Positions 1 through 62,954 of a stretch of DNA of 62,954 bases are shown one piece after another. Source of the stretch: a virus. Position 1 is the first letter of the stretch; every line of letters begins with the position of its first letter. The stretch is taken from positions 1 to 62,954 of IMG/VR virus record IMGVR_UViG_3300035703_000093; one strand, written 5' to 3'. The translations under genes were made by a program, and so were the position numbers. The notes beneath the pieces were generated by a model. The model worked only from the letters and a program-made list of their open reading frames with translations. It searched no databases and was not told where the DNA came from.

Positions 1-162
1 ATGTGTGAGCGCGGCATGATCGGCACGGCGCTCTGGATCGGCTCGGCCGACCAGTCCATCGCGCTCCAGAATTACCAGCACGGTGTCGGCCAACTGGCCG
101 CCCGCAGCAACAACCGCGGGCATTCCCAGCGGGCTAAAATTCGAACCAAACGAGGATACTGA
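1..162 (+). CDS. C-terminal end of a phage protein (5' truncated)
   Basis: Frame 1 is open from the first base to a TGA at 160-162, giving about 53 residues. The first codon happens to be ATG, but the gene probably starts before the window. The visible end is basic (KIRTKRGY). It is followed after one base by the next gene, so it is probably the last part of an upstream gene in the same structural operon. No family is recognisable. Confidence 0.5.
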   Translation: MCERGMIGTALWIGSADQSIALQNYQHGVGQLAARSNNRGHSQRAKIRTKRGY

Positions 163-163
163 T

Positions 164-460
164 ATGCTGACCATCACCCACGTCCCCGCCACGAACCGCT
201 CTGGCAGCATCTCCGCTGGAGGCACCGCCCAGGATGTTTACACCGCCGACCAGCAGCCTAAGCACGGGTTCGAGTTCTACAACAAGTCGGACACGGCGAT
301 GTATCTCGACTGGGACACCGACGCGACGGCAGCCAATGGGGTGCCGGTGCCTGCGGGTGGCAGCTATTACCTGCCTGGGCCTGGTGGGGCGGTGCCTCCA
401 GGCCGCATGAGTGTGCTGTGCGCCACCACCGGGAAAACCTTCACCTGCAAAACCTTCTAA
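164..460 (+). CDS. small beta-rich phage structural protein
   Basis: About 98 residues. I chose ATG 164 because an AGGA-like ribosome site precedes it and it follows the upstream stop by one base. An in-frame ATG at 83 lies inside the upstream gene. The pattern (FYNKSDTAMYLDW, then a Gly/Pro-rich stretch, then a beta-strand-like end) resembles small beta-sandwich proteins encoded among phage head or tail genes. Function is not recognised. It is co-directional with the fibre-like gene that follows after 4 bases. Confidence 0.7.
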   Translation: MLTITHVPATNRSGSISAGGTAQDVYTADQQPKHGFEFYNKSDTAMYLDWDTDATAANGVPVPAGGSYYLPGPGGAVPPGRMSVLCATTGKTFTCKTF

Positions 461-464
461 CGCC

Positions 465-1469
465 ATGCCTGCCGGATCTACACCTTCGACTTTTGGGACT
501 CTCGGCGGCGCTCCCACCGACAACGCGGCGCTGGCGGCGGCGCTGGCGAGCGCTGGAGGATCGACTATTGATCTTACTCTGCAATCATGGGTGGATGCCA
601 CGGCAGGCGACGACCTCACGGGCGAGGTGGGCTCTCCGGCGGCCCCGTATGAAACCATCCAAGCAGCTTACGATGATGGTGCGAGGGTGTTTCATGTGAA
701 TGGCAGTGTAGGTGCGCTGTCCTTGGCGGATGCCACGCAGCATGTAGTCCTCTTGGGTGTAGGACGTGATCGCTCATTGGTAGGAGCTATCACGCTGGCG
801 GCAGGGAGTAGCCGCACTGTGCAAATTTCGGGCAACGGTGCGGCGCTCGTCAGCGTGGCAAGTATTACAACGACTTCTCCGTCGGACACGACGGGAGCCT
901 ATTTGTTGATCTCCAGTCTTTACCTGAGTGGGACACTTGTCAGGTCTGGCATGACCGGCTCACACTCTACCTCCAGCACCCCAAGCAATCCCGGAGCGCC
1001 GGGAGGCACTGGCGGTTACTCAGGTCCAACCAAGATGACCGGTGTGGAATTTAATGGTCACATCACCTTTACGGGCGGCAATGGAGGGACTGGTGGGCCA
1101 GGAGATGTGGTGGAGGATTTCGGCTCAGACGGAGGCGAGGGAGGCGCGGGCGGCTTCGGAGGCGAGCTGCACATGGTCCGGTGCTCAAGCGCCGGGACAT
1201 TAAACATCGTGATGTCTGGCGGATATGGTGGAGCTGGCGGCGATCCAGGATCGGGCGCGGAATCCACTGGAAATCCGGGCAATTCCGGCCCCACAGGCGA
1301 CGGCGGGAATCTAACCTTGGAGTATTGCAACATGCCGAATGTGACGCCGATCCTGTCGGGTGGCAATCCAGGCAACCTGATCTCTCAATTCTCCATTTAC
1401 TCGACTCCAGCCGATTACGCCCCAGGAGGCGAAGTCGCCAACATCATCGCCGGGGTCTGGACACCCTAA
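465..1469 (+). CDS. glycine-rich beta-helix-like tail fibre or spike protein
   Basis: About 334 residues from ATG 465, just after the previous stop. Residues about 40-75 carry the 'AGDDLTG...PYETIQAAYDDGARVFHV' type of pattern common at the start of right-handed beta-helix (pectate-lyase-like) phage proteins. Residues about 180-290 are glycine-rich with GGxGG and GxxG runs, like those of collagen-like or glycine-rich fibre tips. Expected role is host attachment at the virion tip, inferred from composition and position. Gly-rich fibres vary fast, so homology may be hard to detect. Confidence 0.65.
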   Translation: MPAGSTPSTFGTLGGAPTDNAALAAALASAGGSTIDLTLQSWVDATAGDDLTGEVGSPAAPYETIQAAYDDGARVFHVNGSVGALSLADATQHVVLLGVGRDRSLVGAITLAAGSSRTVQISGNGAALVSVASITTTSPSDTTGAYLLISSLYLSGTLVRSGMTGSHSTSSTPSNPGAPGGTGGYSGPTKMTGVEFNGHITFTGGNGGTGGPGDVVEDFGSDGGEGGAGGFGGELHMVRCSSAGTLNIVMSGGYGGAGGDPGSGAESTGNPGNSGPTGDGGNLTLEYCNMPNVTPILSGGNPGNLISQFSIYSTPADYAPGGEVANIIAGVWTP

Positions 1470-1515
1470 AACCAAACCATGAGCCTCCTCGCCCAAACCT
1501 TCGAGTGACAGAATT

Positions 1516-1833
1516 ATGAGTGAAATTCTCCGCAACCTCAAAGCCTTTGGACTGACGCCCTGGCAGCTCGTGCTGGGGGCGGCCATAGCCTATGGGTGGG
1601 TCAATAGCCTCATGCCGATGCCATCGGCCATGCAGGCGATGAACGGCGAGGTTCGGGCACTCAACAAGACTGTGCAGGATCTGGGGACCAAGGTGGAAAT
1701 TCATGCAGTGCTCATCTCGCAGATTACCGAGATCAAGACCGAGATGTCGAGCATGCGACGCGAACTTTCCACCATCGAGGGCCGGCTGGCGCACTCCTCC
1801 AATTACCGCGCCAAGGGCGGTTCTGAACCGTGA
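1516..1833 (+). CDS. single-TM coiled-coil protein, holin- or spanin-like candidate
   Basis: 105 residues. Residues about 15-35 (WQLVLGAAIAYGWVNSLMPM) form one hydrophobic helix. Residues 40-92 have heptad-like spacing (VRALNKTVQDLGTKVEIH...ITEIKTEMSSMRREL), a predicted coiled coil. One N-terminal membrane segment plus a coiled coil fits an inner-membrane spanin or an atypical holin. It sits among tail-side genes, a usual place for lysis genes. The endolysin of this phage is elsewhere (49748-50290), so the lysis role is tentative. Confidence 0.6.
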   Translation: MSEILRNLKAFGLTPWQLVLGAAIAYGWVNSLMPMPSAMQAMNGEVRALNKTVQDLGTKVEIHAVLISQITEIKTEMSSMRRELSTIEGRLAHSSNYRAKGGSEP

Positions 1834-1903
1834 CGCCGGCGCTTGACACTTTTCCGACCTGCCACCCTTTTTTTCAAAGAACCCCTAACACCCAAAAACG
1901 ACC

Positions 1904-2692
1904 ATGAAACACATCGCACTCCTCCTCACCACGGCCCTGCTGTGGTTTTCCCATGTCCCCGCCTCCGGGCAGGTTGCCAACATCACCCAGACCCGCCAGG
2001 GCATCTCCTACGCGGCCTCGGCGAAGACAGTGATGAGCGCTTACACGGCCCAACGCGAGGACCACACGCTCCTCGCGAACGCCACGTCGGCGGCTTTCAC
2101 GATCTCGCTGCCCCCGGTGAGCACGAAGGCCTACCCTTACCTGGTGATCAAAAAGAGCGACAGCAGCACCAATGCCGTCACGGTTGACCCTTACGGCAGC
2201 CAGACCATCGACGGGCAGTCCTCGCTGACGCTGGCGGTGCAGTATGCCGGTGTCGTGCTCCATGCGGACGCCACCGAATGGCGGGTGATTGCGACCATGC
2301 CAGTGATCGAGCTGACGGAAAACACGACGACCACCAATGCCATCACGGCGGCTGAGAGTGGCAAGACCTTCCTGCTCAACTCCGCCACTGAATTCGTCAG
2401 CACTTTGCCCGCGCCGCAGGTCGGTCTGCGATACACGTTCATTGTGGCGGCGGCTCCGACGGGAGCCAGCTACACCGTGGTGACCACCAGCTCCGCCAAC
2501 GTCATCAAAGGCATGCAGGTCTGTGCTGCCGACGCCGCCGGCGACACGGGCACCGCGGATGACACCATTAGCTTCGTCGATGGGCAGGCGGTGGCAGGCG
2601 ATATGGTCACGGTCTGGTCGGATGGCACCTCTTGGTTTGCGGTGGCGCATTCCCGCGTGGCAGCAGGCATCACCTTCACCCAGGCCAGCTAA
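1904..2692 (+). CDS. exported beta-repeat protein with tail-fibre-type domains
   Basis: 262 residues. The N-terminus (MKHIALLLTTALLWFSHVPASG) is a clear Sec signal peptide: basic residue, hydrophobic core, then an AxG-like site before Gln. After it come two related beta modules. The first has the phage-fibre pattern NAVTVDPYGSQTIDG followed by a ...ATEWRVIA strand. The second (FLLNSATEFVSTLPAPQ...) is a divergent copy. Such modules are seen in virion fibre proteins, so a signal peptide on one is unusual. It may coat or remodel the host surface. Confidence 0.7.
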   Translation: MKHIALLLTTALLWFSHVPASGQVANITQTRQGISYAASAKTVMSAYTAQREDHTLLANATSAAFTISLPPVSTKAYPYLVIKKSDSSTNAVTVDPYGSQTIDGQSSLTLAVQYAGVVLHADATEWRVIATMPVIELTENTTTTNAITAAESGKTFLLNSATEFVSTLPAPQVGLRYTFIVAAAPTGASYTVVTTSSANVIKGMQVCAADAAGDTGTADDTISFVDGQAVAGDMVTVWSDGTSWFAVAHSRVAAGITFTQAS

Positions 2693-2696
2693 CCCC

Positions 2697-3188
2697 ATGC
2701 GCACGATCACGGCTGACCACCAACCGGATGTCCGTCCTATCAGGGACGCGGGCTTTTTGTGGGGAAAGCCGTGGTATCGCGTGCAGTCCGACTGGGAGCT
2801 GGAATACAATGGCATTTTAATCCTGGCGCGGAAACACTACGGATTTGACGGGGCCAGTGTGCCCCGTCTTTGCTGGGGCCTCATGGGTTACACTCCCGAC
2901 GGCCTGCACCGTGCGGGTGCGCTGGCGCACGACATCGGGTGCGACCGTGAGGGCATGCTCATCACCGGCGCGGCGATTGGACGGCCGGAATACCCGGCGG
3001 TGCTGTTGGGGGATTCGTCGGTTCGCATCACCTTGAGCACCTTTGCCGGACAGATGGAATCTGATGAGGTGCATCAAATGTTTCGGGACATCCTCGACCA
3101 CACGGAAGGGAGCCGTCCGCGAAAGAACAAGATTTTCCACGGATCGGTGCGGGCCTTCGGACCGCGCTGGCCGACGCTCCAGCCATGA
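2697..3188 (+). CDS. DUF1353-family phage protein
   Basis: 163 residues from ATG 2697; the upstream in-frame ATG lies inside the previous gene. The central segment GFDGASVPRLCWG followed by HRAGALAHDIGC matches the DUF1353 signature (a DGASVPR motif, then an A..HD motif near conserved cysteines or aspartates). The family is found in phages near tail and lysis genes, and its biochemical role is not established. The stop overlaps the next start by four bases, so translation is probably coupled. Confidence 0.75.
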   Translation: MRTITADHQPDVRPIRDAGFLWGKPWYRVQSDWELEYNGILILARKHYGFDGASVPRLCWGLMGYTPDGLHRAGALAHDIGCDREGMLITGAAIGRPEYPAVLLGDSSVRITLSTFAGQMESDEVHQMFRDILDHTEGSRPRKNKIFHGSVRAFGPRWPTLQP

Positions 3189-4261
3189 GCAAGAATTTCG
3201 ACTGGTATGACCTGCCGGACCCGACGAAGCGCGGGTTCACGGTGCTGGCGCGTGAAACAGACCGGGATGTGGACATTCCAGACTTCCTTGGGACGCCGAC
3301 AACCTTTGCCGATTGCCCCGCCTGGATCACCCATGGGTGCAACGTCATCAGCCCCTTGGATGAGTATGTGCTGGTCCACGCCGAAAAGGCCGGGGAGCTG
3401 CAACGGCGGTTTTACTTTGCCCCAGATTTGCCGCGTGAGACAGCCCAGACGCCGTTCCGCACCTACTATGAAACCGAGCCAAGCATGTATTGGCCCAAAG
3501 TGCTGCTTTCTCTCAAGGCCTACAGGCGGTCTGAAAATGATGCCTACATTGTCCGTCCGCGCTACAAAGAAGCCTATCAAGGGCCGACGCGGGTGAAAAT
3601 TGAGGAGTTTTTCTCCCCAACGCCGTTTGAGATCCCGCTTTATGAGCCGATGGTCGAGCGCGGGCTCAATGAAGAAATCGGGTTTGAATACTACGATGGG
3701 GTGGATGGGCCGTATTGGCTTTCGGTGGGGAGCTTGAATTTGGACTCATGCTTGCATCCAGCCATCTCCATCACGGTTCCACTGAACCCTGCCATCGAGA
3801 TCGGCATTGTCACTTACACGACCGCCAGCCTCTCGGACACAGCCACCAATTACGAGGACTGGCCGGATGAGCTGGTGATTGATGACAGGCCGCGTCAGGT
3901 GCTCGGTGGCTGGGTGCGTCGGCGTGTGACGGCTTTGCGGCCCATGATTGTGAGTGTCACCTTGCCAACCAGCGCCAGCATCACCAGCACGGGGGCAACC
4001 TTGGGCGGCACTGTGGCGATAGAAGACAATGCCGTGGTGACGAGTCGCGGCGTGGTCTATGCGCCGACCGCACAGGATGCCAACCCAGAAGTTGGCAACT
4101 CCACCGCCACCTCTGCCACCACCTCCGGCACGACTGGAACCTTTACCTTGGCAGTCACGGGTTTGACGCCGAGCACGGCTTACAGCTACAAGCCTTGGGC
4201 GCTGACGAGCCAGGGAGTGCGGGTGTATGGGCCAGTCGGAACCTTCACCACCTCCGCGTGA
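3185..4261 (+). CDS. tail structural protein with C-terminal fibronectin-like module
   Basis: 358 residues. The N-terminal 250 residues are not recognised but look globular (many aromatic and acidic residues). The last 90 residues (SASITSTGATLGGTV...GTFTLAVTGLTPSTAYSYKPWA...GVRVYGPVGTFTT) match a fibronectin-III-like beta-sandwich of the kind found in phage tail and adhesion proteins. It overlaps the preceding gene (ATGA) and the following one (TGATG), so it belongs to a tight three-gene tail block. Confidence 0.7.
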   Translation: MSKNFDWYDLPDPTKRGFTVLARETDRDVDIPDFLGTPTTFADCPAWITHGCNVISPLDEYVLVHAEKAGELQRRFYFAPDLPRETAQTPFRTYYETEPSMYWPKVLLSLKAYRRSENDAYIVRPRYKEAYQGPTRVKIEEFFSPTPFEIPLYEPMVERGLNEEIGFEYYDGVDGPYWLSVGSLNLDSCLHPAISITVPLNPAIEIGIVTYTTASLSDTATNYEDWPDELVIDDRPRQVLGGWVRRRVTALRPMIVSVTLPTSASITSTGATLGGTVAIEDNAVVTSRGVVYAPTAQDANPEVGNSTATSATTSGTTGTFTLAVTGLTPSTAYSYKPWALTSQGVRVYGPVGTFTTSA

Positions 4262-5283
4262 TGCTGCCTGCTTTGCGAGCTTTGTTCAACGAGCCGCGCC
4301 GCTTGTGGGCAGGCAAGGGAACGAAAATGCAGGGATACGGCCAAAAGAAGTCTATCAGTGGGGTGCAGGCCACCGGCACGGGTGGTGTGCTGACTTTGGG
4401 GCGGTCGGATAAATCAGGCACCACGCCTGACCAAGGTAGCGCCGAAGAACCAGTGGAACTTCGTGCCGGCCAGGGGGTGCGCCTTCATGGCTACGGGGGC
4501 ATTCACACACTGGAGCGGTTGCCAGTGCCACCGGTCGAAGACAAGCCAATCCTCGGCACCGCCCGGCTTGAGTGGGACATTGAGGTGTCGCGAGGTTATG
4601 CAACCCTCTGCCATTTGGGGGAGAGTTCTGAAAACCCAGGAAACTGGGTGATCAGCAATGAAACCCAGCAGATTTACACGCTCGGCTCGTATGTGGAAAG
4701 CAATACCGCCAGCGGCGTGGTGCGTGCTTGGGGTGCTGGCGAGACGCCGCCTGACGCCTGCGATGCGCCGGTTTTTGAGTCGGATGAGGACCCAGGCTTC
4801 GATTACGGCGATTTTGTTAGCTCGTCCTACTCGGAGGAGGTTATTCCTTTTGAGGATATCATTCCTGATGCCATTGCAGCCATCGAGGTGGATGGATCTA
4901 TTGCTAGCTCCGCCCAGGAATGGCCGAGTGAATCATGGGAGGATGTCAGCAAAGGGGTGATTGCTTTTTCTCAGTATCTGGGCGCTGTCGCCGCTTTTGT
5001 GACTCAGGATTTTGACGTGGTGCCAGGCGAGGCAGATGGCGCGGTGGCGACCCGCACACGCTTTCGGCTGCGCAACGCGGGAGACTGCATGCTCCGCGTC
5101 AATTGCGGTTTCTACGGCAGCGGGCTGCCAGGAGGCGCAACCGATGACGCTCGCGACATCTACCTGCCCAAGGGGGCGCAAACTGGCTGGATCGAATCTG
5201 CGGCTGTTAATCCCGACCCGCTCAAAGGGCTCTCTGCCTCCATCCAGCGGGTGCGAATTGGTCCATGGAAGTATGTGGCGTGA
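4261..5283 (+). CDS. putative tail or baseplate protein
   Basis: 340 residues from ATG 4261, which overlaps the upstream TGA (TGATG). The N-terminal part has Gly-rich repeated phrases (MQGYGQKKSISG, VRLHGYGGIHTL), and the rest is acidic and beta-rich. No enzyme motif is visible. It is the last gene of the left structural block. Its TGA abuts the integrase stop exactly (TGATCA at 5281-5286), leaving no space for a terminator between the convergent genes. Confidence 0.65.
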   Translation: MLPALRALFNEPRRLWAGKGTKMQGYGQKKSISGVQATGTGGVLTLGRSDKSGTTPDQGSAEEPVELRAGQGVRLHGYGGIHTLERLPVPPVEDKPILGTARLEWDIEVSRGYATLCHLGESSENPGNWVISNETQQIYTLGSYVESNTASGVVRAWGAGETPPDACDAPVFESDEDPGFDYGDFVSSSYSEEVIPFEDIIPDAIAAIEVDGSIASSAQEWPSESWEDVSKGVIAFSQYLGAVAAFVTQDFDVVPGEADGAVATRTRFRLRNAGDCMLRVNCGFYGSGLPGGATDDARDIYLPKGAQTGWIESAAVNPDPLKGLSASIQRVRIGPWKYVA

Positions 5284-6483
5284 TCAGGCCACGGTCGCGG
5301 AGATGGCACGTTGCAAGACAGCGGCCAGTTTTGAAGCGGAGCGGTGCGTGTATCGTTCGTTTTGGCGTGCGCTGGAGTGCCCGGTGATGTCTTTGCGGAC
5401 TTCATAGGGCACGTCGGCCTCGTCGAGCAAAGTGTTCGTGGTGTGGCGGAAGCTGTGGAAGGTTTTGTTGGTGAATCCCCGCCCTTTGGAGGTGGGGTCT
5501 TTCTCGCGGCGTTCGCGCACGACGCCGGCGGCGTCCAGGATGGCGCTGAATTGCTCGCTAAGGCCCCCATTACCTCCGGTGGGCGTTCCAGCCAGGCTGG
5601 GAGCCAAAGGCACGCCTGGGCGCAAGGAAAGCGTGCGGAGATGGCTTTCCAGCGGCTCCACGATGGGGATGTGGAGGAGCTTACCGGTCTTGCCCTGTGT
5701 GTTGTGCCACACGCGGGGTTCTTTTTTGGTCGCCGCGGTGAAGTCCTCCGGCTTGGCGTCGGCGCAGTCCTGGAGGCGCTGTCCGGTGCAAATGCCCAGC
5801 AGGCAGACGGTCAGCCAGTCGGTCTGCTTCGTCCTCCGCAGGTGAGCGAGGATCTTGGCGAGATCGTCGGTGTTGAACGGCTCCCGGATGTCAGCGGTGC
5901 CATACTGGCGGAGCACCAGCTCTGCCGGATTTCGCGGGCAGAAGCCCTCCGCACGGGCTCGGTCGAAGATGGCCTGGAGCGTTTTGACGGCATTGTTGGC
6001 CGTGGCGGGCTTCCGCCCCTCGTCAATCATGTCGAAATACCATTCCTGGAGCGTGTCGCCGTCCATGAGGTTCAGCGGCCGGGTTTTGTCGGGACCAAGC
6101 CATCGGGTGAGCAGCCGGACATGGCCGGCGTAGGATTCCAGCGAGCGGGCGGCGATGCGGGACTTTTGCAGCGCCAGCCATTCGTGCGAGTATTCGTCCC
6201 ATTGACGGGTTTCCAGCACAGGGCGGTGTCCGGCGGTTTTGAGGATGTCGTTCACGACTTCGAGCACGTCCTCGCGTGTGAGGCGGACGGTGCTGCGGTC
6301 TGGTGCCACACGAAAAGCGACAGCCTGGAATTCATCGGCCACTTTCTGGGCGGTCTTCGCCTCGCTGCATTTGGTCGATTTCATCACCCTGCGCCAGCGG
6401 CCCTGGCTGGCGTCGTAAACCCAAAATTGAGCCTGCCAGAACTGACTGTTCGGGTGGTGGCGAATGGAGGCGGTGTAGTTCAT
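5284..6483 (-). CDS. int: tyrosine site-specific recombinase (phage integrase)
   Basis: 399 residues. It integrates and excises the phage by recombination between attP and a host tRNA gene. Residues 1-60 are an arm-type DNA-binding region, 90-185 a SAM-like core-binding domain (YAGHVRLLTRWLG, TANNAVKTLQAIFDRA), and 200-390 the catalytic domain. Catalytic residues read as Arg236 (TGQRLQD), Lys in GKTGKLLHIPI, His343/Arg346 (HSFRH), His369 (TGHS) and nucleophile Tyr378 (NERYTH). All are present, so it should be active. The gene points away from a tRNA 3' fragment 170 bases upstream, the usual attP arrangement. Confidence 0.95.
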   Translation of the reverse strand: MNYTASIRHHPNSQFWQAQFWVYDASQGRWRRVMKSTKCSEAKTAQKVADEFQAVAFRVAPDRSTVRLTREDVLEVVNDILKTAGHRPVLETRQWDEYSHEWLALQKSRIAARSLESYAGHVRLLTRWLGPDKTRPLNLMDGDTLQEWYFDMIDEGRKPATANNAVKTLQAIFDRARAEGFCPRNPAELVLRQYGTADIREPFNTDDLAKILAHLRRTKQTDWLTVCLLGICTGQRLQDCADAKPEDFTAATKKEPRVWHNTQGKTGKLLHIPIVEPLESHLRTLSLRPGVPLAPSLAGTPTGGNGGLSEQFSAILDAAGVVRERREKDPTSKGRGFTNKTFHSFRHTTNTLLDEADVPYEVRKDITGHSSARQNERYTHRSASKLAAVLQRAISATVA

Positions 6484-6654
6484 CTGGCGGGGGCGGGTTG
6501 GATGATGTTCAACGCAAACTTCAACGGTGGTTCCGCTGATTCTTCAACAGAAAGCAAATAAGCGAATCGCGCAACTGAAAAAGCTAAACGGGCATTTTCC
6601 CTGCGTAGAGCGTATTTTGTGGGGTTGGAGTTGAGGGTGTTTTAAGTGGTTCTA

Positions 6655-6689
6655 TCGTGTCGGCGGTTCGATCCCGTCCCGAGCCACCA
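6655..6689 (+). other. attP core: 3' part of a tRNA gene
   Basis: The bases form a T arm (GGCGG / TTCGATC / CCGTC at 6662-6678), an acceptor 3' strand CCGAGCC (6679-6685), a discriminator A and an encoded CCA (6687-6689). No matching acceptor 5' strand (GGCTCGG) or D arm lies upstream, so this is only the 3' portion of a tRNA. The GTGTC just before the T stem would suit a class I tRNA such as tRNA-Phe, but identity is uncertain. Phages that integrate in tRNA genes carry exactly this fragment to restore the gene. The position beside int and phage genes on both sides fit attP. Confidence 0.75.
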
Positions 6690-6719
6690 CGAGGCCGGAA
6701 GCCTTGATTTTCCTTGGAT

Positions 6720-6742
6720 GCAGCGCGAACGCTGCTTTTTTT
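6720..6742 (+). terminator. Rho-independent terminator behind the tRNA fragment
   Basis: GCAGCG-CGAA-CGCTGC forms a perfect 6-bp stem with a stable tetraloop, followed by seven T. It lies 30 bases after the tRNA CCA. It may be the host tRNA terminator captured with the att core, so that integration restores both the tRNA end and its terminator. That origin is inference. Confidence 0.85.
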
Positions 6743-6818
6743 ATGATGGAGGTTCAACGCAAAGTTCAACACATTAAGCCGTAGTTGCGCGTTTTGCTCA
6801 AGTGGCTAGCTTGCTCCC

Positions 6819-7076
6819 GTGCCAATCGCTGACCCCCATGCCCGCCGAGAGTACATGCGTGACTACCACGCGGAGTTCCGGCTTGGGCTGCGGCGCTCGG
6901 AAGCGCCGGCGGTGGCGGAGGCAAAGATGGACACCCGCCGGGCGGAGCGTGAGGAGTATTTGCGGCGCTGGGCGGCGGAGAACAAGGAGCGCCGAACCGC
7001 GCAGCGCCGTGAACAGCGCCGGGCGGCGCGGCAGGCGGCCCTGGCGTCGGCGCTGGGCAAGGTAACGACGACATAA
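6819..7076 (+). CDS. small Arg-rich protein of unknown function
   Basis: 85 residues from a GTG start at 6819. The beginning (ADPHARREYMRDYHAEFR) resembles the start of many short phage proteins. The middle is strongly helical and basic (RRAEREEYLRRWAAENKERRTAQRREQRR), so a nucleic-acid-binding helix is possible. It is followed by the next gene 8 bases on. No family is recognised. Confidence 0.55.
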   Translation: MPIADPHARREYMRDYHAEFRLGLRRSEAPAVAEAKMDTRRAEREEYLRRWAAENKERRTAQRREQRRAARQAALASALGKVTTT

Positions 7077-7084
7077 CCGATTTT

Positions 7085-7735
7085 ATGAGCACAACCCAAA
7101 TCACAACGATTGAACTGGAGGTGGAGGGCATCACGCGGGCGGAGCGCGAGGTGCTGGCGGACATTTTGAACGATGCGCGGTTGTCTGCGGAGCGGCTGGC
7201 GAGGGCGGCGAGCAAATGGGTGGCGCTGTCGGTGGAGTCGCGGGAGAAGATCGCGGCGCAGAGCAATCCCTCGCTGCGGGAGTTTTGGGCGCGGTTGACC
7301 CGCGTGGGAGAGGGTTTGCTGCACCCGCAACTGGTGATGATCGGCGGAAAGGCGGCGACGTGCCTGGGGAAGCTGCCGCTGGAAGATCAGGAGCGGTATT
7401 TGCGCGAGCGGGTGCCGGTGGTGGTGCGGCGCGGTCGCGGTTTTGATGTGCGCCTGGTGGATGTGGCGGAGATGAACGACGAGCAGCGTCGGCAGGTGTT
7501 CAAGGTGTCGGACAGTGGCGCGGTGGTGGTGCGTGATGAAGAAGCGCAGAAGGCCTATTTTGCGAACCGGGCCGCGCAGCTTCTCGTGGAGCGGGAGAAG
7601 GCGGACGCGATGAAGAAGGTGGAGCGCGTGGGCTGGCGCGTGGAGGGTGGCAAGGTGTGGGTGAAGCCGGACAAGGTGGAGAGCGGTCTTACGCGGCGGG
7701 ACGTGGTGACGATGCTGCGGGATCTGGGGGAGTGA
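7085..7735 (+). CDS. hypothetical phage protein
   Basis: 216 residues. Mostly helical and highly charged; residues about 15-70 look like a helical bundle (ITRAEREVLADILNDARLSAERLARAASKW). The C-terminus (GLTRRDVVTMLRDLGE) is typical of a folded end. It is co-directional with the preceding gene and converges on the early operon at 7772, with a dispersed repeat (GAATGAGGAATGACGAA) in the gap. No function is assigned. Confidence 0.6.
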   Translation: MSTTQITTIELEVEGITRAEREVLADILNDARLSAERLARAASKWVALSVESREKIAAQSNPSLREFWARLTRVGEGLLHPQLVMIGGKAATCLGKLPLEDQERYLRERVPVVVRRGRGFDVRLVDVAEMNDEQRRQVFKVSDSGAVVVRDEEAQKAYFANRAAQLLVEREKADAMKKVERVGWRVEGGKVWVKPDKVESGLTRRDVVTMLRDLGE

Positions 7736-7771
7736 GAGGAGATGATGAAGCCCGAATGAGGAATGACGAAT

Positions 7772-8467
7772 TCACCAGCGGTCGCGTTCGGTCCATGAGT
7801 GGTGGTTGGACCCACTCGCTGGGCTTTTCATGAAAACGAGCCAGTGGGTTTTCGCTGTCTTCCCACAGCGTTGACCGACGAGCGGACGCTCAGGAGTCAG
7901 CGCGAGAATTTGCGACACTGGCACCTCATGTTCGTTCCATTTGAAGATCAGCGTCCCCTCTGGCTTGAGGACTCGGAAGCACTCAGTGAATCCTTGGCGG
8001 ATCATCTCGCGCCAGTCCCCTTCCAGTTTCCCGTATTTCTTGGCCTGCCATCCTTTTTTCCCAGCGCGGACAAGATGCGGCGGATCGAACACAACCATTG
8101 CAAAATGATCGGCAGGGAACGGCAGTTCGGTGAAGTCCGCCACAATATCGGGATTGATTTCGAGAGTGCGGACCCCGCCCGCGCTGCTCACGTCTGGCAG
8201 AGCATGAGTCTCACGGCGGTTGTCCACGAAAACGGCTCGGCTATCTTGCCGGTCGAACCAGAACATTTTAGAGCCACAACAGGCGTCAAGGACGGGAGCT
8301 GGTGGTGGAGGTGTCCAGCCCAACTCAATCAATTTTTCACGCACGCAGCGCTCTTTGAAGCAGGCGATTTCACGGTGGATGTCGTGGAGCATGCCCGCAG
8401 TCTCGAAAAGCAGGGTTTGGGTTTCTGGGTCCCATTTGGGAGTGATGTTGAGTTTGAAGGCGTTCAT
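7772..8467 (-). CDS. SAM-dependent methyltransferase
   Basis: 231 residues from the ATG at 8467, which overlaps the upstream stop (ATGA). An in-frame ATG nine codons earlier is less likely. Motif I reads LDACCGSKMFW (residues about 60-70). The catalytic-type motif IV is FDPPHL, followed by a helix and the KPEGTLIFKWNE strand. DPPH near DPPY suggests an amino-methyltransferase acting on DNA or a base. Such orphan methyltransferases often protect phage DNA from restriction. Last gene of the 14-kb early operon. Substrate is unknown. Confidence 0.8.
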   Translation of the reverse strand: MNAFKLNITPKWDPETQTLLFETAGMLHDIHREIACFKERCVREKLIELGWTPPPPAPVLDACCGSKMFWFDRQDSRAVFVDNRRETHALPDVSSAGGVRTLEINPDIVADFTELPFPADHFAMVVFDPPHLVRAGKKGWQAKKYGKLEGDWREMIRQGFTECFRVLKPEGTLIFKWNEHEVPVSQILALTPERPLVGQRCGKTAKTHWLVFMKSPASGSNHHSWTERDRW

Positions 8468-8820
8468 GCTTCTTCGGGGGTGTTCTGTGGACAATAGTGG
8501 GCGTTTCCTAGCTGATAGTCGCCGCGATCACACGCAGCGCAGCCACGTTTGAGGCTTCTGGCCTTGATCTGCTCGAAGCGACGTGTTTGTAGGGCTTCCA
8601 GCGTTGTTTCTCGTTTCGCGGCGAACTGTGACAGCACAATCAGTGCGTCTCCTAGCTCCTGGTCGAGATCGGCGGCGGTTGCTCGGAGTTCGGGAATTTT
8701 GACGACAGCGCCCGCGATTTTACCCGTTTCTTCGGCGAGTTTGACGGCGAGGCGCTCCAGGGTCTTCTCACCCCATTGTTCCGTGGCAAATTTCAGGATC
8801 TCTGATTCGATGGTCTTCAT
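8464..8820 (-). CDS. MazG-like nucleotide pyrophosphohydrolase with zinc-knuckle tail
   Basis: 118 residues starting at the ATG at 8820, which overlaps the upstream stop. Residues 1-90 form the MazG-like helical fold: LAVKLAEETGKIAGAV supplies the EExxK-type metal site and DLDQELGDALIVLSQFA the ExxD site. Family members hydrolyse NTPs or dNTPs, and in phages may lower (p)ppGpp or modified nucleotides. The last 25 residues (CAACDRGDYQLGNAHYC) look like a small CxxC...HxxC zinc knuckle, not part of the basic fold. Coupled by ATGA overlaps on both sides. Confidence 0.75.
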   Translation of the reverse strand: MKTIESEILKFATEQWGEKTLERLAVKLAEETGKIAGAVVKIPELRATAADLDQELGDALIVLSQFAAKRETTLEALQTRRFEQIKARSLKRGCAACDRGDYQLGNAHYCPQNTPEEA

Positions 8821-9110
8821 GCTTTTTCGGTGGCGGGTTGGTCTGGGGGGCGGGTGTTGAGGCGCAGAATGAGCGATTTGTCCTCGTTTTTCATTGCATC
8901 GAGAGGGTGGCCAACGTGCGGGTTGGCGAGAATGTCCGGCACCGATGATTGGCGCACCCACCCGCCGCGGCAGTCGTAGAAGCTGCCAATGAACACGTTG
9001 GTTTGGGGTTTTTTGCCTTGGAGGGAGTGAACAACGTTTTTCTCGAACTCGTTTTCCGGGGTGAGCACCACCTGGATGGTGCCGTCTTCAATGTAAATGG
9101 CAGTTTTCAT
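8817..9110 (-). CDS. hypothetical phage protein
   Basis: 97 residues from the ATG at 9110; the longer open frame upstream is low-complexity shadow. Contains a short beta-strand-rich start (MKTAIYIEDGTIQVVLTPENEFEKNVV) and a later FIGSFYDCRGGWVR segment. Overlaps both neighbours by four bases. No known family; a small accessory early protein. Confidence 0.65.
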   Translation of the reverse strand: MKTAIYIEDGTIQVVLTPENEFEKNVVHSLQGKKPQTNVFIGSFYDCRGGWVRQSSVPDILANPHVGHPLDAMKNEDKSLILRLNTRPPDQPATEKA

Positions 9111-9520
9111 GGGGTGTCTGCTTTTGGTGTGGCGGGAGTGACTGTGTTGAGGGTGAGGTTGTGGGTGGTGAGGAGGCTGGCGTTGACGACGTTTTGGACG
9201 GTCTGGAGGGTGGAGTCGAGGAGGCGGGTGGTGTGCTCCAGGTGGCGCTCGGTGGCGGCGAGCTGGCCGGTGGAGCCGTGGCCTTCGGTGGGGCGAATGC
9301 CGAGCTGCCAGAGCTGGTCGATGAGGGATTGGAGGTCGGCACGTTCCAAGGTGAGCCATGGGTCGCAGGTCTGAGGCGCTTCTTCCAGCTTCATCGAGCG
9401 CATGGTGACCGTGGTTTCTGGGATGGCGACGCGGTCGGGACTGAGTCGCTGCCAGAGGTGCAATTCGTAACGTCCGAGGAAGGGGTGAGGAGTGAAAGAG
9501 AAATGTGTGGTGGCGTTCAT
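9107..9520 (-). CDS. hypothetical phage protein
   Basis: 137 residues from the ATG at 9520. The start MNATTHFSFTPHPFLGRYELHLWQRLSPD is beta-like, and the middle (LERADLQSLIDQLWQLGIRP) is a helical segment resembling short conserved phage proteins. The C-terminal part is Thr/Asn-rich, and its last residues (LNTVTPATPK) may derive from a dispersed repeat. Coupled to the next gene by ATGA overlap. Confidence 0.6.
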   Translation of the reverse strand: MNATTHFSFTPHPFLGRYELHLWQRLSPDRVAIPETTVTMRSMKLEEAPQTCDPWLTLERADLQSLIDQLWQLGIRPTEGHGSTGQLAATERHLEHTTRLLDSTLQTVQNVVNASLLTTHNLTLNTVTPATPKADTP

Positions 9521-9561
9521 GAAGTGACGAAGGGGTGACAGGATTGACCGCATTGACGGGA

Positions 9562-10215
9562 TTAGATGGCGGTGTGGGCTTGATCGCGGGCGGTGTTGAG
9601 TTCACTCATGGCTTCGTGGCTGCCGCCGGGCAGGTCGGGGTGGCAGACTTTGGCGCGGTCGCGCCATGCGGCGTCGATGACGGCGGGGTCGCGGGTGGGT
9701 GGAATACCGAGCACCGTCCAACAGGTGCGTGCCTGGACATCACCGGGAGCTGGTAGGGCTTCAAAACCGGTGAAGGCGCGGTTGCACTCGCTGACGCCCC
9801 AGCGTTCGATGCTGCGGAGCGCATCGAGTGTGGCAGCGATGCCGGCGATGTTGTCGGCGACGCGGCTCCATTTATCGCAGCACATCACCTTGTCTTTGCC
9901 ATCGAGGCGGAAGTAGATGGCTGCTCCGGGGTCGGCGGGCTCGGGTTGTCCGCTGGAGGGGAGTCCGTCGAGGCGGGTGCGCAGGTTGGTGGAGAGAATA
10001 GCGTCCGGGACGTGGCAGCGGTCGTAATGGGTGCGGCTGTTGAAGCCATCGAGCGCAGATTGGAGGCGTTTCACGGCCTCGGCAATGGTGAGGCGCTGCC
10101 GGTTTTTCCATTGAGATGCACCAGCGTTTTTGATGGTGCCGAATTGAGCGTTGGAGCGCGATGTGGTGCGCTGGTAGCCAGTAGGCCAGGCGAGAGGGTA
10201 GCGAGTGACGGACAT
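9562..10215 (-). CDS. phage J-domain protein
   Basis: 217 residues from the ATG at 10215. The start (YPLAWPTGYQRTT) and the central IYFRLDGKDKVMCCDKWSRVADNIAGIAATLDALRSIERWG block match a well-spread phage protein type ending in a J domain. Residues about 165-217 are that domain, with the signature HPD at 192-194. J domains stimulate host Hsp70 (DnaK) ATPase, so the protein probably recruits DnaK to remodel replication or host factors, by analogy with lambda P. It stands in the early operon near replication genes. Confidence 0.85.
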   Translation of the reverse strand: MSVTRYPLAWPTGYQRTTSRSNAQFGTIKNAGASQWKNRQRLTIAEAVKRLQSALDGFNSRTHYDRCHVPDAILSTNLRTRLDGLPSSGQPEPADPGAAIYFRLDGKDKVMCCDKWSRVADNIAGIAATLDALRSIERWGVSECNRAFTGFEALPAPGDVQARTCWTVLGIPPTRDPAVIDAAWRDRAKVCHPDLPGGSHEAMSELNTARDQAHTAI

Positions 10216-10235
10216 GGGGGCGGGGGTGTGTGGTT

Positions 10236-11081
10236 CTATTCGGCGAATTGGTCGGGTTTGGAGGTGAGGTGCCAGAAGCTGCAACGGGGGCACTCGTAGG
10301 CGCGGAGGTAGGCGGGGCGGGTGTTGCGGCGAGGTTGGCGGCCTTGGGTGCGGTGGTTGATGGCGGTCTGGGCTTCTTTGAGGGTGCCGTAGCAGTGTTT
10401 GGTGCATTGGGTGGTGCCGTCTGGCATCTCGCGATGGAACTGGGGGCCGGCGGGATTGTCGGCGGTGGCGTGGCCGTGGGTTTTGCGCCAGTCGTCGGCG
10501 TCGGCGGCTGCGGCGCGGGTGCTGACGAGGCTGGCCCCGAGGTCGAGGGCGATTTTTTGAGCGGCGGGGGTGAGGAGATAGTGAGGCGGGGCGGTGGCGT
10601 CTGCGGGACGAAACCACTGCCGCCAGAGGTCGAGAGCGCCGTGGGCGAAGGCGTGGAGGTAGGGGAGGTGGTCGTCCTGGGTGACGTAGAGCCGGGACGC
10701 GCCCTCGCGGAAGATGCCTTTGGAGCCGGGGTGGATGCGGACGGCATCGACGGTGAGGGTGATTTCCGGCAGGGGCGCGGGTGGCAGGGGGAAGCGGGAG
10801 AGGTAGTCGCGCACGGGCTGCCATTCGCGCCAGGTGGCGGCCCATGGCTGGGCGTCGATCCAGCGGAGGTAGTCGGTGGGGACGGCGCGGAGGTGTTTGC
10901 CGCTATGGTCGCCGATGGGCATGAAGTCGTCGGGCATGAGGACGCGTCCGCCGTCGGTTTTGACGCTGCGGCGGGCGTGGTAGGGCATGCCGGCCTTGGC
11001 GGCGGCCTGGGTGGGGTCAAACTGAGGGCCGTTGAAGAGCCGGTGGCGGCGGCGGTCGTCGGCGTTGAAGATGGCGGGCAT
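10236..11081 (-). CDS. DUF3820-like protein with C-terminal zinc ribbon
   Basis: 281 residues. Residues about 50-95 (MPIGDHSGKHLRAVPTDYLRWIDAQPW) match the DUF3820 pattern (MPFGKHKGK.l.dvP..YL.W). The last 20 residues (YECPRCSFWHLTSKP) are a CxxC-type zinc-binding end seen in several phage proteins. Function is unknown; the mixture suggests nucleic-acid contact. It precedes the J-domain gene by 20 bases in the same operon. Confidence 0.65.
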   Translation of the reverse strand: MPAIFNADDRRRHRLFNGPQFDPTQAAAKAGMPYHARRSVKTDGGRVLMPDDFMPIGDHSGKHLRAVPTDYLRWIDAQPWAATWREWQPVRDYLSRFPLPPAPLPEITLTVDAVRIHPGSKGIFREGASRLYVTQDDHLPYLHAFAHGALDLWRQWFRPADATAPPHYLLTPAAQKIALDLGASLVSTRAAAADADDWRKTHGHATADNPAGPQFHREMPDGTTQCTKHCYGTLKEAQTAINHRTQGRQPRRNTRPAYLRAYECPRCSFWHLTSKPDQFAE

Positions 11082-11113
11082 GGCGGGGAGTGGGGAATGA
11101 CGAATGCGGAATG

Positions 11114-11692
11114 TCAGGGATGGATGAGGTGGGCGTGTTCTTCGAGGAGTTCGAGCAAGCGGCAGAAGGAGCGGAAGGACAAAGTGCGGCAGAAGGTTTC
11201 GTAAAGCTCGCTGGTGTCTGGGTCCGTGATGAAGGGATAACAGCCACCGGTGCCGGTGGAGTGGTCGTTGTAAACGCGGAGACGGAGCGCCTCGTAGAAC
11301 GGCCTGAGTCTGGCATTGCGCTCGGTGGTGGGCAGATTGCGCATCTTGCCGAAGAAAAGTTGGGGCACGGGGCCTGACAGCTCGGGCATTTCACGCACGA
11401 GTTTTGTAAAGAGCTGGTTGGCAAGTTCTGCGAGGAAGTGTCCGGGTTGTTTGAGTCCGGCCATGGCGCGGCGGTCCACTTGGACCGCGACGCAATAGAC
11501 CTCTCCTGGGGGAGTCTCATGAACGGAGGTGACGCCGATGGAGGACAGCCGGCTCTTGAGGGATTCTATCTGCCGCTGTTTTTCGCTGACGATGCGGTTG
11601 ATGGCGTCGTAACGGGTTTGGGCCTCCTTTTCGGACTCGCGCAACTGGCGGCGGAGGAGTTTGGTTTTGGAGAGATTTTTGGGGCGGCTCAT
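11114..11692 (-). CDS. coiled-coil hypothetical protein
   Basis: 192 residues from the ATG at 11692; the longer frame upstream is antisense-like low complexity. Residues 1-52 are a basic coiled coil (KNLSKTKLLRRQLRESEKEAQTRYDAINRIVSEKQRQIESLK), and the rest is a globular alpha/beta region. No recognised family. The start overlaps the preceding gene's stop by four bases, so they are probably co-translated. Confidence 0.6.
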   Translation of the reverse strand: MSRPKNLSKTKLLRRQLRESEKEAQTRYDAINRIVSEKQRQIESLKSRLSSIGVTSVHETPPGEVYCVAVQVDRRAMAGLKQPGHFLAELANQLFTKLVREMPELSGPVPQLFFGKMRNLPTTERNARLRPFYEALRLRVYNDHSTGTGGCYPFITDPDTSELYETFCRTLSFRSFCRLLELLEEHAHLIHP

Positions 11693-11946
11693 GGTGGTGG
11701 CAGGAGGGTGCGGAGGTGGGCGGTGAGGCGGTCGATGACTTGATGGCCGGTGTCGGTAATCTCGTAGAAGGGACTGTGGGCGCGGCGCGGATCGGGGGAG
11801 GCCTTGGATTGGCTGAGCCAGCCTGCGGCCACCATGGGAGCCAGGTGCTCGGTGGTGAGGCCGGGGATGTTGAGCAAGCCGACCTGCATGCGGCGGTTGA
11901 GGCGTGCGAAACGCAGCAGGGCTTCGAGGGAGAGGTCGCAGATCAT
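11689..11946 (-). CDS. small winged-helix-like protein
   Basis: 85 residues. The order helix - NIPGLTTEHLAPMVAAGWLSQSK - beta hairpin (FYEITDTGHQVIDRL) is that of small winged-helix DNA-binding folds such as PadR/MarR-type cores. Role unknown; it could regulate early genes. ATGA overlaps link it to both neighbours. Confidence 0.55.
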   Translation of the reverse strand: MICDLSLEALLRFARLNRRMQVGLLNIPGLTTEHLAPMVAAGWLSQSKASPDPRRAHSPFYEITDTGHQVIDRLTAHLRTLLPPP

Positions 11947-12218
11947 GGGTGTTTAGTCGGTGTGGGTGAGGAGGGGATGCGGTAGATGTCGTAGCCGCCA
12001 TTTTCTTTGCGTACTTTGAAGGTGGCTCCGGTCAGGGTGGCGACGGCGGCGGCTGTGTGGTAGGCTTTGGAGCGTGCGTGCGGTTGGGTTGGCCTCCAGC
12101 GGAGCACTTCACCCTCCTGCAACTGCTCCAGTTTCAGCCGCAGGTCTGATTTAGGGCTGCCACGCCCGATGATGGGCGGGGCCTCAGCGCGTTCGATGGT
12201 GAATTCTTCTGGCGGCAT
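11943..12218 (-). CDS. small hypothetical protein
   Basis: 91 residues. Carries RGSPKSDLRLKLEQLQEGEVLRWRP and AAAVATLTGATFKVRKENGGYDIYRIP, a pattern seen in short conserved phage proteins with a helix, a strand and a final beta hairpin. Function unknown. Overlaps the following gene by four bases. Confidence 0.55.
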   Translation of the reverse strand: MPPEEFTIERAEAPPIIGRGSPKSDLRLKLEQLQEGEVLRWRPTQPHARSKAYHTAAAVATLTGATFKVRKENGGYDIYRIPSSPTPTKHP

Positions 12219-12223
12219 GGGGG

Positions 12224-12364
12224 TTAACTGCGGCGTGGCGTGGTGTGGGAGGAATCGCGCCAGTTTGGTCGATGGTATGGGTCAGCCCAGACGCGTCCGT
12301 AGGGTGATTTGATGAGGGTCTTGATCCAAGACCTGGGAGAATTTGGCGGCGCGGGAGATTTCAT
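12224..12364 (-). CDS. possible 46-residue protein
   Basis: A short open frame with ATG at 12364 and TAA at 12224 in the operon direction, fitting the gap between two real genes. Sequence is basic and aromatic (WIKTLIKSPYGRVWADPYHRPNWRD). The upstream gap 12365-12396 is a dispersed repeat of the GTTGACGG family. No other evidence. Confidence 0.35.
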   Translation of the reverse strand: MKSPAPPNSPRSWIKTLIKSPYGRVWADPYHRPNWRDSSHTTPRRS

Positions 12365-12396
12365 GACGTGATGGACTGGATTGACCGGAGGGACGG

Positions 12397-13410
12397 TTAG
12401 GAGGCGAAGGGCAGCGGGGTGAAGGTTTGGAAGCCGGCGGCGCAGGGGTGGCCGCCTCCGCCGGGGGCCATGGCGGCGGCGATTTCGGAGACGTTGACGT
12501 GACCGTGCGGGTGGCCTAACTGGCGGCTGCGGAGGGAATAGACGGCGGCCCCGGTGGTAGGATGGATAAACCAGGAAGCGGCAAAGGGCGTGTCGGGGTA
12601 GGCGCGGAGAAGCTCGGTGCAGGCGTCGGAGATGAGGCCGGTGTCGAGGCCGTTGACGGCGGGGATGCGTTTCAACTTCCAAGTTCCAAGTTCCAAGTTG
12701 GGAAGCTGGGAGAAGTCGAGCCAGTGGCAGGCGTTGACGGCGCTGGCGATGATGCAGCCGTCGGCGACGCGGAGGCGGGCACCGATGGCGATGGCCTCGA
12801 TCAACGATGGGTTGTGATTGAGGGGATTGCCAGACAGCAACTTCCACCAAACACCGAATTCTCGCGGAATGCAGCGGAAGAGGTAGGCGTGAAGATTGAG
12901 CGCCTTGGTGGACAGTGGGTGATCCGGCTGTTGGAAGGCGTGGCCGAGATCCCGCCATTCGATCAAAGAGGTGGCTGGGCTTGTGTCGGCGGTTTGGAAA
13001 AAGTGTTTCCATGTCAACCCTGCGCCGGAATGGATGAAGCTAAAAATGGACTTGAAAGGCGGGATTGATTTTTTGTGTCTAAACAGGGGGGTGTCGCCAG
13101 GAGAGTACCCGTGCAAAGGAGAGGCTTTCTCGTGGTGGTCGATGATGGTGAGGGGGATGATGTTGTCCGGGTAGTCCTCCAGGAAGCGGTCGATGACGTT
13201 TTGCGGGGGCGTGTAGTCGAGGTAGGTGAGGGTGTCGCCGGTGTAGAGCACCTGGTCAGCGCCGAGCGGCATTTGGTCGCGGTCGCCGTAATTGACGGGC
13301 TGCGGGTTGATGTGTTCGAGCGCGACTCCTTGTGAGAGCAAGGCATGGCGGGCGATGCAGGCGGCGGCGAAACCGTCGGCGCAGTTGGCGTGGTAGAGGA
13401 GGTGGTGCAT
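12397..13410 (-). CDS. DHH-family phosphoesterase (oligoribonuclease/NrnB-like)
   Basis: 337 residues. The N-terminal DHH domain shows HANCADGFAAA (metal Asp12) and DHHEKA (91-96). The C-terminal DHHA1 domain ends in GGGGHPCAAGF (residues about 317-327). Such enzymes cleave short oligonucleotides or cyclic dinucleotides using Mn2+. In a phage it may recycle nanoRNA or remove signalling nucleotides; the second would counter CBASS or c-di-NMP signalling. Residues about 236-248 (LPNLELGTWKLKR) come from an in-frame dispersed repeat (12671-12705), yet the frame stays open. Confidence 0.85.
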   Translation of the reverse strand: MHHLLYHANCADGFAAACIARHALLSQGVALEHINPQPVNYGDRDQMPLGADQVLYTGDTLTYLDYTPPQNVIDRFLEDYPDNIIPLTIIDHHEKASPLHGYSPGDTPLFRHKKSIPPFKSIFSFIHSGAGLTWKHFFQTADTSPATSLIEWRDLGHAFQQPDHPLSTKALNLHAYLFRCIPREFGVWWKLLSGNPLNHNPSLIEAIAIGARLRVADGCIIASAVNACHWLDFSQLPNLELGTWKLKRIPAVNGLDTGLISDACTELLRAYPDTPFAASWFIHPTTGAAVYSLRSRQLGHPHGHVNVSEIAAAMAPGGGGHPCAAGFQTFTPLPFAS

Positions 13411-13449
13411 GGTGGGAAAGGTGGAATGACGAATGTGGAATGACGGGGA

Positions 13450-13785
13450 TCAGGACAGGAGGATGTGGCGGAGGGTTTCGAGGGTGGCGGCGCGGAGCTT
13501 GGTTTTGGTTTCGGTTTTGCCGTTGGCCTTGGGAACGTCCTCGTTGCGGAGCTTGCCGGTGACGAGGATGCGGTCGCCTTTGGTGAGCTTCATGGCGCGG
13601 TCGCGGACGGGGCCGTAGCAGACGACACCGATGAAGTCGGTGCGCTCCTGGAGCTGCTTGTCCTTGTCGCGCCACTGGTCGGCGACGGCGAGGGTGAAGT
13701 CGCAGCCTTCGCCGGTGTCGGTGACAAAAGGCCGGGGGTCGGCGGTGAGGTGGCCGGAGAGGTGGGTGTCGTTGTGGTCGCGCAT
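13450..13785 (-). CDS. ssb: single-stranded DNA-binding protein
   Basis: 111 residues. OB-fold pattern typical of SSB: start LSGHLTADPRPF, then CDFTLAVADQWRDKD, DFIGVVCYGP, and the closing KGDRILVTGKLRNEDV strand. It lacks the long acidic C-terminal tail of host SSB, as many phage SSBs do. It coats ssDNA during phage replication and recombination. Next to other replication genes in the early operon; a dispersed repeat sits just upstream. Confidence 0.85.
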   Translation of the reverse strand: MRDHNDTHLSGHLTADPRPFVTDTGEGCDFTLAVADQWRDKDKQLQERTDFIGVVCYGPVRDRAMKLTKGDRILVTGKLRNEDVPKANGKTETKTKLRAATLETLRHILLS

Positions 13786-13796
13786 GCTTTTTTAAG

Positions 13797-13826
13797 GGTT
13801 CTCGGTTCGCTGTTCTCGGTTCTCAG
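13797..13826 (-). repeat. R1 heptamer repeat (GGTTCTC-type units)
   Basis: Four to five units of GGTTCTC / GGTTCGC / TGTTCTC fill the gap between the SSB gene and the gene at 13823. Same family as the long array at 19892-20014 and the in-frame copies in the polyvalent gene. Confidence 0.85.
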
Positions 13827-14500
13827 TTGTTGGCGGATTCGAGGGTTTCGATGCGTTCTTCGAGTTTGAGGAGGTGGTTGCGCAGGCCGGAGAGGATGGT
13901 GGCAAGGTCGTTGTCCTTGAGGGGATCAAGCTGGATGCCGTGCTCGATGACTTTGGCCTGGAGTGCCGCGAGGTCGATGTTGTGCGCGGGCTCGGCGGCG
14001 GGTTTGGCGGGCTTCACCTTGTCGATGCCGAGGATCTTGCGCATGCTGGCGATGTTGCCGGCGGTGATGGTGATGGCTTTCTCGGCGAGGTCTTGCGTGG
14101 CTTTGATGGCTGCGGCGTTGTCGGACTCGGTGGCGACGTAGGCTTCATTATCGGCCTGCTGCATCCAGTATTGCAGGGTTGCCCGTTCGGTGAAGGTGAG
14201 GGCGTTGGTGGTGCGGGTGCGCTTGTTGGCCGGGGGTGGTGGGATGGAAGGAATGTGTAGGGTGAGGGCGACGCTGGCCTCGCGGTCCCAGTGCTTGGAG
14301 AGGGCGCGGTTGAGGTAGTCGTGCTGGGATGGACTGGTGAGGATGTCGTAGCTGTGCGGGGTGGTGACTTCGGCGAGGATGTGGTCGTCGCCGATGTGGG
14401 TGACGAGGATGTCGAGCAGGGCGGCGGAGATGAGGGGGCGCTCGGCGTCGATGAGGGCGGCGAGTTTCGGGAAGGCGGTGGCGAGGGGTGTGGGCTGCAT
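13823..14500 (-). CDS. hypothetical early protein
   Basis: 225 residues from the ATG at 14500. The N-terminal 80 residues resemble a small alpha/beta domain (LLDILVTHIGDDHILAEVTTPHSYDILTSPS). The middle is helical (LTFTERATLQYWMQQADNEAY) and the end is coiled-coil-like (LRNHLLKLEERIETLES). It lies among replication genes, but no homology is recognised. The upstream gap is a GTTGACG-type repeat. Confidence 0.6.
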   Translation of the reverse strand: MQPTPLATAFPKLAALIDAERPLISAALLDILVTHIGDDHILAEVTTPHSYDILTSPSQHDYLNRALSKHWDREASVALTLHIPSIPPPPANKRTRTTNALTFTERATLQYWMQQADNEAYVATESDNAAAIKATQDLAEKAITITAGNIASMRKILGIDKVKPAKPAAEPAHNIDLAALQAKVIEHGIQLDPLKDNDLATILSGLRNHLLKLEERIETLESANN

Positions 14501-14553
14501 GGTGCTGTGTAGGGTTGACGGTTGTTGACTTGGTTGACGTTGTTGACGGTGGT

Positions 14554-15087
14554 TTAGGAGGCGGGTTTTGAGGGTGGGAGGGGTTTGGGGAGGTGGCGCT
14601 GGAGGGAAGCGAGGTGGCGGAGGAGTTCGCGGTATTCGTCGGTGCCGGGGGCGATGTTGGCGCTGGCTGCCTCGATGGCGGGGGTGAGCCAGGCCAGGGC
14701 CTCCTCGTTGGTGGCGGGGCGCACGATCACAGCGCGGGCGGCGGGGCGGTGAGAGACGTGGCTGACGATGATCTGGGCGGGGGTGAAAAGCTGGATGAAC
14801 CAGGTGGCCTTGTCCTCGGGGTGCAGTTTGATGAGACGGCCGGTGGGCATGCCAAGGCCGCTGGCCTTGACGATGATGACGGCGGCGATGTGCTGGAGGT
14901 CGCCATTGAGCGGCGGTTCCTCGGTGATCTCCGTGGCGCACTGGCGGCAGTGGGGCGGGTGCTCGGTGAGCAGGTTGAGGAGGGTGGCGGGATCGGTGAC
15001 GGGGTAGGCGTGGTAGACGCCGAGGGTTTTCTCACAGCGGTGGCATTGGCCGCCGCGGAGGGCGAGGAGAGTGGCGGGGGTGAGCAT
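14554..15087 (-). CDS. hypothetical protein with N-terminal zinc finger
   Basis: 177 residues. CHRC (15-18) and CRQC (47-50) form a likely four-cysteine zinc site. Then comes an alpha/beta part (HIAAVIIVKASGLGMPTGRLIKLHPEDKATWFIQLF) and a helical end (EYRELLRHLASLQRHLPKPL). Function unknown. Upstream is an R3 repeat run. Confidence 0.6.
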   Translation of the reverse strand: MLTPATLLALRGGQCHRCEKTLGVYHAYPVTDPATLLNLLTEHPPHCRQCATEITEEPPLNGDLQHIAAVIIVKASGLGMPTGRLIKLHPEDKATWFIQLFTPAQIIVSHVSHRPAARAVIVRPATNEEALAWLTPAIEAASANIAPGTDEYRELLRHLASLQRHLPKPLPPSKPAS

Positions 15088-15091
15088 GGTA

Positions 15092-15136
15092 GAATGAGGA
15101 ATGAGGAATGAGGAATGAGGAATGAGGAATGACGAA
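15092..15136. repeat. R3 repeat run (GAATGAGG / GAATGACGAA units)
   Basis: Five to six tandem copies of an 8-base GAATGAGG unit ending in GAATGACGAA. Further copies of this family lie at 7754-7772, 11093-11115, 13427-13446, 16848-16868, 17504-17532, 28436-28473, 49558-49585, 52144-52181 and 54741-54756, almost all in gaps between genes. Confidence 0.85.
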
Positions 15137-15138
15137 GG

Positions 15139-15345
15139 TCAGGTTTCTGGAGGGGAAGCGGGTTGTTTTTCTTGCTGCCATTCCCGCCCAGCCATGCGGA
15201 TGGCGTCGATGCTGTCGAGCCCGGCCTTGATGAAGAGCGGCACAAACAGCCAGCGTGGACAACCTGCTTCGAGGGCGCAAAAAGCGACGATGAACCAGAG
15301 GGCGGAGATGACTTCTTCGACTTTGGAGGGGGTCCAGGAGCGCAT
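15139..15345 (-). CDS. small membrane protein
   Basis: 68 residues. One hydrophobic helix near residues 12-35 (VISALWFIVAFCALEAGCPRWLFV), with a short basic start and a polar C-terminus. Could be an accessory lysis or exclusion protein; nothing decides this. Confidence 0.5.
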   Translation of the reverse strand: MRSWTPSKVEEVISALWFIVAFCALEAGCPRWLFVPLFIKAGLDSIDAIRMAGREWQQEKQPASPPET

Positions 15346-15391
15346 GGGGAGAGTAGAAGCAGGAGGACGAGCAGGAGTGCCGGTGGTGAGG

Positions 15392-15679
15392 TTATTGGCA
15401 CATGGGGAGATCGGCGAAGGGGATGCCGAGTTCGTGGCAGTGGGTGGTGGCGTGCGGGTGGGAGGCGGGGCGGCGGTGGTGATGGAGGCCGTGGTTGGAG
15501 GACATCAAGCTGCGTGGCAGGGCGTTGAGGCCGGTTTCCGGCATGAGGGAGCCGTCGTCGTCACGCGGGGCGAGATCGGCGGGGACGCAGGGGGCGATGT
15601 CGTGGAGGAAGCAGCCGGAGAGGAGCCGGTGGCAGAGGTGGCAGTTGCCGTCCTGGTCGGTGTCATTGGGGCAGTTCAT
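15392..15679 (-). CDS. Cys/His-rich small protein
   Basis: 95 residues. CPNDTDQDGNCHLCHRLLSGCFLHD and later HHHRR...HPHATTHCHELG suggest metal binding. The start overlaps the preceding replication gene stop (ATGA), which supports a real gene. No family recognised. Confidence 0.55.
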   Translation of the reverse strand: MNCPNDTDQDGNCHLCHRLLSGCFLHDIAPCVPADLAPRDDDGSLMPETGLNALPRSLMSSNHGLHHHRRPASHPHATTHCHELGIPFADLPMCQ

Positions 15680-16833
15680 GCGGCGGCGGGGTTTGTTGCG
15701 ACGGTGGCGAGGTGGGAGGGGATTTTACCGCCCTGGGCGGCGAGGAGGCCGAGGAAGGCGTTTTCGTTGGCGGCGGGGGTCGGCGGGGTCGTGTTTGCGC
15801 GGGTGGACAGGCTGGCAGCTTGTTTCACGACGGGAGGGCCGAGGCGGGGCTTTTTGCAAAGTTTCCAAGTGGTGGTCGCTCGTTTGATGATGCCGTCGAG
15901 GCCGTCGATGAAGACGCCTTTTTTTGCGGTGAGCCGCTCGGGGTTGTTTTGATTTTGGTTGGCGGGCGAGTCGATCCACTGCGCGAACCAGCGTAAGAGT
16001 TGCCATTGCTGGTCGGTCACGGCTTCGAGCGAGGCTAGATGCTGAAGAACTTTGCTTTCGTCCTCGTATCCCCAGAGTTTTAGCTGGTTCCATTCGTCGC
16101 AGACGGCGTCAATCCTGGCCTTTTGGCGGTTGATGCGTGACAGGGTAGAGTTGGGGTCTGAGGCGGAAAGCCGGATGCGGACGGGGGCGTCCGCGCTCCG
16201 TTCAGAGTCAGAGTCAGAGTCAGAGTCAGAGATAGATGAAGAACAAGATAAAGAGGGCGTTACGTTATTCTCCTCGTGATGTTGCGTGACGGGGGGCGTG
16301 ACGCGTGACGTTACGGCGTCACGGGGGGTGTTGACCGTGTTGGCGGCGTTGACGGAGGGTGACGGTGCTTCCTGGAATTGTTCCTCAGCGGCTTTGCGCC
16401 GGTCGCGCAGGCGCTGCTGACGCCTCGCGGCGGCGGTCTTGCTGCGCTCGCCGTTTTTGTCGGGCGCGTTGTGTTCCACAAACCGGGGGAGGGTGACGGT
16501 GTGGGCTTCGGCGTCGTGGATGGCGTAGCCGACGGAGGCCATGGCGGCCCCGAAGCCGGGGATGTGGGCGAGGTCGTCGAGGTAGGAGAGATCGGCGTGA
16601 CGGAAGACGCCGTCGGTGGTGTGGTCGTTGGCGGCGAACCAGACGCGTGACAGGCCCATCACCGTCACGTCACGCAGGGCGTTACGCGTGACGGTGTCCG
16701 TCACGCTTCCAAACAAGTCCTTGGACTGGTAGGTGAGGATGTAGCCGGGGGCGGATTTGGCGATGTGGGCGGCCATGCGGTGGACGCGGGGGTCGCTTTC
16801 AAGGTCGGCGCGGATTTTGATCCAGGAGGGCAT
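15676..16833 (-). CDS. O-like phage replication initiation protein
   Basis: 385 residues. The start MPSWIKIRADLESDPRVHRMAAH matches the N-terminal winged-helix region of phage replication/primosomal proteins (W.K.R..L..DPRV..MA). Residues 110-150 are a basic helix. Residues about 155-230 are a linker made largely of dispersed repeats (VTSRVTPPVT, SDSDSDSDSE, ADAPVRI). Another repeat gives KQAASLST near 335. The C-terminal 130 residues contain a second helical domain (DEWNQLKLWGYED...). It probably binds the origin and loads helicase; no helicase gene is visible nearby. Confidence 0.75.
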   Translation of the reverse strand: MPSWIKIRADLESDPRVHRMAAHIAKSAPGYILTYQSKDLFGSVTDTVTRNALRDVTVMGLSRVWFAANDHTTDGVFRHADLSYLDDLAHIPGFGAAMASVGYAIHDAEAHTVTLPRFVEHNAPDKNGERSKTAAARRQQRLRDRRKAAEEQFQEAPSPSVNAANTVNTPRDAVTSRVTPPVTQHHEENNVTPSLSCSSSISDSDSDSDSERSADAPVRIRLSASDPNSTLSRINRQKARIDAVCDEWNQLKLWGYEDESKVLQHLASLEAVTDQQWQLLRWFAQWIDSPANQNQNNPERLTAKKGVFIDGLDGIIKRATTTWKLCKKPRLGPPVVKQAASLSTRANTTPPTPAANENAFLGLLAAQGGKIPSHLATVATNPAAA

Positions 16834-16878
16834 GGGTGGTGGAAATGACGAATGCGGAATGCGGAATGTTGGCGTGGG

Positions 16879-17205
16879 TTACTGTGGCTGAACGGTGGTT
16901 GACGGTGGTGTCTGGGAGGTTGGAAGGATGAATTCGAGGTTGATCCGCTCGCAGTGTTTTTTGAACTCGTCCGGGCTCAAACGAAGGCCGCCGGCGTAGC
17001 AGATGCCACGTGACTGGGCGGCGAGGTAAGGTTGGCACATGCTTTCAGGCTTGCCTGGCTCGTAGCGGGTGGCACACACGTCGCGGCAGGGTGGAAGGTT
17101 GCTGAGATCGCCGTGGAATCGGTAGTCCACGAAGCAGACGATGCGGTGGTGGGGCATCAGGCTCAGGAGCAGGTCGTAGTCGCGGCTTGTGGTGTAGGTG
17201 GGCAT
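16879..17205 (-). CDS. Cys-rich hypothetical protein
   Basis: 108 residues from the ATG at 17205, after an R2 repeat. Residues 1-40 (YDLLLSLMPHHRIVCFVDYRFHGDL) look like a strand-helix-strand unit, followed by four cysteines (CRDVCATRY...CQPYLAAQSRGICYAGG). Conserved-looking but unidentified. The C-terminal TPPSTTVQPQ derives from the GTTGACGG-type repeat. Confidence 0.5.
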   Translation of the reverse strand: MPTYTTSRDYDLLLSLMPHHRIVCFVDYRFHGDLSNLPPCRDVCATRYEPGKPESMCQPYLAAQSRGICYAGGLRLSPDEFKKHCERINLEFILPTSQTPPSTTVQPQ

Positions 17206-17226
17206 GGGGGCGGGGGGGTGGATTGA

Positions 17227-17250
17227 GGACAGGCTGGCAGCCTGTTTCAC
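17227..17250. repeat. R2 palindromic repeat
   Basis: Core AGGCTGGCAGCCTGT, nearly a perfect palindrome, then TTCACG. Copies: 15805-15829, 17227-17250, 20800-20824, 21394-21418, 28475-28497, 29151-29173. The 17218-17262 copy and the 21384-21428 copy share about 45 bases including flanks. Confidence 0.9.
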
Positions 17251-17253
17251 GGG

Positions 17254-17490
17254 TCAGGCGGGGCGGCGTTTGGCGAGGCGTTTGGTGATGTGGTAGTAGA
17301 GGCGGCGGGCCTCGGCCTCGGTGAGCTTTTTTTCTTGCGCGATGGCGTCCTTGATGCGCACGGCGGGCCAGTCCTGGTCGGCGAGGTAGTCGATGGTGGG
17401 ATCGACGCTGGCGTAGGCGAGTTTGGAGCGGGCCGGGGTGGCGGGCCGGGTCCAGGTGCGGGCTTTGGCGAGGAGGTCGGCGGCGGTCAT
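17254..17490 (-). CDS. small hypothetical protein
   Basis: 78 residues from the ATG at 17490. Basic and helical: YASVDPTIDYLADQDWPAVRIKDAIAQEKKLTEAEARRLYYHITKRLAKRR. Looks like a small DNA-contacting helical domain of the kind common in phage early regions. The 17491-17646 upstream gap holds repeats (R3 and a copy of the 16850-16903 segment) and no convincing gene. Confidence 0.55.
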   Translation of the reverse strand: MTAADLLAKARTWTRPATPARSKLAYASVDPTIDYLADQDWPAVRIKDAIAQEKKLTEAEARRLYYHITKRLAKRRPA

Positions 17491-17646
17491 GGGCGGGGGA
17501 AATGACGAATGCGGAATGCGGAATGCGGAATGTTGGCGTGGTTTACTGTGGCTGAACGGTGGTTTGGGTGCCCCGATACCTGGCGCTAGCTGCCGGGTTT
17601 GCGATTGTGCTCGGGGCCACACACCGGGCCGGTTTGGCGGCGAGGG

Positions 17647-17871
17647 TTACTTGCTGGGCTCGGGACTGACGAGGGTGATCTCGGGCGCGGCCGGGGTGAT
17701 GAGGATCTGGCCGGTCTGGCGGGCGAGGTCGGCGTCCTCGGGCTTGAGGACTTTCTTGGCGACGAGGACACGCAGTCCGAGATCGCCGATGGCGACGGCT
17801 TTCTGGGTGGTGGCGGGGTTCTGGCAGCTTGTGAGGGCGGCGAGGATGAGGAGGGGGAGGATGTGTTTCAT
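17647..17871 (-). CDS. phage-encoded small lipoprotein
   Basis: 74 residues from the ATG at 17871. MKHILPLLILAALTSCQ is a typical lipoprotein signal with lipobox LTSC, so the mature part (57 residues) starts at Cys16 and would be anchored in the membrane. The remainder (KAVAIGDLGLRVLVAKKVLKPEDADLARQ) is soluble. Early-operon lipoproteins of phages can act in superinfection exclusion; that is inference here. Confidence 0.65.
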   Translation of the reverse strand: MKHILPLLILAALTSCQNPATTQKAVAIGDLGLRVLVAKKVLKPEDADLARQTGQILITPAAPEITLVSPEPSK

Positions 17872-17920
17872 GGGATGTGTTTGCGGTGGTTTGCTGTTGT
17901 TGGCGTTGTTGGCGGTGGTT

Positions 17921-18865
17921 TCAGATGCCGAGGGAGAGGGGTTCGGGTGCGCTGGGAGCGGTGCCGGAGTAGATGGGGGCGATGTTCTCGAAGGCGGTGC
18001 GAAGGAAGGTGACTTCCTCCTCGAAGAGTTTGTCGATGATCTCGTCGAGGTGGCGGAGGGCGAACCAGAAGCGGAGGCTCTTGGTGCCGGTGCAGTTGCC
18101 TTCCTTGTCTTTGTTGTCCACGATGCGGTGGAAGAGGCGGGCTTCGATGGCGACTTTTTCCCCGCCCTGCCAGATGGGGATGCCGATGGTGAAGCGGTCG
18201 ATGATGGCGGTGGAGACATCGCCTTCGCGGGCGTCGGTGAAGGTGTAGTTGGTTTCGCCGGAGGCGAGCTTCACGGCGGCTTTGAAGACCTGGGTGGAGG
18301 TGGCTTCGAGGTTTTCCGCGAAGGAGAGCACCTCGGCACCGGTGGGGGTGGCGATGTCGTGGATGACCTCGTCGAGGAAGAGGGCAAACTGCTCCTGGGT
18401 CATGTGCTGGTTGTTGACCTTCTTCCAGCGGTCGAACTGGTGGGAGTTTTTGAAGGCGACCTTGGCGGTGTGGTTGAGCCAGCGAGCGTCGCTGCCGGCG
18501 TGGTGGTAGTCGAGGAAGGCTTTGATGGTCATGCTGTCGCGGTCGGCGAAAATCACGGGCAGGTCAGGGTTGGCGACAGTTGCTTTATTGTCGGTCGAGG
18601 TGCGCACAGTCTGCGCGATGACGTAGGCGTGGAGGTCGCGGGCGGTGTGCAGCGCGATGTGGATCTGCGGCCGCAGGGGTGCGGGCATGAAGCGCTCCAT
18701 GGACTCCAGGGTGATGTCCTGGGGAGCGATGAGGAGCGGCGGGAGGTAGTCGCGCTCCTCGGTGATGCGGGCCTGGGAGGGATCGCGGTGGGAGAGGGCG
18801 AGGGCGGCTGCGACGCCGGCTTCGGTGGTGAGGTCGGGGTTGTGGAGGATGTCGATGGGTTTCAT
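17921..18865 (-). CDS. DUF2303 (YfdQ-like) phage protein
   Basis: 314 residues. Matches the DUF2303 pattern: an N-terminal LPPLLIAPQDITLESMERFMPAP block, the FADRDSMTIKAFLDYHH...ARWLNHTAKVAFKNSHQFDRWKKVN block, and the long C-terminal LFHRIVDNK...LRFWFALRHLDEIIDKLFEEE region. The family is widespread in temperate phages next to early recombination genes; its function is not known. Followed by a gene that often accompanies it. Confidence 0.85.
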   Translation of the reverse strand: MKPIDILHNPDLTTEAGVAAALALSHRDPSQARITEERDYLPPLLIAPQDITLESMERFMPAPLRPQIHIALHTARDLHAYVIAQTVRTSTDNKATVANPDLPVIFADRDSMTIKAFLDYHHAGSDARWLNHTAKVAFKNSHQFDRWKKVNNQHMTQEQFALFLDEVIHDIATPTGAEVLSFAENLEATSTQVFKAAVKLASGETNYTFTDAREGDVSTAIIDRFTIGIPIWQGGEKVAIEARLFHRIVDNKDKEGNCTGTKSLRFWFALRHLDEIIDKLFEEEVTFLRTAFENIAPIYSGTAPSAPEPLSLGI

Positions 18866-18924
18866 GGGGTGGTGGGTGGGGAGTTGACGTTGTTGACGGT
18901 GGTTTACTGTTGTTGGTTGGGGGA

Positions 18925-19377
18925 TTAGGCGATTTTGCGGGCGGGGGTTTCTTCTTCCACGTCGATGACGCGGCGGGCTTCGACATCGTGGGTTTTGACG
19001 ACGCGGAGGTCCATGCGCTGCTGGTCGGGGTCGTGAGCGAGGAGCTGGCCGTCGGGGGTGACGAAGAGGGTGGTGTCGGCGCGTTCTTCCTGGGGCACTT
19101 TTTTGGAGATGCTGGCCGTGATGCCCATCTTGCGGGCACCGTTGGGGCTGAATTTCAGCTTGATGGTGACCTCGCCTTTTTTGGTGAGGTTGTAGGATGC
19201 GGCGGCGACTTCGAGGAGCGTGGCACCGAGTTCTTCGATGAAGCCACCGCCTTCAAGACGGCAGAGGGCGACGACAGCGGGGCTGGCGATGGTGGTGGGG
19301 CGGAGATCGGCGGGGACTTCGATGGTCTGGATGTCGAGGGATTGCTCGGCTTGTTTGCTGGGGGCGAGTTTATTCAT
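18925..19377 (-). CDS. hypothetical early protein, neighbour of DUF2303
   Basis: 150 residues from the ATG at 19377. Middle region ASPAVVALCRLEGGGFIEELGATLLEVAAASYNLTKKGEVTIKLKFSPNG, then TLFVTPDGQLLAHDPDQQRMDLR, which is a pattern I associate with proteins encoded beside DUF2303 genes. Possibly acts in a complex with it; function unknown. Confidence 0.6.
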   Translation of the reverse strand: MNKLAPSKQAEQSLDIQTIEVPADLRPTTIASPAVVALCRLEGGGFIEELGATLLEVAAASYNLTKKGEVTIKLKFSPNGARKMGITASISKKVPQEERADTTLFVTPDGQLLAHDPDQQRMDLRVVKTHDVEARRVIDVEEETPARKIA

Positions 19378-19429
19378 GGTGTTGGCGGTGGTTTGCGTTG
19401 TTTGCTGTGGTTTGCGATGGTTGGGAGGA

Positions 19430-19645
19430 TTAGCGGGCGTGGAGGTCGTAGCTGAGGGTGTGATGGGTGAAGCAGGTTTTGCCGAAAAGGGCGGTGGCGT
19501 AGGGGTTGTAGCGGTAGGGTTGGCGGGGGGCGGGGTGGTCGGTGTCGGCGTAGATCTCGATGCAGTGGGCGGGAACGTCGTCCATGTCTTCGCCATCGAG
19601 CGGGCCGCCGATGAGGTGGACGGTTTGGACGGTGGTGAGGCTCAT
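19430..19645 (-). CDS. small hypothetical protein
   Basis: 71 residues. HLIGGPLDGEDMDDVPAHCIEIYADTDH resembles short conserved phage proteins with the 'GGPxDG' start. Overlaps the next gene by four bases. Function unknown. Confidence 0.55.
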   Translation of the reverse strand: MSLTTVQTVHLIGGPLDGEDMDDVPAHCIEIYADTDHPAPRQPYRYNPYATALFGKTCFTHHTLSYDLHAR

Positions 19646-19887
19646 GGGATGGGAAGCCAGCCGAGGAGGTGGGCGGCGTAGGTGAGGGCGGTGAAGGCCA
19701 AGAAGGCGATGCCGGCGTATTTGATGATGCGGGCGGTGTCTTCGGCGTCCTGGCGGGCTTCGATGCGCCAGCGGGGCTCGGGGGAGCAGCCGGGGGTGAG
19801 GCTGCCGTGGGGAAGGTCGAGGTGGCGGTTGAGGTCGATGCCTCGGAGGTGGGTGACGATGGGGCAGGTGTCGCGGGGGAGTTGCAT
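19642..19887 (-). CDS. small membrane protein
   Basis: 81 residues. N-terminal half soluble and Pro/Cys-containing; residues 57-78 (IIKYAGIAFLAFTALTYAAHLLGWL) form a single membrane helix near the C-terminus. Translationally coupled to 19430-19645. The long R1 array lies just upstream. Confidence 0.6.
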   Translation of the reverse strand: MQLPRDTCPIVTHLRGIDLNRHLDLPHGSLTPGCSPEPRWRIEARQDAEDTARIIKYAGIAFLAFTALTYAAHLLGWLPIP

Positions 19888-19891
19888 GGGG

Positions 19892-20014
19892 TGTTCTCGG
19901 TTCTCGGTTCTCGGTTCTCGGTTCTCTGTTCTCTGTTCTCGGTTCTCGGTTCTCTGTTCTCGGTTCTCTGTTCTCTGTTCTCGGTTCTCTGTTCGCGGTT
20001 CTCTGTTCGCGGTT
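19892..20014. repeat. R1 array, about 17 heptamer units
   Basis: Tandem seven-base units GGTTCTC with variants TGTTCTC and GGTTCGC run for about 120 bases between the antirepressor gene and the next gene. No spacers are present, so it is not a CRISPR. Read in frame on the minus strand, three units (21 bases) encode the heptapeptide ENREQRT or ENREPRT. Other copies: 13797-13826, 25611-25628, 26989-27021, 30295-30329, 36583-36623, 37660-37692, 39732-39763, 42533-42566, 42750-42782, 43581-43620. Confidence 0.9.
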
Positions 20015-20016
20015 GG

Positions 20017-20784
20017 TCAGGCGGTGAGTTGCAGGATGTTGGTGGCGGTGGAGGTTTGGGCGGGAAGGTTGAGGCGGCGGCGGAGCCATTCGACGCCTTT
20101 GGGGGTGATGCGGGTTTGCGTGAAGGCGTGCTCGTGGGCCTCGCCGGTGCGGACGGTGAAGTAGCCGTCGCGCAGGTGCTCGGCGTAGGGCTGGAGGTGG
20201 CCGCCTTCGCGGAAGCAGAGGCGCTGCTTCTCAAGGCGGGTGGTGAACTGCTTCGGGGGCAGGCCGAGCAGCTTGGCCGTCTCCCGCAGGCCGAAGGTGC
20301 CCTCGGTCTGGACGTAGGACTCGACGAACTCGACGGCGGGGCGCTGGGCCTCGACCTGGAGTTTGAGGGCCTCGGCCTGCTCGCAGGAGTCGGCCAGCAG
20401 GCGGAGGGCCTCGGAGAAGGTCTTTGGCAGGTCGAAGGGCGGCGGGGGAGGGGCTGGGACGACGGTGTAGGTGCCGGTGCGGCGGAGGGTGGGGAGGACT
20501 TCACTGGTCACCCATTTGCGGAAGGTCTGGGCTTCGGGCTTGCGGGACTTGAAGACGAGAGTGTAGAGGCCGGACTCGGTTATGGTGACCACGGTTCTCT
20601 TGCCGTCGGCTGTCTCAGTAATACTTAGACCGCGCTCATCTTCGGCTAGACCTTTCGCGGCTTCGGTTGGGTTGGTAAGGCCTAAAGCGTTACATATATC
20701 GTGCATAACGAACTTGACCTGCCCGTCCTCGATGACGGTGCGGACGTTTTGCGTGCCGAAGGTGAAGGTTTGGAGGGTGGTCAT
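20017..20784 (-). CDS. Bro-N / KilAC phage antirepressor
   Basis: 255 residues from the ATG at 20784; the open frame before it reads through an R2 repeat. Residues 1-110 form a Bro-N domain (FTFGTQNVRTVIEDGQVKFVMHDICNALGLTNPTEAAKGL...RKPEAQTFRKWVTSEVLPTLRRTG). Residues 150-250 look like an antirepressor KilAC domain (LRETAKLLGLPPKQFTTRLEKQRLCFREGG...RITPKGVEWLRRRL). Such proteins bind DNA or the phage repressor to promote the lytic switch. Encoded early in the leftward operon near the repressor-like XRE gene. Confidence 0.85.
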   Translation of the reverse strand: MTTLQTFTFGTQNVRTVIEDGQVKFVMHDICNALGLTNPTEAAKGLAEDERGLSITETADGKRTVVTITESGLYTLVFKSRKPEAQTFRKWVTSEVLPTLRRTGTYTVVPAPPPPPFDLPKTFSEALRLLADSCEQAEALKLQVEAQRPAVEFVESYVQTEGTFGLRETAKLLGLPPKQFTTRLEKQRLCFREGGHLQPYAEHLRDGYFTVRTGEAHEHAFTQTRITPKGVEWLRRRLNLPAQTSTATNILQLTA

Positions 20785-20819
20785 GGTGCGGGTGGGGCTG
20801 GACAGGCTGGCAGCCTGTT

Positions 20820-21377
20820 TCACGCGGGGAGGTAGTGGGTGTCCCAAGGGTTGCCGTCGGCCTCGATGTTCCGCACGAGGCCGCGGTCGGTGAGGGCGTA
20901 GAGGTAATCTTGGACCTCATCGGCGGTGCGGTTGCAGTGCATGGAAACATCGTCCGGGGAGAAGCCGCCGGTGGGCTGCGGGGCGGCGTTTTTGACAAGG
21001 TGGCGCAGGGCGGCGAGAATTGATTCTTCGGCGGGCAAGAGGGCACCGTCCTTCATTTCTGCGCGGGCAGCGGTCATAGCTGCGCGGGCAGCGGTCATAG
21101 CTGCGCGGACGTAAGCGACGTAGGCGGTGAGGGCAGCTTTGGTTTCTGGGAGGTTGGGTTCAGTGAGGTTTGATTCTTCAATGGCGGTGAGACAGTTTTC
21201 CAATGCCTGTGGGTCAGCTTCCTCCAGGACGATAGGCAGCCATGCGGCGACACTGGCCAGCACATGACCAGATCTGTTATTTTTAACGAGGTAAACCGCA
21301 TGCGGCGTGCTTTGCAGGGTGTGTTCAAGGAAGGACGCGTGGTGATAATCTTCGAGGGTGGGAAGTGGGTCTTGCAT
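20820..21377 (-). CDS. hypothetical regulatory protein with possible winged helix
   Basis: 185 residues. The N-terminal region has a HHASFLEHTLQSTPHAVYLVKNNRSGHVLASVAAWLP alpha/beta pattern. The middle carries a duplicated AAMTAAR helix from a 21-base tandem repeat (21061-21111). The end (TGGFSPDDVSMHCNRTADEVQDYLYALTDRGLVR) resembles a winged helix. Upstream of the antirepressor gene; function unknown. Confidence 0.55.
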   Translation of the reverse strand: MQDPLPTLEDYHHASFLEHTLQSTPHAVYLVKNNRSGHVLASVAAWLPIVLEEADPQALENCLTAIEESNLTEPNLPETKAALTAYVAYVRAAMTAARAAMTAARAEMKDGALLPAEESILAALRHLVKNAAPQPTGGFSPDDVSMHCNRTADEVQDYLYALTDRGLVRNIEADGNPWDTHYLPA

Positions 21378-21420
21378 GGCGGGTGTGGATTGAGGACAGG
21401 CTGGCAGCCTGTTTCACGGG

Positions 21421-21630
21421 TCAGGCGGGTTCGAGGGTGATGCCGGCGTGGGTGAGCTTGCGGCTGATGAGCTTGGCGAGCAGGCCGGCGGGGGTGGTGC
21501 GCTGGAGGTGGGCGTTGGCCTCCAGGTCGGCTCGGAGATCGGCGGGGAGGTTGCGGGTGTTGAGCTTGAGGAGGACGATGCCGTCGTCCTGGTCAGGCGG
21601 GGAGGCGGCGGGAGCGGGGTGTTTTTCCAT
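21421..21630 (-). CDS. small hypothetical protein, first gene of the leftward early operon
   Basis: 69 residues. LNTRNLPADLRADLEANAHLQRTTPAGLLAKLISRKLTHAG looks like a small ribbon-helix-helix-type or two-helix protein. Gene starts at 21630, 39 bases from the rightward gene at 21670. The early leftward promoter should therefore lie in or beyond that neighbour; I do not see a clear one. Confidence 0.5.
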   Translation of the reverse strand: MEKHPAPAASPPDQDDGIVLLKLNTRNLPADLRADLEANAHLQRTTPAGLLAKLISRKLTHAGITLEPA

Positions 21631-21669
21631 GTTGCGGGTGGGTGGTTGCGGGTTCAGGGTGGGGGCGCT

Positions 21670-22017
21670 ATGAAAGACGGGATCGAGAAAATCGTCGGGG
21701 CAGTGGTTGCCATTCTGGGCGTCGCGCTTGGAGTGTTTGTGACCTTTGTGGTGTATTTACAGGCGGCCAGCGTGATGGCTGGATTTGCCGCGGCTTGCGG
21801 CATCATTTTGCTGCTGACGGTGGCGTTCTGGCCCTTGTATTTGCTGCTGGGAGTCCTGCTGAAATGTTGGGACAACCGGGAGCCTGTTGTCGAAATGCTG
21901 AGGCATTGGGCCTGGGTGGTGCAGCGGGCGCTTTTGTGGGCGCTGGGATTGTTTTTCGCCGTTCTCGTGACGTATGCCATTCTCATGGCTGTCTTTGGCT
22001 GGATTGATGGGCGGTGA
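21670..22017 (+). CDS. multi-pass membrane protein
   Basis: 115 residues from ATG 21670. Three hydrophobic segments: about 7-30 (KIVGAVVAILGVALGVFVTFVVYL), 36-63 (GFAAACGIILLLTVAFWPLYLLLGVLL) and 88-112 (LLWALGLFFAVLVTYAILMAVFGW). Encoded directly ahead of the XRE repressor-like gene. Could be a superinfection-exclusion or early membrane protein; not a recognised family. Confidence 0.6.
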   Translation: MKDGIEKIVGAVVAILGVALGVFVTFVVYLQAASVMAGFAAACGIILLLTVAFWPLYLLLGVLLKCWDNREPVVEMLRHWAWVVQRALLWALGLFFAVLVTYAILMAVFGWIDGR

Positions 22018-22105
22018 TTTGCTGGTATGTGCATATCGTGCTGCTCTGTGTTTTTCGCACAGGCGGCTCGGGTTGGCAACTTTTATTTGCATATTCTGCG
22101 ATTTT

Positions 22106-22118
22106 GTGCATTTTGCAC
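22106..22118. promoter_or_regulatory. candidate operator before the XRE gene
   Basis: GTGCA-TTT-TGCAC is a perfect inverted repeat that ends two bases before the XRE start codon (22121). Related words (TTTGCATATTCTGC and TGTGCATATCG) occur 20-85 bases upstream. Binding here by the XRE product would repress its own gene. Confidence 0.55.
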
Positions 22119-22120
22119 CC

Positions 22121-22738
22121 ATGACAATCGACGCAACTTCATTGAAGAGCTGGCGCGAAAGCCGAAAGCTTTCCCAGCTCGATCTTGGTGGAATGCTTGG
22201 CGTTTCACACTCGGCGGTGAACCGCTGGGAGAACGGGCAGGAGATCCCCGGACCGGTGCAGATGCTCCTGCGTCTGCTCATCCACGGCGAGATGCCGTTT
22301 GGCGGCGGGCAGGAGGACACGGTGAAGGAGGAGGCGAAGCACTTCTGGTCGCTCAAGCTGACGCTGGGGGACTGGCACAAGCTGGAAGGGTTGGCGTCCT
22401 CGGCGGGCTTTCCCACGGTGCGGGACTACCTGCTGCATCTTATCCGTGAGCATTTGGAGGAGGAAACCTCCAAAACTTTGTTTATCAGCAATAATCAAGA
22501 TGCCGATACCGTTGGAAATGAGTGCTGCCCGCCCTCGTCAAGTGTCTCGACTGCAACTTCCTGCGAAACCGGCCCCACAGCGCGATCACCCCTGGCCTCG
22601 GCTGCGCCCATTGTCCCGCTACCGACAGCGCACTGGTCCGGGACCGGCGGCGGCGCACCCGCCGCAGGCGCGGGCGGCGAAATGGCGCGGCAGGATGTGG
22701 TGTATGAGAAGCCGAGGAGGCGGCGGAAAGCGGAGTGA
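22121..22738 (+). CDS. XRE/Cro-CI family transcriptional regulator
   Basis: 205 residues from the ATG at 22121. Residues 8-45 are a classical helix-turn-helix (LKSWRESRKLSQLDLGGMLGVSHSAVNRWENGQEIPGPVQ). The middle part (LKLTLGDWHKLEGLASSAGFPTVRDYLLHLIREHL) is a ribbon-helix-helix-like dimerisation element. The C-terminus is a disordered Ser/Ala/Gly tail ending in a basic KPRRRRKAE. No LexA-type Ser/Lys peptidase domain is present. It is the best candidate for the lysogeny repressor, with a palindrome in its own leader. Confidence 0.75.
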   Translation: MTIDATSLKSWRESRKLSQLDLGGMLGVSHSAVNRWENGQEIPGPVQMLLRLLIHGEMPFGGGQEDTVKEEAKHFWSLKLTLGDWHKLEGLASSAGFPTVRDYLLHLIREHLEEETSKTLFISNNQDADTVGNECCPPSSSVSTATSCETGPTARSPLASAAPIVPLPTAHWSGTGGGAPAAGAGGEMARQDVVYEKPRRRRKAE

Positions 22739-23013
22739 AACCTTACGCCAGACAATGCGGCGGATCTCCGCCTGAACTATCCACGCAGTCCCATGCAGGC
22801 CGTCACAGTTTGGGAATGCAAGGGCGATCACCGAACGGACGCTTCATCGCCGACAAAACTCAATACTGCGAGTCCAGGCCTGGGGCGAAAGAGAAAATAC
22901 GCAACGCCAAACGCGCCTTGAAAAAACGTGCCAGACAACAACTCAAGCGCGAAATGCTGAGTGAGAACAATCAAACTGTGCCGACCGCTGGGGCGCTCGG
23001 TGCATCCGACTAA
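22735..23013 (+). CDS. small orphan protein
   Basis: 92 residues from a GTG at 22735 that overlaps the previous stop (GTGA). Basic; residues 50-76 (GAKEKIRNAKRALKKRARQQLKREM) are a strongly charged helix. Not recognised. Starts a stretch of five small rightward ORFs with different base use from the rest of the window (more A, fewer G/C-ending codons). Its stop lies at a long imperfect palindrome. Confidence 0.45.
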   Translation: MKPYARQCGGSPPELSTQSHAGRHSLGMQGRSPNGRFIADKTQYCESRPGAKEKIRNAKRALKKRARQQLKREMLSENNQTVPTAGALGASD

Positions 23014-23061
23014 ACCCAAAAGCCCAACCGCCCCAGCGGTTGGCACCAGTGCCGGGTTTAG
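22978..23061 (+). repeat. long imperfect palindrome (attC-like candidate)
   Basis: GTGCCGACCGCTGGGGCG at 22978-22995 pairs with CGCCCCAGCGGTTGGCAC around 23030-23046 with only wobble or minor mismatch. CTAAACCC (23010-23017) also pairs with GGGTTTAG (23054-23061). A small inner hairpin CCAACCGC/GCGGTTGG lies at 23024-23043. The length, position at an ORF end, and CTAAAC/GTTTAGC ends recall integron attC sites, but the boxes are not exact. Confidence 0.4.
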
Positions 23062-23073
23062 CCCCGAATCACT

Positions 23074-23391
23074 ATGGACCCACTAATCACAAAAATCGAA
23101 GACCTCACAGAGTTTGCCGGACTGGAGCCAGAAACGATCACGCTGCTAAAGATGGCCGCCGAAGCTCAAAGGACGGGGAAAATGCCGCCGCTACCGATCA
23201 CGACTGCACCGGAACCAACAGTGGGATGGGTAAAATCACCGCGCCGAAACGATTTGGCTGAACGACCAAGCTCACGGCACTGCCGGGGGCGGAAACCAAC
23301 CTCAAACACACTGACTCTATGGCTAAGAAAAAAGCATCCAAAACACCCAGCGCCCCGGCAGTTGACCGTGCAGTGCCTGGTTCGCGCTTGA
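23074..23391 (+). CDS. small orphan protein
   Basis: 105 residues. The first 65 (MDPLITKIEDLTEFAGLEPETITLLKMAAEAQRTGKMPP) look like a short helical domain with normal composition. The C-terminal 40 are basic and low-complexity and overlap the start of the next ORF by 73 bases in another frame, so the true end is doubtful. Not recognised. Confidence 0.4.
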   Translation: MDPLITKIEDLTEFAGLEPETITLLKMAAEAQRTGKMPPLPITTAPEPTVGWVKSPRRNDLAERPSSRHCRGRKPTSNTLTLWLRKKHPKHPAPRQLTVQCLVRA

Positions 23392-23567
23392 TGCGAGTGT
23401 CTGACTTTGAGAACGCTTGCTCCGCTGATCTGAACTGCGACCTGTGGGATGGCTCGCTAAATGCACAGTATGGAGGTAAGATCACGCTGGCTGTGTCGGA
23501 GATGCGATACATCGCAAACGCCTTGCGCTTCATGCAGGGTAGAAGGCAACGCACATGCCTAGACTGA
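23319..23567 (+). CDS. small orphan protein
   Basis: 82 residues. KKKASKTPSAPAVDRAVPGSRLMRV is a basic tail; DFENACSADLNCDLWDGSLNAQYGGKITLAVSEMRYIANALRFM is the folded part. Part of the low-GC small-ORF stretch; function unknown. Confidence 0.45.
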   Translation: MAKKKASKTPSAPAVDRAVPGSRLMRVSDFENACSADLNCDLWDGSLNAQYGGKITLAVSEMRYIANALRFMQGRRQRTCLD

Positions 23568-23592
23568 GCGCGAACGCGGAGGTAAACCAGCC

Positions 23593-23895
23593 ATGAGCGC
23601 CTTTGATATTGACCCTGTGACAGCCCTGCCGCGAATGGCTTGGCTTCACCGTTTTGTTCAGGCTTTTCGGGCGTGGAGGCGTGGACGGCTGGAGAGACGA
23701 GCAGTTGCCATCGGAGCCAGATTGGAGCGCATCGAAATAGCTCGCGAGGTGATGAAGATATTTGGAGAAGATGCACTCAAGATCGGCTCGGGCTTTATTG
23801 TCGAGATCATCATGGATAGAATGGAGGCCGAGCGTTCCGAACATGGCCGCCTCAGTAACGAACTCGCACAGATCGAGAAAAGCCTGAACCGATAA
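23593..23895 (+). CDS. small helical orphan protein
   Basis: 100 residues. Starts MSAFDIDPVTALPRMAWLHRFVQAFRAWRRGRLERRAVAIGARLERIEIAREVMKIFGEDALKIG: amphipathic and largely helical, with a basic second half. Ends in a region rich in palindromes (23900-24004). Function unknown. Confidence 0.5.
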   Translation: MSAFDIDPVTALPRMAWLHRFVQAFRAWRRGRLERRAVAIGARLERIEIAREVMKIFGEDALKIGSGFIVEIIMDRMEAERSEHGRLSNELAQIEKSLNR

Positions 23896-23925
23896 AACGC
23901 AGCAACCCCATAGGGCATAAACACG

Positions 23926-24207
23926 ATGGACTCTCCACTACCAACACCCGCCGCCGAAGCGGCAGACTCTCAACCTCCGACAGACGGCCCTATGGGGGTG
24001 GCTGCCGTGCCGTGTTCTGCGTTGGACGCGCTCGACTACGCAATTTACACCTGCAACAATAGGGCGGGAAGCCTGCGTCACGTTGCTTACAACGCAGCGT
24101 GTCACGACATCATTTGTTTTCTTGAGGCGGCAAAGGGTCGCCTCTTGGATGGCGGAGAATTATACGATTATGCGGTTACGCAGAACGACAAGGCTGAGGC
24201 ACCGTAG
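23926..24207 (+). CDS. small orphan protein
   Basis: 93 residues. The second half (LDALDYAIYTCNNRAGSLRHVAYNAACHDIICFLEAAKGRLLDGGELYDYAVTQNDKAEAP) has the look of a compact helical protein. Its first 25 codons lie within a 17-base imperfect palindrome pair (23900-23916 with 23987-24004), so the start may be later. Ends in a hairpin at about 24190-24219. Confidence 0.45.
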   Translation: MDSPLPTPAAEAADSQPPTDGPMGVAAVPCSALDALDYAIYTCNNRAGSLRHVAYNAACHDIICFLEAAKGRLLDGGELYDYAVTQNDKAEAP

Positions 24208-24273
24208 GTTGCCTCCAGCCGCTAGTTCTCATTCCGTGGTCTATGTCGCCGAAAAATAATTTCACTTTGGCCG

Positions 24274-24302
24274 TTGAAAACCTAGCTAGGTTGTGGTTTA
24301 AT
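24274..24302 (+). promoter_or_regulatory. sigma-70-type promoter with palindromic spacer
   Basis: TTGAAA (24274-24279), a 17-base spacer, and TTTAAT (24297-24302). The spacer begins with the perfect palindrome ACCTAGCTAGGT (24280-24291), an ideal operator position. About 60 bases of leader follow, with a GCCGGG/CCCGGC hairpin (24330-24346) before the ATG at 24368. The remainder of 24208-24367 shows no gene. Confidence 0.65.
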
Positions 24303-24367
24303 GGTCGTGTTCTCAATCGAGGACACCGCGCCGGGCGGTTCCCGGCCACTGCTCAAAGCACACTGAC

Positions 24368-25087
24368 ATGAAACACACCATCGAAATCCGCAACGGCTCC
24401 GGCTGGAACAACTATGCTGGCCTCAAAGACCTCAAATCCCTGCCCGCAGGCACCAAGGGGTTGATGAAGAAAAACGGCGTCGCTGAAATCCACATCGGCC
24501 CCGCCGATGATGAAAAACCATTCGGAGTCGCCGCTCGCTATTACGACGCAGACGGCGAAATGATCTGGGAGCAATCGTTTGGCGAAGACAGTTCAGCAAG
24601 CTGGATCAGGAGCCGAGTGACCGCGCTGCTTGAAGAAACAATCAGCGTCCGCCGTGAAAAAGTCCGCGCTGAACGTGCGGCGGAGGCACTCAAGAAAGCC
24701 AACGCAGCAGGCTTCGCGACCGCAAAAGAACACAGCGATCATCTCGCTGCGATGGCGGCCGAGTCGAAAGCAAAAGCAGCAGCAGAACGTGATGCCCGTT
24801 GGGCATGGCTCAAGGGCGAAAATGGCGGACAAGAAGCCGCCGCTGCGGCTCTTGAGAAAATGCGTGAACTGCGCAAAGCCTGCCCGCAAGCCGACGGCAT
24901 GACTCGCGGCGGCAAGCTCGGTAAGCTCATCAATCCTGCCTCCCCATCGGGAGGGTGGGCCGAAGTGTTCGAGGCTTTCGTGATCGACAACGAAACCCGC
25001 AGCAATGGAATGCTCGCATGGCTGCTGCAAAACGGCCACCGCGCCGGTCTCGATGACCGTCATTTCTTCTTCGTCGCAGCCGCATGA
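24368..25087 (+). CDS. hypothetical coiled-coil protein
   Basis: 239 residues. N-terminal 75 residues are a mixed alpha/beta domain (IEIRNGSGWNNYAGLKDLKSLPAGTKGL). Residues 80-165 are a long charged helix (VRREKVRAERAAEALKKANAAGF...AAMAAESKAKAAAERDAR). The end is a second small domain. Preceded by a strong promoter and overlapped by the next small gene (ATGA). Base use resembles the upstream orphan stretch. Unknown function. Confidence 0.6.
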   Translation: MKHTIEIRNGSGWNNYAGLKDLKSLPAGTKGLMKKNGVAEIHIGPADDEKPFGVAARYYDADGEMIWEQSFGEDSSASWIRSRVTALLEETISVRREKVRAERAAEALKKANAAGFATAKEHSDHLAAMAAESKAKAAAERDARWAWLKGENGGQEAAAAALEKMRELRKACPQADGMTRGGKLGKLINPASPSGGWAEVFEAFVIDNETRSNGMLAWLLQNGHRAGLDDRHFFFVAAA

Positions 25088-25263
25088 AACGTGAATCTCT
25101 CGAACTCCAAGAATCAGACTGGCAGCGGCTCACGGAAGTGGCCGCTGCCACGTCGTCAATTTACTCCGACCGGCCATCATGGCGCAGGCTCATCCTGCGC
25201 ATCGCTCGCGGCGAAGTCCGCTGCTCGGAAGCGCCGAAGGCCAAGAAGCGCCCGAAGGAATGA
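25084..25263 (+). CDS. small basic protein
   Basis: 59 residues from the ATG at 25084 that overlaps the previous stop. Sequence has LELQESDWQRLTEVAAATSSIYSDRPSWRRLILRIARGE, similar to short ribbon- or helix-type accessory proteins, with a basic KKRPKE end. The overlapping start is the main support. Confidence 0.5.
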   Translation: MKRESLELQESDWQRLTEVAAATSSIYSDRPSWRRLILRIARGEVRCSEAPKAKKRPKE

Positions 25264-25302
25264 GAACACTGATTCTCAAACAAAAGTCGCCGATTAACCC
25301 CG

Positions 25303-25599
25303 ATGAAAACGCGCTCTCCATCCGCTCGTGCTACATTGCAAAAATGCGTCGATCTCCTTCGCAGGAAGCATTACGCGCTCACCACGGAACAGAGTTACTG
25401 TCAGCACATTGGTTCGTATATTGACTGGCTGCGTGATGTGCAGGAACTGCTGGGCCACGCCATCCTGAACACGACGATGATCTACGTCCATGGCGACGGC
25501 GAACGGGTGAGGAGTCCGCTGTCTGCGATGCCGCTGCCTGCCAACGTGGTGCCGTTTGAGTCGCAACAGTCGCAACAAAACCTGGGGAGGGTTGCGTGA
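25303..25599 (+). pseudogene. internally deleted integron-integrase-like recombinase
   Basis: 98 codons. The start (ATLQKCVDLLRRKHYALTTEQSYCQHIGSYIDWL) matches the N-terminal SAM-like domain of integron integrases (IntI: '...HYSlRTEQaY..WIrrFI.F'). It is joined directly to the C-terminal end RDVQELLGHAILNTTMIYVHGDGERVRSPLSAM, which carries the LLGH and catalytic MIYxH pattern and the GVRSPL tail typical of IntI. About 200 central residues, including the catalytic Arg, are missing. It must be inactive. It lies just downstream of the small-ORF stretch. Confidence 0.7.
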
Positions 25600-25645
25600 T
25601 GGAAACGCCAGTTCTCAGTTCTCAGTTTCCTGCTAACGAATCATC

Positions 25646-26071
25646 ATGAAAGCCCGAGCCGCCATTTGGAAAACACTGGTCGATGAATGCCTGGACAAGG
25701 GGATGTCCCTGCGGGCGACGGCGGCGTTTCTGGCGCTGCCGGTGGGGACGGTGAAGACCTGGAGGCATCGGCAGAGGAAGCAGGCGGACAAGAGTGTCCG
25801 CGTTTCCATGAAACCAGCGATGAAACCGGCTCCTGCGAAGGAGAGGGCCACGGCCATGAAACCAGGCATGAAACCGGGGGTGCATCGCGGGCTGACGGTG
25901 GAGATGATGCCGGGGCGGACGGGGTGGGAGCGGCGGATGACGTGGAGCCTGTTTAGGCGCGGGGAGTGGCCGCCGAAGGAGTGGCGCATTCCGGCGGATT
26001 TGGAAGGCCCGGCGCTGGCGTCGGCGCTGGGGGAGAGGGCGTTCAAGAGCAAACCGAGGGGGGAGGCGTGA
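25646..26071 (+). CDS. HTH protein of unknown role
   Basis: 141 residues. Residues 18-42 (MSLRATAAFLALPVGTVKTWRHRQR) form a helix-turn-helix like sigma-factor region 4 or transposase HTH. A linker from an R6 repeat (ADKSVRVSMKPAMKPA) follows. The C-terminal 60 residues (GRTGWERRMTWSLFRRGEWPPKEWRIPADLEGPALASALGERAFK) are a separate small domain. Probably DNA-binding; target unknown. Overlaps the next gene by GTGA. Confidence 0.55.
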   Translation: MKARAAIWKTLVDECLDKGMSLRATAAFLALPVGTVKTWRHRQRKQADKSVRVSMKPAMKPAPAKERATAMKPGMKPGVHRGLTVEMMPGRTGWERRMTWSLFRRGEWPPKEWRIPADLEGPALASALGERAFKSKPRGEA

Positions 26072-26496
26072 GTTTGGAGTTTCAAGTTTCAAGTTTCACG
26101 TTGGAAGCCGGGCCGGAGAGGCCGGTGGTGCCGGGGTGTGTGGAGATGGCGAAGTTGCCGAAGACGCGGCAGGTGGTGCGGCGGCCGATGACGGCGGACG
26201 AGGCGGAGATGGTGAAGGCCATCCGGCGCTGCGTGACGTTTTCGGTGGGGCACTGGGACAAGAAATTCATGCGGCAACTGCCGGAGGAGATCACGGAAAA
26301 GCAGGCGGTGCAGGTGTGGCGCATTTTCAGAACCTACCGGCGGCAGATCGTGACGAAGGTGCCGGAGGCGGTGATGACGTGGGAGCGGAAGGAGGAGCTG
26401 CTGCGGGCGGCGGAGGTGGTGGTGGAGGCATTTCAAGCAGAGGGACTGGACACCGCGAGAGGTGGGATAACCGCAGAGAAGAAGGAGCCTTTATGA
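26068..26496 (+). CDS. conserved-looking phage protein
   Basis: 142 residues if started at the GTG 26068, which overlaps the previous stop and follows GGGAGG; 116 if started at the ATG 26146. Residues 1-25 after the GTG contain a repeat-derived peptide (LEFQVSSFTLE). The core MTADEAEMVKAIRRCVTFSVGHWDKKFMRQLPEEITEKQAVQVWRIFRTYRRQI is a helical domain I have seen only in phage and mobile-element proteins; function unknown. Coupled to the next gene by ATGA. Confidence 0.6.
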   Translation: MSLEFQVSSFTLEAGPERPVVPGCVEMAKLPKTRQVVRRPMTADEAEMVKAIRRCVTFSVGHWDKKFMRQLPEEITEKQAVQVWRIFRTYRRQIVTKVPEAVMTWERKEELLRAAEVVVEAFQAEGLDTARGGITAEKKEPL

Positions 26497-26798
26497 GCAC
26501 GAATGTGGCCTTGAAATACCTTCGTGACAAAGAGTGGGCGATGGGCAATGGACAGTGTCATGACTGCTGCGGAAAACAGCCGCGAAAGGGTTGGTGGACT
26601 GACACCGTTGGGCACCGCCGCGGATGTGCTCTTGCCCTCGCGATTGAATCTTTGGGTGCTACCGTGGTGTGGGAGCGAGAAAACCGCTCTAAGGCGCGGC
26701 TGGAGCATGAAAGGTGGGGTAAGCAGATGTTCCGAGAAATCATGAAAGGTGTGATGGAAGAACTGAAAACTAAAAATGGAGGAACTGAGAATGGCTGA
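26493..26798 (+). CDS. small Cys/His-containing protein
   Basis: 101 residues from the ATG at 26493, overlapping the previous stop and preceded by GAAGGAG. CHDCCGKQPRKGWWTDTVGHRRGC suggests a zinc site. A long basic helix follows (RENRSKARLEHERWGKQMFREIMKGVMEELK). Function unknown. Confidence 0.6.
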   Translation: MSTNVALKYLRDKEWAMGNGQCHDCCGKQPRKGWWTDTVGHRRGCALALAIESLGATVVWERENRSKARLEHERWGKQMFREIMKGVMEELKTKNGGTENG

Positions 26799-26831
26799 GA
26801 CGGACCAGACACCGGGAGGGACGGGATTGAC

Positions 26832-27383
26832 ATGAGTAACCGGATTGACGGGGAATCCCCTGCCCTGCGGCTGTGGCTGCCGGGGTATCATACGCCGTCG
26901 TTGAACCGGACGGCGGGAAAGCACTGGGCGAAGGTGCGGCGGCTGCGGCTGGAAACGGCGGAGGCGCTGTATGAGGCGCTGCGGGGCGGGTTCTCGGTTC
27001 TCGGTTCGCGGTTCGCGGTTGAGGAGGCGCGGAGGGTGTTGTCGAAGATGCTGCTCAAGGTGCCGCTGGAGACGCGGCGGGGCAAGAAGCCGGACAAGCC
27101 CCTGGTGCCGGCGTATCTGCGCATTGAGCGGGTGGCGTGCGTGCTCCTCGATGAGGAAAACTTCAAGGGCGGCACGAAGGGCCTGACGGATCTGCTGCGC
27201 TACGCGTTTCCCACGGTGCTGCTGGACGACGGGCCGGGGTATGTGGTGATGGAGCACGTCCAGACCAAGTGCTCGAAGCGGTGCGAGGAGGGGACGTGGG
27301 TGGAGCTGAGGCTGGGGAAGGCGGAGAACGAAGGGCGGAGGGCGGAGGGGATGTCGGCGGCGGTCATGGGCGGTGGAGGATGA
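26832..27383 (+). CDS. RusA-like Holliday-junction resolvase
   Basis: 183 residues. The N-terminal PGYHTPSLNRTAGKHWAKVRRLR and the central LDEENFKGGTKGLTDLLRYAFPTVLLDDGPGY segment match RusA: the metal-binding acidic cluster (D/E-rich, then K.L.D, then a DD pair). RusA cuts Holliday junctions during phage recombination. Residues 50-62 (RGGFSVLGSRFAVE) come from an in-frame R1 repeat, inserted in a loop. The last 25 residues are low-complexity. Confidence 0.8.
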   Translation: MSNRIDGESPALRLWLPGYHTPSLNRTAGKHWAKVRRLRLETAEALYEALRGGFSVLGSRFAVEEARRVLSKMLLKVPLETRRGKKPDKPLVPAYLRIERVACVLLDEENFKGGTKGLTDLLRYAFPTVLLDDGPGYVVMEHVQTKCSKRCEEGTWVELRLGKAENEGRRAEGMSAAVMGGGG

Positions 27384-27570
27384 GGGTGGTGCCGGGGGTG
27401 TTGAGGAGGTCGAGGAGGGATTGGAGGCGTTTGGCGCGAGCCTGAACGGCGGCTTGGGTGAAGGGGGGAGCATCCCACAAGGCCGCGCTGGCTTCGTTGG
27501 CAGCTTGGACTGCGGAGGTCACGGCACCAGTGATGTCGGTGCGCTGTTCGGGGGTGAGTTCGAGGGTCAT
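27364..27570 (-). CDS. small hypothetical protein
   Basis: 68 residues. Ala/Glu-rich helical (ITGAVTSAVQAANEASAALWDAPPFTQAAVQARAKRLQSLLDLLNTPG). Overlaps the rightward RusA-like gene's 3' end by 20 bases, in convergent arrangement. Not recognised. Confidence 0.5.
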   Translation of the reverse strand: MTLELTPEQRTDITGAVTSAVQAANEASAALWDAPPFTQAAVQARAKRLQSLLDLLNTPGTTLILHRP

Positions 27571-27589
27571 GGGGCGGGTGGTGGAAGTT

Positions 27590-27814
27590 TCAGGTTTCAG
27601 GTTTGGCTTCGCCTGTCTCGCAGGCTCGGCTCAAGAGTGGGAAGGTGGCGATGATGAGGGCGCTGGGGGTTTTGTGTCCGGCGGCTTTGGCGGTGCGCTG
27701 GAGGTGTCGGCGGAAGTCAGCGTTGGGAAGTGTGAGGGTAAGGGTGACGGCGCGGGCGCGTTTGGGTTTGCGGGGGCGGCCGGGGCCGCGGCGTTTGCGG
27801 GGAGCGGAGGGCAT
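27590..27814 (-). CDS. small basic DNA-binding-like protein
   Basis: 74 residues. Begins with an AT-hook-like RKRRGPGRPRKPKRAR (GRPRK core), followed by TLTLTLPNADFRRHLQRTAKAAGHKTPSALIIATFPLL, which looks like a ribbon-helix-helix fold. It probably binds DNA. Its last residues come from the R4/R8 repeats at 27585-27635. Confidence 0.55.
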   Translation of the reverse strand: MPSAPRKRRGPGRPRKPKRARAVTLTLTLPNADFRRHLQRTAKAAGHKTPSALIIATFPLLSRACETGEAKPET

Positions 27815-27826
27815 AGGGCGGAGGGT

Positions 27827-28333
27827 TTAGATCTGGATGCCGTGCTGGGTGAGGGTGTGCTTGGTGGAGGCGACGAGCATGCGGCGCTGGTCGAGGTTCT
27901 CGGGCGTCATGTGCCGGCCTTGGTGGAGGAGAACGGTGTCGAGGGCGGCGGTGACGTTGGCGAGGGTGTCGAGGAGGCTGCCAGGGCTGGTTGGGAGCGT
28001 GGTGGCGGGCTCGATGCCGCGCTTGAGGATGTCCTGGCAGCGGCCGAGGACGAAGCCGGGGCCGCCTTCGAGGTTGATGGGGTGGCCGTCGAGTTCATCG
28101 ACAAACCGGCGCAGGTTGTTGAGGACCTGCTGCGGGGTGTAGGGTTTGGAGGCGGTGGGGATGGGTTCGTTGTTGGCGAGGGCGGTTTTGGCGGCGAGGT
28201 AGCTTTCGGTGCTGACGACGCGGAGTGATGTTTCACCGTCGGCCGTCTCAATTTCCTCGACGAGATCAGCGAGGGCTTTGGTGACGCGATTGACGGGGAG
28301 AGGGGCGGTTTCTTTGGGGGCTTTGGCTTTCAT
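27827..28333 (-). CDS. hypothetical phage protein
   Basis: 168 residues. Helical, with a NRVTKALADLVEEIETADGETSLRVVSTESYLAAK start and a RCQDILKRGIEPATTLPTSPGSLLDTLANVTAALDTVLLHQGRH middle. It has its own promoter just upstream (28369-28396). Function unknown. Confidence 0.6.
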   Translation of the reverse strand: MKAKAPKETAPLPVNRVTKALADLVEEIETADGETSLRVVSTESYLAAKTALANNEPIPTASKPYTPQQVLNNLRRFVDELDGHPINLEGGPGFVLGRCQDILKRGIEPATTLPTSPGSLLDTLANVTAALDTVLLHQGRHMTPENLDQRRMLVASTKHTLTQHGIQI

Positions 28334-28368
28334 GAGGCGTGCGGTTGAGGGTTTTGTTGCGACACGTC

Positions 28369-28396
28369 ATAATAAGGGTAGCGTGGATTATTTCAA
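28369..28396 (-). promoter_or_regulatory. sigma-70-type promoter for the leftward small genes
   Basis: On the minus strand: TTGAAA (28396-28391), 16-base spacer, TATTAT (28374-28369), in an AT-rich gap (28334-28409). Start of transcription would be near 28361, about 28 bases before the ATG at 28333. Confidence 0.7.
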
Positions 28397-28409
28397 CGAG
28401 AATATTTAT

Positions 28410-28871
28410 TTATTTCATTGAGGAAACCCGCCTGCGGCGGGAATGACGAAACCCGAATAGCGAAGGAGGAATGAACAGGCTGGCAGCCTGTCTCACGGTG
28501 GGGCGGTCGTGTTGGAGGTAGAGGTTCCAGGCTTTGCGGCCGTGGGGTTTGAGGGCGCAGTCGTGCGGCCCTCGGGGCTCGTCGATGCGCTTGTGCTCGG
28601 CTGCGACCATGTCGTCGATTTCTTCGGTGGCGGCCCAACTGCCGCATTCCTGCTGGAGCATTTCCCGGTAATCGAAGGCTCCGAGCTGGGCCTTCAAAGC
28701 CAGCATGAGGGTTTCAGCCTCCACGGCGGCGGTGGTCCAAGGCACGGCGATGAGGTCGAGATCGGTGGTGACGGTGCCGTGGATGGCTAGGGCGTAGCCG
28801 TGCTCTCTGGCTTTGTCACACAAGGCCGGGTAGAGACAGGCGTAGAAGGGCGCGGGGTTGGCGGGTTTCAT
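28410..28871 (-). CDS. phage protein resembling a nucleotidyltransferase-type domain
   Basis: 153 residues from the ATG at 28871, which overlaps the preceding stop. The pattern FYACLYPALCDKAREHGYALAIHGTVTTDLDLIAVPWTTAAVEAETLML is seen in a widespread phage protein ('...HGS...RDLDLIA.PW'), which resembles nucleotidyltransferase-like folds (GS...DLDL). The last 30 residues (VRQAASLFIPPSLFGFRHSRRRR) are built from R2 and R3 repeats, so the original stop has been lost. Confidence 0.65.
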   Translation of the reverse strand: MKPANPAPFYACLYPALCDKAREHGYALAIHGTVTTDLDLIAVPWTTAAVEAETLMLALKAQLGAFDYREMLQQECGSWAATEEIDDMVAAEHKRIDEPRGPHDCALKPHGRKAWNLYLQHDRPTVRQAASLFIPPSLFGFRHSRRRRVSSMK

Positions 28872-29137
28872 AGGTGACAAAGAGGATGTCCGGGGTGGCG
28901 TTTGGCTTGCTGGGCGCGGTAGGCTTTCATTTTGGCGGCGTGGTCGGGATCGCCCATCCAGCGGAGGAGAAGGTCATTGACGGCGATGTCGCAGGCGAGG
29001 CAGAGAGGGCGGTAGAGGCGTTTGTCGGAGCAGATTTGCCACTGGTGGAGCGCGGTGGCTCCGCAGCGGACGCAGGGGATGCGCTCGATGCCGATGGAGG
29101 TGTAGGGGCGGCGGCGGCCGTGGCGTTTGTGGGGCAT
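28868..29137 (-). CDS. small zinc-finger phage protein
   Basis: 89 residues from the ATG at 29137. Contains IPCVRCGATALHQWQICSDKRLYRPLCLACDIAVNDLLLRWMGDPDHAAKM, with CxxC...CxxC forming a zinc site. This is a well-spread phage protein type of unknown role. Coupled to the next gene by ATGA overlap; the giant gene's stop is 12 bases upstream. Confidence 0.7.
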   Translation of the reverse strand: MPHKRHGRRRPYTSIGIERIPCVRCGATALHQWQICSDKRLYRPLCLACDIAVNDLLLRWMGDPDHAAKMKAYRAQQAKRHPGHPLCHL

Positions 29138-29148
29138 GGGGAGCGGGA

Positions 29149-32100
29149 TCACAGGCTGGCAGCCTGTCTCACGAGGAGAGGGGCGCGTTGTTTGATGCGC
29201 TGGAACTCCTGAAGGGCGTTTTCGAAGGCGGCGCGGGCCTCGCCGGTGAGGGAGGCGCGGAACATGGATTGAGCGTCTTGAGCTGAAATGCCTTTGCGCT
29301 TGATTCCACCGACTACCATCAAAGGATTGCGGTAGAAGAGGAGCTTGTTGATGTCCTGCTCGGTGCGGACGGGGTGGCCCATTTTTTCGAGTGATCCAAG
29401 GATGTTTTTGATCGCTTTAAGGTTTGGTTCGTCCTGCGCGAGCTGGGCAAAGAGGGCCTTGCGGGCGCGGGAGGCGGGCGTTGTTGAGCCGTAGTCCATG
29501 CCTTCCTGCACTTCTCCTCCTTGGGCGATGATCCAATCGTGGGCTTTGCGGTAGAGGTCCGGGGTGGCGTTCTTGACGTTGAGGCCGACGACGGCGCGGG
29601 TGAAGGCCTGGGCGGGGTCGTAGGTTTCGAGGGTCTTGTTCGTGGCGCGGTCGCCGGCACGCATGAGGGTGTTGAAGGCGGTGCCACCGGGGGCGAGGGG
29701 TGGCAGGGCGACGCCGGCGGCGTGCTTGGTGTAGGCTTTGATCTTCTCGAGCGGCGTCATGCCGAACTCGGCGATGGGGCGGCGGGTGAAGGCGTCCTCG
29801 TTGTGCCTCCAGGCATCGACCAGGGAGAGCACGGGGCCGCCGGAGACGATGCCGCGCCAGAAGCGGTTCCACGGGTCCTCGGTGGCATCGGTGACGGCGA
29901 CGCGGGTGCCGAGGAGATCGGCGAAGGGCATGATGGCGGAGATGTCGAACTGCTGGACGGCCCCTTGGGCGCTGCGGAAGGGCAGCAGCATGGAGAACAG
30001 CGGGGTGTCAAAGGCGAAGAGCTTCCCCTTCCCTGCCATGTCTTTCTGGATTTCCTCCATGTCGTCGTCATCGAGGCCGAGCAGCATGGCGGAGATCGCG
30101 GTCACGATGGCCGGGAAGCTGAGGGCTGCGGTGAGGGCGAGCGGGCGCTCGGCGACGGCGGTGCCGAGGATGCGGGTGGACTCGCGGAAGAAGGAGAAGA
30201 ACGGGTTCACGAAGCGGCCGACGGCGCGGGTGGTGCCGGACTGGCCGAGGCGGTCGTAGTAGGGGAACCATTTCCGCACATGTTCCGCTGCGCGGGTTCT
30301 CTGTTCGCTGTTCTCGGTTCCCTGTTCAGCGAGTTCGGCCTTAGCTTTGAAGTAGGCGGCGGCTTTGAAGAGGTCGTCGGGGAGGCGGCGGAGGCTGGCG
30401 AGGAACTCGTGGGAGCCGTGGAGGGTGGCACCAAAGCCGAAGAGCATGCGCTGGACGAGGCCGGGGTCGTAGTCCTCGATGGTCTTGGGGTCGGGCAGGA
30501 GGCCTTTCAGGCGCTCCTTCACGAGGCCGGTGTAGGCGTCGCCACCGATGACCTGCTGTTCGATGAGTTCGGCGAAGTCTTTGCCCCCGGTGCGGAGGGC
30601 GGCGATGGCCTGCTGGTAGTAGGGCCAGTTGCCGGGGTTCCAGAGGCTGTTGCCGGCGAGGGTGGCGAACATGGTGTTGCCGACGGCGTCGCGGATGTGG
30701 GAGCCGGGGTTCCAGACGAGTTTCCCAGCCTTCCACTTGCGCAGGATGGCGTCGTAGAACTGGAGCGCGGCGTTTGGCACATCGACGAGGTCGAGGATCT
30801 GCGCGGCGATGTCCTTGCGGACGTGCTTGCCGGCGAGAGGGCCGAAGCGGGAGGCGTCGGGAATGGCGGTGAAGCCGTTGAGGGCGATGTCGCTCACCCA
30901 TTCGGGGTGCTGGGCGGTTTTGCGCAGCAGCTCCATGGTGGCGGCGTTGTGGGTCTGGCCGAGGACGTAGCGGGCAACGGCATAGACGGGGTCCTTCACG
31001 AGTTTGGCGGGCTCGAAGGGGTCCTTCGGCAGGAAGCGGTCGTATTGGTGCTTCTTGGCCTGCTTCACGATGCCGGCGAGCATGGGGGAGAGCTTCGCGG
31101 TGTTGGCGATCTGGTCCACGGTGAGGGACTTGATCTGGTCGCGCATCGAGGCGCGTTCGGAGCGCGAGAGCGGGGCGAGCATGTCGGCCACGGTCTTGTC
31201 GCCACGGTCCTGGAGCATGTTCAGCGTCTGCTGGCGCACGAAGTCGTGGTAGAAGGCGTCGCGGGAGGCGGCGTCGCGGAAGCGCCAGCGGTTGCGTTTG
31301 CCGCCCTCGTCGCGGGAGACAGTCACATACTGGCCGGTCTTGTCCTTCCGGGTGGTATCGACGATGTGGTAGGCGGTGGAGCGCTGCTGGAGGAGATCGC
31401 GCACGCCGAGCTTGAACGCGGCGAGGAAGGAGCCGGCGGACTCGCGGGCCTCGTCCTCGGTGTAACGGGGCATCCAGCCGTTCGACTGGAGTTCCTCGAA
31501 GGTGTCCGGGTTCATGAGGCCCTGGCGCACGAGTTCGGAGCCGGTCTGGCGGAGGAGATCGCGCAGGCGCTCCCCGAGGCGCTGCATTTCCGGCGGCAGT
31601 GTGGCCATGGGGACGCGGCCCTCCATGGCATCGAAGAGCTGGGCGCGGGCGGCGGGGTTCTCGGCGAACTCCTTCGGGTAGGCGAGATCGGAGAGGCGGG
31701 GATTGCCGGAGAGGGCGCGGATGAGGTCGTTCGCCGTCTCCTGGCCGTGGGCGGATTTGCGCTGCATCTCGTGGTGCAGGGCGAGCCATTCACGGGGCAG
31801 GAGGGCGGTGGGGAGGACTTGATCGACGAGGCCTTTGATGGACGGGGCGAGGCCGTCCGGCTTGTCGAGCCAGGTTTCGACGGCAGCTTTGGCGCTGCGG
31901 AGCTTGGGGCCGGCGAGCTTGTCGAGCTGGGCGGCGAGGCGTTTGTCGAGGTTGTTCGAGCCGAAGGTGGCGAGGGGTTGCTGGATGCCGAGGGCGTCGG
32001 CAAGGTAGCCGTTCACGCGCAAGGGCACGAGAGGTGCCTGGACGAGGCCTTTGATGACCTTTGAGGCCAGTGCGCCCGTGAGATCGACGGCTTTGCCGGC

Positions 32101-35100
32101 GAGGTCGAGGGACTGGGCGGCACCGGGGACGGTGAGGAGTTTGCGGTCGAGGGCGACGGCTGTTTCGGCGATTTCGCGAGCGTTGGGAGTGGCGGCTCCG
32201 ATGGCGGTGCCGATTGTGCCGCCGATGGCTGCACCGGGGGCTCCTGCGACCAAAGCGCCTGCGCCTGCGCCGATGCCGCCCCCGATGAGGGCACCGCTGG
32301 TGGTGTTTTTGAGGCGGTTGGAGGCGTAGAGAACGCCTGTCAGTCCGTCGGGCAGGCCTTCTCGGCTTCCAATCTGAGAAAGTAAACCCTCAGATTCGCC
32401 TCTTTGAAATGTTTCAAGCGCGGATGCCGTGACGATTGCTCTTTGAAGCGTTGCCAGTCCAATTCCAGATGTGTCGGGATGGGCGTCAAGGACCGCACGC
32501 TCGATTTGCTGCTGCCCCACGGGCTGTCCGGTGCTGTCGATGAACTCGTCACGAGTGAAATCGTAGCGCCAGTTCCGGGCTTCCGCAACCGCCTTGAAAG
32601 CGTTGTCCATCTCCTTGGTCAAAAGCGCGGCGGTGTTGATGGCGGCATTTTTCCCCCACGGCACCTTCTGGCGGTCGTGAGGTTTGAGGTGCTTGGTGGT
32701 GCCGTGGCGCAACGCACTGCTGGCAAAATTCGACGTGCGGCGGATGGCGTTGATGCTGGTAAGCCCGCCCGGATCGTCTTTGATGCGTTTGCCGTTGTTG
32801 TGAATCCAATCCAGCGCTGCCTGGTAAATTTGCGCTCCTCCCCCGCCTTTTTTGCCTTTGGATTCGGCCGCAGTGCTGCGGATGTAGGGGCGGTCAGTGT
32901 CGGCATCATGGATGTCCAAGTAGCCGTTTTTGCCGTGAAAACGCACGGTGTCACCCTGACTCGCGGCCGTGACGAGCTTGCCTGGAATCGACACCGCCTC
33001 AGCGATTTTGCTGGCGCTGGCGTTGCTGGTGCGTCCGTATTGGAATGCCTCATCATGGGCCGCCAGAGCACGCCAGACCTTGGCGACAAACGTGCGGGCC
33101 GGAGCGCGGGCTTCTTCGTCACGCTGATCCAGAATGTCCTGCCACCAAGACGCCGTGCCCATCGGCTGGGCGGGCGTGTTGGGTGGGAACCACTGCGGCA
33201 GCCAGCGGCGGTTGAGTGCGTCCATGTCCTCCTGCTGCTGGCTGGCCTCTTGCTGGAGAAATTCCAGCGCCAGTCGGGATGACTGCTTTTCCATGCGCTC
33301 CTGAACCACCTCGGAAGAATAGATGTCAACATCCGCCCCCAATTTGATCAGCTTGAGGCGTTTTTCCAAGTGTTCACCCCAGCCATTGATCTCGTTGGGT
33401 GTTACGAAAGACAGTAGCTCTAGCGCCCTGTTGAGATACTTTTGGAACTGCTCATCAAGCAGTGTTTGCGGGTAGATGTTTGAGGCGGCTCCTTGGTCAA
33501 TGAGGGCGGCACGGGCGGCTTTTCTTGAATCTAAAACTTCAGCGGCTTTGTTAGCCGTTGGGTGGATGCCATATGAAAGAAGCGACTCATTCGCCAGCCG
33601 CTTCAACTGGTTGTTTTTGTCGATCTTGCTGCGGATTTCCTGAAGTGCTGGCGTTCCGTTGAGGAACCATTGTTGATCCTGCGGTAAATCGTCATGCGTG
33701 CCGCCGTTCCTCTGGAGTTTTTCCAAAAATGTCCGCATGGCAGGCAGCGCCTCCTGCTGGAGCTTGGCACGGCGCTGTTTTTCAGCATCTTGTTCAGCTT
33801 GGAGACTGGCTTGTTTCGCCTGAGCGTCGGACAATGCCGACTCGTTTTTCTTGATGCGCGTCTCGATCTGCCAGCGGGCCGCTTGGCCGGTGTCTCCCAC
33901 GGTTTCACCGCCGCCGTCATACCTGGACCCCAGCACGGGCACGGTGCGGTTTTCGGTGGCAGAACCGATCTGGAAACCCACGATCTCCACCTTGTCACCT
34001 GCGGCTTTTCGCAGATCCTTGATCATGTCCGCCATGTAGCCGGAGCGCGTGTCCGGGCCGTCGCTGAAGTCGATGCCTGGCAGGTTTTCCACCGCCAAAC
34101 CCGTCGCCACATGGCCGGGCTGCTGCGGCTGGGCCAGGAACCGCAGGAGTCCAAGTTCCTCATAGTCGTCATTTTGCGGCGGGCGTGGTGGCAGAGCGCG
34201 GGCGCGGCGACTCCAGAAGTTCAGCAGAGCGGTGCGGGGGTTGGTGTAATTGCTGCTGGTTTGCCGCTCTCCAGCGGAGTTCTCGACCCGAAACTCACCG
34301 CGCTCTGTGCGGCCCATTTTGAAACCTTCGGGTAGATCTGGAAGTTTTTGGTAGGTTACAACAAATTCAGCCGCATTCATCTTGATCCGGTCACCGGCCT
34401 TATTGACCACAATGACCGCATTGATAGGCTCGTTGTGGTTGAGGTAATAGCCGGTGCGACTATGGGGTAGCGAGCGAGTGAGAGCCGCCTTATCGGCAGC
34501 AATGGACTCAATCAGTCCTGACACCTTGCGCTGAACAGAACTGATTTCATCCCGCTGGCTCTGGGATGTGAAGGGGTTTGTCATTGACCACCAATCGGCA
34601 ATTTTGGCAGCCGCGTCAGAATCCAATTGCGGAAGCGCTTCAGTTGGTTTATTATTCCCCGTCGCAGCGACAACATCCTCTGCCAGGGAGGATTCTCCGC
34701 TCCCCTCAATCTGGTTTGGGGAGCGGCCCCGTTGAAGCAATGACATGGGCTGGTTCGCCAACTCACTCTGCGACATCTCCCCGCCCTGGGAAACTGGGGC
34801 GGGGTTTTTTGTGCGTCCGGCGCTGGCAAGCAAAACCGGCTTGTCGTGGGGGCTGGTGGGTTGGGGCAGCGTCTTGGCGAGTTTTTCGATCTGCTCCTTG
34901 GTGACGGGCTGGGTGGTGTCGTGGGTGGTGAGCCAGTGTTTGAAGACGGGGATCGTGGTGGGGATGGCGCTTTGCAGGCCTTTCCAGCCTTTGGTGTAGC
35001 TGGCCATGTAGCCGCGGGCGGCTTCGGCGGGGGTGTTGAAGCCGAGCATGACCTTGTGCTCGTCGAAGTGGCCGTTGCCGGGTTTGCGCTGGTTCACGAT

Positions 35101-38100
35101 CAGCACAAGCTGGGAGTCGGGGTTCGGGCCGAGGAAGAAGTCGAGGTGGCCTTTGTCGCGGCCCACGGTGCCGAGGATGCGGCCGTAGTGATGCGGCAGG
35201 GTGACGGACCAGGGCTTGCCGGTGGCGTCGGTGCCGCTGCGGGTGCTGCCGGCGGGGTTTTCGATGCTGAGGCGCAGGCCGTGGACGTCCACCTTGCCGG
35301 TTTTGTAGTTCTCGGCGTCCTTCTGGGGCTGGGTGGGGTTGGTGTTTGTCGCTGCTGCCGCAGCGGCCACTTGCGTGGCGAGATCGGAGCGGACAGGAGT
35401 GTCCGCGCCCCCTTGGCGGTCGGAGGCGGCGAGAGGGGAGCGCTCGGTGGCGAGGCGTTCAAAGGTGGCGCGGAGGGCTCCGGTGGGGTGGAGGATGATG
35501 TTGTCGAAGACGCGGAGGAATGTGCCGTTGTCCTGGGTGATGGCGTTTTCGGTGTGGAGGTCGAGGACGGCGAGGTTGTCTGCCGGGCGGTAGTAGGCGG
35601 AGGGGGGATCAAGTTGGATGAAGCCTGCGGCTTCCATGGCGGGCTTGATGGCGGTTTCCTGCGCGGCGTATGCGCCCTGGTAGTGCGGCTGGGAGGTGAT
35701 GAGGGCGACGTTGCCGACGCGATCCGCCCAGACGGCGTGGAGGACGATGTCGTCGTGGAAGATGCTGTTGTGGAGCAGCAGCTTTTCGAGGTAGGAGGCG
35801 GCGTCCGCGCCTTCGCGGGCGATGTCCCATTCATCACGGTAGTCGCGGGGCTGGTAGCCGTAGGAGGTGCCGTCTCCACGGGTGATTTTCACCCAGCGGC
35901 CTTCCTGGTCGCGGAAAACGTGGTGTTCAGAGCCGCCTTTGTCGAGGGGACCGTCGAGGTCGTAGCGGGAGGGTGGGTCTGTGATGAGGATGCCGGCGGC
36001 GCGTGCCCAGTCGGTCAGGAGGGCTTTGTCGCGGCGGCGGTCTGCTGCTCTTCGAGCTGCCGCATCCGGCGCAGATGATCCGCCTGTGCGTTGGCTTCGG
36101 CGGAGGTGTGAGAGGAGAGCCGGGAGTTGAGCGCGGCTGCTTCCTGCCTGGTCGGCAGGCGGGGTTTCGGCGATGGGGCGGCGTTTTCCATGGAGGTAGG
36201 CATCTATCGCATGAATGCGGGTTTCTTCCAGTGCTTTAGCTTCGGGCGTGGAGAAAGGTGGCTCGGTGATGCGGGCGCTGGAGGCGAGGGGGACCATCAT
36301 ATCGGTGGACATGATGCCGGAGGCGTTGCGGAGTTTGAAGGGGCCGGCGGCGGCGACGGTGGCGGCGGACTCGGGCGGGGAGAGGAGGACGGCGCCGGTG
36401 TCGTCGCCTTCCTTCACGCCGCGCATGAAGGCGGCGGGGGTGACGGCGGGGTTTTGGGCGTGGAACTGGTTCCACACGGCGCGGATGGGGAGCCACTGCG
36501 AGGACTGGCCGCGCAAGGCGGACTGGTAGGCGCGGGAGATGAGGACCGGGGTGACGGGAATGAGGGCGGTGAGGCCCTGGCCGGTTTGCGGTTCGCGGTT
36601 CGCGGTTCTCTGTTCGCGGTTGCGGAAGAACGCGGCGCTGGAGCCGAGGGTGGTGGGCGTGAGAGCGCGGTCGAGCGGGAAGCGCTGGGAGGCGAAGAGG
36701 GCCTGGCCGGCGAGGGCGGAGTCGCGCATCTGGTGGGTGATGCGGATGAGGTGGATGGGGGTTTCGGAAGCAGGGAGACTTGAAGACGGGGAGACAGGCG
36801 GAGTGGTGGGGTTGTCGAGTTCTTCCTGGAGGCGAATCTGAGCGCGTTGTTGAGACGGGTATTGACCGAAGACGCCGTTGGGGAATTCAATGCCCCACGT
36901 TCCGGGCTGCATTTGGACAACGCCAATTGGGGGGCCTTGGGGCTGGGAGTCGGAGGTGGCACGCTGTTTTGCGGTGATGCTGCTGCTTTCCACGGTGCCG
37001 CCCCAGGGTTTGACGTATTTGGCGAACTCTTTGACGAGGATGTCGTCGTAGAATTTGCGCATGCCCTGGCCGCCGACGCGGAGGTCGAGGCCGGTGTAGT
37101 TTACGACGCGAGAGGGTGAGGCGAATCGGAGGTCGCTGACGATGCGTTCGGCGAGTTCTTTGCCAACGATTTCCGGCAGTTCCTCGGCGGTGAAGGCTTC
37201 CTTGGGCAGCCGCACTTCGTGGTCGTTTTTATCGAGGACGGCGATCTCGTAGCGTGTCTGGTCGAACTTCTTGGCGTCGATGCGTTTGACCTGCTTGCTG
37301 AGGTCGTAGCGGTCGGCCTGGGTGTCGCCGGTGGTCCAGCCGATCCACTGCTTGCCGGACTGGACGGCATCGAGCAGGGCGCGTTTGAAGAGCATCAGGG
37401 GCCAGGAGGCGCGGTAGGGGGCGTCGGGGACTTTGGCTGCTTCTTCGGGCGATGCGGGCACGGTGCCGCCAAACACACCGGGGACCGTCTGCATGGTGTC
37501 CCGGTAACCCTTGTCCCGGCCCATCTGGTGCCATTTGGACTGGAATTCTTCGACGAGGAGGCCGTTGCCGGCGGCATTGGTGCGGTCGGTGGTGCGATAC
37601 CAGGCGAGTGCGTCGAGATCGCCGTAGTGGGTGCGGTCGGTGTCGAGGTTGGGGGAGTTGGTTCTCGGTTCGCTGTTCTCGGTTCGCGGTTGGTTCCAGG
37701 TGATGACGACTTCCTGGGGATTGGTACCGCCGGGGAGGGTCAACTGGGTGTTGCGGGTGGTGGACTGCATGCCGCCGGGGTTCACGCGGTTGTAGCCGTC
37801 GTTCATGTCGGCAACGGTTTCCTGGGCGGAGGCTTCGGTGGGCTCCCAAATGACGAATTCGCCGGCGGGATTGATGACGTCGAAGCCTTGGCCGTTGCGC
37901 TCCGGGCGCAGGGTGGGGCGATAGGTGAAGCGGTCGCTCAGGTTGCCGAAGCGGGTGACGGTGAACTTCACGCTGCCTTCGGTGGCGAGGTAGGCGAGGA
38001 CCTGGTCCTGGGTGATGGGGCCGTCCTGGGCCTGGGACTGGAGCCACTGGCGGATGCCGGTCCATTTCATCTCCTCTTCTTTGAGTCCGGCGTTTTTGAG

Positions 38101-41100
38101 GATGCCGAGGATATGCTCGGGGGTGGCGCGGGCGGGCATCTTGGCGCGGACGGCTTCCGCAAGGGCGGAGTAGAAGCCGGGCTCGACGTATTCGACGCGG
38201 CGGTTGGAGGCGCTTAGGCTGACGTCATTGACGTCGTTGTCCTCATTGACGGATGGGGAGCTGAAGCGGTCGGCGTCTTCTTGGAGCTGGGCTTCGAGGT
38301 CGGCGAGATCGATCTCGGGGGAGGTTTCGAGCGGGTCGTCGCCGGGGCGGCGGTCGGCGTCGAGTTCGGCGGCGACGCGGGCGCTGGTTACGCGGTCCCA
38401 GCCGGGGCCGCCGGCGAGGGTGGCGTCGAGGGCGGGGGTGTATAGGCCGGATTGAGGATCACGCTTTCCAGTTTGGCGCGGTTCTCCGGCAGGTAGTCCG
38501 CGTTGATTTTGCGCAGCTCCTCCAGACTGAGTTTGGAGAGGTCCGTCACTGTCTCCGAGGGGGATGCCGCCGGGGCCGTAGGTGCGGACGGGGGCGGAGG
38601 GGAGACGGAGGTCTGCGACGGCGGCGGGAGAGAGGGCAATGAATTCATGGCTCGGTTTCTTGGGACTACCACGGAAGGTTCGGAGGACGGTCCAACCAGC
38701 CTTTTCAAGCTGATCGACGACGCGACCGTTGAAATTGTTGGTCACCACATACCGCACATCGCTCCCCTTGGGAAGCAGATACTTTTCGAACTTCTGGAAC
38801 CAGAGGGCGGGGTTGGCATCGCCGAGGGTGGTGTTGCCGTAGTTCATGACGGCCGCGCCGGCGGCGGTCTGCTCGTCGGTGGGGAAGTAGGAGGTATCGA
38901 CGAAGACGAGGGCACCGGCGGGGGCATCGGCGGCGAGCTGCCAGCCGTCGCCCTGGCGGATGGTGGCCTCGGTGAAGCGGCGGGAGGCGTCGCGAATGAG
39001 AGCTGGCATGTCCGCACTCCAGACGCGGGAGGGGCGGTTGTGCTTCATCGAGTTCGAGGGGTTGTCCCAGTAGATGAAGGCGAAGTCGTCCTTGCCGTTG
39101 AGTTTGCCGCCGGTGAACGTGCGCGGTTTGCCCTCGGCATCGAGGTCGAAATCCACGACGCGGTTTTCCGCCATGTTGTTCTGGAGGAAGAGGTAGAGGG
39201 CTGCGGTGCGCGGGGTGTCGGGCAGCGGGAAGCGGCCCATGGCGTCACGGGCCTGCGTGGGGAGGTAGTCCTCCAGCGTCTGGTTGATCCAGGCGTGGAT
39301 ATTCCGGCGCTTCTCCATGGTGGCCTCGTAGGTGGGCTGGATATCGGTGATGGGGAAGGCGGTGTCGAAGGCAGAGCGCAGGCTGATGAGTTCGCGCACG
39401 ACGGCGGCGGGGGCGTCCTTGATCTGGCGGTTGGTGATGCTGCGGGAGTATTCCCATTCGTTCCAGGTGGAGCCGGCGGGGAGGTTGCCCTGCTGGGCGA
39501 GGAAGTGGGTGTAGATGGCGGCTCCGCCGAAGGCATCGAGCACGACGGTGGCGGGCTCGACGAGGGAGAGGTAGAAGGTGCCGTGGCGGCCGAGGAGGTC
39601 GCCTTTGTTGCCGCTGATGAGGTAGGGGGCGATGGCTTTGATGGCGTTCGCCGTCATCGGTGAGCCTTCGGGGACGGGGAGGGTTTCGAGGCGGTAGTCG
39701 TCGAAGGAGGTGCCCCAGAAGTCGGCCTGTTTGTTCTCGGTTCCTGGTTCGCTGTTCTCGGTTGAAACAGGGCGGACAGGAGTGTCCGCGCTCCCTTGAG
39801 GAACAGCGACGGGGAAGCTCATGTCATCTTCGTCGAGGGCGGCTTGGCGGCGGGCGATGTCCGGGGGCATCTCACCGAAGCGGCGTTCGATATGGGGCGC
39901 GTAGGGGCGGAGGGCCTGCTGGGCGGCCTCGGGGGTGATCTCGGGGAGGTCACGCTCGGCCATGACGGTGTTCCAGGCGCTGCGGAGGTGCGGGTGCTTG
40001 AGCGCGTGGAAGGCGTCGGCGGGGAGGCGTTTGACGAGGTGGGCGAGGAGCTGCGGGAAGGCGGTGATGCCGTGGCGCTCGACCGCGCCATCGACGAGGC
40101 GGGAGGCGGCGTCACGGAGGCGGGGGGAGGCGGCGAGCAATCCTGCCTCCTGGAGGGCGGCGATGACTTCGGCGTCGTCAGCGGCGTCCAAGGCATCGCG
40201 GGCAGGATTGCCCGCGCTATTGTTGAGGCGCAGGTGGTTGGGGCCGGCGGTGAGGTTGAGGGTCTGGCCGGGCTGGGGGGTGACGGAGCCGAAGCGGTCG
40301 CTGTCGAGGGTGAGGGGGTCGGTGTCCTGGACGGTGAACCATTCGGAGCCGATCTGGATCTCGTCCTCGGGCTCGAGTTCGCGGGCGAGTTCCTCGGTGG
40401 TGAAGGGCTGGCCAGTGGCTCCGGCGGCGTAGGCGGCGAAGTCCTGGGCGCTGGCGAGGGCTTCTGCGGCATCGCGGGCTTCGATGTCCTGCACGCTGTC
40501 TGTGTTCTTGGCGGCCATGCGGGCATCGAGGGCATCGAGGATGGCAAGGCCGAGTTCCTGGCCGGAAGAAACGGACCACGGGCGGGCGATGCGGGTGTCC
40601 TGCTCGGTGGTTTGCTCGGTGTCAGAAAGCTGACCGGCGGCTTCGTCGATGCTGGATGGCTCGGAAAGGTTAACGATGCCTTCCTGAAGCAGCCAGGCGC
40701 GTTTGCGGGCGGGGTCGCTCACATCCCCCTTCCGTGCAGCGGTCTGCGCTTCACGTTTGCTTTGAGTTGGGCCGTTTTCGGCGTCGCGGGTGAGGTCGCG
40801 CCACCAGTCCCAGTTGGAGCTTTCATTTGGGCCGCCGATGCCGCCAAAGCGCTCCTTGAGTTCGGAGATGATGTCTCCTCCCACGGGTGGTGGCAGGGCT
40901 TTGGATTTCGACTCCGGCATTTTGGCCCAGGAGCGAAAACTGACGGGGCGGAAGATGGAGAATGACGAGGCTTTGGGCGCTTCCTCGACAAGGTGGTCAT
41001 GGTAGGCTTTGAGCTTTTCCTCGATTTCGGCGGAGGTGAGCGTGGTGTGCTCCATGAGCCTGGCGATGAGCGCGAGTCCACGCTGCTGCGCTTTTTGCTT

Positions 41101-44100
41101 CTCCGCCTTGGTCGCAGTGTCGGACTCCATGATTTTCGCATCGAGCTTGAACTGGAAGGCGGCGAGGGAGTCGGCGTCGGGGAAGGAGGCTTCCCGGCTG
41201 GTGCCTTTCTTGGCGAGGGGGATTTTGAAATCGAGTTTTACCTTTTGCGGAGGTGTGTCCCGAGTTTGCACCACGGGCATTCCGTCGGATCGCATTCCTT
41301 GCGGCCATGCAGCCACATTGTCAGTTCCCGTGGGCACTCCGGCGGGGTTTCCGCCTGCATTCTCTGGCGAAAGGCCCGAGCCTGTTGCAGCGTCTGCTGA
41401 ACCGATACCGGGCAGTCCGGCTTGAGAGGCGGGCGCTGGTAAAGCGGTGCTGGCAGATGCGCTATCACGGTTTGAACTCTTAGTAGCAGGCCGGCCGATG
41501 CGCAAGATTTCTTCTGTTCCGGCGTTATTGGTAGAGGGGCTGGTGTTTCCTCCACCAAGAATGGGTTGTTCTCCTCCAGCCATTTTTCGTGAGTCATTTC
41601 GTGAGTCATTGTTTTTATTGGGTAGATTATTTTGGGAAACTGGGGATTCGGCTACGGCAGGCGCAGGCGTGGTGGTGGCGGGCTGGGGGCGGCGGCTGAT
41701 GCGCAGGAGGCGCTCGGCTTCGCTGTGGGGGATGGTTGCGGCGACGTGGGGGTAGGTGAGGGCGAGGTCGTCAAGGGCCTGCTGGCGGATGACGACGCGG
41801 TCGTTGCGCACGTAGGCGGCTCCGGCGGGATCTTCGGCGGTCTGCCATTTGGCGGGCTGGGACTGGACGTAGGCGAGGTCGTCGAGCGCGAGCTGGTGCT
41901 CCAGGCTGCCGGCGAGGGTGAACTCGACGGCGAGGAGGGCGGACTTGAGGCGGGAGAGGGTGTAGATGCGGGCTCCGCCTTCGTCGATGGCGGACTGATC
42001 CACGCCGAGGCCGAGGGCGGCGAGCATGCGCTGCTCGCTGATGCCGATGGTGCGCCAGTCGGCGGCACGGCGGCGCTGGCCGATCTTGCCGGTGCCGAGG
42101 AGCATGAGGAGGGCGGCCTTGGTGGCGTCCTGGCGTCCGGCCTGGCGGGCGAGTTCGAGTTCGCGGGCGGCGTTGTCCTCCAGGAAGAAGCGGGCGCGGT
42201 TCTGGGCCACGACCACGGCGCGGGCGGCGGCGGCACGCTCCTGCTCCTCCAGGCGGTATTTGGCGGTGACGAGGTTGTCGAGCTTGTTGGCCTTGGCGAA
42301 GTCCTCGATCTCGGCGTCGCGGGCGGCGAGCGCTTCCTCAACCTGGGCCATGCGGGCGGTGCGCTGCCGGGCCTGTTGCACCATGGCCTCGACGGCGGCC
42401 TCGTTGATGAAGGCGGGCTTGATCTGGCCGGGGCGCGGGGCCTCGGTGATCTGCAACTTTGGCAGGGTGACGGGCGGCCTATCTTTGACAAGCTCGGAAG
42501 GTAGAGAAGCAAACGCGGCGAGGCGTTTGTTGGTGTTCTCGGTTCGCTGTTCGCTGTTCGCGGTTGTCGGAGGCAGGGACTGGACGAAGCGGGCTCCGGC
42601 GAGGTCGGCGGCGGCTTTAAGCAGGCCGACGTGGAGGGTGGCGAGGGCGGTTTTGGCGGCGTCCGGCTGGGCGGAGAGCAGGCGCTGGAGGTCGGTGCGC
42701 TGGTCCGGGGCCGTGCGGGAGACGAGGCTGGAGACGAGGCGGGTGAGGAGGTTCGCTGTTCGCTGTTGGCTGTTCGCGGTTGGGGCGCGGGGGGCGGAAG
42801 GAAGCGGGCCGCCGGAGGCACGCGAGGGGTTAAAAGAGTTGACTTCGGGCGGAGTGGCTTCACCCTTCGTCGGCGATTGCTGCTGTGCATCTTCAATGGT
42901 GCCAACCGGACCCCTGCCTAGCACGTCCGATTGATTCCGAGCTTCATCTATATCCGGGTTCCCGGTGCGAATAGCACGAGCAGCAATCGCCTTTTCTGTT
43001 TTTGGATCGTTTTCGGCAAGCCACTCAACAGCCTCTATCAGTCCAATAGTGATTTGCACAAAATCTAAGGCGTCATCAACCATCACATAGTGGTCAACTG
43101 GCCTCAGAACTTTTGCGTGATCTCGAACGGAAACTTCCAAATTGCCGCCACGACCAAGGATATACCAAGAACCATGAAATGTTGCTCCAGAATTGCGGTA
43201 GCCAAAAGACAACAGCTTGTCAGATAATTCTCTTTTTAACCTGAATCCAAGCTGGCGAATTTCTTCATCTACCTCGGCTTCTGTCAGGCCAAAACCTGAC
43301 TCAACGGCATCTTTGCGATACTCTCGGCGAATTTCTGCCGACTCATTTTCAAATTCGCTGCGAAAATCATCAATGGCATCAAGGGCTTGCTTGCTTGCCT
43401 CCGCCTCAGTCAGACCGCCCGGCGAAGGCTCATTGTTTTGGGCGGCCCCGGAGTCGGATGCCATGGGGGAATCTGCGCGGTCGGCGCTGCCAAGCAAGGT
43501 GTTTTGGACTTGCCGGCGGGTGAGGTCGCTGGCGGCCATGTCGGCGAGGAGGTGACGCATCAGGGCGTCCTTGGGGGCTTTGTTCCCGGTTCGCTGTTCT
43601 CGGTTCGCGGTTCGCGGTTGGGCGGAGCGCCAGCTTTGGAAGGCGAGGGACTGGAGGGCGGGGGTGAGCAGGTCGAAGAGGCGGGCGAGTGGCTCAGGGG
43701 CGAGGGCGGGGTCGGTCTTGGCGAGGTGCTCGAAGAGCACGCCGGTGCGCATGGCCTGGACGGCGATGGAGCCGGGATCGCGCAGGATGACGGGACGGGC
43801 GGCGGCGTCGGGGTTGGCTGCGGCGGCTGAATCCACCTGCGCGAGGTGGGCGTCGATGGCCTGGGCCATCTGGTCGAGCTGCTGCTTGAACTCGGGCTGC
43901 ATGCGGCCGGCGATCTGGCGCACGAGATCGGCGAGGGCGGCGAGCATGTCCCGCAGCCAGCCGATGAGGCCGGCGGGTGGGTCCACGGCCTCGGTGACGG
44001 CTCCCTGGCGGAAGACGCTCTGGAAATACATGCGCTCATACTCGCGCATGAGGTGGTAGGCCTGGGCGTCAGAGAGCGCGGTCTTCGGCAGGGTGGCGTC

Positions 44101-47100
44101 CTCCTTGCGGCTCTTCTGACGGAACTTGCTGTTGTGGTAGGCGACGTAGATGCTGCGCTGGTCCTCACGGGAGAGGGAGCGCCATTTCGCGATGGTGGCG
44201 GCGCGGCCGAACTGCTCCGGGAACTGCTGCTCAAGGCGAAGCTGGCCGGCGTGGACGTTTTCCTCCTCGTTCGTGGCGGCGAGGGCCTGGGCGGGGCTGC
44301 CGAGGTAGCCGAACTGGGCGAGCATGGCGTCCAGGTCGATGAGGCGGGTGATGCGTCCGTCGATGTTCTCCACGGCGGTCATCTGGCCGCCGAGGCGTTT
44401 CACAGCCACGGGGCCGATGGCGAGGGCGTCGTAGAGTCCGCCGGCGAGCTTCGCGGCGACGTCGTTCTCGAGCAGGTTGAGGAACTGTCGCGCCCAGGCT
44501 TTGCGGGCGTTGAGGGCCTTCTGCCTGGCTTCCTTCTTCGCCTTGTCCTTGGTGCGGGCGATGGAGGGGTCTTTGATGCGCGAGAGGCTGGCAAGGCGGG
44601 CACGGGTCCAGGCGGCGGACTTGCGCAGGGCCTTCGCAGGCGCGGTGCTGCCCTGCGGGATCTCGATGCGGCCGGCGGTGGGGTCGGAGGCGGTGGGTGA
44701 GGGTTTGCCGTTGTTGGCGGTGGTTTGCCGTTGTTTCTTGGCGGCGGCGAGGGGGATGGAGGACTGGGATTTGTCACCGAAGTGGAGGGCGGCGGCGGTG
44801 TTGGCGCGGGTGGGGTTCCAGCCGAGTTTGTTTTCGAGCGCCTGGCGCAGTTCGGTGTGATCTAGAGCGCCGGACTGCTGGGCGACGATGGCGGCGGACT
44901 GCTGCTCGGTCATTTCCTTGGCCTGCACCGCTTTTTTGACGGCGGCAAAGACTTCCTGGGAAGGTTGACCGGGGATGGCGTCGTCGAGGGCGGTTTGGAC
45001 GGCTGGAGGAAGGTTGGAAGCGGGAGCGGAAGCCACGGCAGACGCGGAGGTCTGCCCTCCGGTGGCGGCGGCGGCCTTGGCTTCCATCTCGGCCTTGACC
45101 TTTTCGAGGCGTCCGCCGGGGTTGGCCTTGAGGGGGTTGGTGGCGATGTCCTTGGAATTGAGCGAGCCGGTGATGCCGAGGTCGTCGAGGGCGGCGCGGA
45201 ACTTCGGGCCTTCGGCGATGATCTGCTCGTAGGACAGGCCGTCGAACTCCGGCAGGGCGGTGATCTTCGCGGCGGCGGCCTTGGCATCCGCCTCTGGCAG
45301 ACCGCGTTGGACGAGGTGATTGGCGAGGGTGTCGGCGACAGTGGCGGGGGCTTCGGTCACGGCAGACGCGGATGTCTGCCCTCCTACCTCATTCCCAGGC
45401 TGTGGAGCAGGCTGCCCGCTTGGTGACGGCTGAGTCCCTTGTCCAGCAGGATTTTGAACTGGGCTTTGGTTGGGGCCTGCGACAGCGTCAGGTGCAGCAC
45501 CTTGCGCTGGTCCGGGTTGAGGTTGCTGAGGTCCGGGTTGAGTTTGTCCGGCAGGCTGCTGTCCGGGCTGGGTGGTTTGGGCATAACGGTTGCGGGTTGC
45601 GGTTTCGGTGCCGGGGATGGCGTTGGCGACGGCTTCGAGGCCGTGATCGCGCAGGGCCTGGACGTAGCTGTCCTTGATGACTGGCAGGCCGCCTTTGTCG
45701 ATGTCGAGCACCTTCGGTCCCTGGTAGTCCTTGAGCGGCTTGAAGTCGGTGCCGTCACGGGTCCAGCCAGCGGCGTTGAGGTCGGCCTCGTCCACGTCGA
45801 AGAGTTCACCCCCTTGGGCGAGGTGCAGGGCGAGCGATGCGCGGCGCTGCTGCTGCTCGGTGAGCGCGGCGTCCACCTTGCCAGCGGCGTCGATAGCCTG
45901 GTGGTTGTCGATGGCGGTCCAGGCGGTGGCGACGGTTTCCGGGAGGTTGGCGGGGTTGCGCTCGTTTTCCGGCAGGACGGTGCTGTCCTGGAAGGCGGCG
46001 GCTCCCTGGCCTGCGCCACCGAGGACGGTGGTGGCGACGGCGAGTTCGGGAAGGCCTTTGCCGAGGAAATCGACGAGGGCCTGCTTGGCGGCGGCGTTCT
46101 CCTGGCCGGGCTTGGCGGTGGCGGCAGCGGCGAGCATCTGGGAGATCGCCTCATCCGGGGCTTCCTCGAGGGTTTCCCAGGCTCCGCCTTTGATGAATTC
46201 TTTCCCCACGAGGCCCATCTGTTGCAGGCGGCTGGTGAAGACCTTGGCGGCGAGTTCCTTGGCCTCCTGCGGGCGGGTGAGGAAGCGCTCGATGCCTTTG
46301 GAGCCGAAGGTGAGGGTGAGGAGGCTGGTGGAAAGACCAGACCAGAGCGCGGGCATCTGGGCCTGCTGGAGGGCCTCGGCGTGCGTCATCTCCGGGTGGT
46401 CCTTGCGGAGTTGGGTGTAGATGTCGCCAAGCTGGGCGGCGTAGGTCTGCGCACCTCCGGCGGTGGCGGCCCCGGCCATGCCGGCGCGGCGCAGAGTATC
46501 GACCGCCTTGACCATCTGCGGCATGCTGGCGGATTCCGCCACGGCGGCGGACAGGCTGGGCAGGAAGCGGGCACCGAGCTTGGTGGCAGCGAAGGCGCGG
46601 GTGGCGGACATGGCGACCTTGGCACCGCCGGCGGCGGGCACGAGGGAGCCGGCGAGGCGGGGGAGCTGGTCGAACAGGCCTCGGGTGAGGAAGTTGTCGC
46701 TGGTCTGACCATAGACAGCCTTCTGCTGGCCGAGGGCCTCGGCGCTGTTCGAAGCACGCTGGCTGAGGCCCATGAGTTCTTCGTCGGCGATGCCACGGGT
46801 GACGCGGTTCGAGCCTAGGATGCCCGCACCGAGGGCGGCGGACTGGCCGACGAGGTCGGCGACGGACTGGAGCAGTCCGACGCCAAACTGCTTGGTTTTG
46901 GCGAGCATGGTGCCCAGTGGTCCTTCGGCGGCGGTCTTGTTCTTCTCGACAAACTGCAAGGCCCATTCCTCGGGCGTCACATCTTTGGGGCGTTTGGTTT
47001 CCCAGGCTTTCCAGGTGGCGTCCTCACCGAGCACTTTCTGGTAGTGCTGGATGGTGTCGAGCGTTTGCTTTGCCTGCTGGGCGCGGATCTCGGGATAGCG

Positions 47101-49038
47101 GTCGAGCGCGTCCTGCTTGGCCTCCGGGGAGGCGTTGGAGGCCTGGACAGCTTCCTGGTAATCCTTTTCGGAGGTCAGGCTGGGGTGGACGATGACAGCG
47201 CCGTTGCTGAGGAGGCGGGTTTTGCGGGCGTCCTCGGCCTGGGTCATGTTCTTGCCAGACTTCCACGACTCGGACACGAGGCCCTGGTTCATCTCGTCGG
47301 CGGTGACCTGGTCCCAGTCGAGCGCCTCGGCGTCGGCGAGCAGGCGGCGGGCCTCTGGCTCGGAGAGGCCGGTGGCGTTCATGAGTTTCTGACGGGCGGC
47401 GATAAAGAGATCACCGGCGCTGGCGTGCAGGTCGGGATTGTCGGCGAGCTGCTTCTGGATGTCCGCATAGATCTGCACGGCGGTCTGGATGCGCTGCTGG
47501 CCGGTGGCGATGGAAGCCTGGGCCTTGGCGTCGATGTCCTGCTGGAGGGCCTGCTGGGCGGCCTCGGGGACGCCGTCCGGGTACATCTCGGCGAGGGCCT
47601 GCTGGCGCATCTCGGCATCGCTGCGGAGGGCGTCGAGTTCCTGCGCGGTCTGCTCCATGCCGGGGGTGAACTGGAGGCGGCGGCGGCCGGTGTCGATCTG
47701 CTGCTTCTGCTGGGCCTGCTGGCGGGTCTGGAGGTGTTGGGCGGCTTCGTTCAGGAGCTGGACCTCGCGCTCGTGCTCCTGCTGCTCGATCTGGAGGCGT
47801 GCCCAGTCGTCCTGCTGCATGGCCTGGGTGTCCTGGGCGCGGGCGGTGATCTCCTCGCGCTTCGCGGCGAGGTCCTTCGGCCAGTGCTCGACGGTGCCGT
47901 CCGGCAACTGGTAAACGACCATTTCGCCGGCGGTGAGGCCCTGCTGGCGGCGCTGGGCGGCTTCGGAGTTTAAGGTTTCAAGTTTCAGGTTCCAGGTGTC
48001 AAGCTGGGCGTTGAGCGCGGTGGCTTTCTCCTCGATGGCGGCGCGGCGCTGGTCGAGGTCGGCGGCACTGGCCTCGAGGTCGGCCTTGAGTTCCTCCGGC
48101 GGGAGACGGAGACGGCGCTGGCGCTCGGCTTCGAGCCAGGCGTCGGGGTTGTCGCGCTTGAGTTTGAGATTGTAAATGGCCGCGGCATTCTGGTCGTGCC
48201 ATTGCTGGTTTTCGTCGTCCTTGGCAAGACTGGCGCGGAGATCGCGGATTTTCTGGGCGTGAGGTTTTGTCGCGTCGTTGGCCTCCAGCAACGCCAGATC
48301 CTCGTCGGTGAGTTCTGGATTGGTGGGGTCGAGACTTTGCAGCCGTTGGAGGTGCTGCTGGGCTTTTTGGGCGTCCTCGGTGGGGGATTCGTTCCAAGGA
48401 ATCCAGTCGTTGCCGTTGTTGAGCGCCTTGGCGCGTTCCTGCAACGCGGTTTGGAGACCTGGGAGCGCGTAGTTCTGCGTGATGTTTTTGATTTCCTCGA
48501 CTGTTTTGTCCCGGTCGGTGGATTTCATGCGGCGGCGTGCCGGGTCGCCCATGGTCGCTCCCAAGGCGCGGAGCTTCTCGTCGTAAATCTCGCGGCGCTT
48601 TTTCTGCGCTTCCTGCGCCATGCGGGCGGCGACGTCGGCCTCGGTTTCGTGGGCGATGGGGCTGCCATCGACGGGGTTGAGGCTGTGGCGCACGCCTTTG
48701 CGGGTGAGATCGGCGCGGGCCTGCTTGTTCTTGAGTTCGAGGGCGTCTTTCTCAGCCTTGGCCTGGGCTTCGGCGGCTTTTTCGGCCTGCTTTTGCTCCC
48801 AAAGGGGATCGGGGTGGAGGTTGCCGTCGGCGGTGGTGACGGGGATCATGCCCTGGCGGCGGTATTCCAGCTCTTTCTGGGACAGCTCGGCCTTGCGGGC
48901 CTCCCTGGCCTGGGCTTCGGCCTGTTTGGCGGCGGCCTTGGCGGCCTGGTCCTGCTCGCGCTGGCGCTGGGCGACGAGGCGCTCGGCGTCGGCTTGTTCT
49001 TGCTGGGCGCGGCGGTAGGGGTCGGGTTGAGTGGGCAT
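29149..49038 (-). CDS. giant multidomain polyvalent protein (6,629 residues)
   Basis: One open frame of 19.9 kb, about 730 kDa. In order, with rough residue numbers: 1-620 charged coiled coil; 700-1060 hydrophobic/amphipathic helices; 1150-1215 Pro/Gln linker; about 1590 a zincin-like EEENVHAGQL; 3105-3465 a D12-type DNA-adenine-methylase-like domain (LDAFGG, FVDTSYF); 3610-3700 and 3800-4070 modules typical of phage polyvalent proteins (VEYVEPGFYSAL; EEFQSKWHQ...WIGWTTGDTQADRYDLSKQV); 4350-4520 a kinase-like domain; 4565-4720 an inorganic-pyrophosphatase-like polyvalent module (LHGLRLSIENPAGSTRSGTD, PHHYG); 5575-5620 a glycine zipper; 5650-6620 a conserved C-terminal region with a membrane helix near 6300. 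Such proteins are thought to be packaged and injected with phage DNA. Repeats are inserted in frame at many sites. Confidence 0.85.
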   Translation of the reverse strand: MPTQPDPYRRAQQEQADAERLVAQRQREQDQAAKAAAKQAEAQAREARKAELSQKELEYRRQGMIPVTTADGNLHPDPLWEQKQAEKAAEAQAKAEKDALELKNKQARADLTRKGVRHSLNPVDGSPIAHETEADVAARMAQEAQKKRREIYDEKLRALGATMGDPARRRMKSTDRDKTVEEIKNITQNYALPGLQTALQERAKALNNGNDWIPWNESPTEDAQKAQQHLQRLQSLDPTNPELTDEDLALLEANDATKPHAQKIRDLRASLAKDDENQQWHDQNAAAIYNLKLKRDNPDAWLEAERQRRLRLPPEELKADLEASAADLDQRRAAIEEKATALNAQLDTWNLKLETLNSEAAQRRQQGLTAGEMVVYQLPDGTVEHWPKDLAAKREEITARAQDTQAMQQDDWARLQIEQQEHEREVQLLNEAAQHLQTRQQAQQKQQIDTGRRRLQFTPGMEQTAQELDALRSDAEMRQQALAEMYPDGVPEAAQQALQQDIDAKAQASIATGQQRIQTAVQIYADIQKQLADNPDLHASAGDLFIAARQKLMNATGLSEPEARRLLADAEALDWDQVTADEMNQGLVSESWKSGKNMTQAEDARKTRLLSNGAVIVHPSLTSEKDYQEAVQASNASPEAKQDALDRYPEIRAQQAKQTLDTIQHYQKVLGEDATWKAWETKRPKDVTPEEWALQFVEKNKTAAEGPLGTMLAKTKQFGVGLLQSVADLVGQSAALGAGILGSNRVTRGIADEELMGLSQRASNSAEALGQQKAVYGQTSDNFLTRGLFDQLPRLAGSLVPAAGGAKVAMSATRAFAATKLGARFLPSLSAAVAESASMPQMVKAVDTLRRAGMAGAATAGGAQTYAAQLGDIYTQLRKDHPEMTHAEALQQAQMPALWSGLSTSLLTLTFGSKGIERFLTRPQEAKELAAKVFTSRLQQMGLVGKEFIKGGAWETLEEAPDEAISQMLAAAATAKPGQENAAAKQALVDFLGKGLPELAVATTVLGGAGQGAAAFQDSTVLPENERNPANLPETVATAWTAIDNHQAIDAAGKVDAALTEQQQRRASLALHLAQGGELFDVDEADLNAAGWTRDGTDFKPLKDYQGPKVLDIDKGGLPVIKDSYVQALRDHGLEAVANAIPGTETATRNRYAQTTQPGQQPAGQTQPGPQQPQPGPAQGAAPDAVAGPNQSPVQNPAGQGTQPSPSGQPAPQPGNEVGGQTSASAVTEAPATVADTLANHLVQRGLPEADAKAAAAKITALPEFDGLSYEQIIAEGPKFRAALDDLGITGSLNSKDIATNPLKANPGGRLEKVKAEMEAKAAAATGGQTSASAVASAPASNLPPAVQTALDDAIPGQPSQEVFAAVKKAVQAKEMTEQQSAAIVAQQSGALDHTELRQALENKLGWNPTRANTAAALHFGDKSQSSIPLAAAKKQRQTTANNGKPSPTASDPTAGRIEIPQGSTAPAKALRKSAAWTRARLASLSRIKDPSIARTKDKAKKEARQKALNARKAWARQFLNLLENDVAAKLAGGLYDALAIGPVAVKRLGGQMTAVENIDGRITRLIDLDAMLAQFGYLGSPAQALAATNEEENVHAGQLRLEQQFPEQFGRAATIAKWRSLSREDQRSIYVAYHNSKFRQKSRKEDATLPKTALSDAQAYHLMREYERMYFQSVFRQGAVTEAVDPPAGLIGWLRDMLAALADLVRQIAGRMQPEFKQQLDQMAQAIDAHLAQVDSAAAANPDAAARPVILRDPGSIAVQAMRTGVLFEHLAKTDPALAPEPLARLFDLLTPALQSLAFQSWRSAQPRTANREQRTGNKAPKDALMRHLLADMAASDLTRRQVQNTLLGSADRADSPMASDSGAAQNNEPSPGGLTEAEASKQALDAIDDFRSEFENESAEIRREYRKDAVESGFGLTEAEVDEEIRQLGFRLKRELSDKLLSFGYRNSGATFHGSWYILGRGGNLEVSVRDHAKVLRPVDHYVMVDDALDFVQITIGLIEAVEWLAENDPKTEKAIAARAIRTGNPDIDEARNQSDVLGRGPVGTIEDAQQQSPTKGEATPPEVNSFNPSRASGGPLPSAPRAPTANSQQRTANLLTRLVSSLVSRTAPDQRTDLQRLLSAQPDAAKTALATLHVGLLKAAADLAGARFVQSLPPTTANSEQRTENTNKRLAAFASLPSELVKDRPPVTLPKLQITEAPRPGQIKPAFINEAAVEAMVQQARQRTARMAQVEEALAARDAEIEDFAKANKLDNLVTAKYRLEEQERAAAARAVVVAQNRARFFLEDNAARELELARQAGRQDATKAALLMLLGTGKIGQRRRAADWRTIGISEQRMLAALGLGVDQSAIDEGGARIYTLSRLKSALLAVEFTLAGSLEHQLALDDLAYVQSQPAKWQTAEDPAGAAYVRNDRVVIRQQALDDLALTYPHVAATIPHSEAERLLRISRRPQPATTTPAPAVAESPVSQNNLPNKNNDSRNDSRKMAGGEQPILGGGNTSPSTNNAGTEEILRIGRPATKSSNRDSASASTALPAPASQAGLPGIGSADAATGSGLSPENAGGNPAGVPTGTDNVAAWPQGMRSDGMPVVQTRDTPPQKVKLDFKIPLAKKGTSREASFPDADSLAAFQFKLDAKIMESDTATKAEKQKAQQRGLALIARLMEHTTLTSAEIEEKLKAYHDHLVEEAPKASSFSIFRPVSFRSWAKMPESKSKALPPPVGGDIISELKERFGGIGGPNESSNWDWWRDLTRDAENGPTQSKREAQTAARKGDVSDPARKRAWLLQEGIVNLSEPSSIDEAAGQLSDTEQTTEQDTRIARPWSVSSGQELGLAILDALDARMAAKNTDSVQDIEARDAAEALASAQDFAAYAAGATGQPFTTEELARELEPEDEIQIGSEWFTVQDTDPLTLDSDRFGSVTPQPGQTLNLTAGPNHLRLNNSAGNPARDALDAADDAEVIAALQEAGLLAASPRLRDAASRLVDGAVERHGITAFPQLLAHLVKRLPADAFHALKHPHLRSAWNTVMAERDLPEITPEAAQQALRPYAPHIERRFGEMPPDIARRQAALDEDDMSFPVAVPQGSADTPVRPVSTENSEPGTENKQADFWGTSFDDYRLETLPVPEGSPMTANAIKAIAPYLISGNKGDLLGRHGTFYLSLVEPATVVLDAFGGAAIYTHFLAQQGNLPAGSTWNEWEYSRSITNRQIKDAPAAVVRELISLRSAFDTAFPITDIQPTYEATMEKRRNIHAWINQTLEDYLPTQARDAMGRFPLPDTPRTAALYLFLQNNMAENRVVDFDLDAEGKPRTFTGGKLNGKDDFAFIYWDNPSNSMKHNRPSRVWSADMPALIRDASRRFTEATIRQGDGWQLAADAPAGALVFVDTSYFPTDEQTAAGAAVMNYGNTTLGDANPALWFQKFEKYLLPKGSDVRYVVTNNFNGRVVDQLEKAGWTVLRTFRGSPKKPSHEFIALSPAAVADLRLPSAPVRTYGPGGIPLGDSDGPLQTQSGGAAQNQRGLPAGEPRQTGKRDPQSGLYTPALDATLAGGPGWDRVTSARVAAELDADRRPGDDPLETSPEIDLADLEAQLQEDADRFSSPSVNEDNDVNDVSLSASNRRVEYVEPGFYSALAEAVRAKMPARATPEHILGILKNAGLKEEEMKWTGIRQWLQSQAQDGPITQDQVLAYLATEGSVKFTVTRFGNLSDRFTYRPTLRPERNGQGFDVINPAGEFVIWEPTEASAQETVADMNDGYNRVNPGGMQSTTRNTQLTLPGGTNPQEVVITWNQPRTENSEPRTNSPNLDTDRTHYGDLDALAWYRTTDRTNAAGNGLLVEEFQSKWHQMGRDKGYRDTMQTVPGVFGGTVPASPEEAAKVPDAPYRASWPLMLFKRALLDAVQSGKQWIGWTTGDTQADRYDLSKQVKRIDAKKFDQTRYEIAVLDKNDHEVRLPKEAFTAEELPEIVGKELAERIVSDLRFASPSRVVNYTGLDLRVGGQGMRKFYDDILVKEFAKYVKPWGGTVESSSITAKQRATSDSQPQGPPIGVVQMQPGTWGIEFPNGVFGQYPSQQRAQIRLQEELDNPTTPPVSPSSSLPASETPIHLIRITHQMRDSALAGQALFASQRFPLDRALTPTTLGSSAAFFRNREQRTANREPQTGQGLTALIPVTPVLISRAYQSALRGQSSQWLPIRAVWNQFHAQNPAVTPAAFMRGVKEGDDTGAVLLSPPESAATVAAAGPFKLRNASGIMSTDMMVPLASSARITEPPFSTPEAKALEETRIHAIDAYLHGKRRPIAETPPADQAGSSRAQLPALLSHLRRSQRTGGSSAPDAAARRAADRRRDKALLTDWARAAGILITDPPSRYDLDGPLDKGGSEHHVFRDQEGRWVKITRGDGTSYGYQPRDYRDEWDIAREGADAASYLEKLLLHNSIFHDDIVLHAVWADRVGNVALITSQPHYQGAYAAQETAIKPAMEAAGFIQLDPPSAYYRPADNLAVLDLHTENAITQDNGTFLRVFDNIILHPTGALRATFERLATERSPLAASDRQGGADTPVRSDLATQVAAAAAATNTNPTQPQKDAENYKTGKVDVHGLRLSIENPAGSTRSGTDATGKPWSVTLPHHYGRILGTVGRDKGHLDFFLGPNPDSQLVLIVNQRKPGNGHFDEHKVMLGFNTPAEAARGYMASYTKGWKGLQSAIPTTIPVFKHWLTTHDTTQPVTKEQIEKLAKTLPQPTSPHDKPVLLASAGRTKNPAPVSQGGEMSQSELANQPMSLLQRGRSPNQIEGSGESSLAEDVVAATGNNKPTEALPQLDSDAAAKIADWWSMTNPFTSQSQRDEISSVQRKVSGLIESIAADKAALTRSLPHSRTGYYLNHNEPINAVIVVNKAGDRIKMNAAEFVVTYQKLPDLPEGFKMGRTERGEFRVENSAGERQTSSNYTNPRTALLNFWSRRARALPPRPPQNDDYEELGLLRFLAQPQQPGHVATGLAVENLPGIDFSDGPDTRSGYMADMIKDLRKAAGDKVEIVGFQIGSATENRTVPVLGSRYDGGGETVGDTGQAARWQIETRIKKNESALSDAQAKQASLQAEQDAEKQRRAKLQQEALPAMRTFLEKLQRNGGTHDDLPQDQQWFLNGTPALQEIRSKIDKNNQLKRLANESLLSYGIHPTANKAAEVLDSRKAARAALIDQGAASNIYPQTLLDEQFQKYLNRALELLSFVTPNEINGWGEHLEKRLKLIKLGADVDIYSSEVVQERMEKQSSRLALEFLQQEASQQQEDMDALNRRWLPQWFPPNTPAQPMGTASWWQDILDQRDEEARAPARTFVAKVWRALAAHDEAFQYGRTSNASASKIAEAVSIPGKLVTAASQGDTVRFHGKNGYLDIHDADTDRPYIRSTAAESKGKKGGGGAQIYQAALDWIHNNGKRIKDDPGGLTSINAIRRTSNFASSALRHGTTKHLKPHDRQKVPWGKNAAINTAALLTKEMDNAFKAVAEARNWRYDFTRDEFIDSTGQPVGQQQIERAVLDAHPDTSGIGLATLQRAIVTASALETFQRGESEGLLSQIGSREGLPDGLTGVLYASNRLKNTTSGALIGGGIGAGAGALVAGAPGAAIGGTIGTAIGAATPNAREIAETAVALDRKLLTVPGAAQSLDLAGKAVDLTGALASKVIKGLVQAPLVPLRVNGYLADALGIQQPLATFGSNNLDKRLAAQLDKLAGPKLRSAKAAVETWLDKPDGLAPSIKGLVDQVLPTALLPREWLALHHEMQRKSAHGQETANDLIRALSGNPRLSDLAYPKEFAENPAARAQLFDAMEGRVPMATLPPEMQRLGERLRDLLRQTGSELVRQGLMNPDTFEELQSNGWMPRYTEDEARESAGSFLAAFKLGVRDLLQQRSTAYHIVDTTRKDKTGQYVTVSRDEGGKRNRWRFRDAASRDAFYHDFVRQQTLNMLQDRGDKTVADMLAPLSRSERASMRDQIKSLTVDQIANTAKLSPMLAGIVKQAKKHQYDRFLPKDPFEPAKLVKDPVYAVARYVLGQTHNAATMELLRKTAQHPEWVSDIALNGFTAIPDASRFGPLAGKHVRKDIAAQILDLVDVPNAALQFYDAILRKWKAGKLVWNPGSHIRDAVGNTMFATLAGNSLWNPGNWPYYQQAIAALRTGGKDFAELIEQQVIGGDAYTGLVKERLKGLLPDPKTIEDYDPGLVQRMLFGFGATLHGSHEFLASLRRLPDDLFKAAAYFKAKAELAEQGTENSEQRTRAAEHVRKWFPYYDRLGQSGTTRAVGRFVNPFFSFFRESTRILGTAVAERPLALTAALSFPAIVTAISAMLLGLDDDDMEEIQKDMAGKGKLFAFDTPLFSMLLPFRSAQGAVQQFDISAIMPFADLLGTRVAVTDATEDPWNRFWRGIVSGGPVLSLVDAWRHNEDAFTRRPIAEFGMTPLEKIKAYTKHAAGVALPPLAPGGTAFNTLMRAGDRATNKTLETYDPAQAFTRAVVGLNVKNATPDLYRKAHDWIIAQGGEVQEGMDYGSTTPASRARKALFAQLAQDEPNLKAIKNILGSLEKMGHPVRTEQDINKLLFYRNPLMVVGGIKRKGISAQDAQSMFRASLTGEARAAFENALQEFQRIKQRAPLLVRQAASL

Positions 49039-49126
49039 GGTTCAGGTTTGGCTACGCCTGTCTCGTGGACTCGGCTCAGGTTTCACGTTGACCGCCCTAT
49101 GAGGCCGGGCGGCGGTGGCGCGGGGA

Positions 49127-49513
49127 TTAATGGAGGAAAGGCTCGGACTCGTCTTTGGGTGTGACAGTGAGTTTCCATTCGCGATAAGCGGTTTCGGTTT
49201 GTATTGAATAGAAGCCGCTGTCGTCACTCACGTCGTCCATGGTTTGAGCGGTTTTTGCTCCAGAGCGTTGCTGGTGTTCCCAGAAGGCCTGCCGGTAAAA
49301 GAGGTTGATTCGTTTATTCAACAAATTCAGAAGGTTCTGCATGCATTCCATCTGCTCTCCTAAAAATTTTCTTTCTGAAAAACAGAGCGCTGGAAACTGC
49401 GGGGATTGGTCAATAAAAATCCTCAACTTCGAAAGGCGGAGGGCGAGTTCATCACGTTCGGCGATGACGCGGAGCTGATGAGGGGCGAGGATGGGGGGAT
49501 GGGGTATGTTCAT
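49127..49513 (-). CDS. Acb2/Tad1-hairpin-like protein (anti-CBASS candidate)
   Basis: 128 residues from the ATG at 49513. Residues 10-75 (APHQLRVIAERDELALRLSKLRIFIDQSP, then SERKFLGEQMECMQNLLNLLNKRI) match the two-helix hairpin of Acb2/Tad1-type proteins (RV..ER.EL...L..L..FI.s..F..L...E...L..Q...M..Y...L..RI). Acb2 sequesters cyclic oligonucleotide signals of CBASS; Tad1 binds related gcADPR signals. The C-terminal 45 residues (QTMDDVSDDSGFYSIQTETAYREWKLTV) are an extra extension. Placed between endolysin and polyvalent genes. Confidence 0.65.
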   Translation of the reverse strand: MNIPHPPILAPHQLRVIAERDELALRLSKLRIFIDQSPQFPALCFSERKFLGEQMECMQNLLNLLNKRINLFYRQAFWEHQQRSGAKTAQTMDDVSDDSGFYSIQTETAYREWKLTVTPKDESEPFLH

Positions 49514-49747
49514 GGGGCGTTGGTCTTTGTTTGTGTCTGTGGTGGGTTGGGAGAAATCAGAATGGCGAATGACGAACGTCGAGGAGAAGCAGGGGGTAGC
49601 TGGAGCCGATGGGTTGGTCGTAGGGCACGCAGGAGGGAATGTGGGAGGTCTGTTCGCTCGTGTTCTGCCCGCGCTGCAAATACCGCAGACAAGCGGCGTT
49701 GTGCGGGCAGCCTGAATCATGGCAGCGAGTTTTGTCGGCGGGGAGGG

Positions 49748-50290
49748 TCATGCTTCGTTGGTGGAGAGGCCGCCGGAGGCCTTGAGGAGGTAGGGCTTCA
49801 CGCTGGCGGGCATGTTGTTGTAGGGAGGGCGGCGGGCGGCGATGAGGCGGTTTTTCTTGATGCGGGTGATGCAGGCCTTGTTGGACTGGTTGCCACCGAG
49901 GACGTGGTAGGCGGTGGCATCTTCGGCGACGTAGAAGCCGACGTGGCCGCCGGTGCCGCGCTCAAACACGAGGACGTCACCCAGCGCTGCGCGGGGGGCT
50001 TTGGTGCCGAATTTGGCCCAGTTGCGAGCCCAGAGCGGATCTTTGACGACGGGTTTGCCGGCGCGGTGGCAGACGATGGCGGCGTAGAGCCCGCACCAGG
50101 GGATGTCGTCGTCGGAGTAGCCGGTGATCTTGACGCCGGCGAGGTTCAGCTCGTCGCGCCAGTCGAGGATGGTCTTATTGCTCCCCTTCCCCACGATCTC
50201 CTGGACGCCGTAGAGGCGCATGGCCTCCTGGAGGGTGCGGGGGAGCTGGCCGAGGGTGGACAGCCAGGCATAGGCGGGCGGTGGGTTCAT
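49748..50290 (-). CDS. TIGR02594-type peptidoglycan peptidase (endolysin)
   Basis: 180 residues from the ATG at 50290. Pattern of the TIGR02594/NlpC-P60-like family: LQEAMRLYGVQEIVGKGSN, then PWCGLYAAIVCHRAG with catalytic Cys66, ALGDVLVFERGTGGHVGFYVAED with catalytic His116, and VLGGNQSNKACITRIKKNRLIAARRP. It probably cleaves peptidoglycan peptides at lysis or entry. No signal peptide, so it needs a holin. Coupled to a 38-residue gene upstream by ATGA. Confidence 0.85.
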   Translation of the reverse strand: MNPPPAYAWLSTLGQLPRTLQEAMRLYGVQEIVGKGSNKTILDWRDELNLAGVKITGYSDDDIPWCGLYAAIVCHRAGKPVVKDPLWARNWAKFGTKAPRAALGDVLVFERGTGGHVGFYVAEDATAYHVLGGNQSNKACITRIKKNRLIAARRPPYNNMPASVKPYLLKASGGLSTNEA

Positions 50291-50403
50291 GCGGGGGGGA
50301 GGGGCAAGGGGCAAAAGGAGAGGGGAAAGGTGACGGGAGGCAGGGTGCCGAGGGCTTCCCATTCGGCGCGTTCGATGTCTCCAAATTCGGGCGGCGGGGT
50401 CAT
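50287..50403 (-). CDS. possible 38-residue linker gene
   Basis: ATG at 50403 overlaps the stop of the upstream gene, and its TGA overlaps the endolysin start (ATGA at both ends). The protein starts MTPPPEFGDIERAEWEALGTLPP and ends in a Pro/Leu-rich stretch. Dual overlaps support translation; function unknown. Confidence 0.5.
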   Translation of the reverse strand: MTPPPEFGDIERAEWEALGTLPPVTFPLSFCPLPLPPA

Positions 50404-51854
50404 GGGAGTAGGTTTTTGCCGGCGAATTTGGAAGGCGGAGCGATTTTAGTTTTTGTGGGCTGGTTGGTGGTGAGTCTTCCAAAAACTCCCAAAGGATTGC
50501 GTGCCGCCTGCTGCTGCATGACTCCGGTGATGGTTTTGATGGCGTTTTGTCCGGCCTGCTTGGCGCGGAGCAGCGGGGAGGCGGCAATGGGGGCGACGAC
50601 TTGGGCGGCGTTTGTGATGTTTTGTCCGCCGGTCTTGATGCTGTTTTGGAGCATGCCTGCGGCTTCGATGCCTTTGGAGATGATGCCGTCAGGGTTATTG
50701 GCGGCTTTTTGGGCAAAGTAGCCTGGAGTTGGGGGAGTTTGCGGCGGTTGGCTGTTGTTGGCGATGGTTTGCGGTGGAGAGGGAGAAGCAGGGGCGGGGG
50801 TAGGTGGGAGGACTCCTTGCTTGGCACGCTGGGCATTGACGCCGGGGCGGATGGCTTCGGCGAGGTCTTGGGCCGGTGTGGTTATTTGTGCTCCTGGGCC
50901 CGTTGCGTCGATACTGGCGATGCCATTGTTGAGTTGTTTGACGGGCGCATAGGGCTTCATCATGTCCTTTTGCAACTGGCGATGCGGCGCTTCACGCTGG
51001 GTTTTAAGGGTGTTTTGGGCGTCCGCGATTTGTCCGCGTCTTTCGGCTGCGAGCGCGTCGGTCTGGGCCACCGTCATGACGTTGGGGTTGGCTGCGTTGA
51101 AATCGGAGAGGGCTTTGGCGGCTGGCCCCTGTGACGGTGACGGTGGCGTCACGGGCGGCGTCACGCGTGACGTGACGTTACGCGTGACGTTATTCGTCAC
51201 GGGGGGCGTGATGGCGCTGGCGACGGTGGGGAGCTGGACGGCGGGCGGGGCCACGCCATTGCGGGCGGTCTGGCGCGGGATTTGGGTCTGGGCGGCCTTG
51301 GTGGCGGCGATTTCCTCGGTGGCGGGGCGTCCGTTGATGAGGCCGCCGGGGCGCGGCGCGGCGGGGCGTTTGAGGGTGGGCGGGAGAACGGAGGGCGGGC
51401 TGGGGACGTCTGTTTGCTGAAAACTGGAGGCCGGAGCCGTGGCCCGGACCTGTCCTTTGTTGTTCACCTCGCCGCCGGGCACGGGAGTCCATCCTGGGGT
51501 GCCGTTGACGGTGGTTGACGGTGGTTGTCCTGGTTGACTGGCGGGAGTATCGGACTGCCAAATATAGGAGCCTGGGCTGTGGCCGGGGATGAGCTGTCCG
51601 CCGGGTTTGGCGGTGGTGGCGGCGGGCGGCGGGGCGATGATGTTGCCCGCCTCGTCCATGCTGTGGCCGGTGGCCTGGCCTGCCTGGTTGTAGGCGGCGC
51701 GTTTGGCTTCGAAGGTGCCGTCGGCACGGGAGGCAAGGATGTTTCCCTGCCGGGTGGGAGGCGGGCTGACCGTGGGGAGGCCTGCCTGCGTGCGGGAGGG
51801 TTTGGCGGCGATGCGGGCGGCGTCTTCGGCGACCAGGCGGGAGGTGGTTCTCAT
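50400..51854 (-). CDS. proline-rich virion-associated protein
   Basis: 484 residues from the ATG at 51854. Mostly low-complexity Pro/Ala/Thr with short ordered blocks (QGNILASRADGTFEAKRAAYNQAGQATGHSMDEAGNII; ALSDFNAANPNVMTVAQTDALAAERRGQIADAQ). Residues 235-260 (VTNNVTRNVTSRVTPPVTPPS) come from the R7 GTGACG repeat. Located between the portal-side genes and the endolysin, so probably an internal virion or ejection protein; no enzymatic motif. Confidence 0.6.
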   Translation of the reverse strand: MRTTSRLVAEDAARIAAKPSRTQAGLPTVSPPPTRQGNILASRADGTFEAKRAAYNQAGQATGHSMDEAGNIIAPPPAATTAKPGGQLIPGHSPGSYIWQSDTPASQPGQPPSTTVNGTPGWTPVPGGEVNNKGQVRATAPASSFQQTDVPSPPSVLPPTLKRPAAPRPGGLINGRPATEEIAATKAAQTQIPRQTARNGVAPPAVQLPTVASAITPPVTNNVTRNVTSRVTPPVTPPSPSQGPAAKALSDFNAANPNVMTVAQTDALAAERRGQIADAQNTLKTQREAPHRQLQKDMMKPYAPVKQLNNGIASIDATGPGAQITTPAQDLAEAIRPGVNAQRAKQGVLPPTPAPASPSPPQTIANNSQPPQTPPTPGYFAQKAANNPDGIISKGIEAAGMLQNSIKTGGQNITNAAQVVAPIAASPLLRAKQAGQNAIKTITGVMQQQAARNPLGVFGRLTTNQPTKTKIAPPSKFAGKNLLP

Positions 51855-51856
51855 GG

Positions 51857-52141
51857 TCAAATGTGCTGTTTCAGTTTGTGGGCTGCGGTGGCTTTCTCTT
51901 GCCGACAGGCGGCGACGATCTCGTGGAGGCCGTGGTAGGTGGCGAGGTCTTTGGGGGCGGGAGCCTCGCCCTTGGCATGGGCGGCGAGAATGGCCTCTCC
52001 AGCGGCATCGTAGGCCTTGAACAGCTTCGGGGCCAGCCATTGCGTGAAGCCGTGGCAGCGCTCCAGCGAGGCGATGTGCGCGAGCGTGCGCTCGGCACTG
52101 GAGCGCTCGGCGGTGGCTTTGATCTCGGCGGGAGTGGGCAT
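51857..52141 (-). CDS. small hypothetical virion-operon protein
   Basis: 94 residues. Helical: EIKATAERSSAERTLAHIASLERCHGFTQWLAPKLFKAYDAAGEAILAAHAKGE...HGLHEIVAACRQEK. Near the portal, in the leftward operon. Function unknown. Confidence 0.6.
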   Translation of the reverse strand: MPTPAEIKATAERSSAERTLAHIASLERCHGFTQWLAPKLFKAYDAAGEAILAAHAKGEAPAPKDLATYHGLHEIVAACRQEKATAAHKLKQHI

Positions 52142-52156
52142 GGGGGAATGACGAAA

Positions 52157-52267
52157 TCAGAATGAGGAATGACGAATTTCAATGACCCGGTCCGGCCAGC
52201 GCCGTTGGGCGAGCGTCAGCATGCGGTCGAGCGAGGATTGTGGTCTGATGAGGACAACGACTTTCAT
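52157..52267 (-). CDS. possible 36-residue protein
   Basis: ATG at 52267 and TGA at 52157. MKVVVLIRPQSSLDRMLTLAQRRWPDRV followed by EIRHSSF, whose last residues read through an R3 repeat. May be a fragment of a longer ancestral gene truncated by the repeat. Confidence 0.35.
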   Translation of the reverse strand: MKVVVLIRPQSSLDRMLTLAQRRWPDRVIEIRHSSF

Positions 52268-52283
52268 ATGGCGGGCTTGGGCG

Positions 52284-52514
52284 TCAGACGAAGCAATTGT
52301 AAGCGTGGTAGGTGTTTATGCTGGTGATGCGGCAGTTGTCGGCCTGTGTGAACCCTCCTTTTGCGGCGCGGTGGAAGATGACGAAGAAGCCAAACCTTGG
52401 CGCGTTACGATGCGGTTTTTTGAGCAACGGCAATGGAATGGGGAGTTGGATGCGGTTCTCGTAGCGAAAGCATTCGCGGAGCCCAGAGCGGAGGAATGTG
52501 AGCAGTGTTTTCAT
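52284..52514 (-). CDS. possible small basic protein
   Basis: 76 residues, basic and hydrophobic (MKTLLTFLRSGLRECFRYENRIQLPIPLPLLKKPHRN). Lower GC than its neighbours. Co-directional with the portal operon. The opposite-strand frame also looks open, so support is weak. Confidence 0.4.
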   Translation of the reverse strand: MKTLLTFLRSGLRECFRYENRIQLPIPLPLLKKPHRNAPRFGFFVIFHRAAKGGFTQADNCRITSINTYHAYNCFV

Positions 52515-52534
52515 GGTGTTTAGGTTGAGGGAAA

Positions 52535-54724
52535 TTAGAGCGCGGGCTGGGGCGGTTCGGCGGGGGCGGGGCTGGCTCCGGGGGTGGGAGAGCCCGTTGG
52601 CGGCAGGAGAGCCATGAGGGGAGCGATGATGGCGTCGGCATTTTTGACCCCGTTGGCCTTGAGGATCTGGCGGAAGAGCGGGGCCAGGCGGGCCTGCACC
52701 TCGACGTTGGGCTGGGCGTAGAACGAGGTGGCGGCGGAGGCGGCCTGGGAGTTTTGCTGGAGTTCCTGTTCGCCACGATACTTGGTGAGCTGGAGATCGA
52801 CGTCGAGTGTGAGGTTCTTCACCTCGTCCGGGGTGATCTGGGCGAGGGAGCCGAGGTTGCCGTCGAAGAAGCGGAAGGTTTTTTCGGTTTGCAGGTTGGC
52901 GGCGGCGAGGAGCATCAGTGACTTCAACACGTCGCGGATGCCGCTGCGGAGGTCGGACACCATTTTGTCCGTGAGTTCCTGTCCGCTCTTTTCCAGGTTG
53001 CGGACGCCGGTGGCGAGCTTGGTGGTGTCGAGCCCGAGGGCCTGGCCGTCGTTGACGTTGCTGACGCCGCTCATGTTCATGGCGATCTGCATGAGGAACT
53101 CGATCATCTCACGCAGGGGCTGGCCTTTGGTGTCGTAGATGTCCACCTGCTGGACCGTCTCGGAGAGGGTCTTGCCAGGCTTGAGGTGGAGTGTCTCCCC
53201 GCCGTTGAGTTCGAGATCCGGGTTGGCCTCGCCTTCGGTGGTGTTTTCCGGCTGCCAGGCGATGATCTTGCCGCTGCGGGACATGGAGAACTGCCAGCGG
53301 TTGAAGAGCAGGTCGATGGCGGTCTGGAGGGGCTCAAACAGCTCGGCGAGGCCCTGGCCGTGGGCGCGGCCGGGGATCTTGTTGACGGAGGGCAGGCGGT
53401 AGGGGCGGCGTTTGTCCGGGGTGATGTTTTCGATGTAGTCGTAGAACAGCGGGGTGGTGCCGTCCCTCGTCATGATGAGGAGGATGTTACCCTGGTTGCC
53501 GGTGTTGAGCGCATCATACCAGAGGCAGAAGCGGGACCAGTTCACCTGGGGCTCTCGTTTGTCCTGGCCGATGCCATCGAGGGGCTCATTGAGATCTGCG
53601 CGGCCTTTGTTGGCGGCGGCGCGGGCCTCCGGGGTGGACACGGCTAGCAGGCGGTGAGTGAGATTGGCGACATACTCCATGACCTGATCGGGGGCCACGT
53701 CGTCGAGGGTGAGTAAACGGTGGACGAGGGTGATGAGAGGCTCGTCGTAGTGGTGGACGGTGGCGTCCGCGAGGTCGAGGTTTTTGCAGTTGAGCGGGTA
53801 GAGGAAGTCCGAGGGGAGAAGGATCTCGGCCTGGGGGCCTTCTTCCACAATCGTCCTGCGCCAGATGATCTGCGTCTGGTAGTTCTCGGTGCCGGGGTGA
53901 GGGGTGGTGCCGTCGCGTTTGAGCACGAGCTGACCGGTGGGCTGCATGAGCGGCTGACCGGTCTGGGGATCGGCGGCGGGCTGCTGGGTGGCGGGGTCGA
54001 TGACCGGGGCCTGGGCCTCGATGAACTGGTCCTCGCCCTGGATGATGACGTCGCCATCGGCTCCGGTGATGGGTTTGCCATCCGGGCCGATGAGGATGGC
54101 TTTTTCTGCCTGGTAGTAGCTGACGCGCTTCTGGTAGAAGAGCGAGACGGGGCACTCGCCGCAGATCAAGACGCGCTCGATGATGGAAGCGAGCGCGCTT
54201 TTGGTGTCGTTTTCGCTGTCGAGGACGTGGCGGAGCCATTTGTCGAGGCGGTCGGCGAGTTCCTGGTCCTCGATGCCGACATCGTAGGCGGCGAAGTAGG
54301 GGTCGCTGCCGAGGTAGTAGTTGATCATTCGGGCGATGACCTGCTGCAGGATGCGCCGGGTGAGAGGAATGTGGAGATTGGAATCCGCGAAGATGCCGCC
54401 GAGGACGGCTGGCCGCCATTCGAAGCGCATTTCATAGGACATGAGGGCCATGTGGCGGGTGTCGAGGTGTCGGCGGCGGAAAGTGCCGTCCTCCTCGAAG
54501 GCGGAGGCGTGCCAGTTGGGCGAGTCGAAGTCGCGCAGGCCCAGTTCTTCGCCCAGCTCCGCGGCGCGGGTCTTGGCGTGGAGCAGGAGGGCGTCCTCCT
54601 GGGCGCGGGTCATGGACCTGGACAGCGCTGAGGGGATGAGCACGCGAGGCTGGTCGGGGGCGGTCTCCAGGAGCGGCGGGAGCTTGGAGGCAAGGGCCTG
54701 GGCCTGTGGCAGAGCAGAATCCAT
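52535..54724 (-). CDS. portal protein
   Basis: 729 residues from the ATG at 54724; the frame further upstream is not conserved-looking. Forms the dodecameric DNA channel at the capsid vertex. Recognised by overall pattern: an N-terminal LRDFDSPNWHASAFEEDGTFRRRHLDTRHMALMSYEMRF region, a long beta-rich wing, YPLNCKNLDLADATVHHYDEPLITLVHRLL, KIPGRAHGQGLAELFEPLQTAIDLLFNRWQFSMSRSG (typical stem helix region), and a late helical crown. Encoded leftward, opposite to the terminase and capsid genes. Confidence 0.8.
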   Translation of the reverse strand: MDSALPQAQALASKLPPLLETAPDQPRVLIPSALSRSMTRAQEDALLLHAKTRAAELGEELGLRDFDSPNWHASAFEEDGTFRRRHLDTRHMALMSYEMRFEWRPAVLGGIFADSNLHIPLTRRILQQVIARMINYYLGSDPYFAAYDVGIEDQELADRLDKWLRHVLDSENDTKSALASIIERVLICGECPVSLFYQKRVSYYQAEKAILIGPDGKPITGADGDVIIQGEDQFIEAQAPVIDPATQQPAADPQTGQPLMQPTGQLVLKRDGTTPHPGTENYQTQIIWRRTIVEEGPQAEILLPSDFLYPLNCKNLDLADATVHHYDEPLITLVHRLLTLDDVAPDQVMEYVANLTHRLLAVSTPEARAAANKGRADLNEPLDGIGQDKREPQVNWSRFCLWYDALNTGNQGNILLIMTRDGTTPLFYDYIENITPDKRRPYRLPSVNKIPGRAHGQGLAELFEPLQTAIDLLFNRWQFSMSRSGKIIAWQPENTTEGEANPDLELNGGETLHLKPGKTLSETVQQVDIYDTKGQPLREMIEFLMQIAMNMSGVSNVNDGQALGLDTTKLATGVRNLEKSGQELTDKMVSDLRSGIRDVLKSLMLLAAANLQTEKTFRFFDGNLGSLAQITPDEVKNLTLDVDLQLTKYRGEQELQQNSQAASAATSFYAQPNVEVQARLAPLFRQILKANGVKNADAIIAPLMALLPPTGSPTPGASPAPAEPPQPAL

Positions 54725-54819
54725 GCCGGTCACGGTGGGTGGCAGAATGACGAATTGGCAAGCGGGTTTTGTTGCGATGTTGGGGGAAATGGGGTAGGGT
54801 GGGACGATAAAGGCCGCAG

Positions 54820-55014
54820 ATGAATGGTGACACTCCAATCGACAATGACTTTGAGTGCCCGGTGTGTGGCTCCGATTGCTTCGAGCTTTTCGAGGGCTAT
54901 TGCAAGCCTTGCCTCGACGAGAGGCAGCGTCAACTCGACGATCACAATCACAGTTTCTCCGAATGGGAGAGCCTGACCTCAGACCAAAAAGAACAACGAA
55001 TCAAAAACGGGTGA
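54820..55014 (+). CDS. small zinc-ribbon protein
   Basis: 64 residues. FECPVCGSDCFELFEGYCKPCLDERQRQLDDHNHSFSEWESLTSDQKEQR: two CxxC-type pairs form a zinc ribbon, and the rest is acidic and helical. Divergent from the portal gene (54724). The 95-base gap contains an R3 repeat copy. Function unknown. Confidence 0.65.
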   Translation: MNGDTPIDNDFECPVCGSDCFELFEGYCKPCLDERQRQLDDHNHSFSEWESLTSDQKEQRIKNG

Positions 55015-55133
55015 CGGTGCCGTTTGCGTATAGAAATTCCAGTCTTGGATTTTGGCCTGATAGCAGCGAAAATGTCGCATGACTCCCCGCCGCTCCGGGC
55101 AGTTCCTTCCCGCCGTGTGAGCCACGTAAAAGC

Positions 55134-55190
55134 AGAGACCCCCGCGACTACTACCAACCAGGACAGGAAGAAAGGAAATCGCGGAGGTCT
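55134..55190 (+). other. long stem-loop in non-coding stretch (possible structured RNA)
   Basis: GAGACCCCCGCGA (55134-55146) pairs with TCGCGGAGGTCTC (55178-55190), 12 of 13 positions, around a 31-base purine-rich loop. A second small hairpin (GAGGG/CCCTC) follows at about 55195-55206, then a tRNA-like element. Weak open frames cross this region in both directions, but their composition fits RNA structure better. No known RNA family is recognised. The rest of 55015-55222 shows nothing definite. Confidence 0.4.
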
Positions 55191-55222
55191 CAGGGAGGGA
55201 ACCCTCACCAAAACTCAAACAT

Positions 55223-55295
55223 GGGCACGTAGGTTAAAGGCAGACCACCATGGCTAGGCACCCCGGAAGTCTGGGTTCAATTCCCAGCGTGTCCA
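55223..55295 (+). tRNA. tRNA-like element with abnormal anticodon arm
   Basis: Acceptor GGGCACG (55223-55229) pairs with CGTGTCC (55288-55294), one G-U. T8-A9 follow. The D arm is GGTT-AAAGGCA-GACC. The T arm is CTGGG-TTCAATT-CCCAG with the canonical loop. Total 73 bases with discriminator A and no encoded CCA. The anticodon region (CCATGGCTAGGCACCCC) forms only a mismatched stem; the best register puts AGG in the loop after U33, so the amino acid is undefined. It may be a decayed phage tRNA or a tRNA mimic. Confidence 0.5.
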
Positions 55296-55420
55296 CACTG
55301 AGTTTCGATTTGAAACTACACTCATCATTTCACTTTTCAACACCATTCTGACCATCAAGCCACTCGCCAAGCAGGCGATCTAGCAGTGCCGCATGTTCAA
55401 GGTGGGTGTGCAAATCGCCA

Positions 55421-55448
55421 TTGACTTAATGACTTAAATATGTATTAT
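55421..55448 (+). promoter_or_regulatory. sigma-70-type promoter before the 36-residue gene
   Basis: TTGACT (55421-55426), 16-base spacer, TATTAT (55443-55448). A start of transcription near 55455 would make the mRNA of the gene at 55459 almost leaderless. GACTTA...TAAGTC arms (55431-55436 and 55450-55455) form a palindrome around the -10 box, a likely operator. Confidence 0.65.
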
Positions 55449-55458
55449 GTAAGTCGTT

Positions 55459-55569
55459 ATGAGCAACAAAACGCCACCCGTCGGAACCTTCGCTGAACGC
55501 AAAGCCGCCTTCGATGCGGTGTATGACTACAAACTCTCCATCCTGCCGAAGGAGGATGGAGATGAGTAA
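55459..55569 (+). CDS. 36-residue leader or regulatory peptide
   Basis: ATG at 55459 just after a promoter. MSNKTPPVGTFAERKAAFDAVYDYKLSILPKEDGDE. It contains the GAAGGAGG ribosome site of the next gene and overlaps its start (55562) in another frame, so its translation may control the next gene. Function unknown. Confidence 0.5.
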   Translation: MSNKTPPVGTFAERKAAFDAVYDYKLSILPKEDGDE

Positions 55570-55912
55570 GCTGGTGATAAGTCCGCCGCCTGGCTGTTTG
55601 AAAGCGTGGCAACGCGCCGCCGATGCGGCGGCGTTGCCGGTGGACAAGTGGGCTATCAAAGCCTGCAACACTGCCGCCGGTCACAGGCCCAGTAACACGG
55701 GGTTTCTCGGAGTCTCTGACTCCGCACCGAAGCGAATGGCCTTCCGTGTGAATTGGTCGGAAGGCGGTGTGAAGAAATCGACCACGATGGCCTACACGCC
55801 CGCCACGCGTGAGGAGCGGTTAAAAGAAGCCTTCGAGTTCCTCGAAGCCCGCGAACGTGGCGAGCCTCGGCCCCCAACGCGTCGAGGACGGAAGCCTTTG
55901 GAGAACAAATAG
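55562..55912 (+). CDS. AP2-like DNA-binding-domain protein
   Basis: 116 residues from the ATG at 55562, six bases after GAAGGAGG; in-frame ATGs at 55514 and 55556 are less well placed. Residues 40-95 (RPSNTGFLGVSDSAPKRMAFRVNWSEGGVKKSTTMAYTPATREERLKEAFEFLEARERGE) resemble the three-stranded sheet plus helix of AP2/integrase-type DNA-binding domains (TG..GVs...........v.w...g......f......A...A..f). Free-standing AP2 proteins occur in phages and may regulate genes. A hairpin follows the stop. Confidence 0.55.
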   Translation: MSKLVISPPPGCLKAWQRAADAAALPVDKWAIKACNTAAGHRPSNTGFLGVSDSAPKRMAFRVNWSEGGVKKSTTMAYTPATREERLKEAFEFLEARERGEPRPPTRRGRKPLENK

Positions 55913-55914
55913 CT

Positions 55915-55938
55915 GACCGACCGCGGAGCGGGTCGGTC
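55915..55938 (+). terminator. hairpin after the AP2-like gene
   Basis: GACCGACC (55915-55922) pairs perfectly with GGTCGGTC (55931-55938) around an eight-base GC loop. There is no T-run, so termination is uncertain; it may stabilise the mRNA end before the terminase operon. Confidence 0.45.
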
Positions 55939-55993
55939 CAGCGCATGTTCGGGGGTGGACAACGGCGGGGAGTGATGCCTATGAGGCGGGATT

Positions 55994-56788
55994 GTGGCGA
56001 AAAAGAAGAGCCAGCAGCCCCCTCAGAGCAACCGCACCGAGCCTGTGCCTGTGAGCACGGTGGCGGTGCCGTCGGCATTGGGCGAGGGCGAGGTGAGGCT
56101 CTACGACCTGCGCAAGAGCAGGCTGCCGGAGGTGGCGGTGCCTCCCCCGGAGATGGAGCTGGCGGAGTGGTCGTTCTGGCTGGTGCATTTCCCCTCCCGC
56201 CGCTGTGCGCCTGTGAAGGGGGACCGTGGCGAGGCGCTGGCTGCCATGAAAAAACTGGGGCGCGGGCAGGATATGGCGGGTGTTTTGCCTGCGAAACCGG
56301 CCAAAATCACGCGTGCGCGTGCGCGTGTGTGTGTGACCGATGAACCCGCCGGGGAGGCTGCGGAAGCCGGACACGGGGAGCCGAAGCCGCCGGCGAACCG
56401 GATGGCCTACACCTCGGTGCCGGAGGGCGCGGACTTTGACCAGGCGATGGCGCATGTGTTTCCGGTGGCGAGGTTGACGCAGCATTTTGAGCGGCTGCTC
56501 ATGGCGGAGGAGGATGTCTTTGACAAGGACGGGAACTGCACGGGGTCGAAGCCGGCCTTCGCGACGCAATTCCAGACGCTCAAGGCGCTGACTGAGTGGC
56601 ACCAGGGGCGTCCTCGGGAGCGCGAGAAGAAGAAGGACACGCGCCCGGTGCTTGGCATCCAGGAACTGCGGCAGAAGCTGCTCATCTCGCCGGAATACCG
56701 GCAGGCCATGCTGGAGATGATCCGTGACTGCGAGGCCCAGGCGGCGGCGATGGCGGGCAGCGGAACCAAACCACCGGCGGGAGGCTGA
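55994..56788 (+). CDS. terS: putative small terminase subunit
   Basis: 264 residues from a GTG at 55994. Located directly before the large terminase (four-base gap), the usual place of TerS. N-terminus low-complexity and basic; central VRLYDLRKSRLPEVAVPPPEMELAEWSFW; C-terminal part helical and charged (GIQELRQKLLISPEYRQAMLEMIRDCEAQAAAMA), similar to TerS oligomerisation regions. No clear DNA-binding HTH visible. Role inferred mostly from position. Confidence 0.55.
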   Translation: MAKKKSQQPPQSNRTEPVPVSTVAVPSALGEGEVRLYDLRKSRLPEVAVPPPEMELAEWSFWLVHFPSRRCAPVKGDRGEALAAMKKLGRGQDMAGVLPAKPAKITRARARVCVTDEPAGEAAEAGHGEPKPPANRMAYTSVPEGADFDQAMAHVFPVARLTQHFERLLMAEEDVFDKDGNCTGSKPAFATQFQTLKALTEWHQGRPREREKKKDTRPVLGIQELRQKLLISPEYRQAMLEMIRDCEAQAAAMAGSGTKPPAGG

Positions 56789-56792
56789 GGCC

Positions 56793-58751
56793 ATGGCATA
56801 CAAGCAAATCTGCCACGACAACCTGACGAGCACGGGCACCATGCAGGCGGTGCATGCGGCGGAGCTGCGTGGCATGAGGGGGGAGACGCACGAGGATCTC
56901 GACCAGCTCGTGGTGCGCAGCCGTCCGGGGGCGTGGTTTGAAACGGAGGGGCACATCATCGACAAGGCCGGCGTGGAGCGTGGATCGCGCAGCCAGGAAG
57001 GCGCGGCGCTGCATGCGAACTGGCTGCAAAAGCGGCTGTTTGAGATTGCCCAGTGGTGTTTGGAGAACAACGAGCCGTGCCGGCTCCTCGTTTACAAGCC
57101 TCGTCAGAAGGGCTGTAGCACGGGCACGATGGCGCTGGCCTACTGGTGGAGCCGGAGGCAGCGGTCGAACTGCCTGCTCATGGGCGGCCAGTATTCGCAG
57201 GTGGAGAACCTGTGGGGTATTTTCAGCCACTACGCGTCTCGGGACAGTTTTGAGTGGGGGAACACCATCGACAAGCTGAACACGGACAGCGCCTCGTTCT
57301 CCAACGGGTCGGAGTGGCAGTGGGAGACGGCGCGAGATCCTGAGGCCGGGCGGTCGGGCACCTATCAGGTGGCCGTGCTCACGGAGGTAGCACGCTGGGC
57401 CGAGCAGGGCGTGGCGAATGCCTCAAAAGTCCTTAACGGCGTGCAGAACTGCGTGCCCAAACTGCCCGGCACGCTGGTCATCATGGAAACCACCGTCAAA
57501 GGAGGCTTCGGTGAGTTTTTCCTCAAGTGGTGCGGGGACAAGGACAAAAACGTGCCCGGTGCGGTGAGTTTCGAGGACTTCAAACGCGGCAAGCGTGGCA
57601 ACGGCTGGATCAAGGTCTTCGCCCCGTGGTTTGTGTTTGAGGACTCACGCATCGCGTGCCGTGATGAGCAGGAGGCGGCGGACATCATGGCGGGAATCGG
57701 GGCCATTTCCGAGGAGGAAAAGAGCGCGGAGCAGGAGATGATCCGGCGTTTTCGGCTGGGGCCGGAGCAGATCAAGTACTGGCGCGACGTGCTCATCAAC
57801 GAGTGCCAGCGCGATCCTGACAACCGGGACCGGGAGTATCCGCCGACGCCGGAGGCTGGATTCAAGAGCACACTGCCAGGACGGTTCAACCGCATCGGTC
57901 TGCGGAAACTGCGGGAGCTGGCGGAGAGGCAGCGGGATGCCATGCGGCGGGTCATTCTGGAGAATCCCAGCGGGGACCGGAAGAGCTATGTGCCGCGCAT
58001 TGTGCGCGAGGACAGCGATGCCAGCTACTACATCTGGGAGCCGCCGAAGGTGGGTTATCGCTATTTGCTGGCGGCGGATTTGGCGGCGGGCGAGGAAATC
58101 ACCGAGGGTGGTGACCGGGACTGCCAGACAGTGCTCGTCATCCGGCAAGGGTTCATGTCCGCCCAGCGGGGCGTGTGGATGCCTCCGAAAGTGGTGGCGA
58201 CGATCAAGCCCAACTGCCGGGTGGACCAGCTTGTGCTGGCTGACATGGCCTGGAGGCTGAGTCGCTACTATGGCGGGTGCTTGATCGTGCCGGAGGTGAA
58301 CTACGACAAGGGTTTCATCCGCGCCTTGCGGGACCGGGGAGCGCATCTTTACGAGCGGGAGCGTGCCGCGACGGAGAAGGAGGACCAGAAGCCGACGAAG
58401 AAGTATGGCTTCCTCACACGGGGCACGGATGGCGAGGGCATGCGCGGCTGGTGTATCGAGCGGCTGGCGGCGGCGATTCGCGAGTGGGACGTGCAGGGCA
58501 GCGGCATCGACTGCCCGGCGGAGTTCATCCTGGCCGAGCTTGAATACTTCATCCGCACTGAATCGGGCCGTGAAGAGGCGGCCCCTGGCAAGCATGACGA
58601 CTGGGTGCTGGCGCTGTGCATCGGCCTGGCGACGCTGGACGGGGCGACGCTTTACCGTGCGGAGGTCACGCGGAGCGCGGAGCCGGCGTATCGTGAGAAG
58701 CAGCGGCAGCGGGAGCTGGCGGCAAAGCGGGGGCAGCGCGGGATGAGGTGA
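56793..58751 (+). CDS. terL: terminase large subunit (packaging ATPase/nuclease)
   Basis: 652 residues from the ATG at 56793 after GGAGG. ATPase: Walker-A-like PRQKGCSTG (103-111) and Walker-B-like VAVLTEVARW with catalytic Glu198. RNase-H-like nuclease: AADLAAG (Asp429), VPEVNYDKG (Glu501) and KHDDW (Asp602/603). Packages DNA into the procapsid by ATP hydrolysis and makes the end cuts. Forms a unit with TerS, scaffold-like protein and capsid protein downstream. Its last 86 bases overlap the antisense gene 58666-59190. Confidence 0.9.
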   Translation: MAYKQICHDNLTSTGTMQAVHAAELRGMRGETHEDLDQLVVRSRPGAWFETEGHIIDKAGVERGSRSQEGAALHANWLQKRLFEIAQWCLENNEPCRLLVYKPRQKGCSTGTMALAYWWSRRQRSNCLLMGGQYSQVENLWGIFSHYASRDSFEWGNTIDKLNTDSASFSNGSEWQWETARDPEAGRSGTYQVAVLTEVARWAEQGVANASKVLNGVQNCVPKLPGTLVIMETTVKGGFGEFFLKWCGDKDKNVPGAVSFEDFKRGKRGNGWIKVFAPWFVFEDSRIACRDEQEAADIMAGIGAISEEEKSAEQEMIRRFRLGPEQIKYWRDVLINECQRDPDNRDREYPPTPEAGFKSTLPGRFNRIGLRKLRELAERQRDAMRRVILENPSGDRKSYVPRIVREDSDASYYIWEPPKVGYRYLLAADLAAGEEITEGGDRDCQTVLVIRQGFMSAQRGVWMPPKVVATIKPNCRVDQLVLADMAWRLSRYYGGCLIVPEVNYDKGFIRALRDRGAHLYERERAATEKEDQKPTKKYGFLTRGTDGEGMRGWCIERLAAAIREWDVQGSGIDCPAEFILAELEYFIRTESGREEAAPGKHDDWVLALCIGLATLDGATLYRAEVTRSAEPAYREKQRQRELAAKRGQRGMR

Positions 58752-59190
58752 TGGATTGCTCCTCGTCTTCGATGGCCTGCAATTCGGCGGTGAGTTCATC
58801 CTCGTCGATCAAGATCAAGGTGTCGTTATCGAACCACTGCAAACTGCCGCTTTTAGGTTGGAGTGAAGCCTCCTGGTGCTTGTCGTTTGGTGCAGCAAAC
58901 TCGTGTTTTTTGAGCGTCCAATGGTAAGGAGGGTGGCGCTGGCCTGCTGGTAGGTCACTTTTGTCCCCTTCTCCTATGATTTTAAGCGTGGCGGCATCAA
59001 CCAACTGCCACCAATCCACTTCCAGGGATTGCAGATGCTTTTCGGCGGCTTCGGGACTGGGAAAAACACCACACATGTCTTTCAATCCTCTCTTTGGGTA
59101 ATAATCACTGCCGGCGAACAGGATGAGCCGTGCGGTTTCTTCCAAGTTGTGGAATGTCCGTGTTTTGGTGGAGGAAGGGGGCGTTTCCAT
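58666..59190 (-). CDS. hypothetical phage protein, antisense to the terminase end
   Basis: 174 residues from the ATG at 59190. Middle region ARLILFAGSDYYPKRGLKDMCGVFPSPEAAEKHLQSLEVDWWQLVDAATLKIIGEG is a compact domain of the 'A....GSDYYP.GG..D..G.F.s...A.......DWWQ.VD' type, which is widespread but of unknown function. The end overlaps terL by 86 bases on the opposite strand. It lies between two rightward head genes. Confidence 0.65.
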   Translation of the reverse strand: METPPSSTKTRTFHNLEETARLILFAGSDYYPKRGLKDMCGVFPSPEAAEKHLQSLEVDWWQLVDAATLKIIGEGDKSDLPAGQRHPPYHWTLKKHEFAAPNDKHQEASLQPKSGSLQWFDNDTLILIDEDELTAELQAIEDEEQSITSSRAAPALPPAPAAAASHDTPAPRSA

Positions 59191-59252
59191 TCCGGAACCT
59201 ACCACGTCCGGTGAACGTCGCAACAAATCCCGATTGACAGTTTGAGGCAAGG

Positions 59253-60518
59253 ATGCCTCCCATCTGCGGCATGTTTGCGGTTTCAACCCACACAGCCCCG
59301 CCCCCAGCCGACACGGTCCAGCCTGTCGCAGGAGCACCCACGTCCGCACCCGTCTCTCCGGCGGGTGACAACACCACCCCCAACCCCAACGCAAATCAAC
59401 CGGCTGCTACTTTGGAGACGCAGGCTGGAGCGGGAGGGGGCGTGGACTTCGAGAAGATGGATGCCAATGCCTACGAGCGCTACATCGAGAGCCTGCCTGA
59501 TGACGGCGCGGTGATCGAGTCCGACGACCTGGACAAAGGGTCTGCGGCGGCTCCGGCGGCCACTCCTGCTGCTGCCGCGCCTGCGGCGGCCCCTGCTCCC
59601 CCACCGCCCGAGGTCAAGCCCGGCGAAGGCACGGAGCACGAAGAAGGGATTCTGGCTCCGGGAAAACTGCCGGCGAGGCTCAAGGTGCCGACCGATGACG
59701 AGCTTTCCTTCCACACGGCCCGGTTCTTCAAGGAATCGCGGCAAAGCGGAGGTAAGATGACCTTTGGCGAGGCGGAAGCCCTGGCGAAGCAGTTTTTGGG
59801 TCTGGGCGGTGACACAGCGGCTCCGGCCGCAGGTGCCACGGCTGAACCTGGGGCCGCTGAACCGGCGGCGACACCCACGGAGGCCCCGGCAACGGGGCGT
59901 CTGGCGGAGCTGAACCAGGCTTTGGAAGCCGCCACGACCGCCTTTGAAGAGGCGTCGGGGTTGTTTGATGCCAATGCCCAAGGCAAGGCCCTGCGGGAAA
60001 TCAACCGGCTCAACCGGGAGATCGCCCAGGCCACGGTGGAAGCACAACGCGACGAGGCCGCAGCGGTGACGCAGCAGGCCGCCGCGCAGGAGGCTTTCAT
60101 GCAGCAATGGCAGGCCACCGAGGCGCAGGTGCATGGGATGTTTGCCCATGCCAAGGCCGCCGACCCGGCCAGCCCCCTGCACCAGAGAGCCGCCGAGATC
60201 CAGGCCAGCTACCGCGACAGCCAGGACCCAGCCATGCAGGCGATCTATAACAGCCCGAACAGCGTGCTGTTGTATTTCACCCAAGCTGCCGCCGAACTCG
60301 GCATCCAGCCGTCTGCGGCCCCGGCCCCGGCGGTTGCCTCCCCACCATCTTCTGTCAAGTCCACGCCTCCCCCCGTTTCACGTCACGTCCCCGTCGGAGC
60401 AGCCCTGCTCGCCACCCAACAAAGTGGCAACAAACCGGCAGTTCCTGGAGGACTCAATCTCGACGCGATCACCACGTCTCATCAGCTCGAAGCGCTGATT
60501 GAGCGGATGGCCGCGTAG
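59253..60518 (+). CDS. scaffold-like protein
   Basis: 421 residues. Position directly before the capsid gene, and a composition typical of scaffolds: long Ala/Pro/Glu-rich disordered N-terminus (residues 1-120), a long charged helix at 195-270 (LAELNQALEAATTAFEEASGLFDANAQGKALREINRLNREI), and a final helical tail (DAITTSHQLEALIERM) that could bind the capsid protein. Contains low-complexity linkers. Function inferred from position and composition. Confidence 0.6.
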   Translation: MPPICGMFAVSTHTAPPPADTVQPVAGAPTSAPVSPAGDNTTPNPNANQPAATLETQAGAGGGVDFEKMDANAYERYIESLPDDGAVIESDDLDKGSAAAPAATPAAAAPAAAPAPPPPEVKPGEGTEHEEGILAPGKLPARLKVPTDDELSFHTARFFKESRQSGGKMTFGEAEALAKQFLGLGGDTAAPAAGATAEPGAAEPAATPTEAPATGRLAELNQALEAATTAFEEASGLFDANAQGKALREINRLNREIAQATVEAQRDEAAAVTQQAAAQEAFMQQWQATEAQVHGMFAHAKAADPASPLHQRAAEIQASYRDSQDPAMQAIYNSPNSVLLYFTQAAAELGIQPSAAPAPAVASPPSSVKSTPPPVSRHVPVGAALLATQQSGNKPAVPGGLNLDAITTSHQLEALIERMAA

Positions 60519-60562
60519 GGGCCGAGGCTGACAGGGGCCGCCATACCCCAAACACCACGATT

Positions 60563-62068
60563 ATGGCATACTCACTCGACGGCCCCAATGACGGAGCCTC
60601 ACTCGCCGCGCAGTCGGACCCGCGCTTTCTTTGGTCCAAAGCCATCAGCATTTATGAAGGAGAAGAAGATCCCTTCATGGCGATGGAAGGTGGCGGCGAC
60701 GCCATCATCGAAACGAAAACCGAAACCGGCGCGGACGCCGGCACCACCATCCGCTTCCAAGTCACCTCCGAGTTCGGGGATGAGGGCAAGCAGGGTGACG
60801 AAACCTTCGAGGACAGCGACGACTACGAGGAAATGCTCCTCGGAGACTTCGAGCTGACCGTCGATTGGCTGCGTCACGGCACCCGCTGGAAGAAACGAGG
60901 CATGGAGATCATGGGCATCGGTGGCGAACTCAAGCGCCACATTCCCAAACTCCTGGGCCGCTGGCTCGGCAAGGCGAAGTCTCACAGCATGCAGATGACC
61001 ATGCTGCACAAGACCAACGCCGCCAATCACTTCTACACGGCTGGCAGCCAGGACGGCATCACCATGGGCGACTGCCTGACCTACGACGAGATCGTCAAAG
61101 GTGGCGCAATCCTCAAGCCTCTCGGCGGCACTCCAGCCCGCATCGGCCGCGACAGCGCGGGCAATCCGATCTGGGGCGCGACAATCCTGGCCACAGACAA
61201 CGCCACCTACGGCCTCAAGCTGGACCCGGTTTACCGGCTCAACCTCCAGAACGGGTTCACCCGTGGAGGTGACAACTACCTGTTCTCCGGCGGCGTCGCC
61301 AATGTGGACGGCCATCTCATCAAGGAGTATGTGCCGAAGCGTGGTGACATCGAAGGCGCGGTGGGTTCTCCCCTCAACCCGCAGGCGCTGCTCGGCGTCG
61401 CCATCACCGGCGCCACCACTGCCCTGGAAATCAAGGGCGGCGGCAACGCCACCTCGGCGGCGAAGACGAAGAAGAAATACTTCAAATATTTCCCCAAATT
61501 CGCCTATTCCTGGCGTGCCGCGCAGGGCAGCCGCACGGCTGACACCCTTTCCGCCACGTCCGAGATCTGCTGGGACCTCACGGCGCTCGGTGCGGATGGT
61601 GCCACGGCGAACGTGTTCTACGTCCGCATCACCAATCCTCCGAATGCTGCCACGGACCCCGGCAAGTGGTGCATTTATGAGATCACCACCAACGATGGCA
61701 ACATCCTGACCACCAGTGCCCGGCTGGGTGCTTCTTCCTCCGGTCAGCGCTACACCACGGTGGGAGCGGTGACATGGGATGCCAACAAGCACACCGTCAC
61801 GCATGGTGTCGGCTCCCTCGTCACCCTGTGCAACGCCTCCGGCGTGCCTCTCGGTGCCACCCTGGTGCTCTACCGCCAGGCTGCCTACCGTGGCTACGGC
61901 TCGGTGCGCAACAACCGCGTCGAAGACTCGAAGGAAGGCGGCTTCATCCAGGAGCGCTACATCGAGAGCGTCTTCGGCCAGTGTTTGCGTGAGGACCGTG
62001 TCGGGAACAAACCCGGCATCGCGGTCATCAAGCATGCCATTCACTACCCCGGCATCATTGATGCCTAA
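60563..62068 (+). CDS. major capsid protein (N4-gp56/DUF4043-like)
   Basis: 501 residues. The pattern DPRFLWSKAISIYEGEEDPFMAMEG, then the TIRFQVTSEFGDEG, DDYEEMLLGDFELTVDWLRHGTRWKKRGMEIMG, and AKSHSMQMTMLHKTNAANHFYTAG blocks match the N4-gp56/DUF4043-type phage capsid family (HK97-fold). The later part (VFGQCLREDRVGNKPGIAVIKHA) is the C-terminal end. Followed by a strong terminator, as expected for a highly expressed head gene. Confidence 0.8.
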   Translation: MAYSLDGPNDGASLAAQSDPRFLWSKAISIYEGEEDPFMAMEGGGDAIIETKTETGADAGTTIRFQVTSEFGDEGKQGDETFEDSDDYEEMLLGDFELTVDWLRHGTRWKKRGMEIMGIGGELKRHIPKLLGRWLGKAKSHSMQMTMLHKTNAANHFYTAGSQDGITMGDCLTYDEIVKGGAILKPLGGTPARIGRDSAGNPIWGATILATDNATYGLKLDPVYRLNLQNGFTRGGDNYLFSGGVANVDGHLIKEYVPKRGDIEGAVGSPLNPQALLGVAITGATTALEIKGGGNATSAAKTKKKYFKYFPKFAYSWRAAQGSRTADTLSATSEICWDLTALGADGATANVFYVRITNPPNAATDPGKWCIYEITTNDGNILTTSARLGASSSGQRYTTVGAVTWDANKHTVTHGVGSLVTLCNASGVPLGATLVLYRQAAYRGYGSVRNNRVEDSKEGGFIQERYIESVFGQCLREDRVGNKPGIAVIKHAIHYPGIIDA

Positions 62069-62081
62069 CCCCTCGGTGGAG

Positions 62082-62110
62082 CCGGGGGCCAGTGATGGCC
62101 CCCGGTTTCT
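62082..62110 (+). terminator. Rho-independent terminator after the capsid gene
   Basis: CCGGGGGCC (62082-62090) pairs perfectly with GGCCCCCGG (62097-62105) around AGTGAT, followed by TTTCT. Likely partial terminator that reduces transcription after the capsid gene. Confidence 0.8.
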
Positions 62111-62150
62111 ACCTTTCCTCTGCCTCCCCTCCCCTGCCCCCCTCTTTTTT

Positions 62151-62861
62151 ATGAAACAAGTTCTTGGCCTCATTTACATCCCCGTCGTGTCACGCAGCGT
62201 GTCGCGGGTGAAGGAATTCCGGCGCTGCCCGGAGCACGACAACCTGCTGGCCTACGAAGGCCGGGCTTTGTCGGTCGAGGAATTCAACAAAGCCGCGCCC
62301 AAGGTCATGGGTGCGGGGGCTACGTCGCTTTACGGCGTGCAACCCATCGCCAAGCTCGTCGAAGTCGAGGTGGCGGAATCCGCCCCGGTCGAGGCACCGC
62401 CGGCGAAACCCGCGCCCAAAGCCAAGCCTGCGCCGGTCATCGAGCTGCCCAAGGTCACGCTGGAGCCTTCCGGCGACGGCTTTGTGCTGGTGAACTACGA
62501 AGGCGACGAGGCCCGCTACATGGGCGAGTCACTAGCCTGGGAGTCGGATGTGTCCCTGGTCATTCCTTTTGCCACCGAAGATGCCGCACGGGCGGCGTGT
62601 CCTGGCGTGCTCGTTGACAAAGCCCCGGCTGCCAACGAGCCAAGCGAATCTCTGACGGCGGACTCGGGGGCGAGTCCAAAGTTGGTTGAGGAAAGCGCCC
62701 CGGCTCCGCAAGAGCCGGAGGCGCAGCCCTCGTCGCCTGCCGTCGATCCGGCGAACATCCGCAACACGGTGATGAAGGCCCAGTCTGAAAAGCGGGCTGC
62801 CAAAGCCGCCCGGAATGCTCCGGCCCCCAAGAAAGTCACGCCGCCTCCTGCGGCCAAGTAA
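62151..62861 (+). CDS. head-region hypothetical protein with Ala/Pro tails
   Basis: 236 residues from the ATG at 62151. N-terminal 60 residues (MKQVLGLIYIPVVSRSVSRVKEFRRCPEHDNLLAYEGRALSVEEFNKAAP) look ordered. A middle segment (VTLEPSGDGFVLVNYEGDEARYMGESLAWESDVSLVIPF) looks like a small beta domain. The rest is Ala/Pro-rich. Just after the capsid gene, so possibly a head completion or decoration protein; not identified. Confidence 0.55.
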   Translation: MKQVLGLIYIPVVSRSVSRVKEFRRCPEHDNLLAYEGRALSVEEFNKAAPKVMGAGATSLYGVQPIAKLVEVEVAESAPVEAPPAKPAPKAKPAPVIELPKVTLEPSGDGFVLVNYEGDEARYMGESLAWESDVSLVIPFATEDAARAACPGVLVDKAPAANEPSESLTADSGASPKLVEESAPAPQEPEAQPSSPAVDPANIRNTVMKAQSEKRAAKAARNAPAPKKVTPPPAAK

Positions 62862-62869
62862 CCCCTGCC

Positions 62870-62954
62870 ATGCTCCTGCTGCTCGCCATGACCATTGCCC
62901 AACTGTTCACGCAAATGTCGCAGAACCTCTCGAAGGTTCCGGCGTCCATGGACT
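62870..62954 (+). CDS. start of a downstream gene (3' truncated)
   Basis: ATG at 62870 opens a frame (MLLLLAMTIAQLFTQMSQNLSKVPASMD) that runs off the window end. Begins with a hydrophobic helix. Same direction as the head genes; too short to identify. Confidence 0.5.
   Translation, partial: MLLLLAMTIAQLFTQMSQNLSKVPASMD

What the first reader, a model, noticed from the sequence alone, without database searches (positions are those of the whole stretch)
19892..20014. R1 heptamer repeat: intergenic array and in-frame heptapeptides
A seven-base unit (GGTTCTC and variants) forms an array here and at least ten other copies. In coding DNA, three units make 21 bases, hence seven codons, so the copies read as ENREQRT/ENREPRT without breaking the frame. 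Six or more copies lie inside the polyvalent gene and one inside the RusA-like gene. The bias to in-frame, linker-like positions suggests repeated insertion with selection, by an unknown mechanism.
Basis: seen in the sequence. Interest (0 to 1): 0.7.

Follow-up and report, generated by a model that had tools for sequence, protein, structure and literature searches.

The report
Heptamer repeats that fill protein linkers
A Verrucomicrobia phage and its relatives carry short tandem arrays of 7-base units that have been inserted again and again into the same tolerant gaps between genes and between protein domains, with a different 7-base unit in each lineage; bacterial genes such as UvrA show the same thing, and what drives it is not known.

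Summary
The array is real: 17 units of GGTTCTC/TGTTCGC at 19892-20010, nine shorter arrays of the same unit family, and several arrays of other heptamers. Seven is the only clearly over-represented non-codon period in the window. The "in-frame" bias is arithmetic: 7 and 3 share no factor, so any stop-free heptamer array reads as the same heptapeptide in all three frames. The arrays are insertions. Syntenic phages lack them or hold a different unit in the same slot: 6 of 9 mappable arrays coincide with an array of another unit in relative G004 (0.4 expected; 0 of 5000 random trials). One linker of the giant protein holds three different heptamers, a palindrome, or nothing in five phages. Bacteria do the same: one UvrA slot in 63 Verrucomicrobiaceae genomes holds at least eight heptamer types or a bare linker (at least 11 changes on the tree). 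The window's unit mosaic is frequent only in two Prosthecobacter-like genomes. Best explanation: fast-turnover heptamer repeats, copied between loci (probably template switching plus slippage), kept where harmless. No reverse transcriptase was found in the phages or two array-rich genomes. Abundant bacterial heptamer repeats are known; lineage-specific units turning over in fixed slots I did not find described.

The parts
19892..20014 (+). Main array: 17 units [GT]GTTC[TG]C plus partial GGTT, filling the gap between the antirepressor gene (20017-20847, -) and the start codon of a small ORF (ATG at 19887, -)
   Evidence: flanking gene. G004 has about 2.5 degenerate GTTTCAG units at this place (read by eye)
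13797..13828 (+). GGTTCTC array just upstream of the SSB start codon; G004 has GCTGGAT and G466 GAAGGAT in the same slot
   Evidence: SSB
26989..27020 (+). GGTTCTC array inside plus-strand ORF 26832-27383 (read GGFSVLGSRFAV); G004 has AGTTTCA, 32 nt, same place
30295..30327 (+). Array in polyvalent gene (residue about 6239, ENSEQRT on the minus strand); other heptamers in G001 and G004, palindrome in G003, empty in G005
36582..36621 (+). Array in polyvalent gene (residue about 4141); CCAGCAA in G004, octamer GGGGAGAC in G001
37660..37691 (+). Array in polyvalent gene (residue about 3784, RTENSEPRT); no array in G001
39736..39763 (+). Degenerate array in polyvalent gene (residue about 3093, STENSEPGTEN) next to palindrome 39772
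42534..42568 (+). Array in polyvalent gene (residue about 2159); no array in G001 or G002
42750..42781 (+). Array in polyvalent gene (residue about 2082)
43581..43619 (+). Array in polyvalent gene (residue about 1808); AAGAACC-type array at the same place in G004
47968..47997 (+). GAAACTT-type array in polyvalent gene (residue 349); the possible in-frame TGA is TTA
17501..17532 (+). [quoted passage not shown] GCTGGAT in G004 and G466, octamer-like GGGGAGAC in G003
16844..16868 (+). GAATGCG array upstream of the replication initiator gene (15676-16833, -)
   Evidence: gene
15092..15136 (+). GAATGAG array, 6.4 nearly perfect units, outside called genes; unit contains TGA on the + strand
12670..12699 (+). 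GTTCCAA array; absent at the same place in G004
26070..26102 (+). AGTTTCA array
29149..49038 (-). Giant polyvalent gene (6629 aa; InPase, LPD37, Kinase-PolyVal domains) holding eight of the arrays in linkers

Best explanation
The arrays are short, fast-turnover tandem repeats of 7-base (sometimes 8-base) units that enter host and phage genomes as insertions and survive in permissive slots: gaps just upstream of start codons and loops between protein domains. Shown here: they are insertions; slots are shared between relatives while the unit differs; one unit family dominates each phage and the window's one matches a dialect of two Prosthecobacter-like genomes; a string with two variant units is shared by three loci of one phage, so arrays are copied between loci. 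Inferred: new arrays arise by replication-associated template switching from an existing array (fold-back would give the inverted array pairs seen in UvrA) and then grow or shrink by slippage. In coding DNA, selection need only remove in-frame stops and net frameshifts, because a heptamer array gives one heptapeptide whatever the frame. I do not think the phage uses the arrays for anything specific.
For: Different unit in the same slot: 6 of 9 mappable arrays against 0.45 by chance, aligned. Empty and occupied homologues of the polyvalent protein. Shared variant string CCAGCATCCAGGATCAAGCATC at three G004 loci, one of them kept at the orthologous place in G466. Host turnover: array in G412 absent in G413 between flanks 91-96% identical; UvrA slot with at least eight unit types and at least 11 changes on the tree. 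Dialect: the window's two-variant mosaic in many copies only in G410 and G016 of 384 genomes. Inverted pairs folding as hairpins. Stop removal.
Against: The copying mechanism was not observed; no donor-recipient pair with diagnostic breakpoints was found. Near-identical phages showed no array differences. The excess of period 7 (and 8) over other periods is not explained by template switching as such. A dialect match between prophage relative G239 and its host was not found. The host of the window phage is not identified.
Confidence: 0.55

Rival explanations
1. In-place polymerase slippage only: local 7-mers are duplicated and expanded where they stand, with 7 favoured by the length of primer-template held by the polymerase (the published suggestion for bacterial heptamer repeats).
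For: Explains the period and copy-number differences (orthologous host arrays L242 and L244 differ in length); suggested in the literature. Compound arrays keep the 7-base phase while the unit changes.
Against: Does not explain one unit family at ten dispersed places, the variant string shared by three loci, the near absence of the reversed control pattern, or whole arrays in slots whose relatives have a bare linker.
Confidence: 0.13
2. A REP- or RPE-like mobile element: the arrays are arms or remnants of hairpin elements moved by a transposase, as Rickettsia palindromic elements enter proteins in frame (recalled from knowledge, not tested).
For: Inverted array pairs fold into hairpins in several UvrA slots; short palindromes GCGGGCA..TGCCCGC occupy the same slots in other species (polyvalent slot of G003; ClpB slot in L306 and L315).
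Against: The window's arrays are single-arm and do not fold into a long hairpin; units differ freely, so there is no conserved end for an enzyme; no transposase was sought or seen near.
Confidence: 0.14
3. Templated synthesis by a telomerase-like reverse transcriptase (like DRT10) that adds 7-nt repeats at breaks.
For: DRT10 makes tandem-repeat cDNA from a short RNA template with system-specific repeat (PMC12632851); unit dialect per lineage; window arrays mostly share one boundary, CAACC on the minus strand.
Against: No PF00078 match in any phage record or in array-rich genomes G412 and G024; compound arrays of several heptamers in one place; insertion of such cDNA into genomes is not described in the passages read.
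Confidence: 0.06
4. Functional cis-elements: regulatory or protein-binding repeats, such as translational control upstream of start codons (as proposed for TAACTGA) or iterons of the replication initiator.
For: Intergenic arrays sit directly upstream of start codons (19892, 13797, 17501); TAACTGA repeats do the same; a replication initiator gene is near.
Against: Unit and even period differ at the same place in relatives; about half of the arrays are inside coding sequence.
Confidence: 0.08
5. Ancestral functional linker peptides.
For: The ClpB linker keeps its length and some residues of an ENREPRT-like peptide across many species.
Against: Empty sites and unrelated peptides at the same positions in close relatives.
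Confidence: 0.04

Closest known systems
Heptanucleotide long simple sequence repeats in bacteria (2007 survey cited in PMC4692102 and PMC4679880)
   Same: 7-base period over-represented; arrays of a few to tens of units; length varies between relatives
   Different: Here the unit is shared by dispersed loci, differs between relatives at one slot, and sits inside conserved coding regions; slippage in place does not explain this
TAACTGA direct repeats of Beggiatoaceae, cyanobacteria and Bacteroidetes (PMC4679880)
   Same: One heptamer dispersed over a genome, often directly upstream of start codons, patchy distribution among phyla, no mechanism evident
   Different: Different units; a large share inside genes; turnover of units at orthologous slots shown here
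GGGAATC heptamer repeats of Xanthomonas and Nostoc (PMC4692102)
   Same: Dispersed heptamers, most often about four units, variable between close species, sometimes as inverted pairs
   Different: G-quadruplex type unit described as intergenic; the window's units are not G-tract repeats
Rickettsia palindromic elements (from knowledge, not tested)
   Same: Small repeats inserted in frame into many proteins at tolerant places
   Different: Those are conserved palindromes; here unit sequence is free and only the period is kept
DRT10 telomerase-like antiviral reverse transcriptases (PMC12632851)
   Same: Produce tandem repeats of a short unit with system-specific sequence
   Different: No reverse transcriptase found in the phages or in two array-rich hosts; no genomic insertion described in the passages read

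Membership tests
Bacterial heptameric long simple sequence repeats | Tandem arrays with period 7 over-represented against other periods | tested here: met
   Window: 18 arrays of period 7 against 0-1 for non-codon controls; host G412: 6 against 0 for periods 4-6 and 8-11
Bacterial heptameric long simple sequence repeats | Copy number varies between close relatives | tested here: met
   Orthologous host arrays L242 and L244 differ in length
TAACTGA-type dispersed heptamers | Unit TAACTGA | tested here: not met
   Units found: GGTTCTC, GAATGAG, GAATGCG, GTTCCAA, AGTTTCA, AGTTCTC
TAACTGA-type dispersed heptamers | Mainly directly upstream of start codons | tested here: inconclusive
   True of the arrays at 19892, 13797 and 17501; eight others are inside the polyvalent gene
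DRT10-like reverse transcriptase products | Reverse transcriptase in the genome | tested here: not met
   No PF00078 match in the phage records, nor in G412 and G024
REP/RPE-like palindromic mobile elements | Palindromic element able to fold as a hairpin | tested here: inconclusive
   Not the window's main array; met by several UvrA slots of hosts
REP/RPE-like palindromic mobile elements | Associated transposase | not tested
   No search for REP-associated transposases was made

The most novel reading that the evidence does not exclude
A dedicated, still unknown activity in these bacteria, acting on their phages too, generates or copies 7-8-nt-periodic arrays in a lineage-specific sequence dialect and keeps re-inserting them into a fixed set of permissive slots, so that conserved proteins continually gain new heptapeptide loops: a small mobile-DNA class defined by its period, not by its sequence.
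Probability: 0.22. Interest if true: 0.85.

Novelty: new variant of a known kind. Interest (0 to 1): 0.62.

Why it matters
Heptamer repeats have long been known to be over-abundant in bacteria without an accepted explanation. The slot comparisons make the question testable: there are paired empty and occupied sites in UvrA and in phage genes, a unit dialect per lineage, inverted pairs that hint at fold-back copying, and a period (7, then 8) that any mechanism must reproduce. They also show how conserved proteins such as UvrA gain new peptide loops, and why a heptamer suits this (frame-independent reading). For annotators, peptides such as ENREPRTENREQRT, LKLETSNLKPETSN and PASSIQHPASSIQ should be treated as repeat-derived, not as homology.

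Tried and rejected
Phage GenBank collection: no relative by protein with the C-terminal polyvalent piece. Paper search for the exact unit or peptides: nothing relevant. A search for relatives with minus-strand ORF 26433-27473 found none; the gene there is on the plus strand. Reverse transcriptase as the cause: no match. Phage-host unit match for prophage relative G239: no support. Near-identical phage pairs (G004/G006 99.7%, G004/G012 99.8% over 13 kb, G001/G002 100% over 7.3 kb): no array difference noticed in the shared part. Iterons: considered because a replication initiator gene is near, rejected because units change between relatives. Assembly artefact: rejected because slots recur in independent assemblies and most arrays are about 30 nt.

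Full report
WHAT IS THERE. The stretch 19892-20014 is a tandem array of 17 units of the form [GT]GTTC[TG]C, ending in a partial unit GGTT. It fills the gap between the end of an antirepressor gene (20017-20847, minus strand, BRO-N and ANT domains) and the start codon of a small minus-strand ORF at 19887. The pattern GGTTCTCGGTTCTC with up to two mismatches occurs 36 times in the window against 0.5 expected. Nine further arrays, mostly of four to five units, use the same family of units, all in the same orientation. Other heptamers are present too: GAATGAG, GAATGCG, GTTCCAA, AGTTTCA, AGTTCTC. With one scoring rule for all periods, the window has 18 arrays of period 7 and none or one of periods 4, 5, 8, 10, 11 and 13. 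The window is a phage: portal, terminase, antirepressor, replication initiator, SSB and a 6629-residue polyvalent protein were recognised.

THE FRAME ARGUMENT. Seven and three share no factor, so a stop-free heptamer array gives the same heptapeptide, rotated, in all three frames. Only two things matter in coding DNA: no stop, and a net length that is a multiple of three. Of all cyclic heptamers 69% are stop-free on a given strand, and 85% of those with at least four G or C. Selection shows where the unit does contain a stop: pure GAAACTT arrays would give TGA once every three units, and in all four coding cases (two in G001, one in G005, one in the window at residue 349) the in-frame TGA is TCA or TTA.

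INSERTED, NOT ANCESTRAL. Related phage contigs were found through the polyvalent protein, the portal and two other genes, and the fuller ones were read in stretches. Each carries its own heptamer in the polyvalent gene: GCGAACC/GAGAACA in the window, CCAGCAT in G004 (IMGVR_UViG_3300046011_010468), GAAACTT in G001 and G005, none in G003. At polyvalent residue 6239 the window reads AEQGTENSEQRTRAAEH, G001 KNLKPETSNLELQSRAAAEV, G004 SENPASSIQDQASMAAGH; G005 is about ten residues shorter, and G003 holds a GCGGGCAGGAGTGCCCGC palindrome. At residue 4141 the window has GCGAACC, G004 CCAGCAA and G001 an octamer GGGGAGAC. Upstream of SSB, between similar flanks, the window has GGTTCTC, G004 GCTGGAT and G466 GAAGGAT. 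Inside ORF 26832-27383 the window has GGTTCTC and G004 AGTTTCA, 32 nt each at the same position.

SLOT TEST. Mapping the window onto G004 by chained alignments, nine arrays have an image and six of them coincide with a G004 array; random placement gives 0.45 on average and never more than 4 in 5000 trials. Other pairs give 2 of 5 (G001) and 2 of 4 (G466), both above chance. The random placements were not restricted to intergenic gaps and linkers, so part of this excess is simply that only such places tolerate an insertion; I regard the slots as permissive sites, not as proof of site-specific insertion.

COPYING BETWEEN LOCI. In G004 three separate arrays share CCAGCATCCAGGATCAAGCATC, that is, two consecutive variant units in the same order. 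One of the three is also present at the orthologous place in G466. Independent slippage would hardly give this. In the window most arrays begin, on the minus strand, with CAACC followed by GCG-type units, which also points to a common source, though more weakly.

HOSTS. GGTTCTC arrays occur in many phyla (the scan stopped at its limit). In the family of G016 (Prosthecobacter sp. VE4 by its record) 25 of 68 genomes have them against 1 of 68 for the reversed control pattern. The window's own two-variant mosaic was found in 5 of 384 genomes of the class, with many copies in only two, G410 and G016, as short three-to-five-unit arrays like those in the phage. I infer a Prosthecobacter-like host; portal relatives at 37-41% identity sit in three genomes of the class, but the host itself was not identified. 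In 395 kb of G412, stretches partly chosen to include known arrays, there are six period-7 arrays and none at periods 4-6 or 8-11, some of them compound, with blocks of different heptamers in phase.

HOST GENES SHOW THE SAME THING. G016 has STDNREQRTANT in the ClpB linker and G410 has PKTANSEPRT in UvrA. Across 63 UvrA sequences of the family, the loop after the UvrA interaction domain is short in 33, filled by other sequence in 16 and by heptamer arrays in 14, with at least eight unit types (GAACCGA, AAATCTC, AATCATC, AATCAGG, CTGAATA, CAAGCCT, AGTTTCA, AATCCGC; assigned by eye from period-7 matches). On the tree, heptamer presence needs at least 11 changes; G423 and G433 carry AGTTTCA arrays inside a clade of otherwise bare linkers. 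Intergenic turnover is equally recent: an array of about 200 nt in G412 is absent from G413, where the flanks are 91-96% identical. Several UvrA slots hold the array twice in opposite orientation and fold into hairpins (z -3.6 to -6.2).

MECHANISM. Shown: insertion, turnover, copying between loci, lineage dialect, filtering against stops. Inferred: the copying step is template switching during replication, with fold-back explaining inverted pairs and slippage explaining length changes. Against in-place slippage alone stand the shared unit and the shared variants. Against a reverse transcriptase stands the absence of RVT_1 in the phages and in two array-rich genomes, which may be incomplete assemblies. 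A transposase-driven hairpin element remains possible; its enzyme was not sought. Why the period is 7, then 8, remains open; the suggestion in the literature is the length of DNA in contact with the polymerase.

KNOWN OR NEW. Heptamer repeats as such are known (2007 survey cited in PMC4692102 and PMC4679880; TAACTGA in Beggiatoaceae; GGGAATC in Xanthomonas). I found no description of orthologous slots refilled with different heptamers, in phages or in conserved proteins, in the papers that could be searched; most subscription literature is missing from that library. I therefore call it a new variant of a known kind.

Noticed in passing
25784, 35389, 39772, 40198: Short palindromes GCGGRCA..TGYCCGC, also dispersed in relatives (five in G003, one of them in the polyvalent slot that holds a heptamer array in the window) and in the ClpB slot of two host genomes: a second kind of small repeat using the same slots.
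   Followed up: partly
G001, G003, G004, G005, G466 (lag-8 arrays): Octamer arrays GGGGAGAC/TGGGAGAC occur in relatives, sometimes in slots that hold heptamers elsewhere; none in the window.
   Followed up: partly
L352, L379, L377, L338 (UvrA slots of hosts); phage G005 near 28135-28203: Heptamer arrays in inverted pairs that fold into hairpins.
   Followed up: partly
L209:8273-8446, L239:3575-3817, L240:2052-2269: Host intergenic arrays made of blocks of several different heptamers, largely joined in phase, as if the period were kept while the unit changed.
   Followed up: no
4001-62954: Uniform G over C skew on the + strand regardless of gene direction in most of the window; all G/T-rich array strands agree with it. 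Unidirectional replication is a possible cause.
   Followed up: no
1 and 62954: Synteny with G004 continues across the window ends (W 62952 then 1 against G004 11903 then 12556), so the record may be a complete, circularly permuted genome.
   Followed up: no
window 561-1516; phage G012 (L178) about 15100-17350: G012 and G004 are 99.8% identical over 13 kb, then diverge in the segment matching window 561-1516: a sharply bounded replaced stretch.
   Followed up: no

Follow-up and report, generated by a model that had tools for sequence, protein, structure and literature searches.

The giant gene that fills about a third of a 62,954-base IMG/VR virus record (the whole stretch of DNA analyzed, hereafter the window) encodes, judging from its domains, a member of the known class of phage polyvalent proteins (PMC5512222). 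We propose that this protein combines a chassis with a cargo, that it would be made late, packaged, and ejected, and that the cargo would act early in infection; we assign this reading a probability of roughly 70%. An earlier, sequence-only reading had described an uninterrupted 6,629-residue frame covering a third of the window, and we confirmed a single open frame with one terminal stop (Table 1). Its description of a large polyvalent protein with several enzyme-related modules was likewise borne out by Pfam domains, a portal-adjacent position, and a conserved gene order, as for a packaged, injected effector.

Table 1. Features of the giant gene, its surroundings in the window, and the giant ORFs of relatives
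Feature	Residues	Position in window	Strand	Remarks
Giant polyvalent ORF		29149..49038	-	6,629 aa, ~721 kDa; ATG start, single terminal stop
Conserved N-terminal tip	1-26	48961..49038	-	MPxxxDPYRxAQQ...; common to G002, G003
Charged, Q/A/E-rich region	27-620	47179..48960	-	Part of conserved N-terminal chassis
Zincin-like domain	1475-1730	43849..44616	-	EExxH 1592-1596 (44251-44265)
Modules common to window protein, G002, G005	2116-2931	40246..42693	-	
Dam-like domain	3110-3475	38614..39711	-	DTSY at motif IV position (38887-38898)
Module common to other viral contigs	3615-4060	36859..38196	-	GNAT-like part 3810-4020 (36979-37611)
Kinase-PolyVal (PF18762)	4337-4507	35518..36030	-	Pfam 2.4e-9, 37.8 bits, cut-off 27
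Polyvalent-type InPase (PF18823)	4572-4703	34930..35325	-	Pfam 3.5e-48, 163 bits
LPD37 (PF18853)	5320-5499	32542..33081	-	Pfam 4e-27
Glycine-rich (zipper-like) stretch	5577-5617	32188..32310	-	Pfam 19.5 bits vs cut-off 28.9
Conserved C-terminal domain	5679-6626	29161..32004	-	Common to all relatives
CHAP/tail-lysozyme-like protein		49748..50290	-	Just upstream of giant gene
Portal protein (SU10-like)		52535..54724	-	Upstream of giant gene, same strand
Terminase large subunit		56724..58751	+	Divergent to portal
Major head protein		60563..62068	+	
Heptamer arrays in giant gene		30296-30327, 36591-36615, 37661-37685, 39733-39757, 42535-42559, 43582-43613		
Heptamer arrays outside giant gene (n=3)		13798-13822, 19893-20008, 26990-27014		
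G002 giant ORF				7,036 aa; G001 is a cut copy with the same matches
G003 giant ORF				6,604 aa
G004 giant ORF				5,605 aa
G005 giant ORF				At least 7,292 aa, cut by contig end
G008 giant ORF				6,920 aa
G009 giant ORF				5,579 aa
G010 giant ORF				4,767 aa
G011 giant ORF				6,058 aa; Verrucomicrobia MAG contig JAFLEI010000060.1

The other five frames of the same DNA contained 46-244 stops each, with longest open stretches of 137-858 codons. When the giant ORF was compared with those of G002 and G005, second codon positions diverged least in every conserved block (at the C terminus versus G002, differences were 0.31, 0.23, and 0.37 at codon positions 1, 2, and 3), and each relative likewise has a single homologous frame, the shortest being 4,767 aa and the longest at least 7,292 aa; we therefore consider the frame to be protein-coding. 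Its length, which had been called unusual, is so for a phage, although there is precedent in relatives of more than 7,000 aa and in a polyvalent protein of 12,242 aa encoded on a Streptomyces plasmid, cited by Iyer et al. (PMC5512222).

The relatives were identified by scanning with the C-terminal region and with the portal; in related IMG/VR contigs and in one contig of a Verrucomicrobia MAG, homologous giant ORFs lie downstream of a portal gene. Blast coverage of the window protein showed conserved ends (~1-1,150 and 5,679-6,626) and a patchy middle. In the relatives, the middle carries ddrB-ParB, a weak Eco57I-like methylase match, and an SNF2/ResIII helicase (G003); a helicase, an MTase, and InPase (G004); RadC (G005); zeta toxin, ParB, a helicase, RadC, and InPase (G008); LPD37 and InPase (G010); or ParB, zeta toxin, a helicase, and a weak Eco57I-type MTase match (G011). 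Such modules are typical of anti-restriction proteins, and a fixed chassis with exchangeable cargo appears to be the layout of the family. Residues 2116-2931 gave no database match, and no isolate phage in INPHARED showed similarity to the N- and C-terminal parts or to the zincin-like and Dam-like domains.

The C terminus, already flagged as conserved in the sequence-only reading, was 60-62% identical over ~950 aa to the nearest two relatives. It contains the one clear example of the hydrophobic segments that had been claimed (6304-6322), which is conserved in most relatives, whereas those in the N-terminal part were weak. The C-terminal domain matched no Pfam family and no convincing solved structure (a PDB sequence search gave chance matches only), and no PHROG match was better than E = 0.0014 in any of five members; a role as packaging domain is therefore a guess. 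No Pfam family matched the ~1,100-aa N-terminal part. Its conserved tip is, by analogy with P1 DarB, a candidate capsid-targeting signal, and residues 27-620 are probably helical; the claimed coiled coil fits the charged, Q/A/E-rich composition by which it was judged.

Wherever both genes were found on a contig, the portal gene preceded the giant gene on the same strand and the terminase lay on the opposite strand; for G005, the order of portal and giant gene was read across contig ends. Along with the portal and CHAP/tail-lysozyme-like genes, uncharacterized genes lie upstream of the giant gene on its strand, and a 421-aa gene, conserved in some relatives, shares the opposite strand with the terminase and major head protein genes. 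A tRNA-Pro gene (anticodon agg; 55223-55296) is located between the portal and terminase genes. The SU10-type portal suggests a short tail, and the phage is probably temperate since the window also encodes an integrase, an SSB, a replication initiation protein, and a Bro-N/ANT antirepressor. The host probably belongs to the Verrucomicrobia, because G011 comes from a Verrucomicrobia MAG (a binned contig, and as such weak evidence) and because the (pro)phages in which the polyvalent kinase is reported are chiefly those of Verrucomicrobia-Chlamydia and Bacteroidetes (PMC5512222). The same MAG has two homologs of the major head protein, on C9 (109041-110474) and C87 (3442-4914), which are 27% and 40% identical to that of the window; they perhaps derive from a different prophage and from a further piece of the same phage.

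We then considered the modules themselves. InPase, Kinase-PolyVal, and LPD37 all scored above their Pfam cut-offs, in agreement with the polyvalent modules proposed earlier. The kinase-like domain was also upheld at the level of its residues: it keeps K4384, D4493, N4498, and D4512 (the last just past the profile match), and D4493, N4498, and D4512 are found in the G004 and G005 kinases as well. The pyrophosphatase-like module matched the InPase family, but its DxDxxD motif reads DxGxxD (DKGHLD), with the middle Asp replaced by Gly4630 (35149-35151). The lost residue is presumably the equivalent of Asp67 of E. coli pyrophosphatase, an active-site residue. DxDxxD was present in all seven InPase members compared, and the portal-fused polyvalent-type InPase in the solved entry PDB 9b41 has DGDEVD. 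Because the Gly4630 codon is one base away from an Asp codon, the Gly may be a sequencing error or a strain variant. The proposed glycine zipper corresponds to a glycine-rich stretch that falls under the Pfam cut-off. A search of the window for LPD38, of a kind unable to show absence, gave no match, and an NCBIfam scan returned nothing useful.

As for the zincin-like motif, homology and topology suggest a zincin-like domain, but the motif reads EExxH, a motif search found HExxH nowhere in the window protein, and we rejected a canonical active zincin. An AlphaFold2 model of the domain (core pLDDT ~80-95) shows the order of elements described for this fold: one helix followed by three strands and then two helices. 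EExxH is located in the first of the helices that follow the strands, whereas Glu1666 belongs to a later one. By hhalign, it aligned with HExxH domains at the same chain position in G003 (98.7%) and G009 (93.2%), in which the canonical motif occurs at residues 1400 (L022) and 1382 (L041) of the giant ORFs. Both forms thus occur within the family: the first zinc ligand is Glu in the window protein and six relatives, and HExxH is found only in G003 and G009. Since Foldseek gave no significant match to the model, the fold assignment rests on homology and topology; a PDB sequence search with the alignment yielded chance matches only.

For the claimed DNA-adenine-methylase-like domain, a resemblance held at the level of motifs. 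The homologous segment of G005 has GGKSSLL, FFGTGTV, and DPPY, which we take to be motifs of D12-class adenine methylases, and the window protein has NKGDLL, FGGAA, and DTSY; the two regions matched in blastp at 43 bits, versus at most 22 bits for shuffled sequence. However, DTSY stands in place of DPPY, and no methylase profile matched either the window region (Pfam up to E 0.1) or the G005 segment. The structure model of the region was of low confidence, a PDB sequence search gave only weak, unrelated matches for the G005 segment and none for that of the window, and a search for further Dam-like relatives found none. [DNS]PP[YFW] is absent from the whole window protein, which also matched no MTase or helicase profile.

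A further module, at residues 3615-4060, had gone unnamed in the sequence-only reading and occurs in 22 viral loci, mostly outside the giant-protein family. Nearly all among the 50 Foldseek matches listed for residues 3810-4020 were GNATs (E from 0.03, probability up to 0.85; none significant, and from a low-confidence model), which suggests a GNAT-like acetyltransferase module. The module had no Pfam or PHROG match, and a PDB sequence search with the alignment gave chance matches only. GNATs are listed among polyvalent domains by Iyer et al. (PMC5512222).

Overall, the search for enzyme folds by residue range returned the kinase and InPase by Pfam, but no methylase profile and no significant Foldseek match for the zincin. 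Among the enzymes named beforehand, only the kinase keeps its expected residues. The substitutions at canonical catalytic positions may have left the zincin-like, InPase, and Dam-like modules of this phage inactive or altered; the best candidates for active cargo are the kinase and, possibly, the GNAT-like module. The idea of an integrated anti-defense package is partly supported by the enzyme-related modules and by the anti-restriction-type modules of relatives, but it is too strong a description, because three of the four named enzyme sites are altered and a DarB-type methylase-helicase is missing; PADLOC models found nothing.

How might such a protein work? We propose that it would be made late and recruited into the head beside the portal via its conserved N terminus and/or C-terminal domain, that it would be ejected together with the DNA, and that its middle modules would work during the first minutes of infection: protein modification would fall to the kinase and GNAT-like modules, and the remaining modules would have nucleotide- or DNA-directed roles. 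Late expression and ejection are inferred here, as are all the biochemical activities, and packaging is proposed by analogy; packaging in the virion followed by ejection is the most likely fate of the protein. A packaged, ejected effector is the best reading because of the portal-adjacent position, the conserved ends, the exchanged middle, and two precedents: a DarB-like 4,515-aa protein of the podovirus JC1 (gp69, Bcep22-like) was found in purified virions (PMC9144972), and the N-terminal 30 residues of P1 DarB direct a reporter to the capsid (PMC9024508).

The same conserved ends could also belong to a mainly structural protein that forms or fills the ejection conduit of a short-tailed phage, with the enzyme-like modules as degenerate passengers without anti-host activity. 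Short-tailed phages have ejection-conduit proteins (T7 gp14-16; P22 gp7/16/20), and the SU10-type portal, the hydrophobic segment within the C-terminal domain, the better conservation of the ends than of the enzyme modules, and the loss of catalytic residues in three modules are all in line with such a role. Nevertheless, the kinase keeps its active-site residues, the middle of the chain in relatives matches RadC, helicase, zeta toxin, and InPase, and we found no similarity to known ejection proteins; we regard this alternative as unlikely. The substituted sites also allow a delivery chassis whose zincin-, InPase-, and Dam-like modules are mostly non-catalytic and act as binding decoys or inhibitors (they could, for example, hold nucleotide signals or mask DNA), so that catalysis would be left to the kinase and perhaps the GNAT-like module; this we judge unlikely.

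Given that the zincin-like domain comes next after the N-terminal chassis in nearly all relatives, and that P1 DdrB is processed before packaging with zincin-like domains proposed as the agent (PMC5512222), the giant chain might instead be a polyprotein that its own zincin-like domain cuts into separate proteins; the Glu at the first zinc ligand makes canonical peptidase activity unlikely, and the polyprotein very unlikely. An assembly artefact that fused several genes has nothing but the unusual size to recommend it, and we rejected it as having practically no chance, because the same giant architecture, with homologous starts and ends, recurs across independent contigs, which come from different metagenomes and from a MAG.

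The window protein can be compared with several known systems. Published work already covers polyvalent proteins and the injection proposed for them, as well as their InPase, kinase, and zincin-like domains (Iyer et al., 2017; PMC5512222), and the window protein resembles those of phages as a multidomain chain near virion genes with Kinase-PolyVal, InPase, LPD, and zincin-like domains. It differs in being longer than the phage examples compared, in having conserved ends outside any Pfam family, and in its altered zincin, InPase, and Dam-like sites. Like the DarB-like giants of JC1, Atu_ph08, and Mwe-JY07, it is encoded by a single giant gene that lies close to virion genes in a phage of ~60 kb; those of Atu_ph08 and Mwe-JY07 are 4,877 and 4,985 aa, the former downstream of the portal. 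The window InPase is ~50% identical to that of PBC5, Mwe-JY07, and Atu_ph08, and outside InPase we found no similarity to these proteins. Unlike the DarB-like giants, the window protein lacks the DarB-type methylase-helicase, and we rejected its membership in DarB, as there is no fusion of an adenine MTase (NPPY/F) with a SWI2/SNF2 helicase. The link to P1 DarB/DdrB runs through relatives, with ddrB-ParB and helicase modules in G003, G008, and G011 and the weak Eco57I-type MTase match in G003 and G011, whereas the window protein has neither ParB nor MTase-helicase modules. The N4 virion RNA polymerase is also a very large single chain with a zincin-like domain, packaged and injected by a short-tailed phage (PMC5512222); the window protein shares the very large single chain and the zincin-like domain, but no RNA polymerase domain as in N4 was matched in it. 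In the literature, of which our coverage was incomplete, we found no paper describing this giant-protein group. What is new is a family of giant phage versions whose conserved ends are unrecognized, together with the altered active sites and the degree to which cargo is exchanged.

We also observed repeats in and around the giant gene. GAAC-NNN heptamer arrays (GAACCGA/GAACAGA type; ~0 expected by chance) occur six times in frame on its coding strand, where they encode ENSEQRT/ANREPRT-like peptides, and several lie at module boundaries or linkers or in variable loops, where relatives are comparable. Relatives have only a few short GAAC-NNN arrays and none in the giant gene; with the patterns used, the array was not found in the Verrucomicrobia MAG. 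A palindrome, ACAGGCTGGCAGCCTGT, has five copies in the window (17230, 20803, 21397, 28476, and 29152) near gene ends or starts, one of which supplies the last codons of the giant gene (VRQAASL-stop); none was found in the contigs of relatives or, with the patterns used, in the MAG. Further heptamer repeats (GAATGAG, GAATGCG) are mostly intergenic (15073-15137, 17498-17531, 52127-52177, and others).

Taken as a whole, the comparison defines a family of giant phage genes whose products range from 4,767 aa to 7,292 aa or more and combine unrecognized conserved ends with effector modules that are exchanged. Should packaging prove true, the conserved ends would offer a natural vehicle for delivering very large protein cargo, and the middle would be a readable list of what these phages, with hosts probably among the Verrucomicrobia, require during the first minutes of infection.
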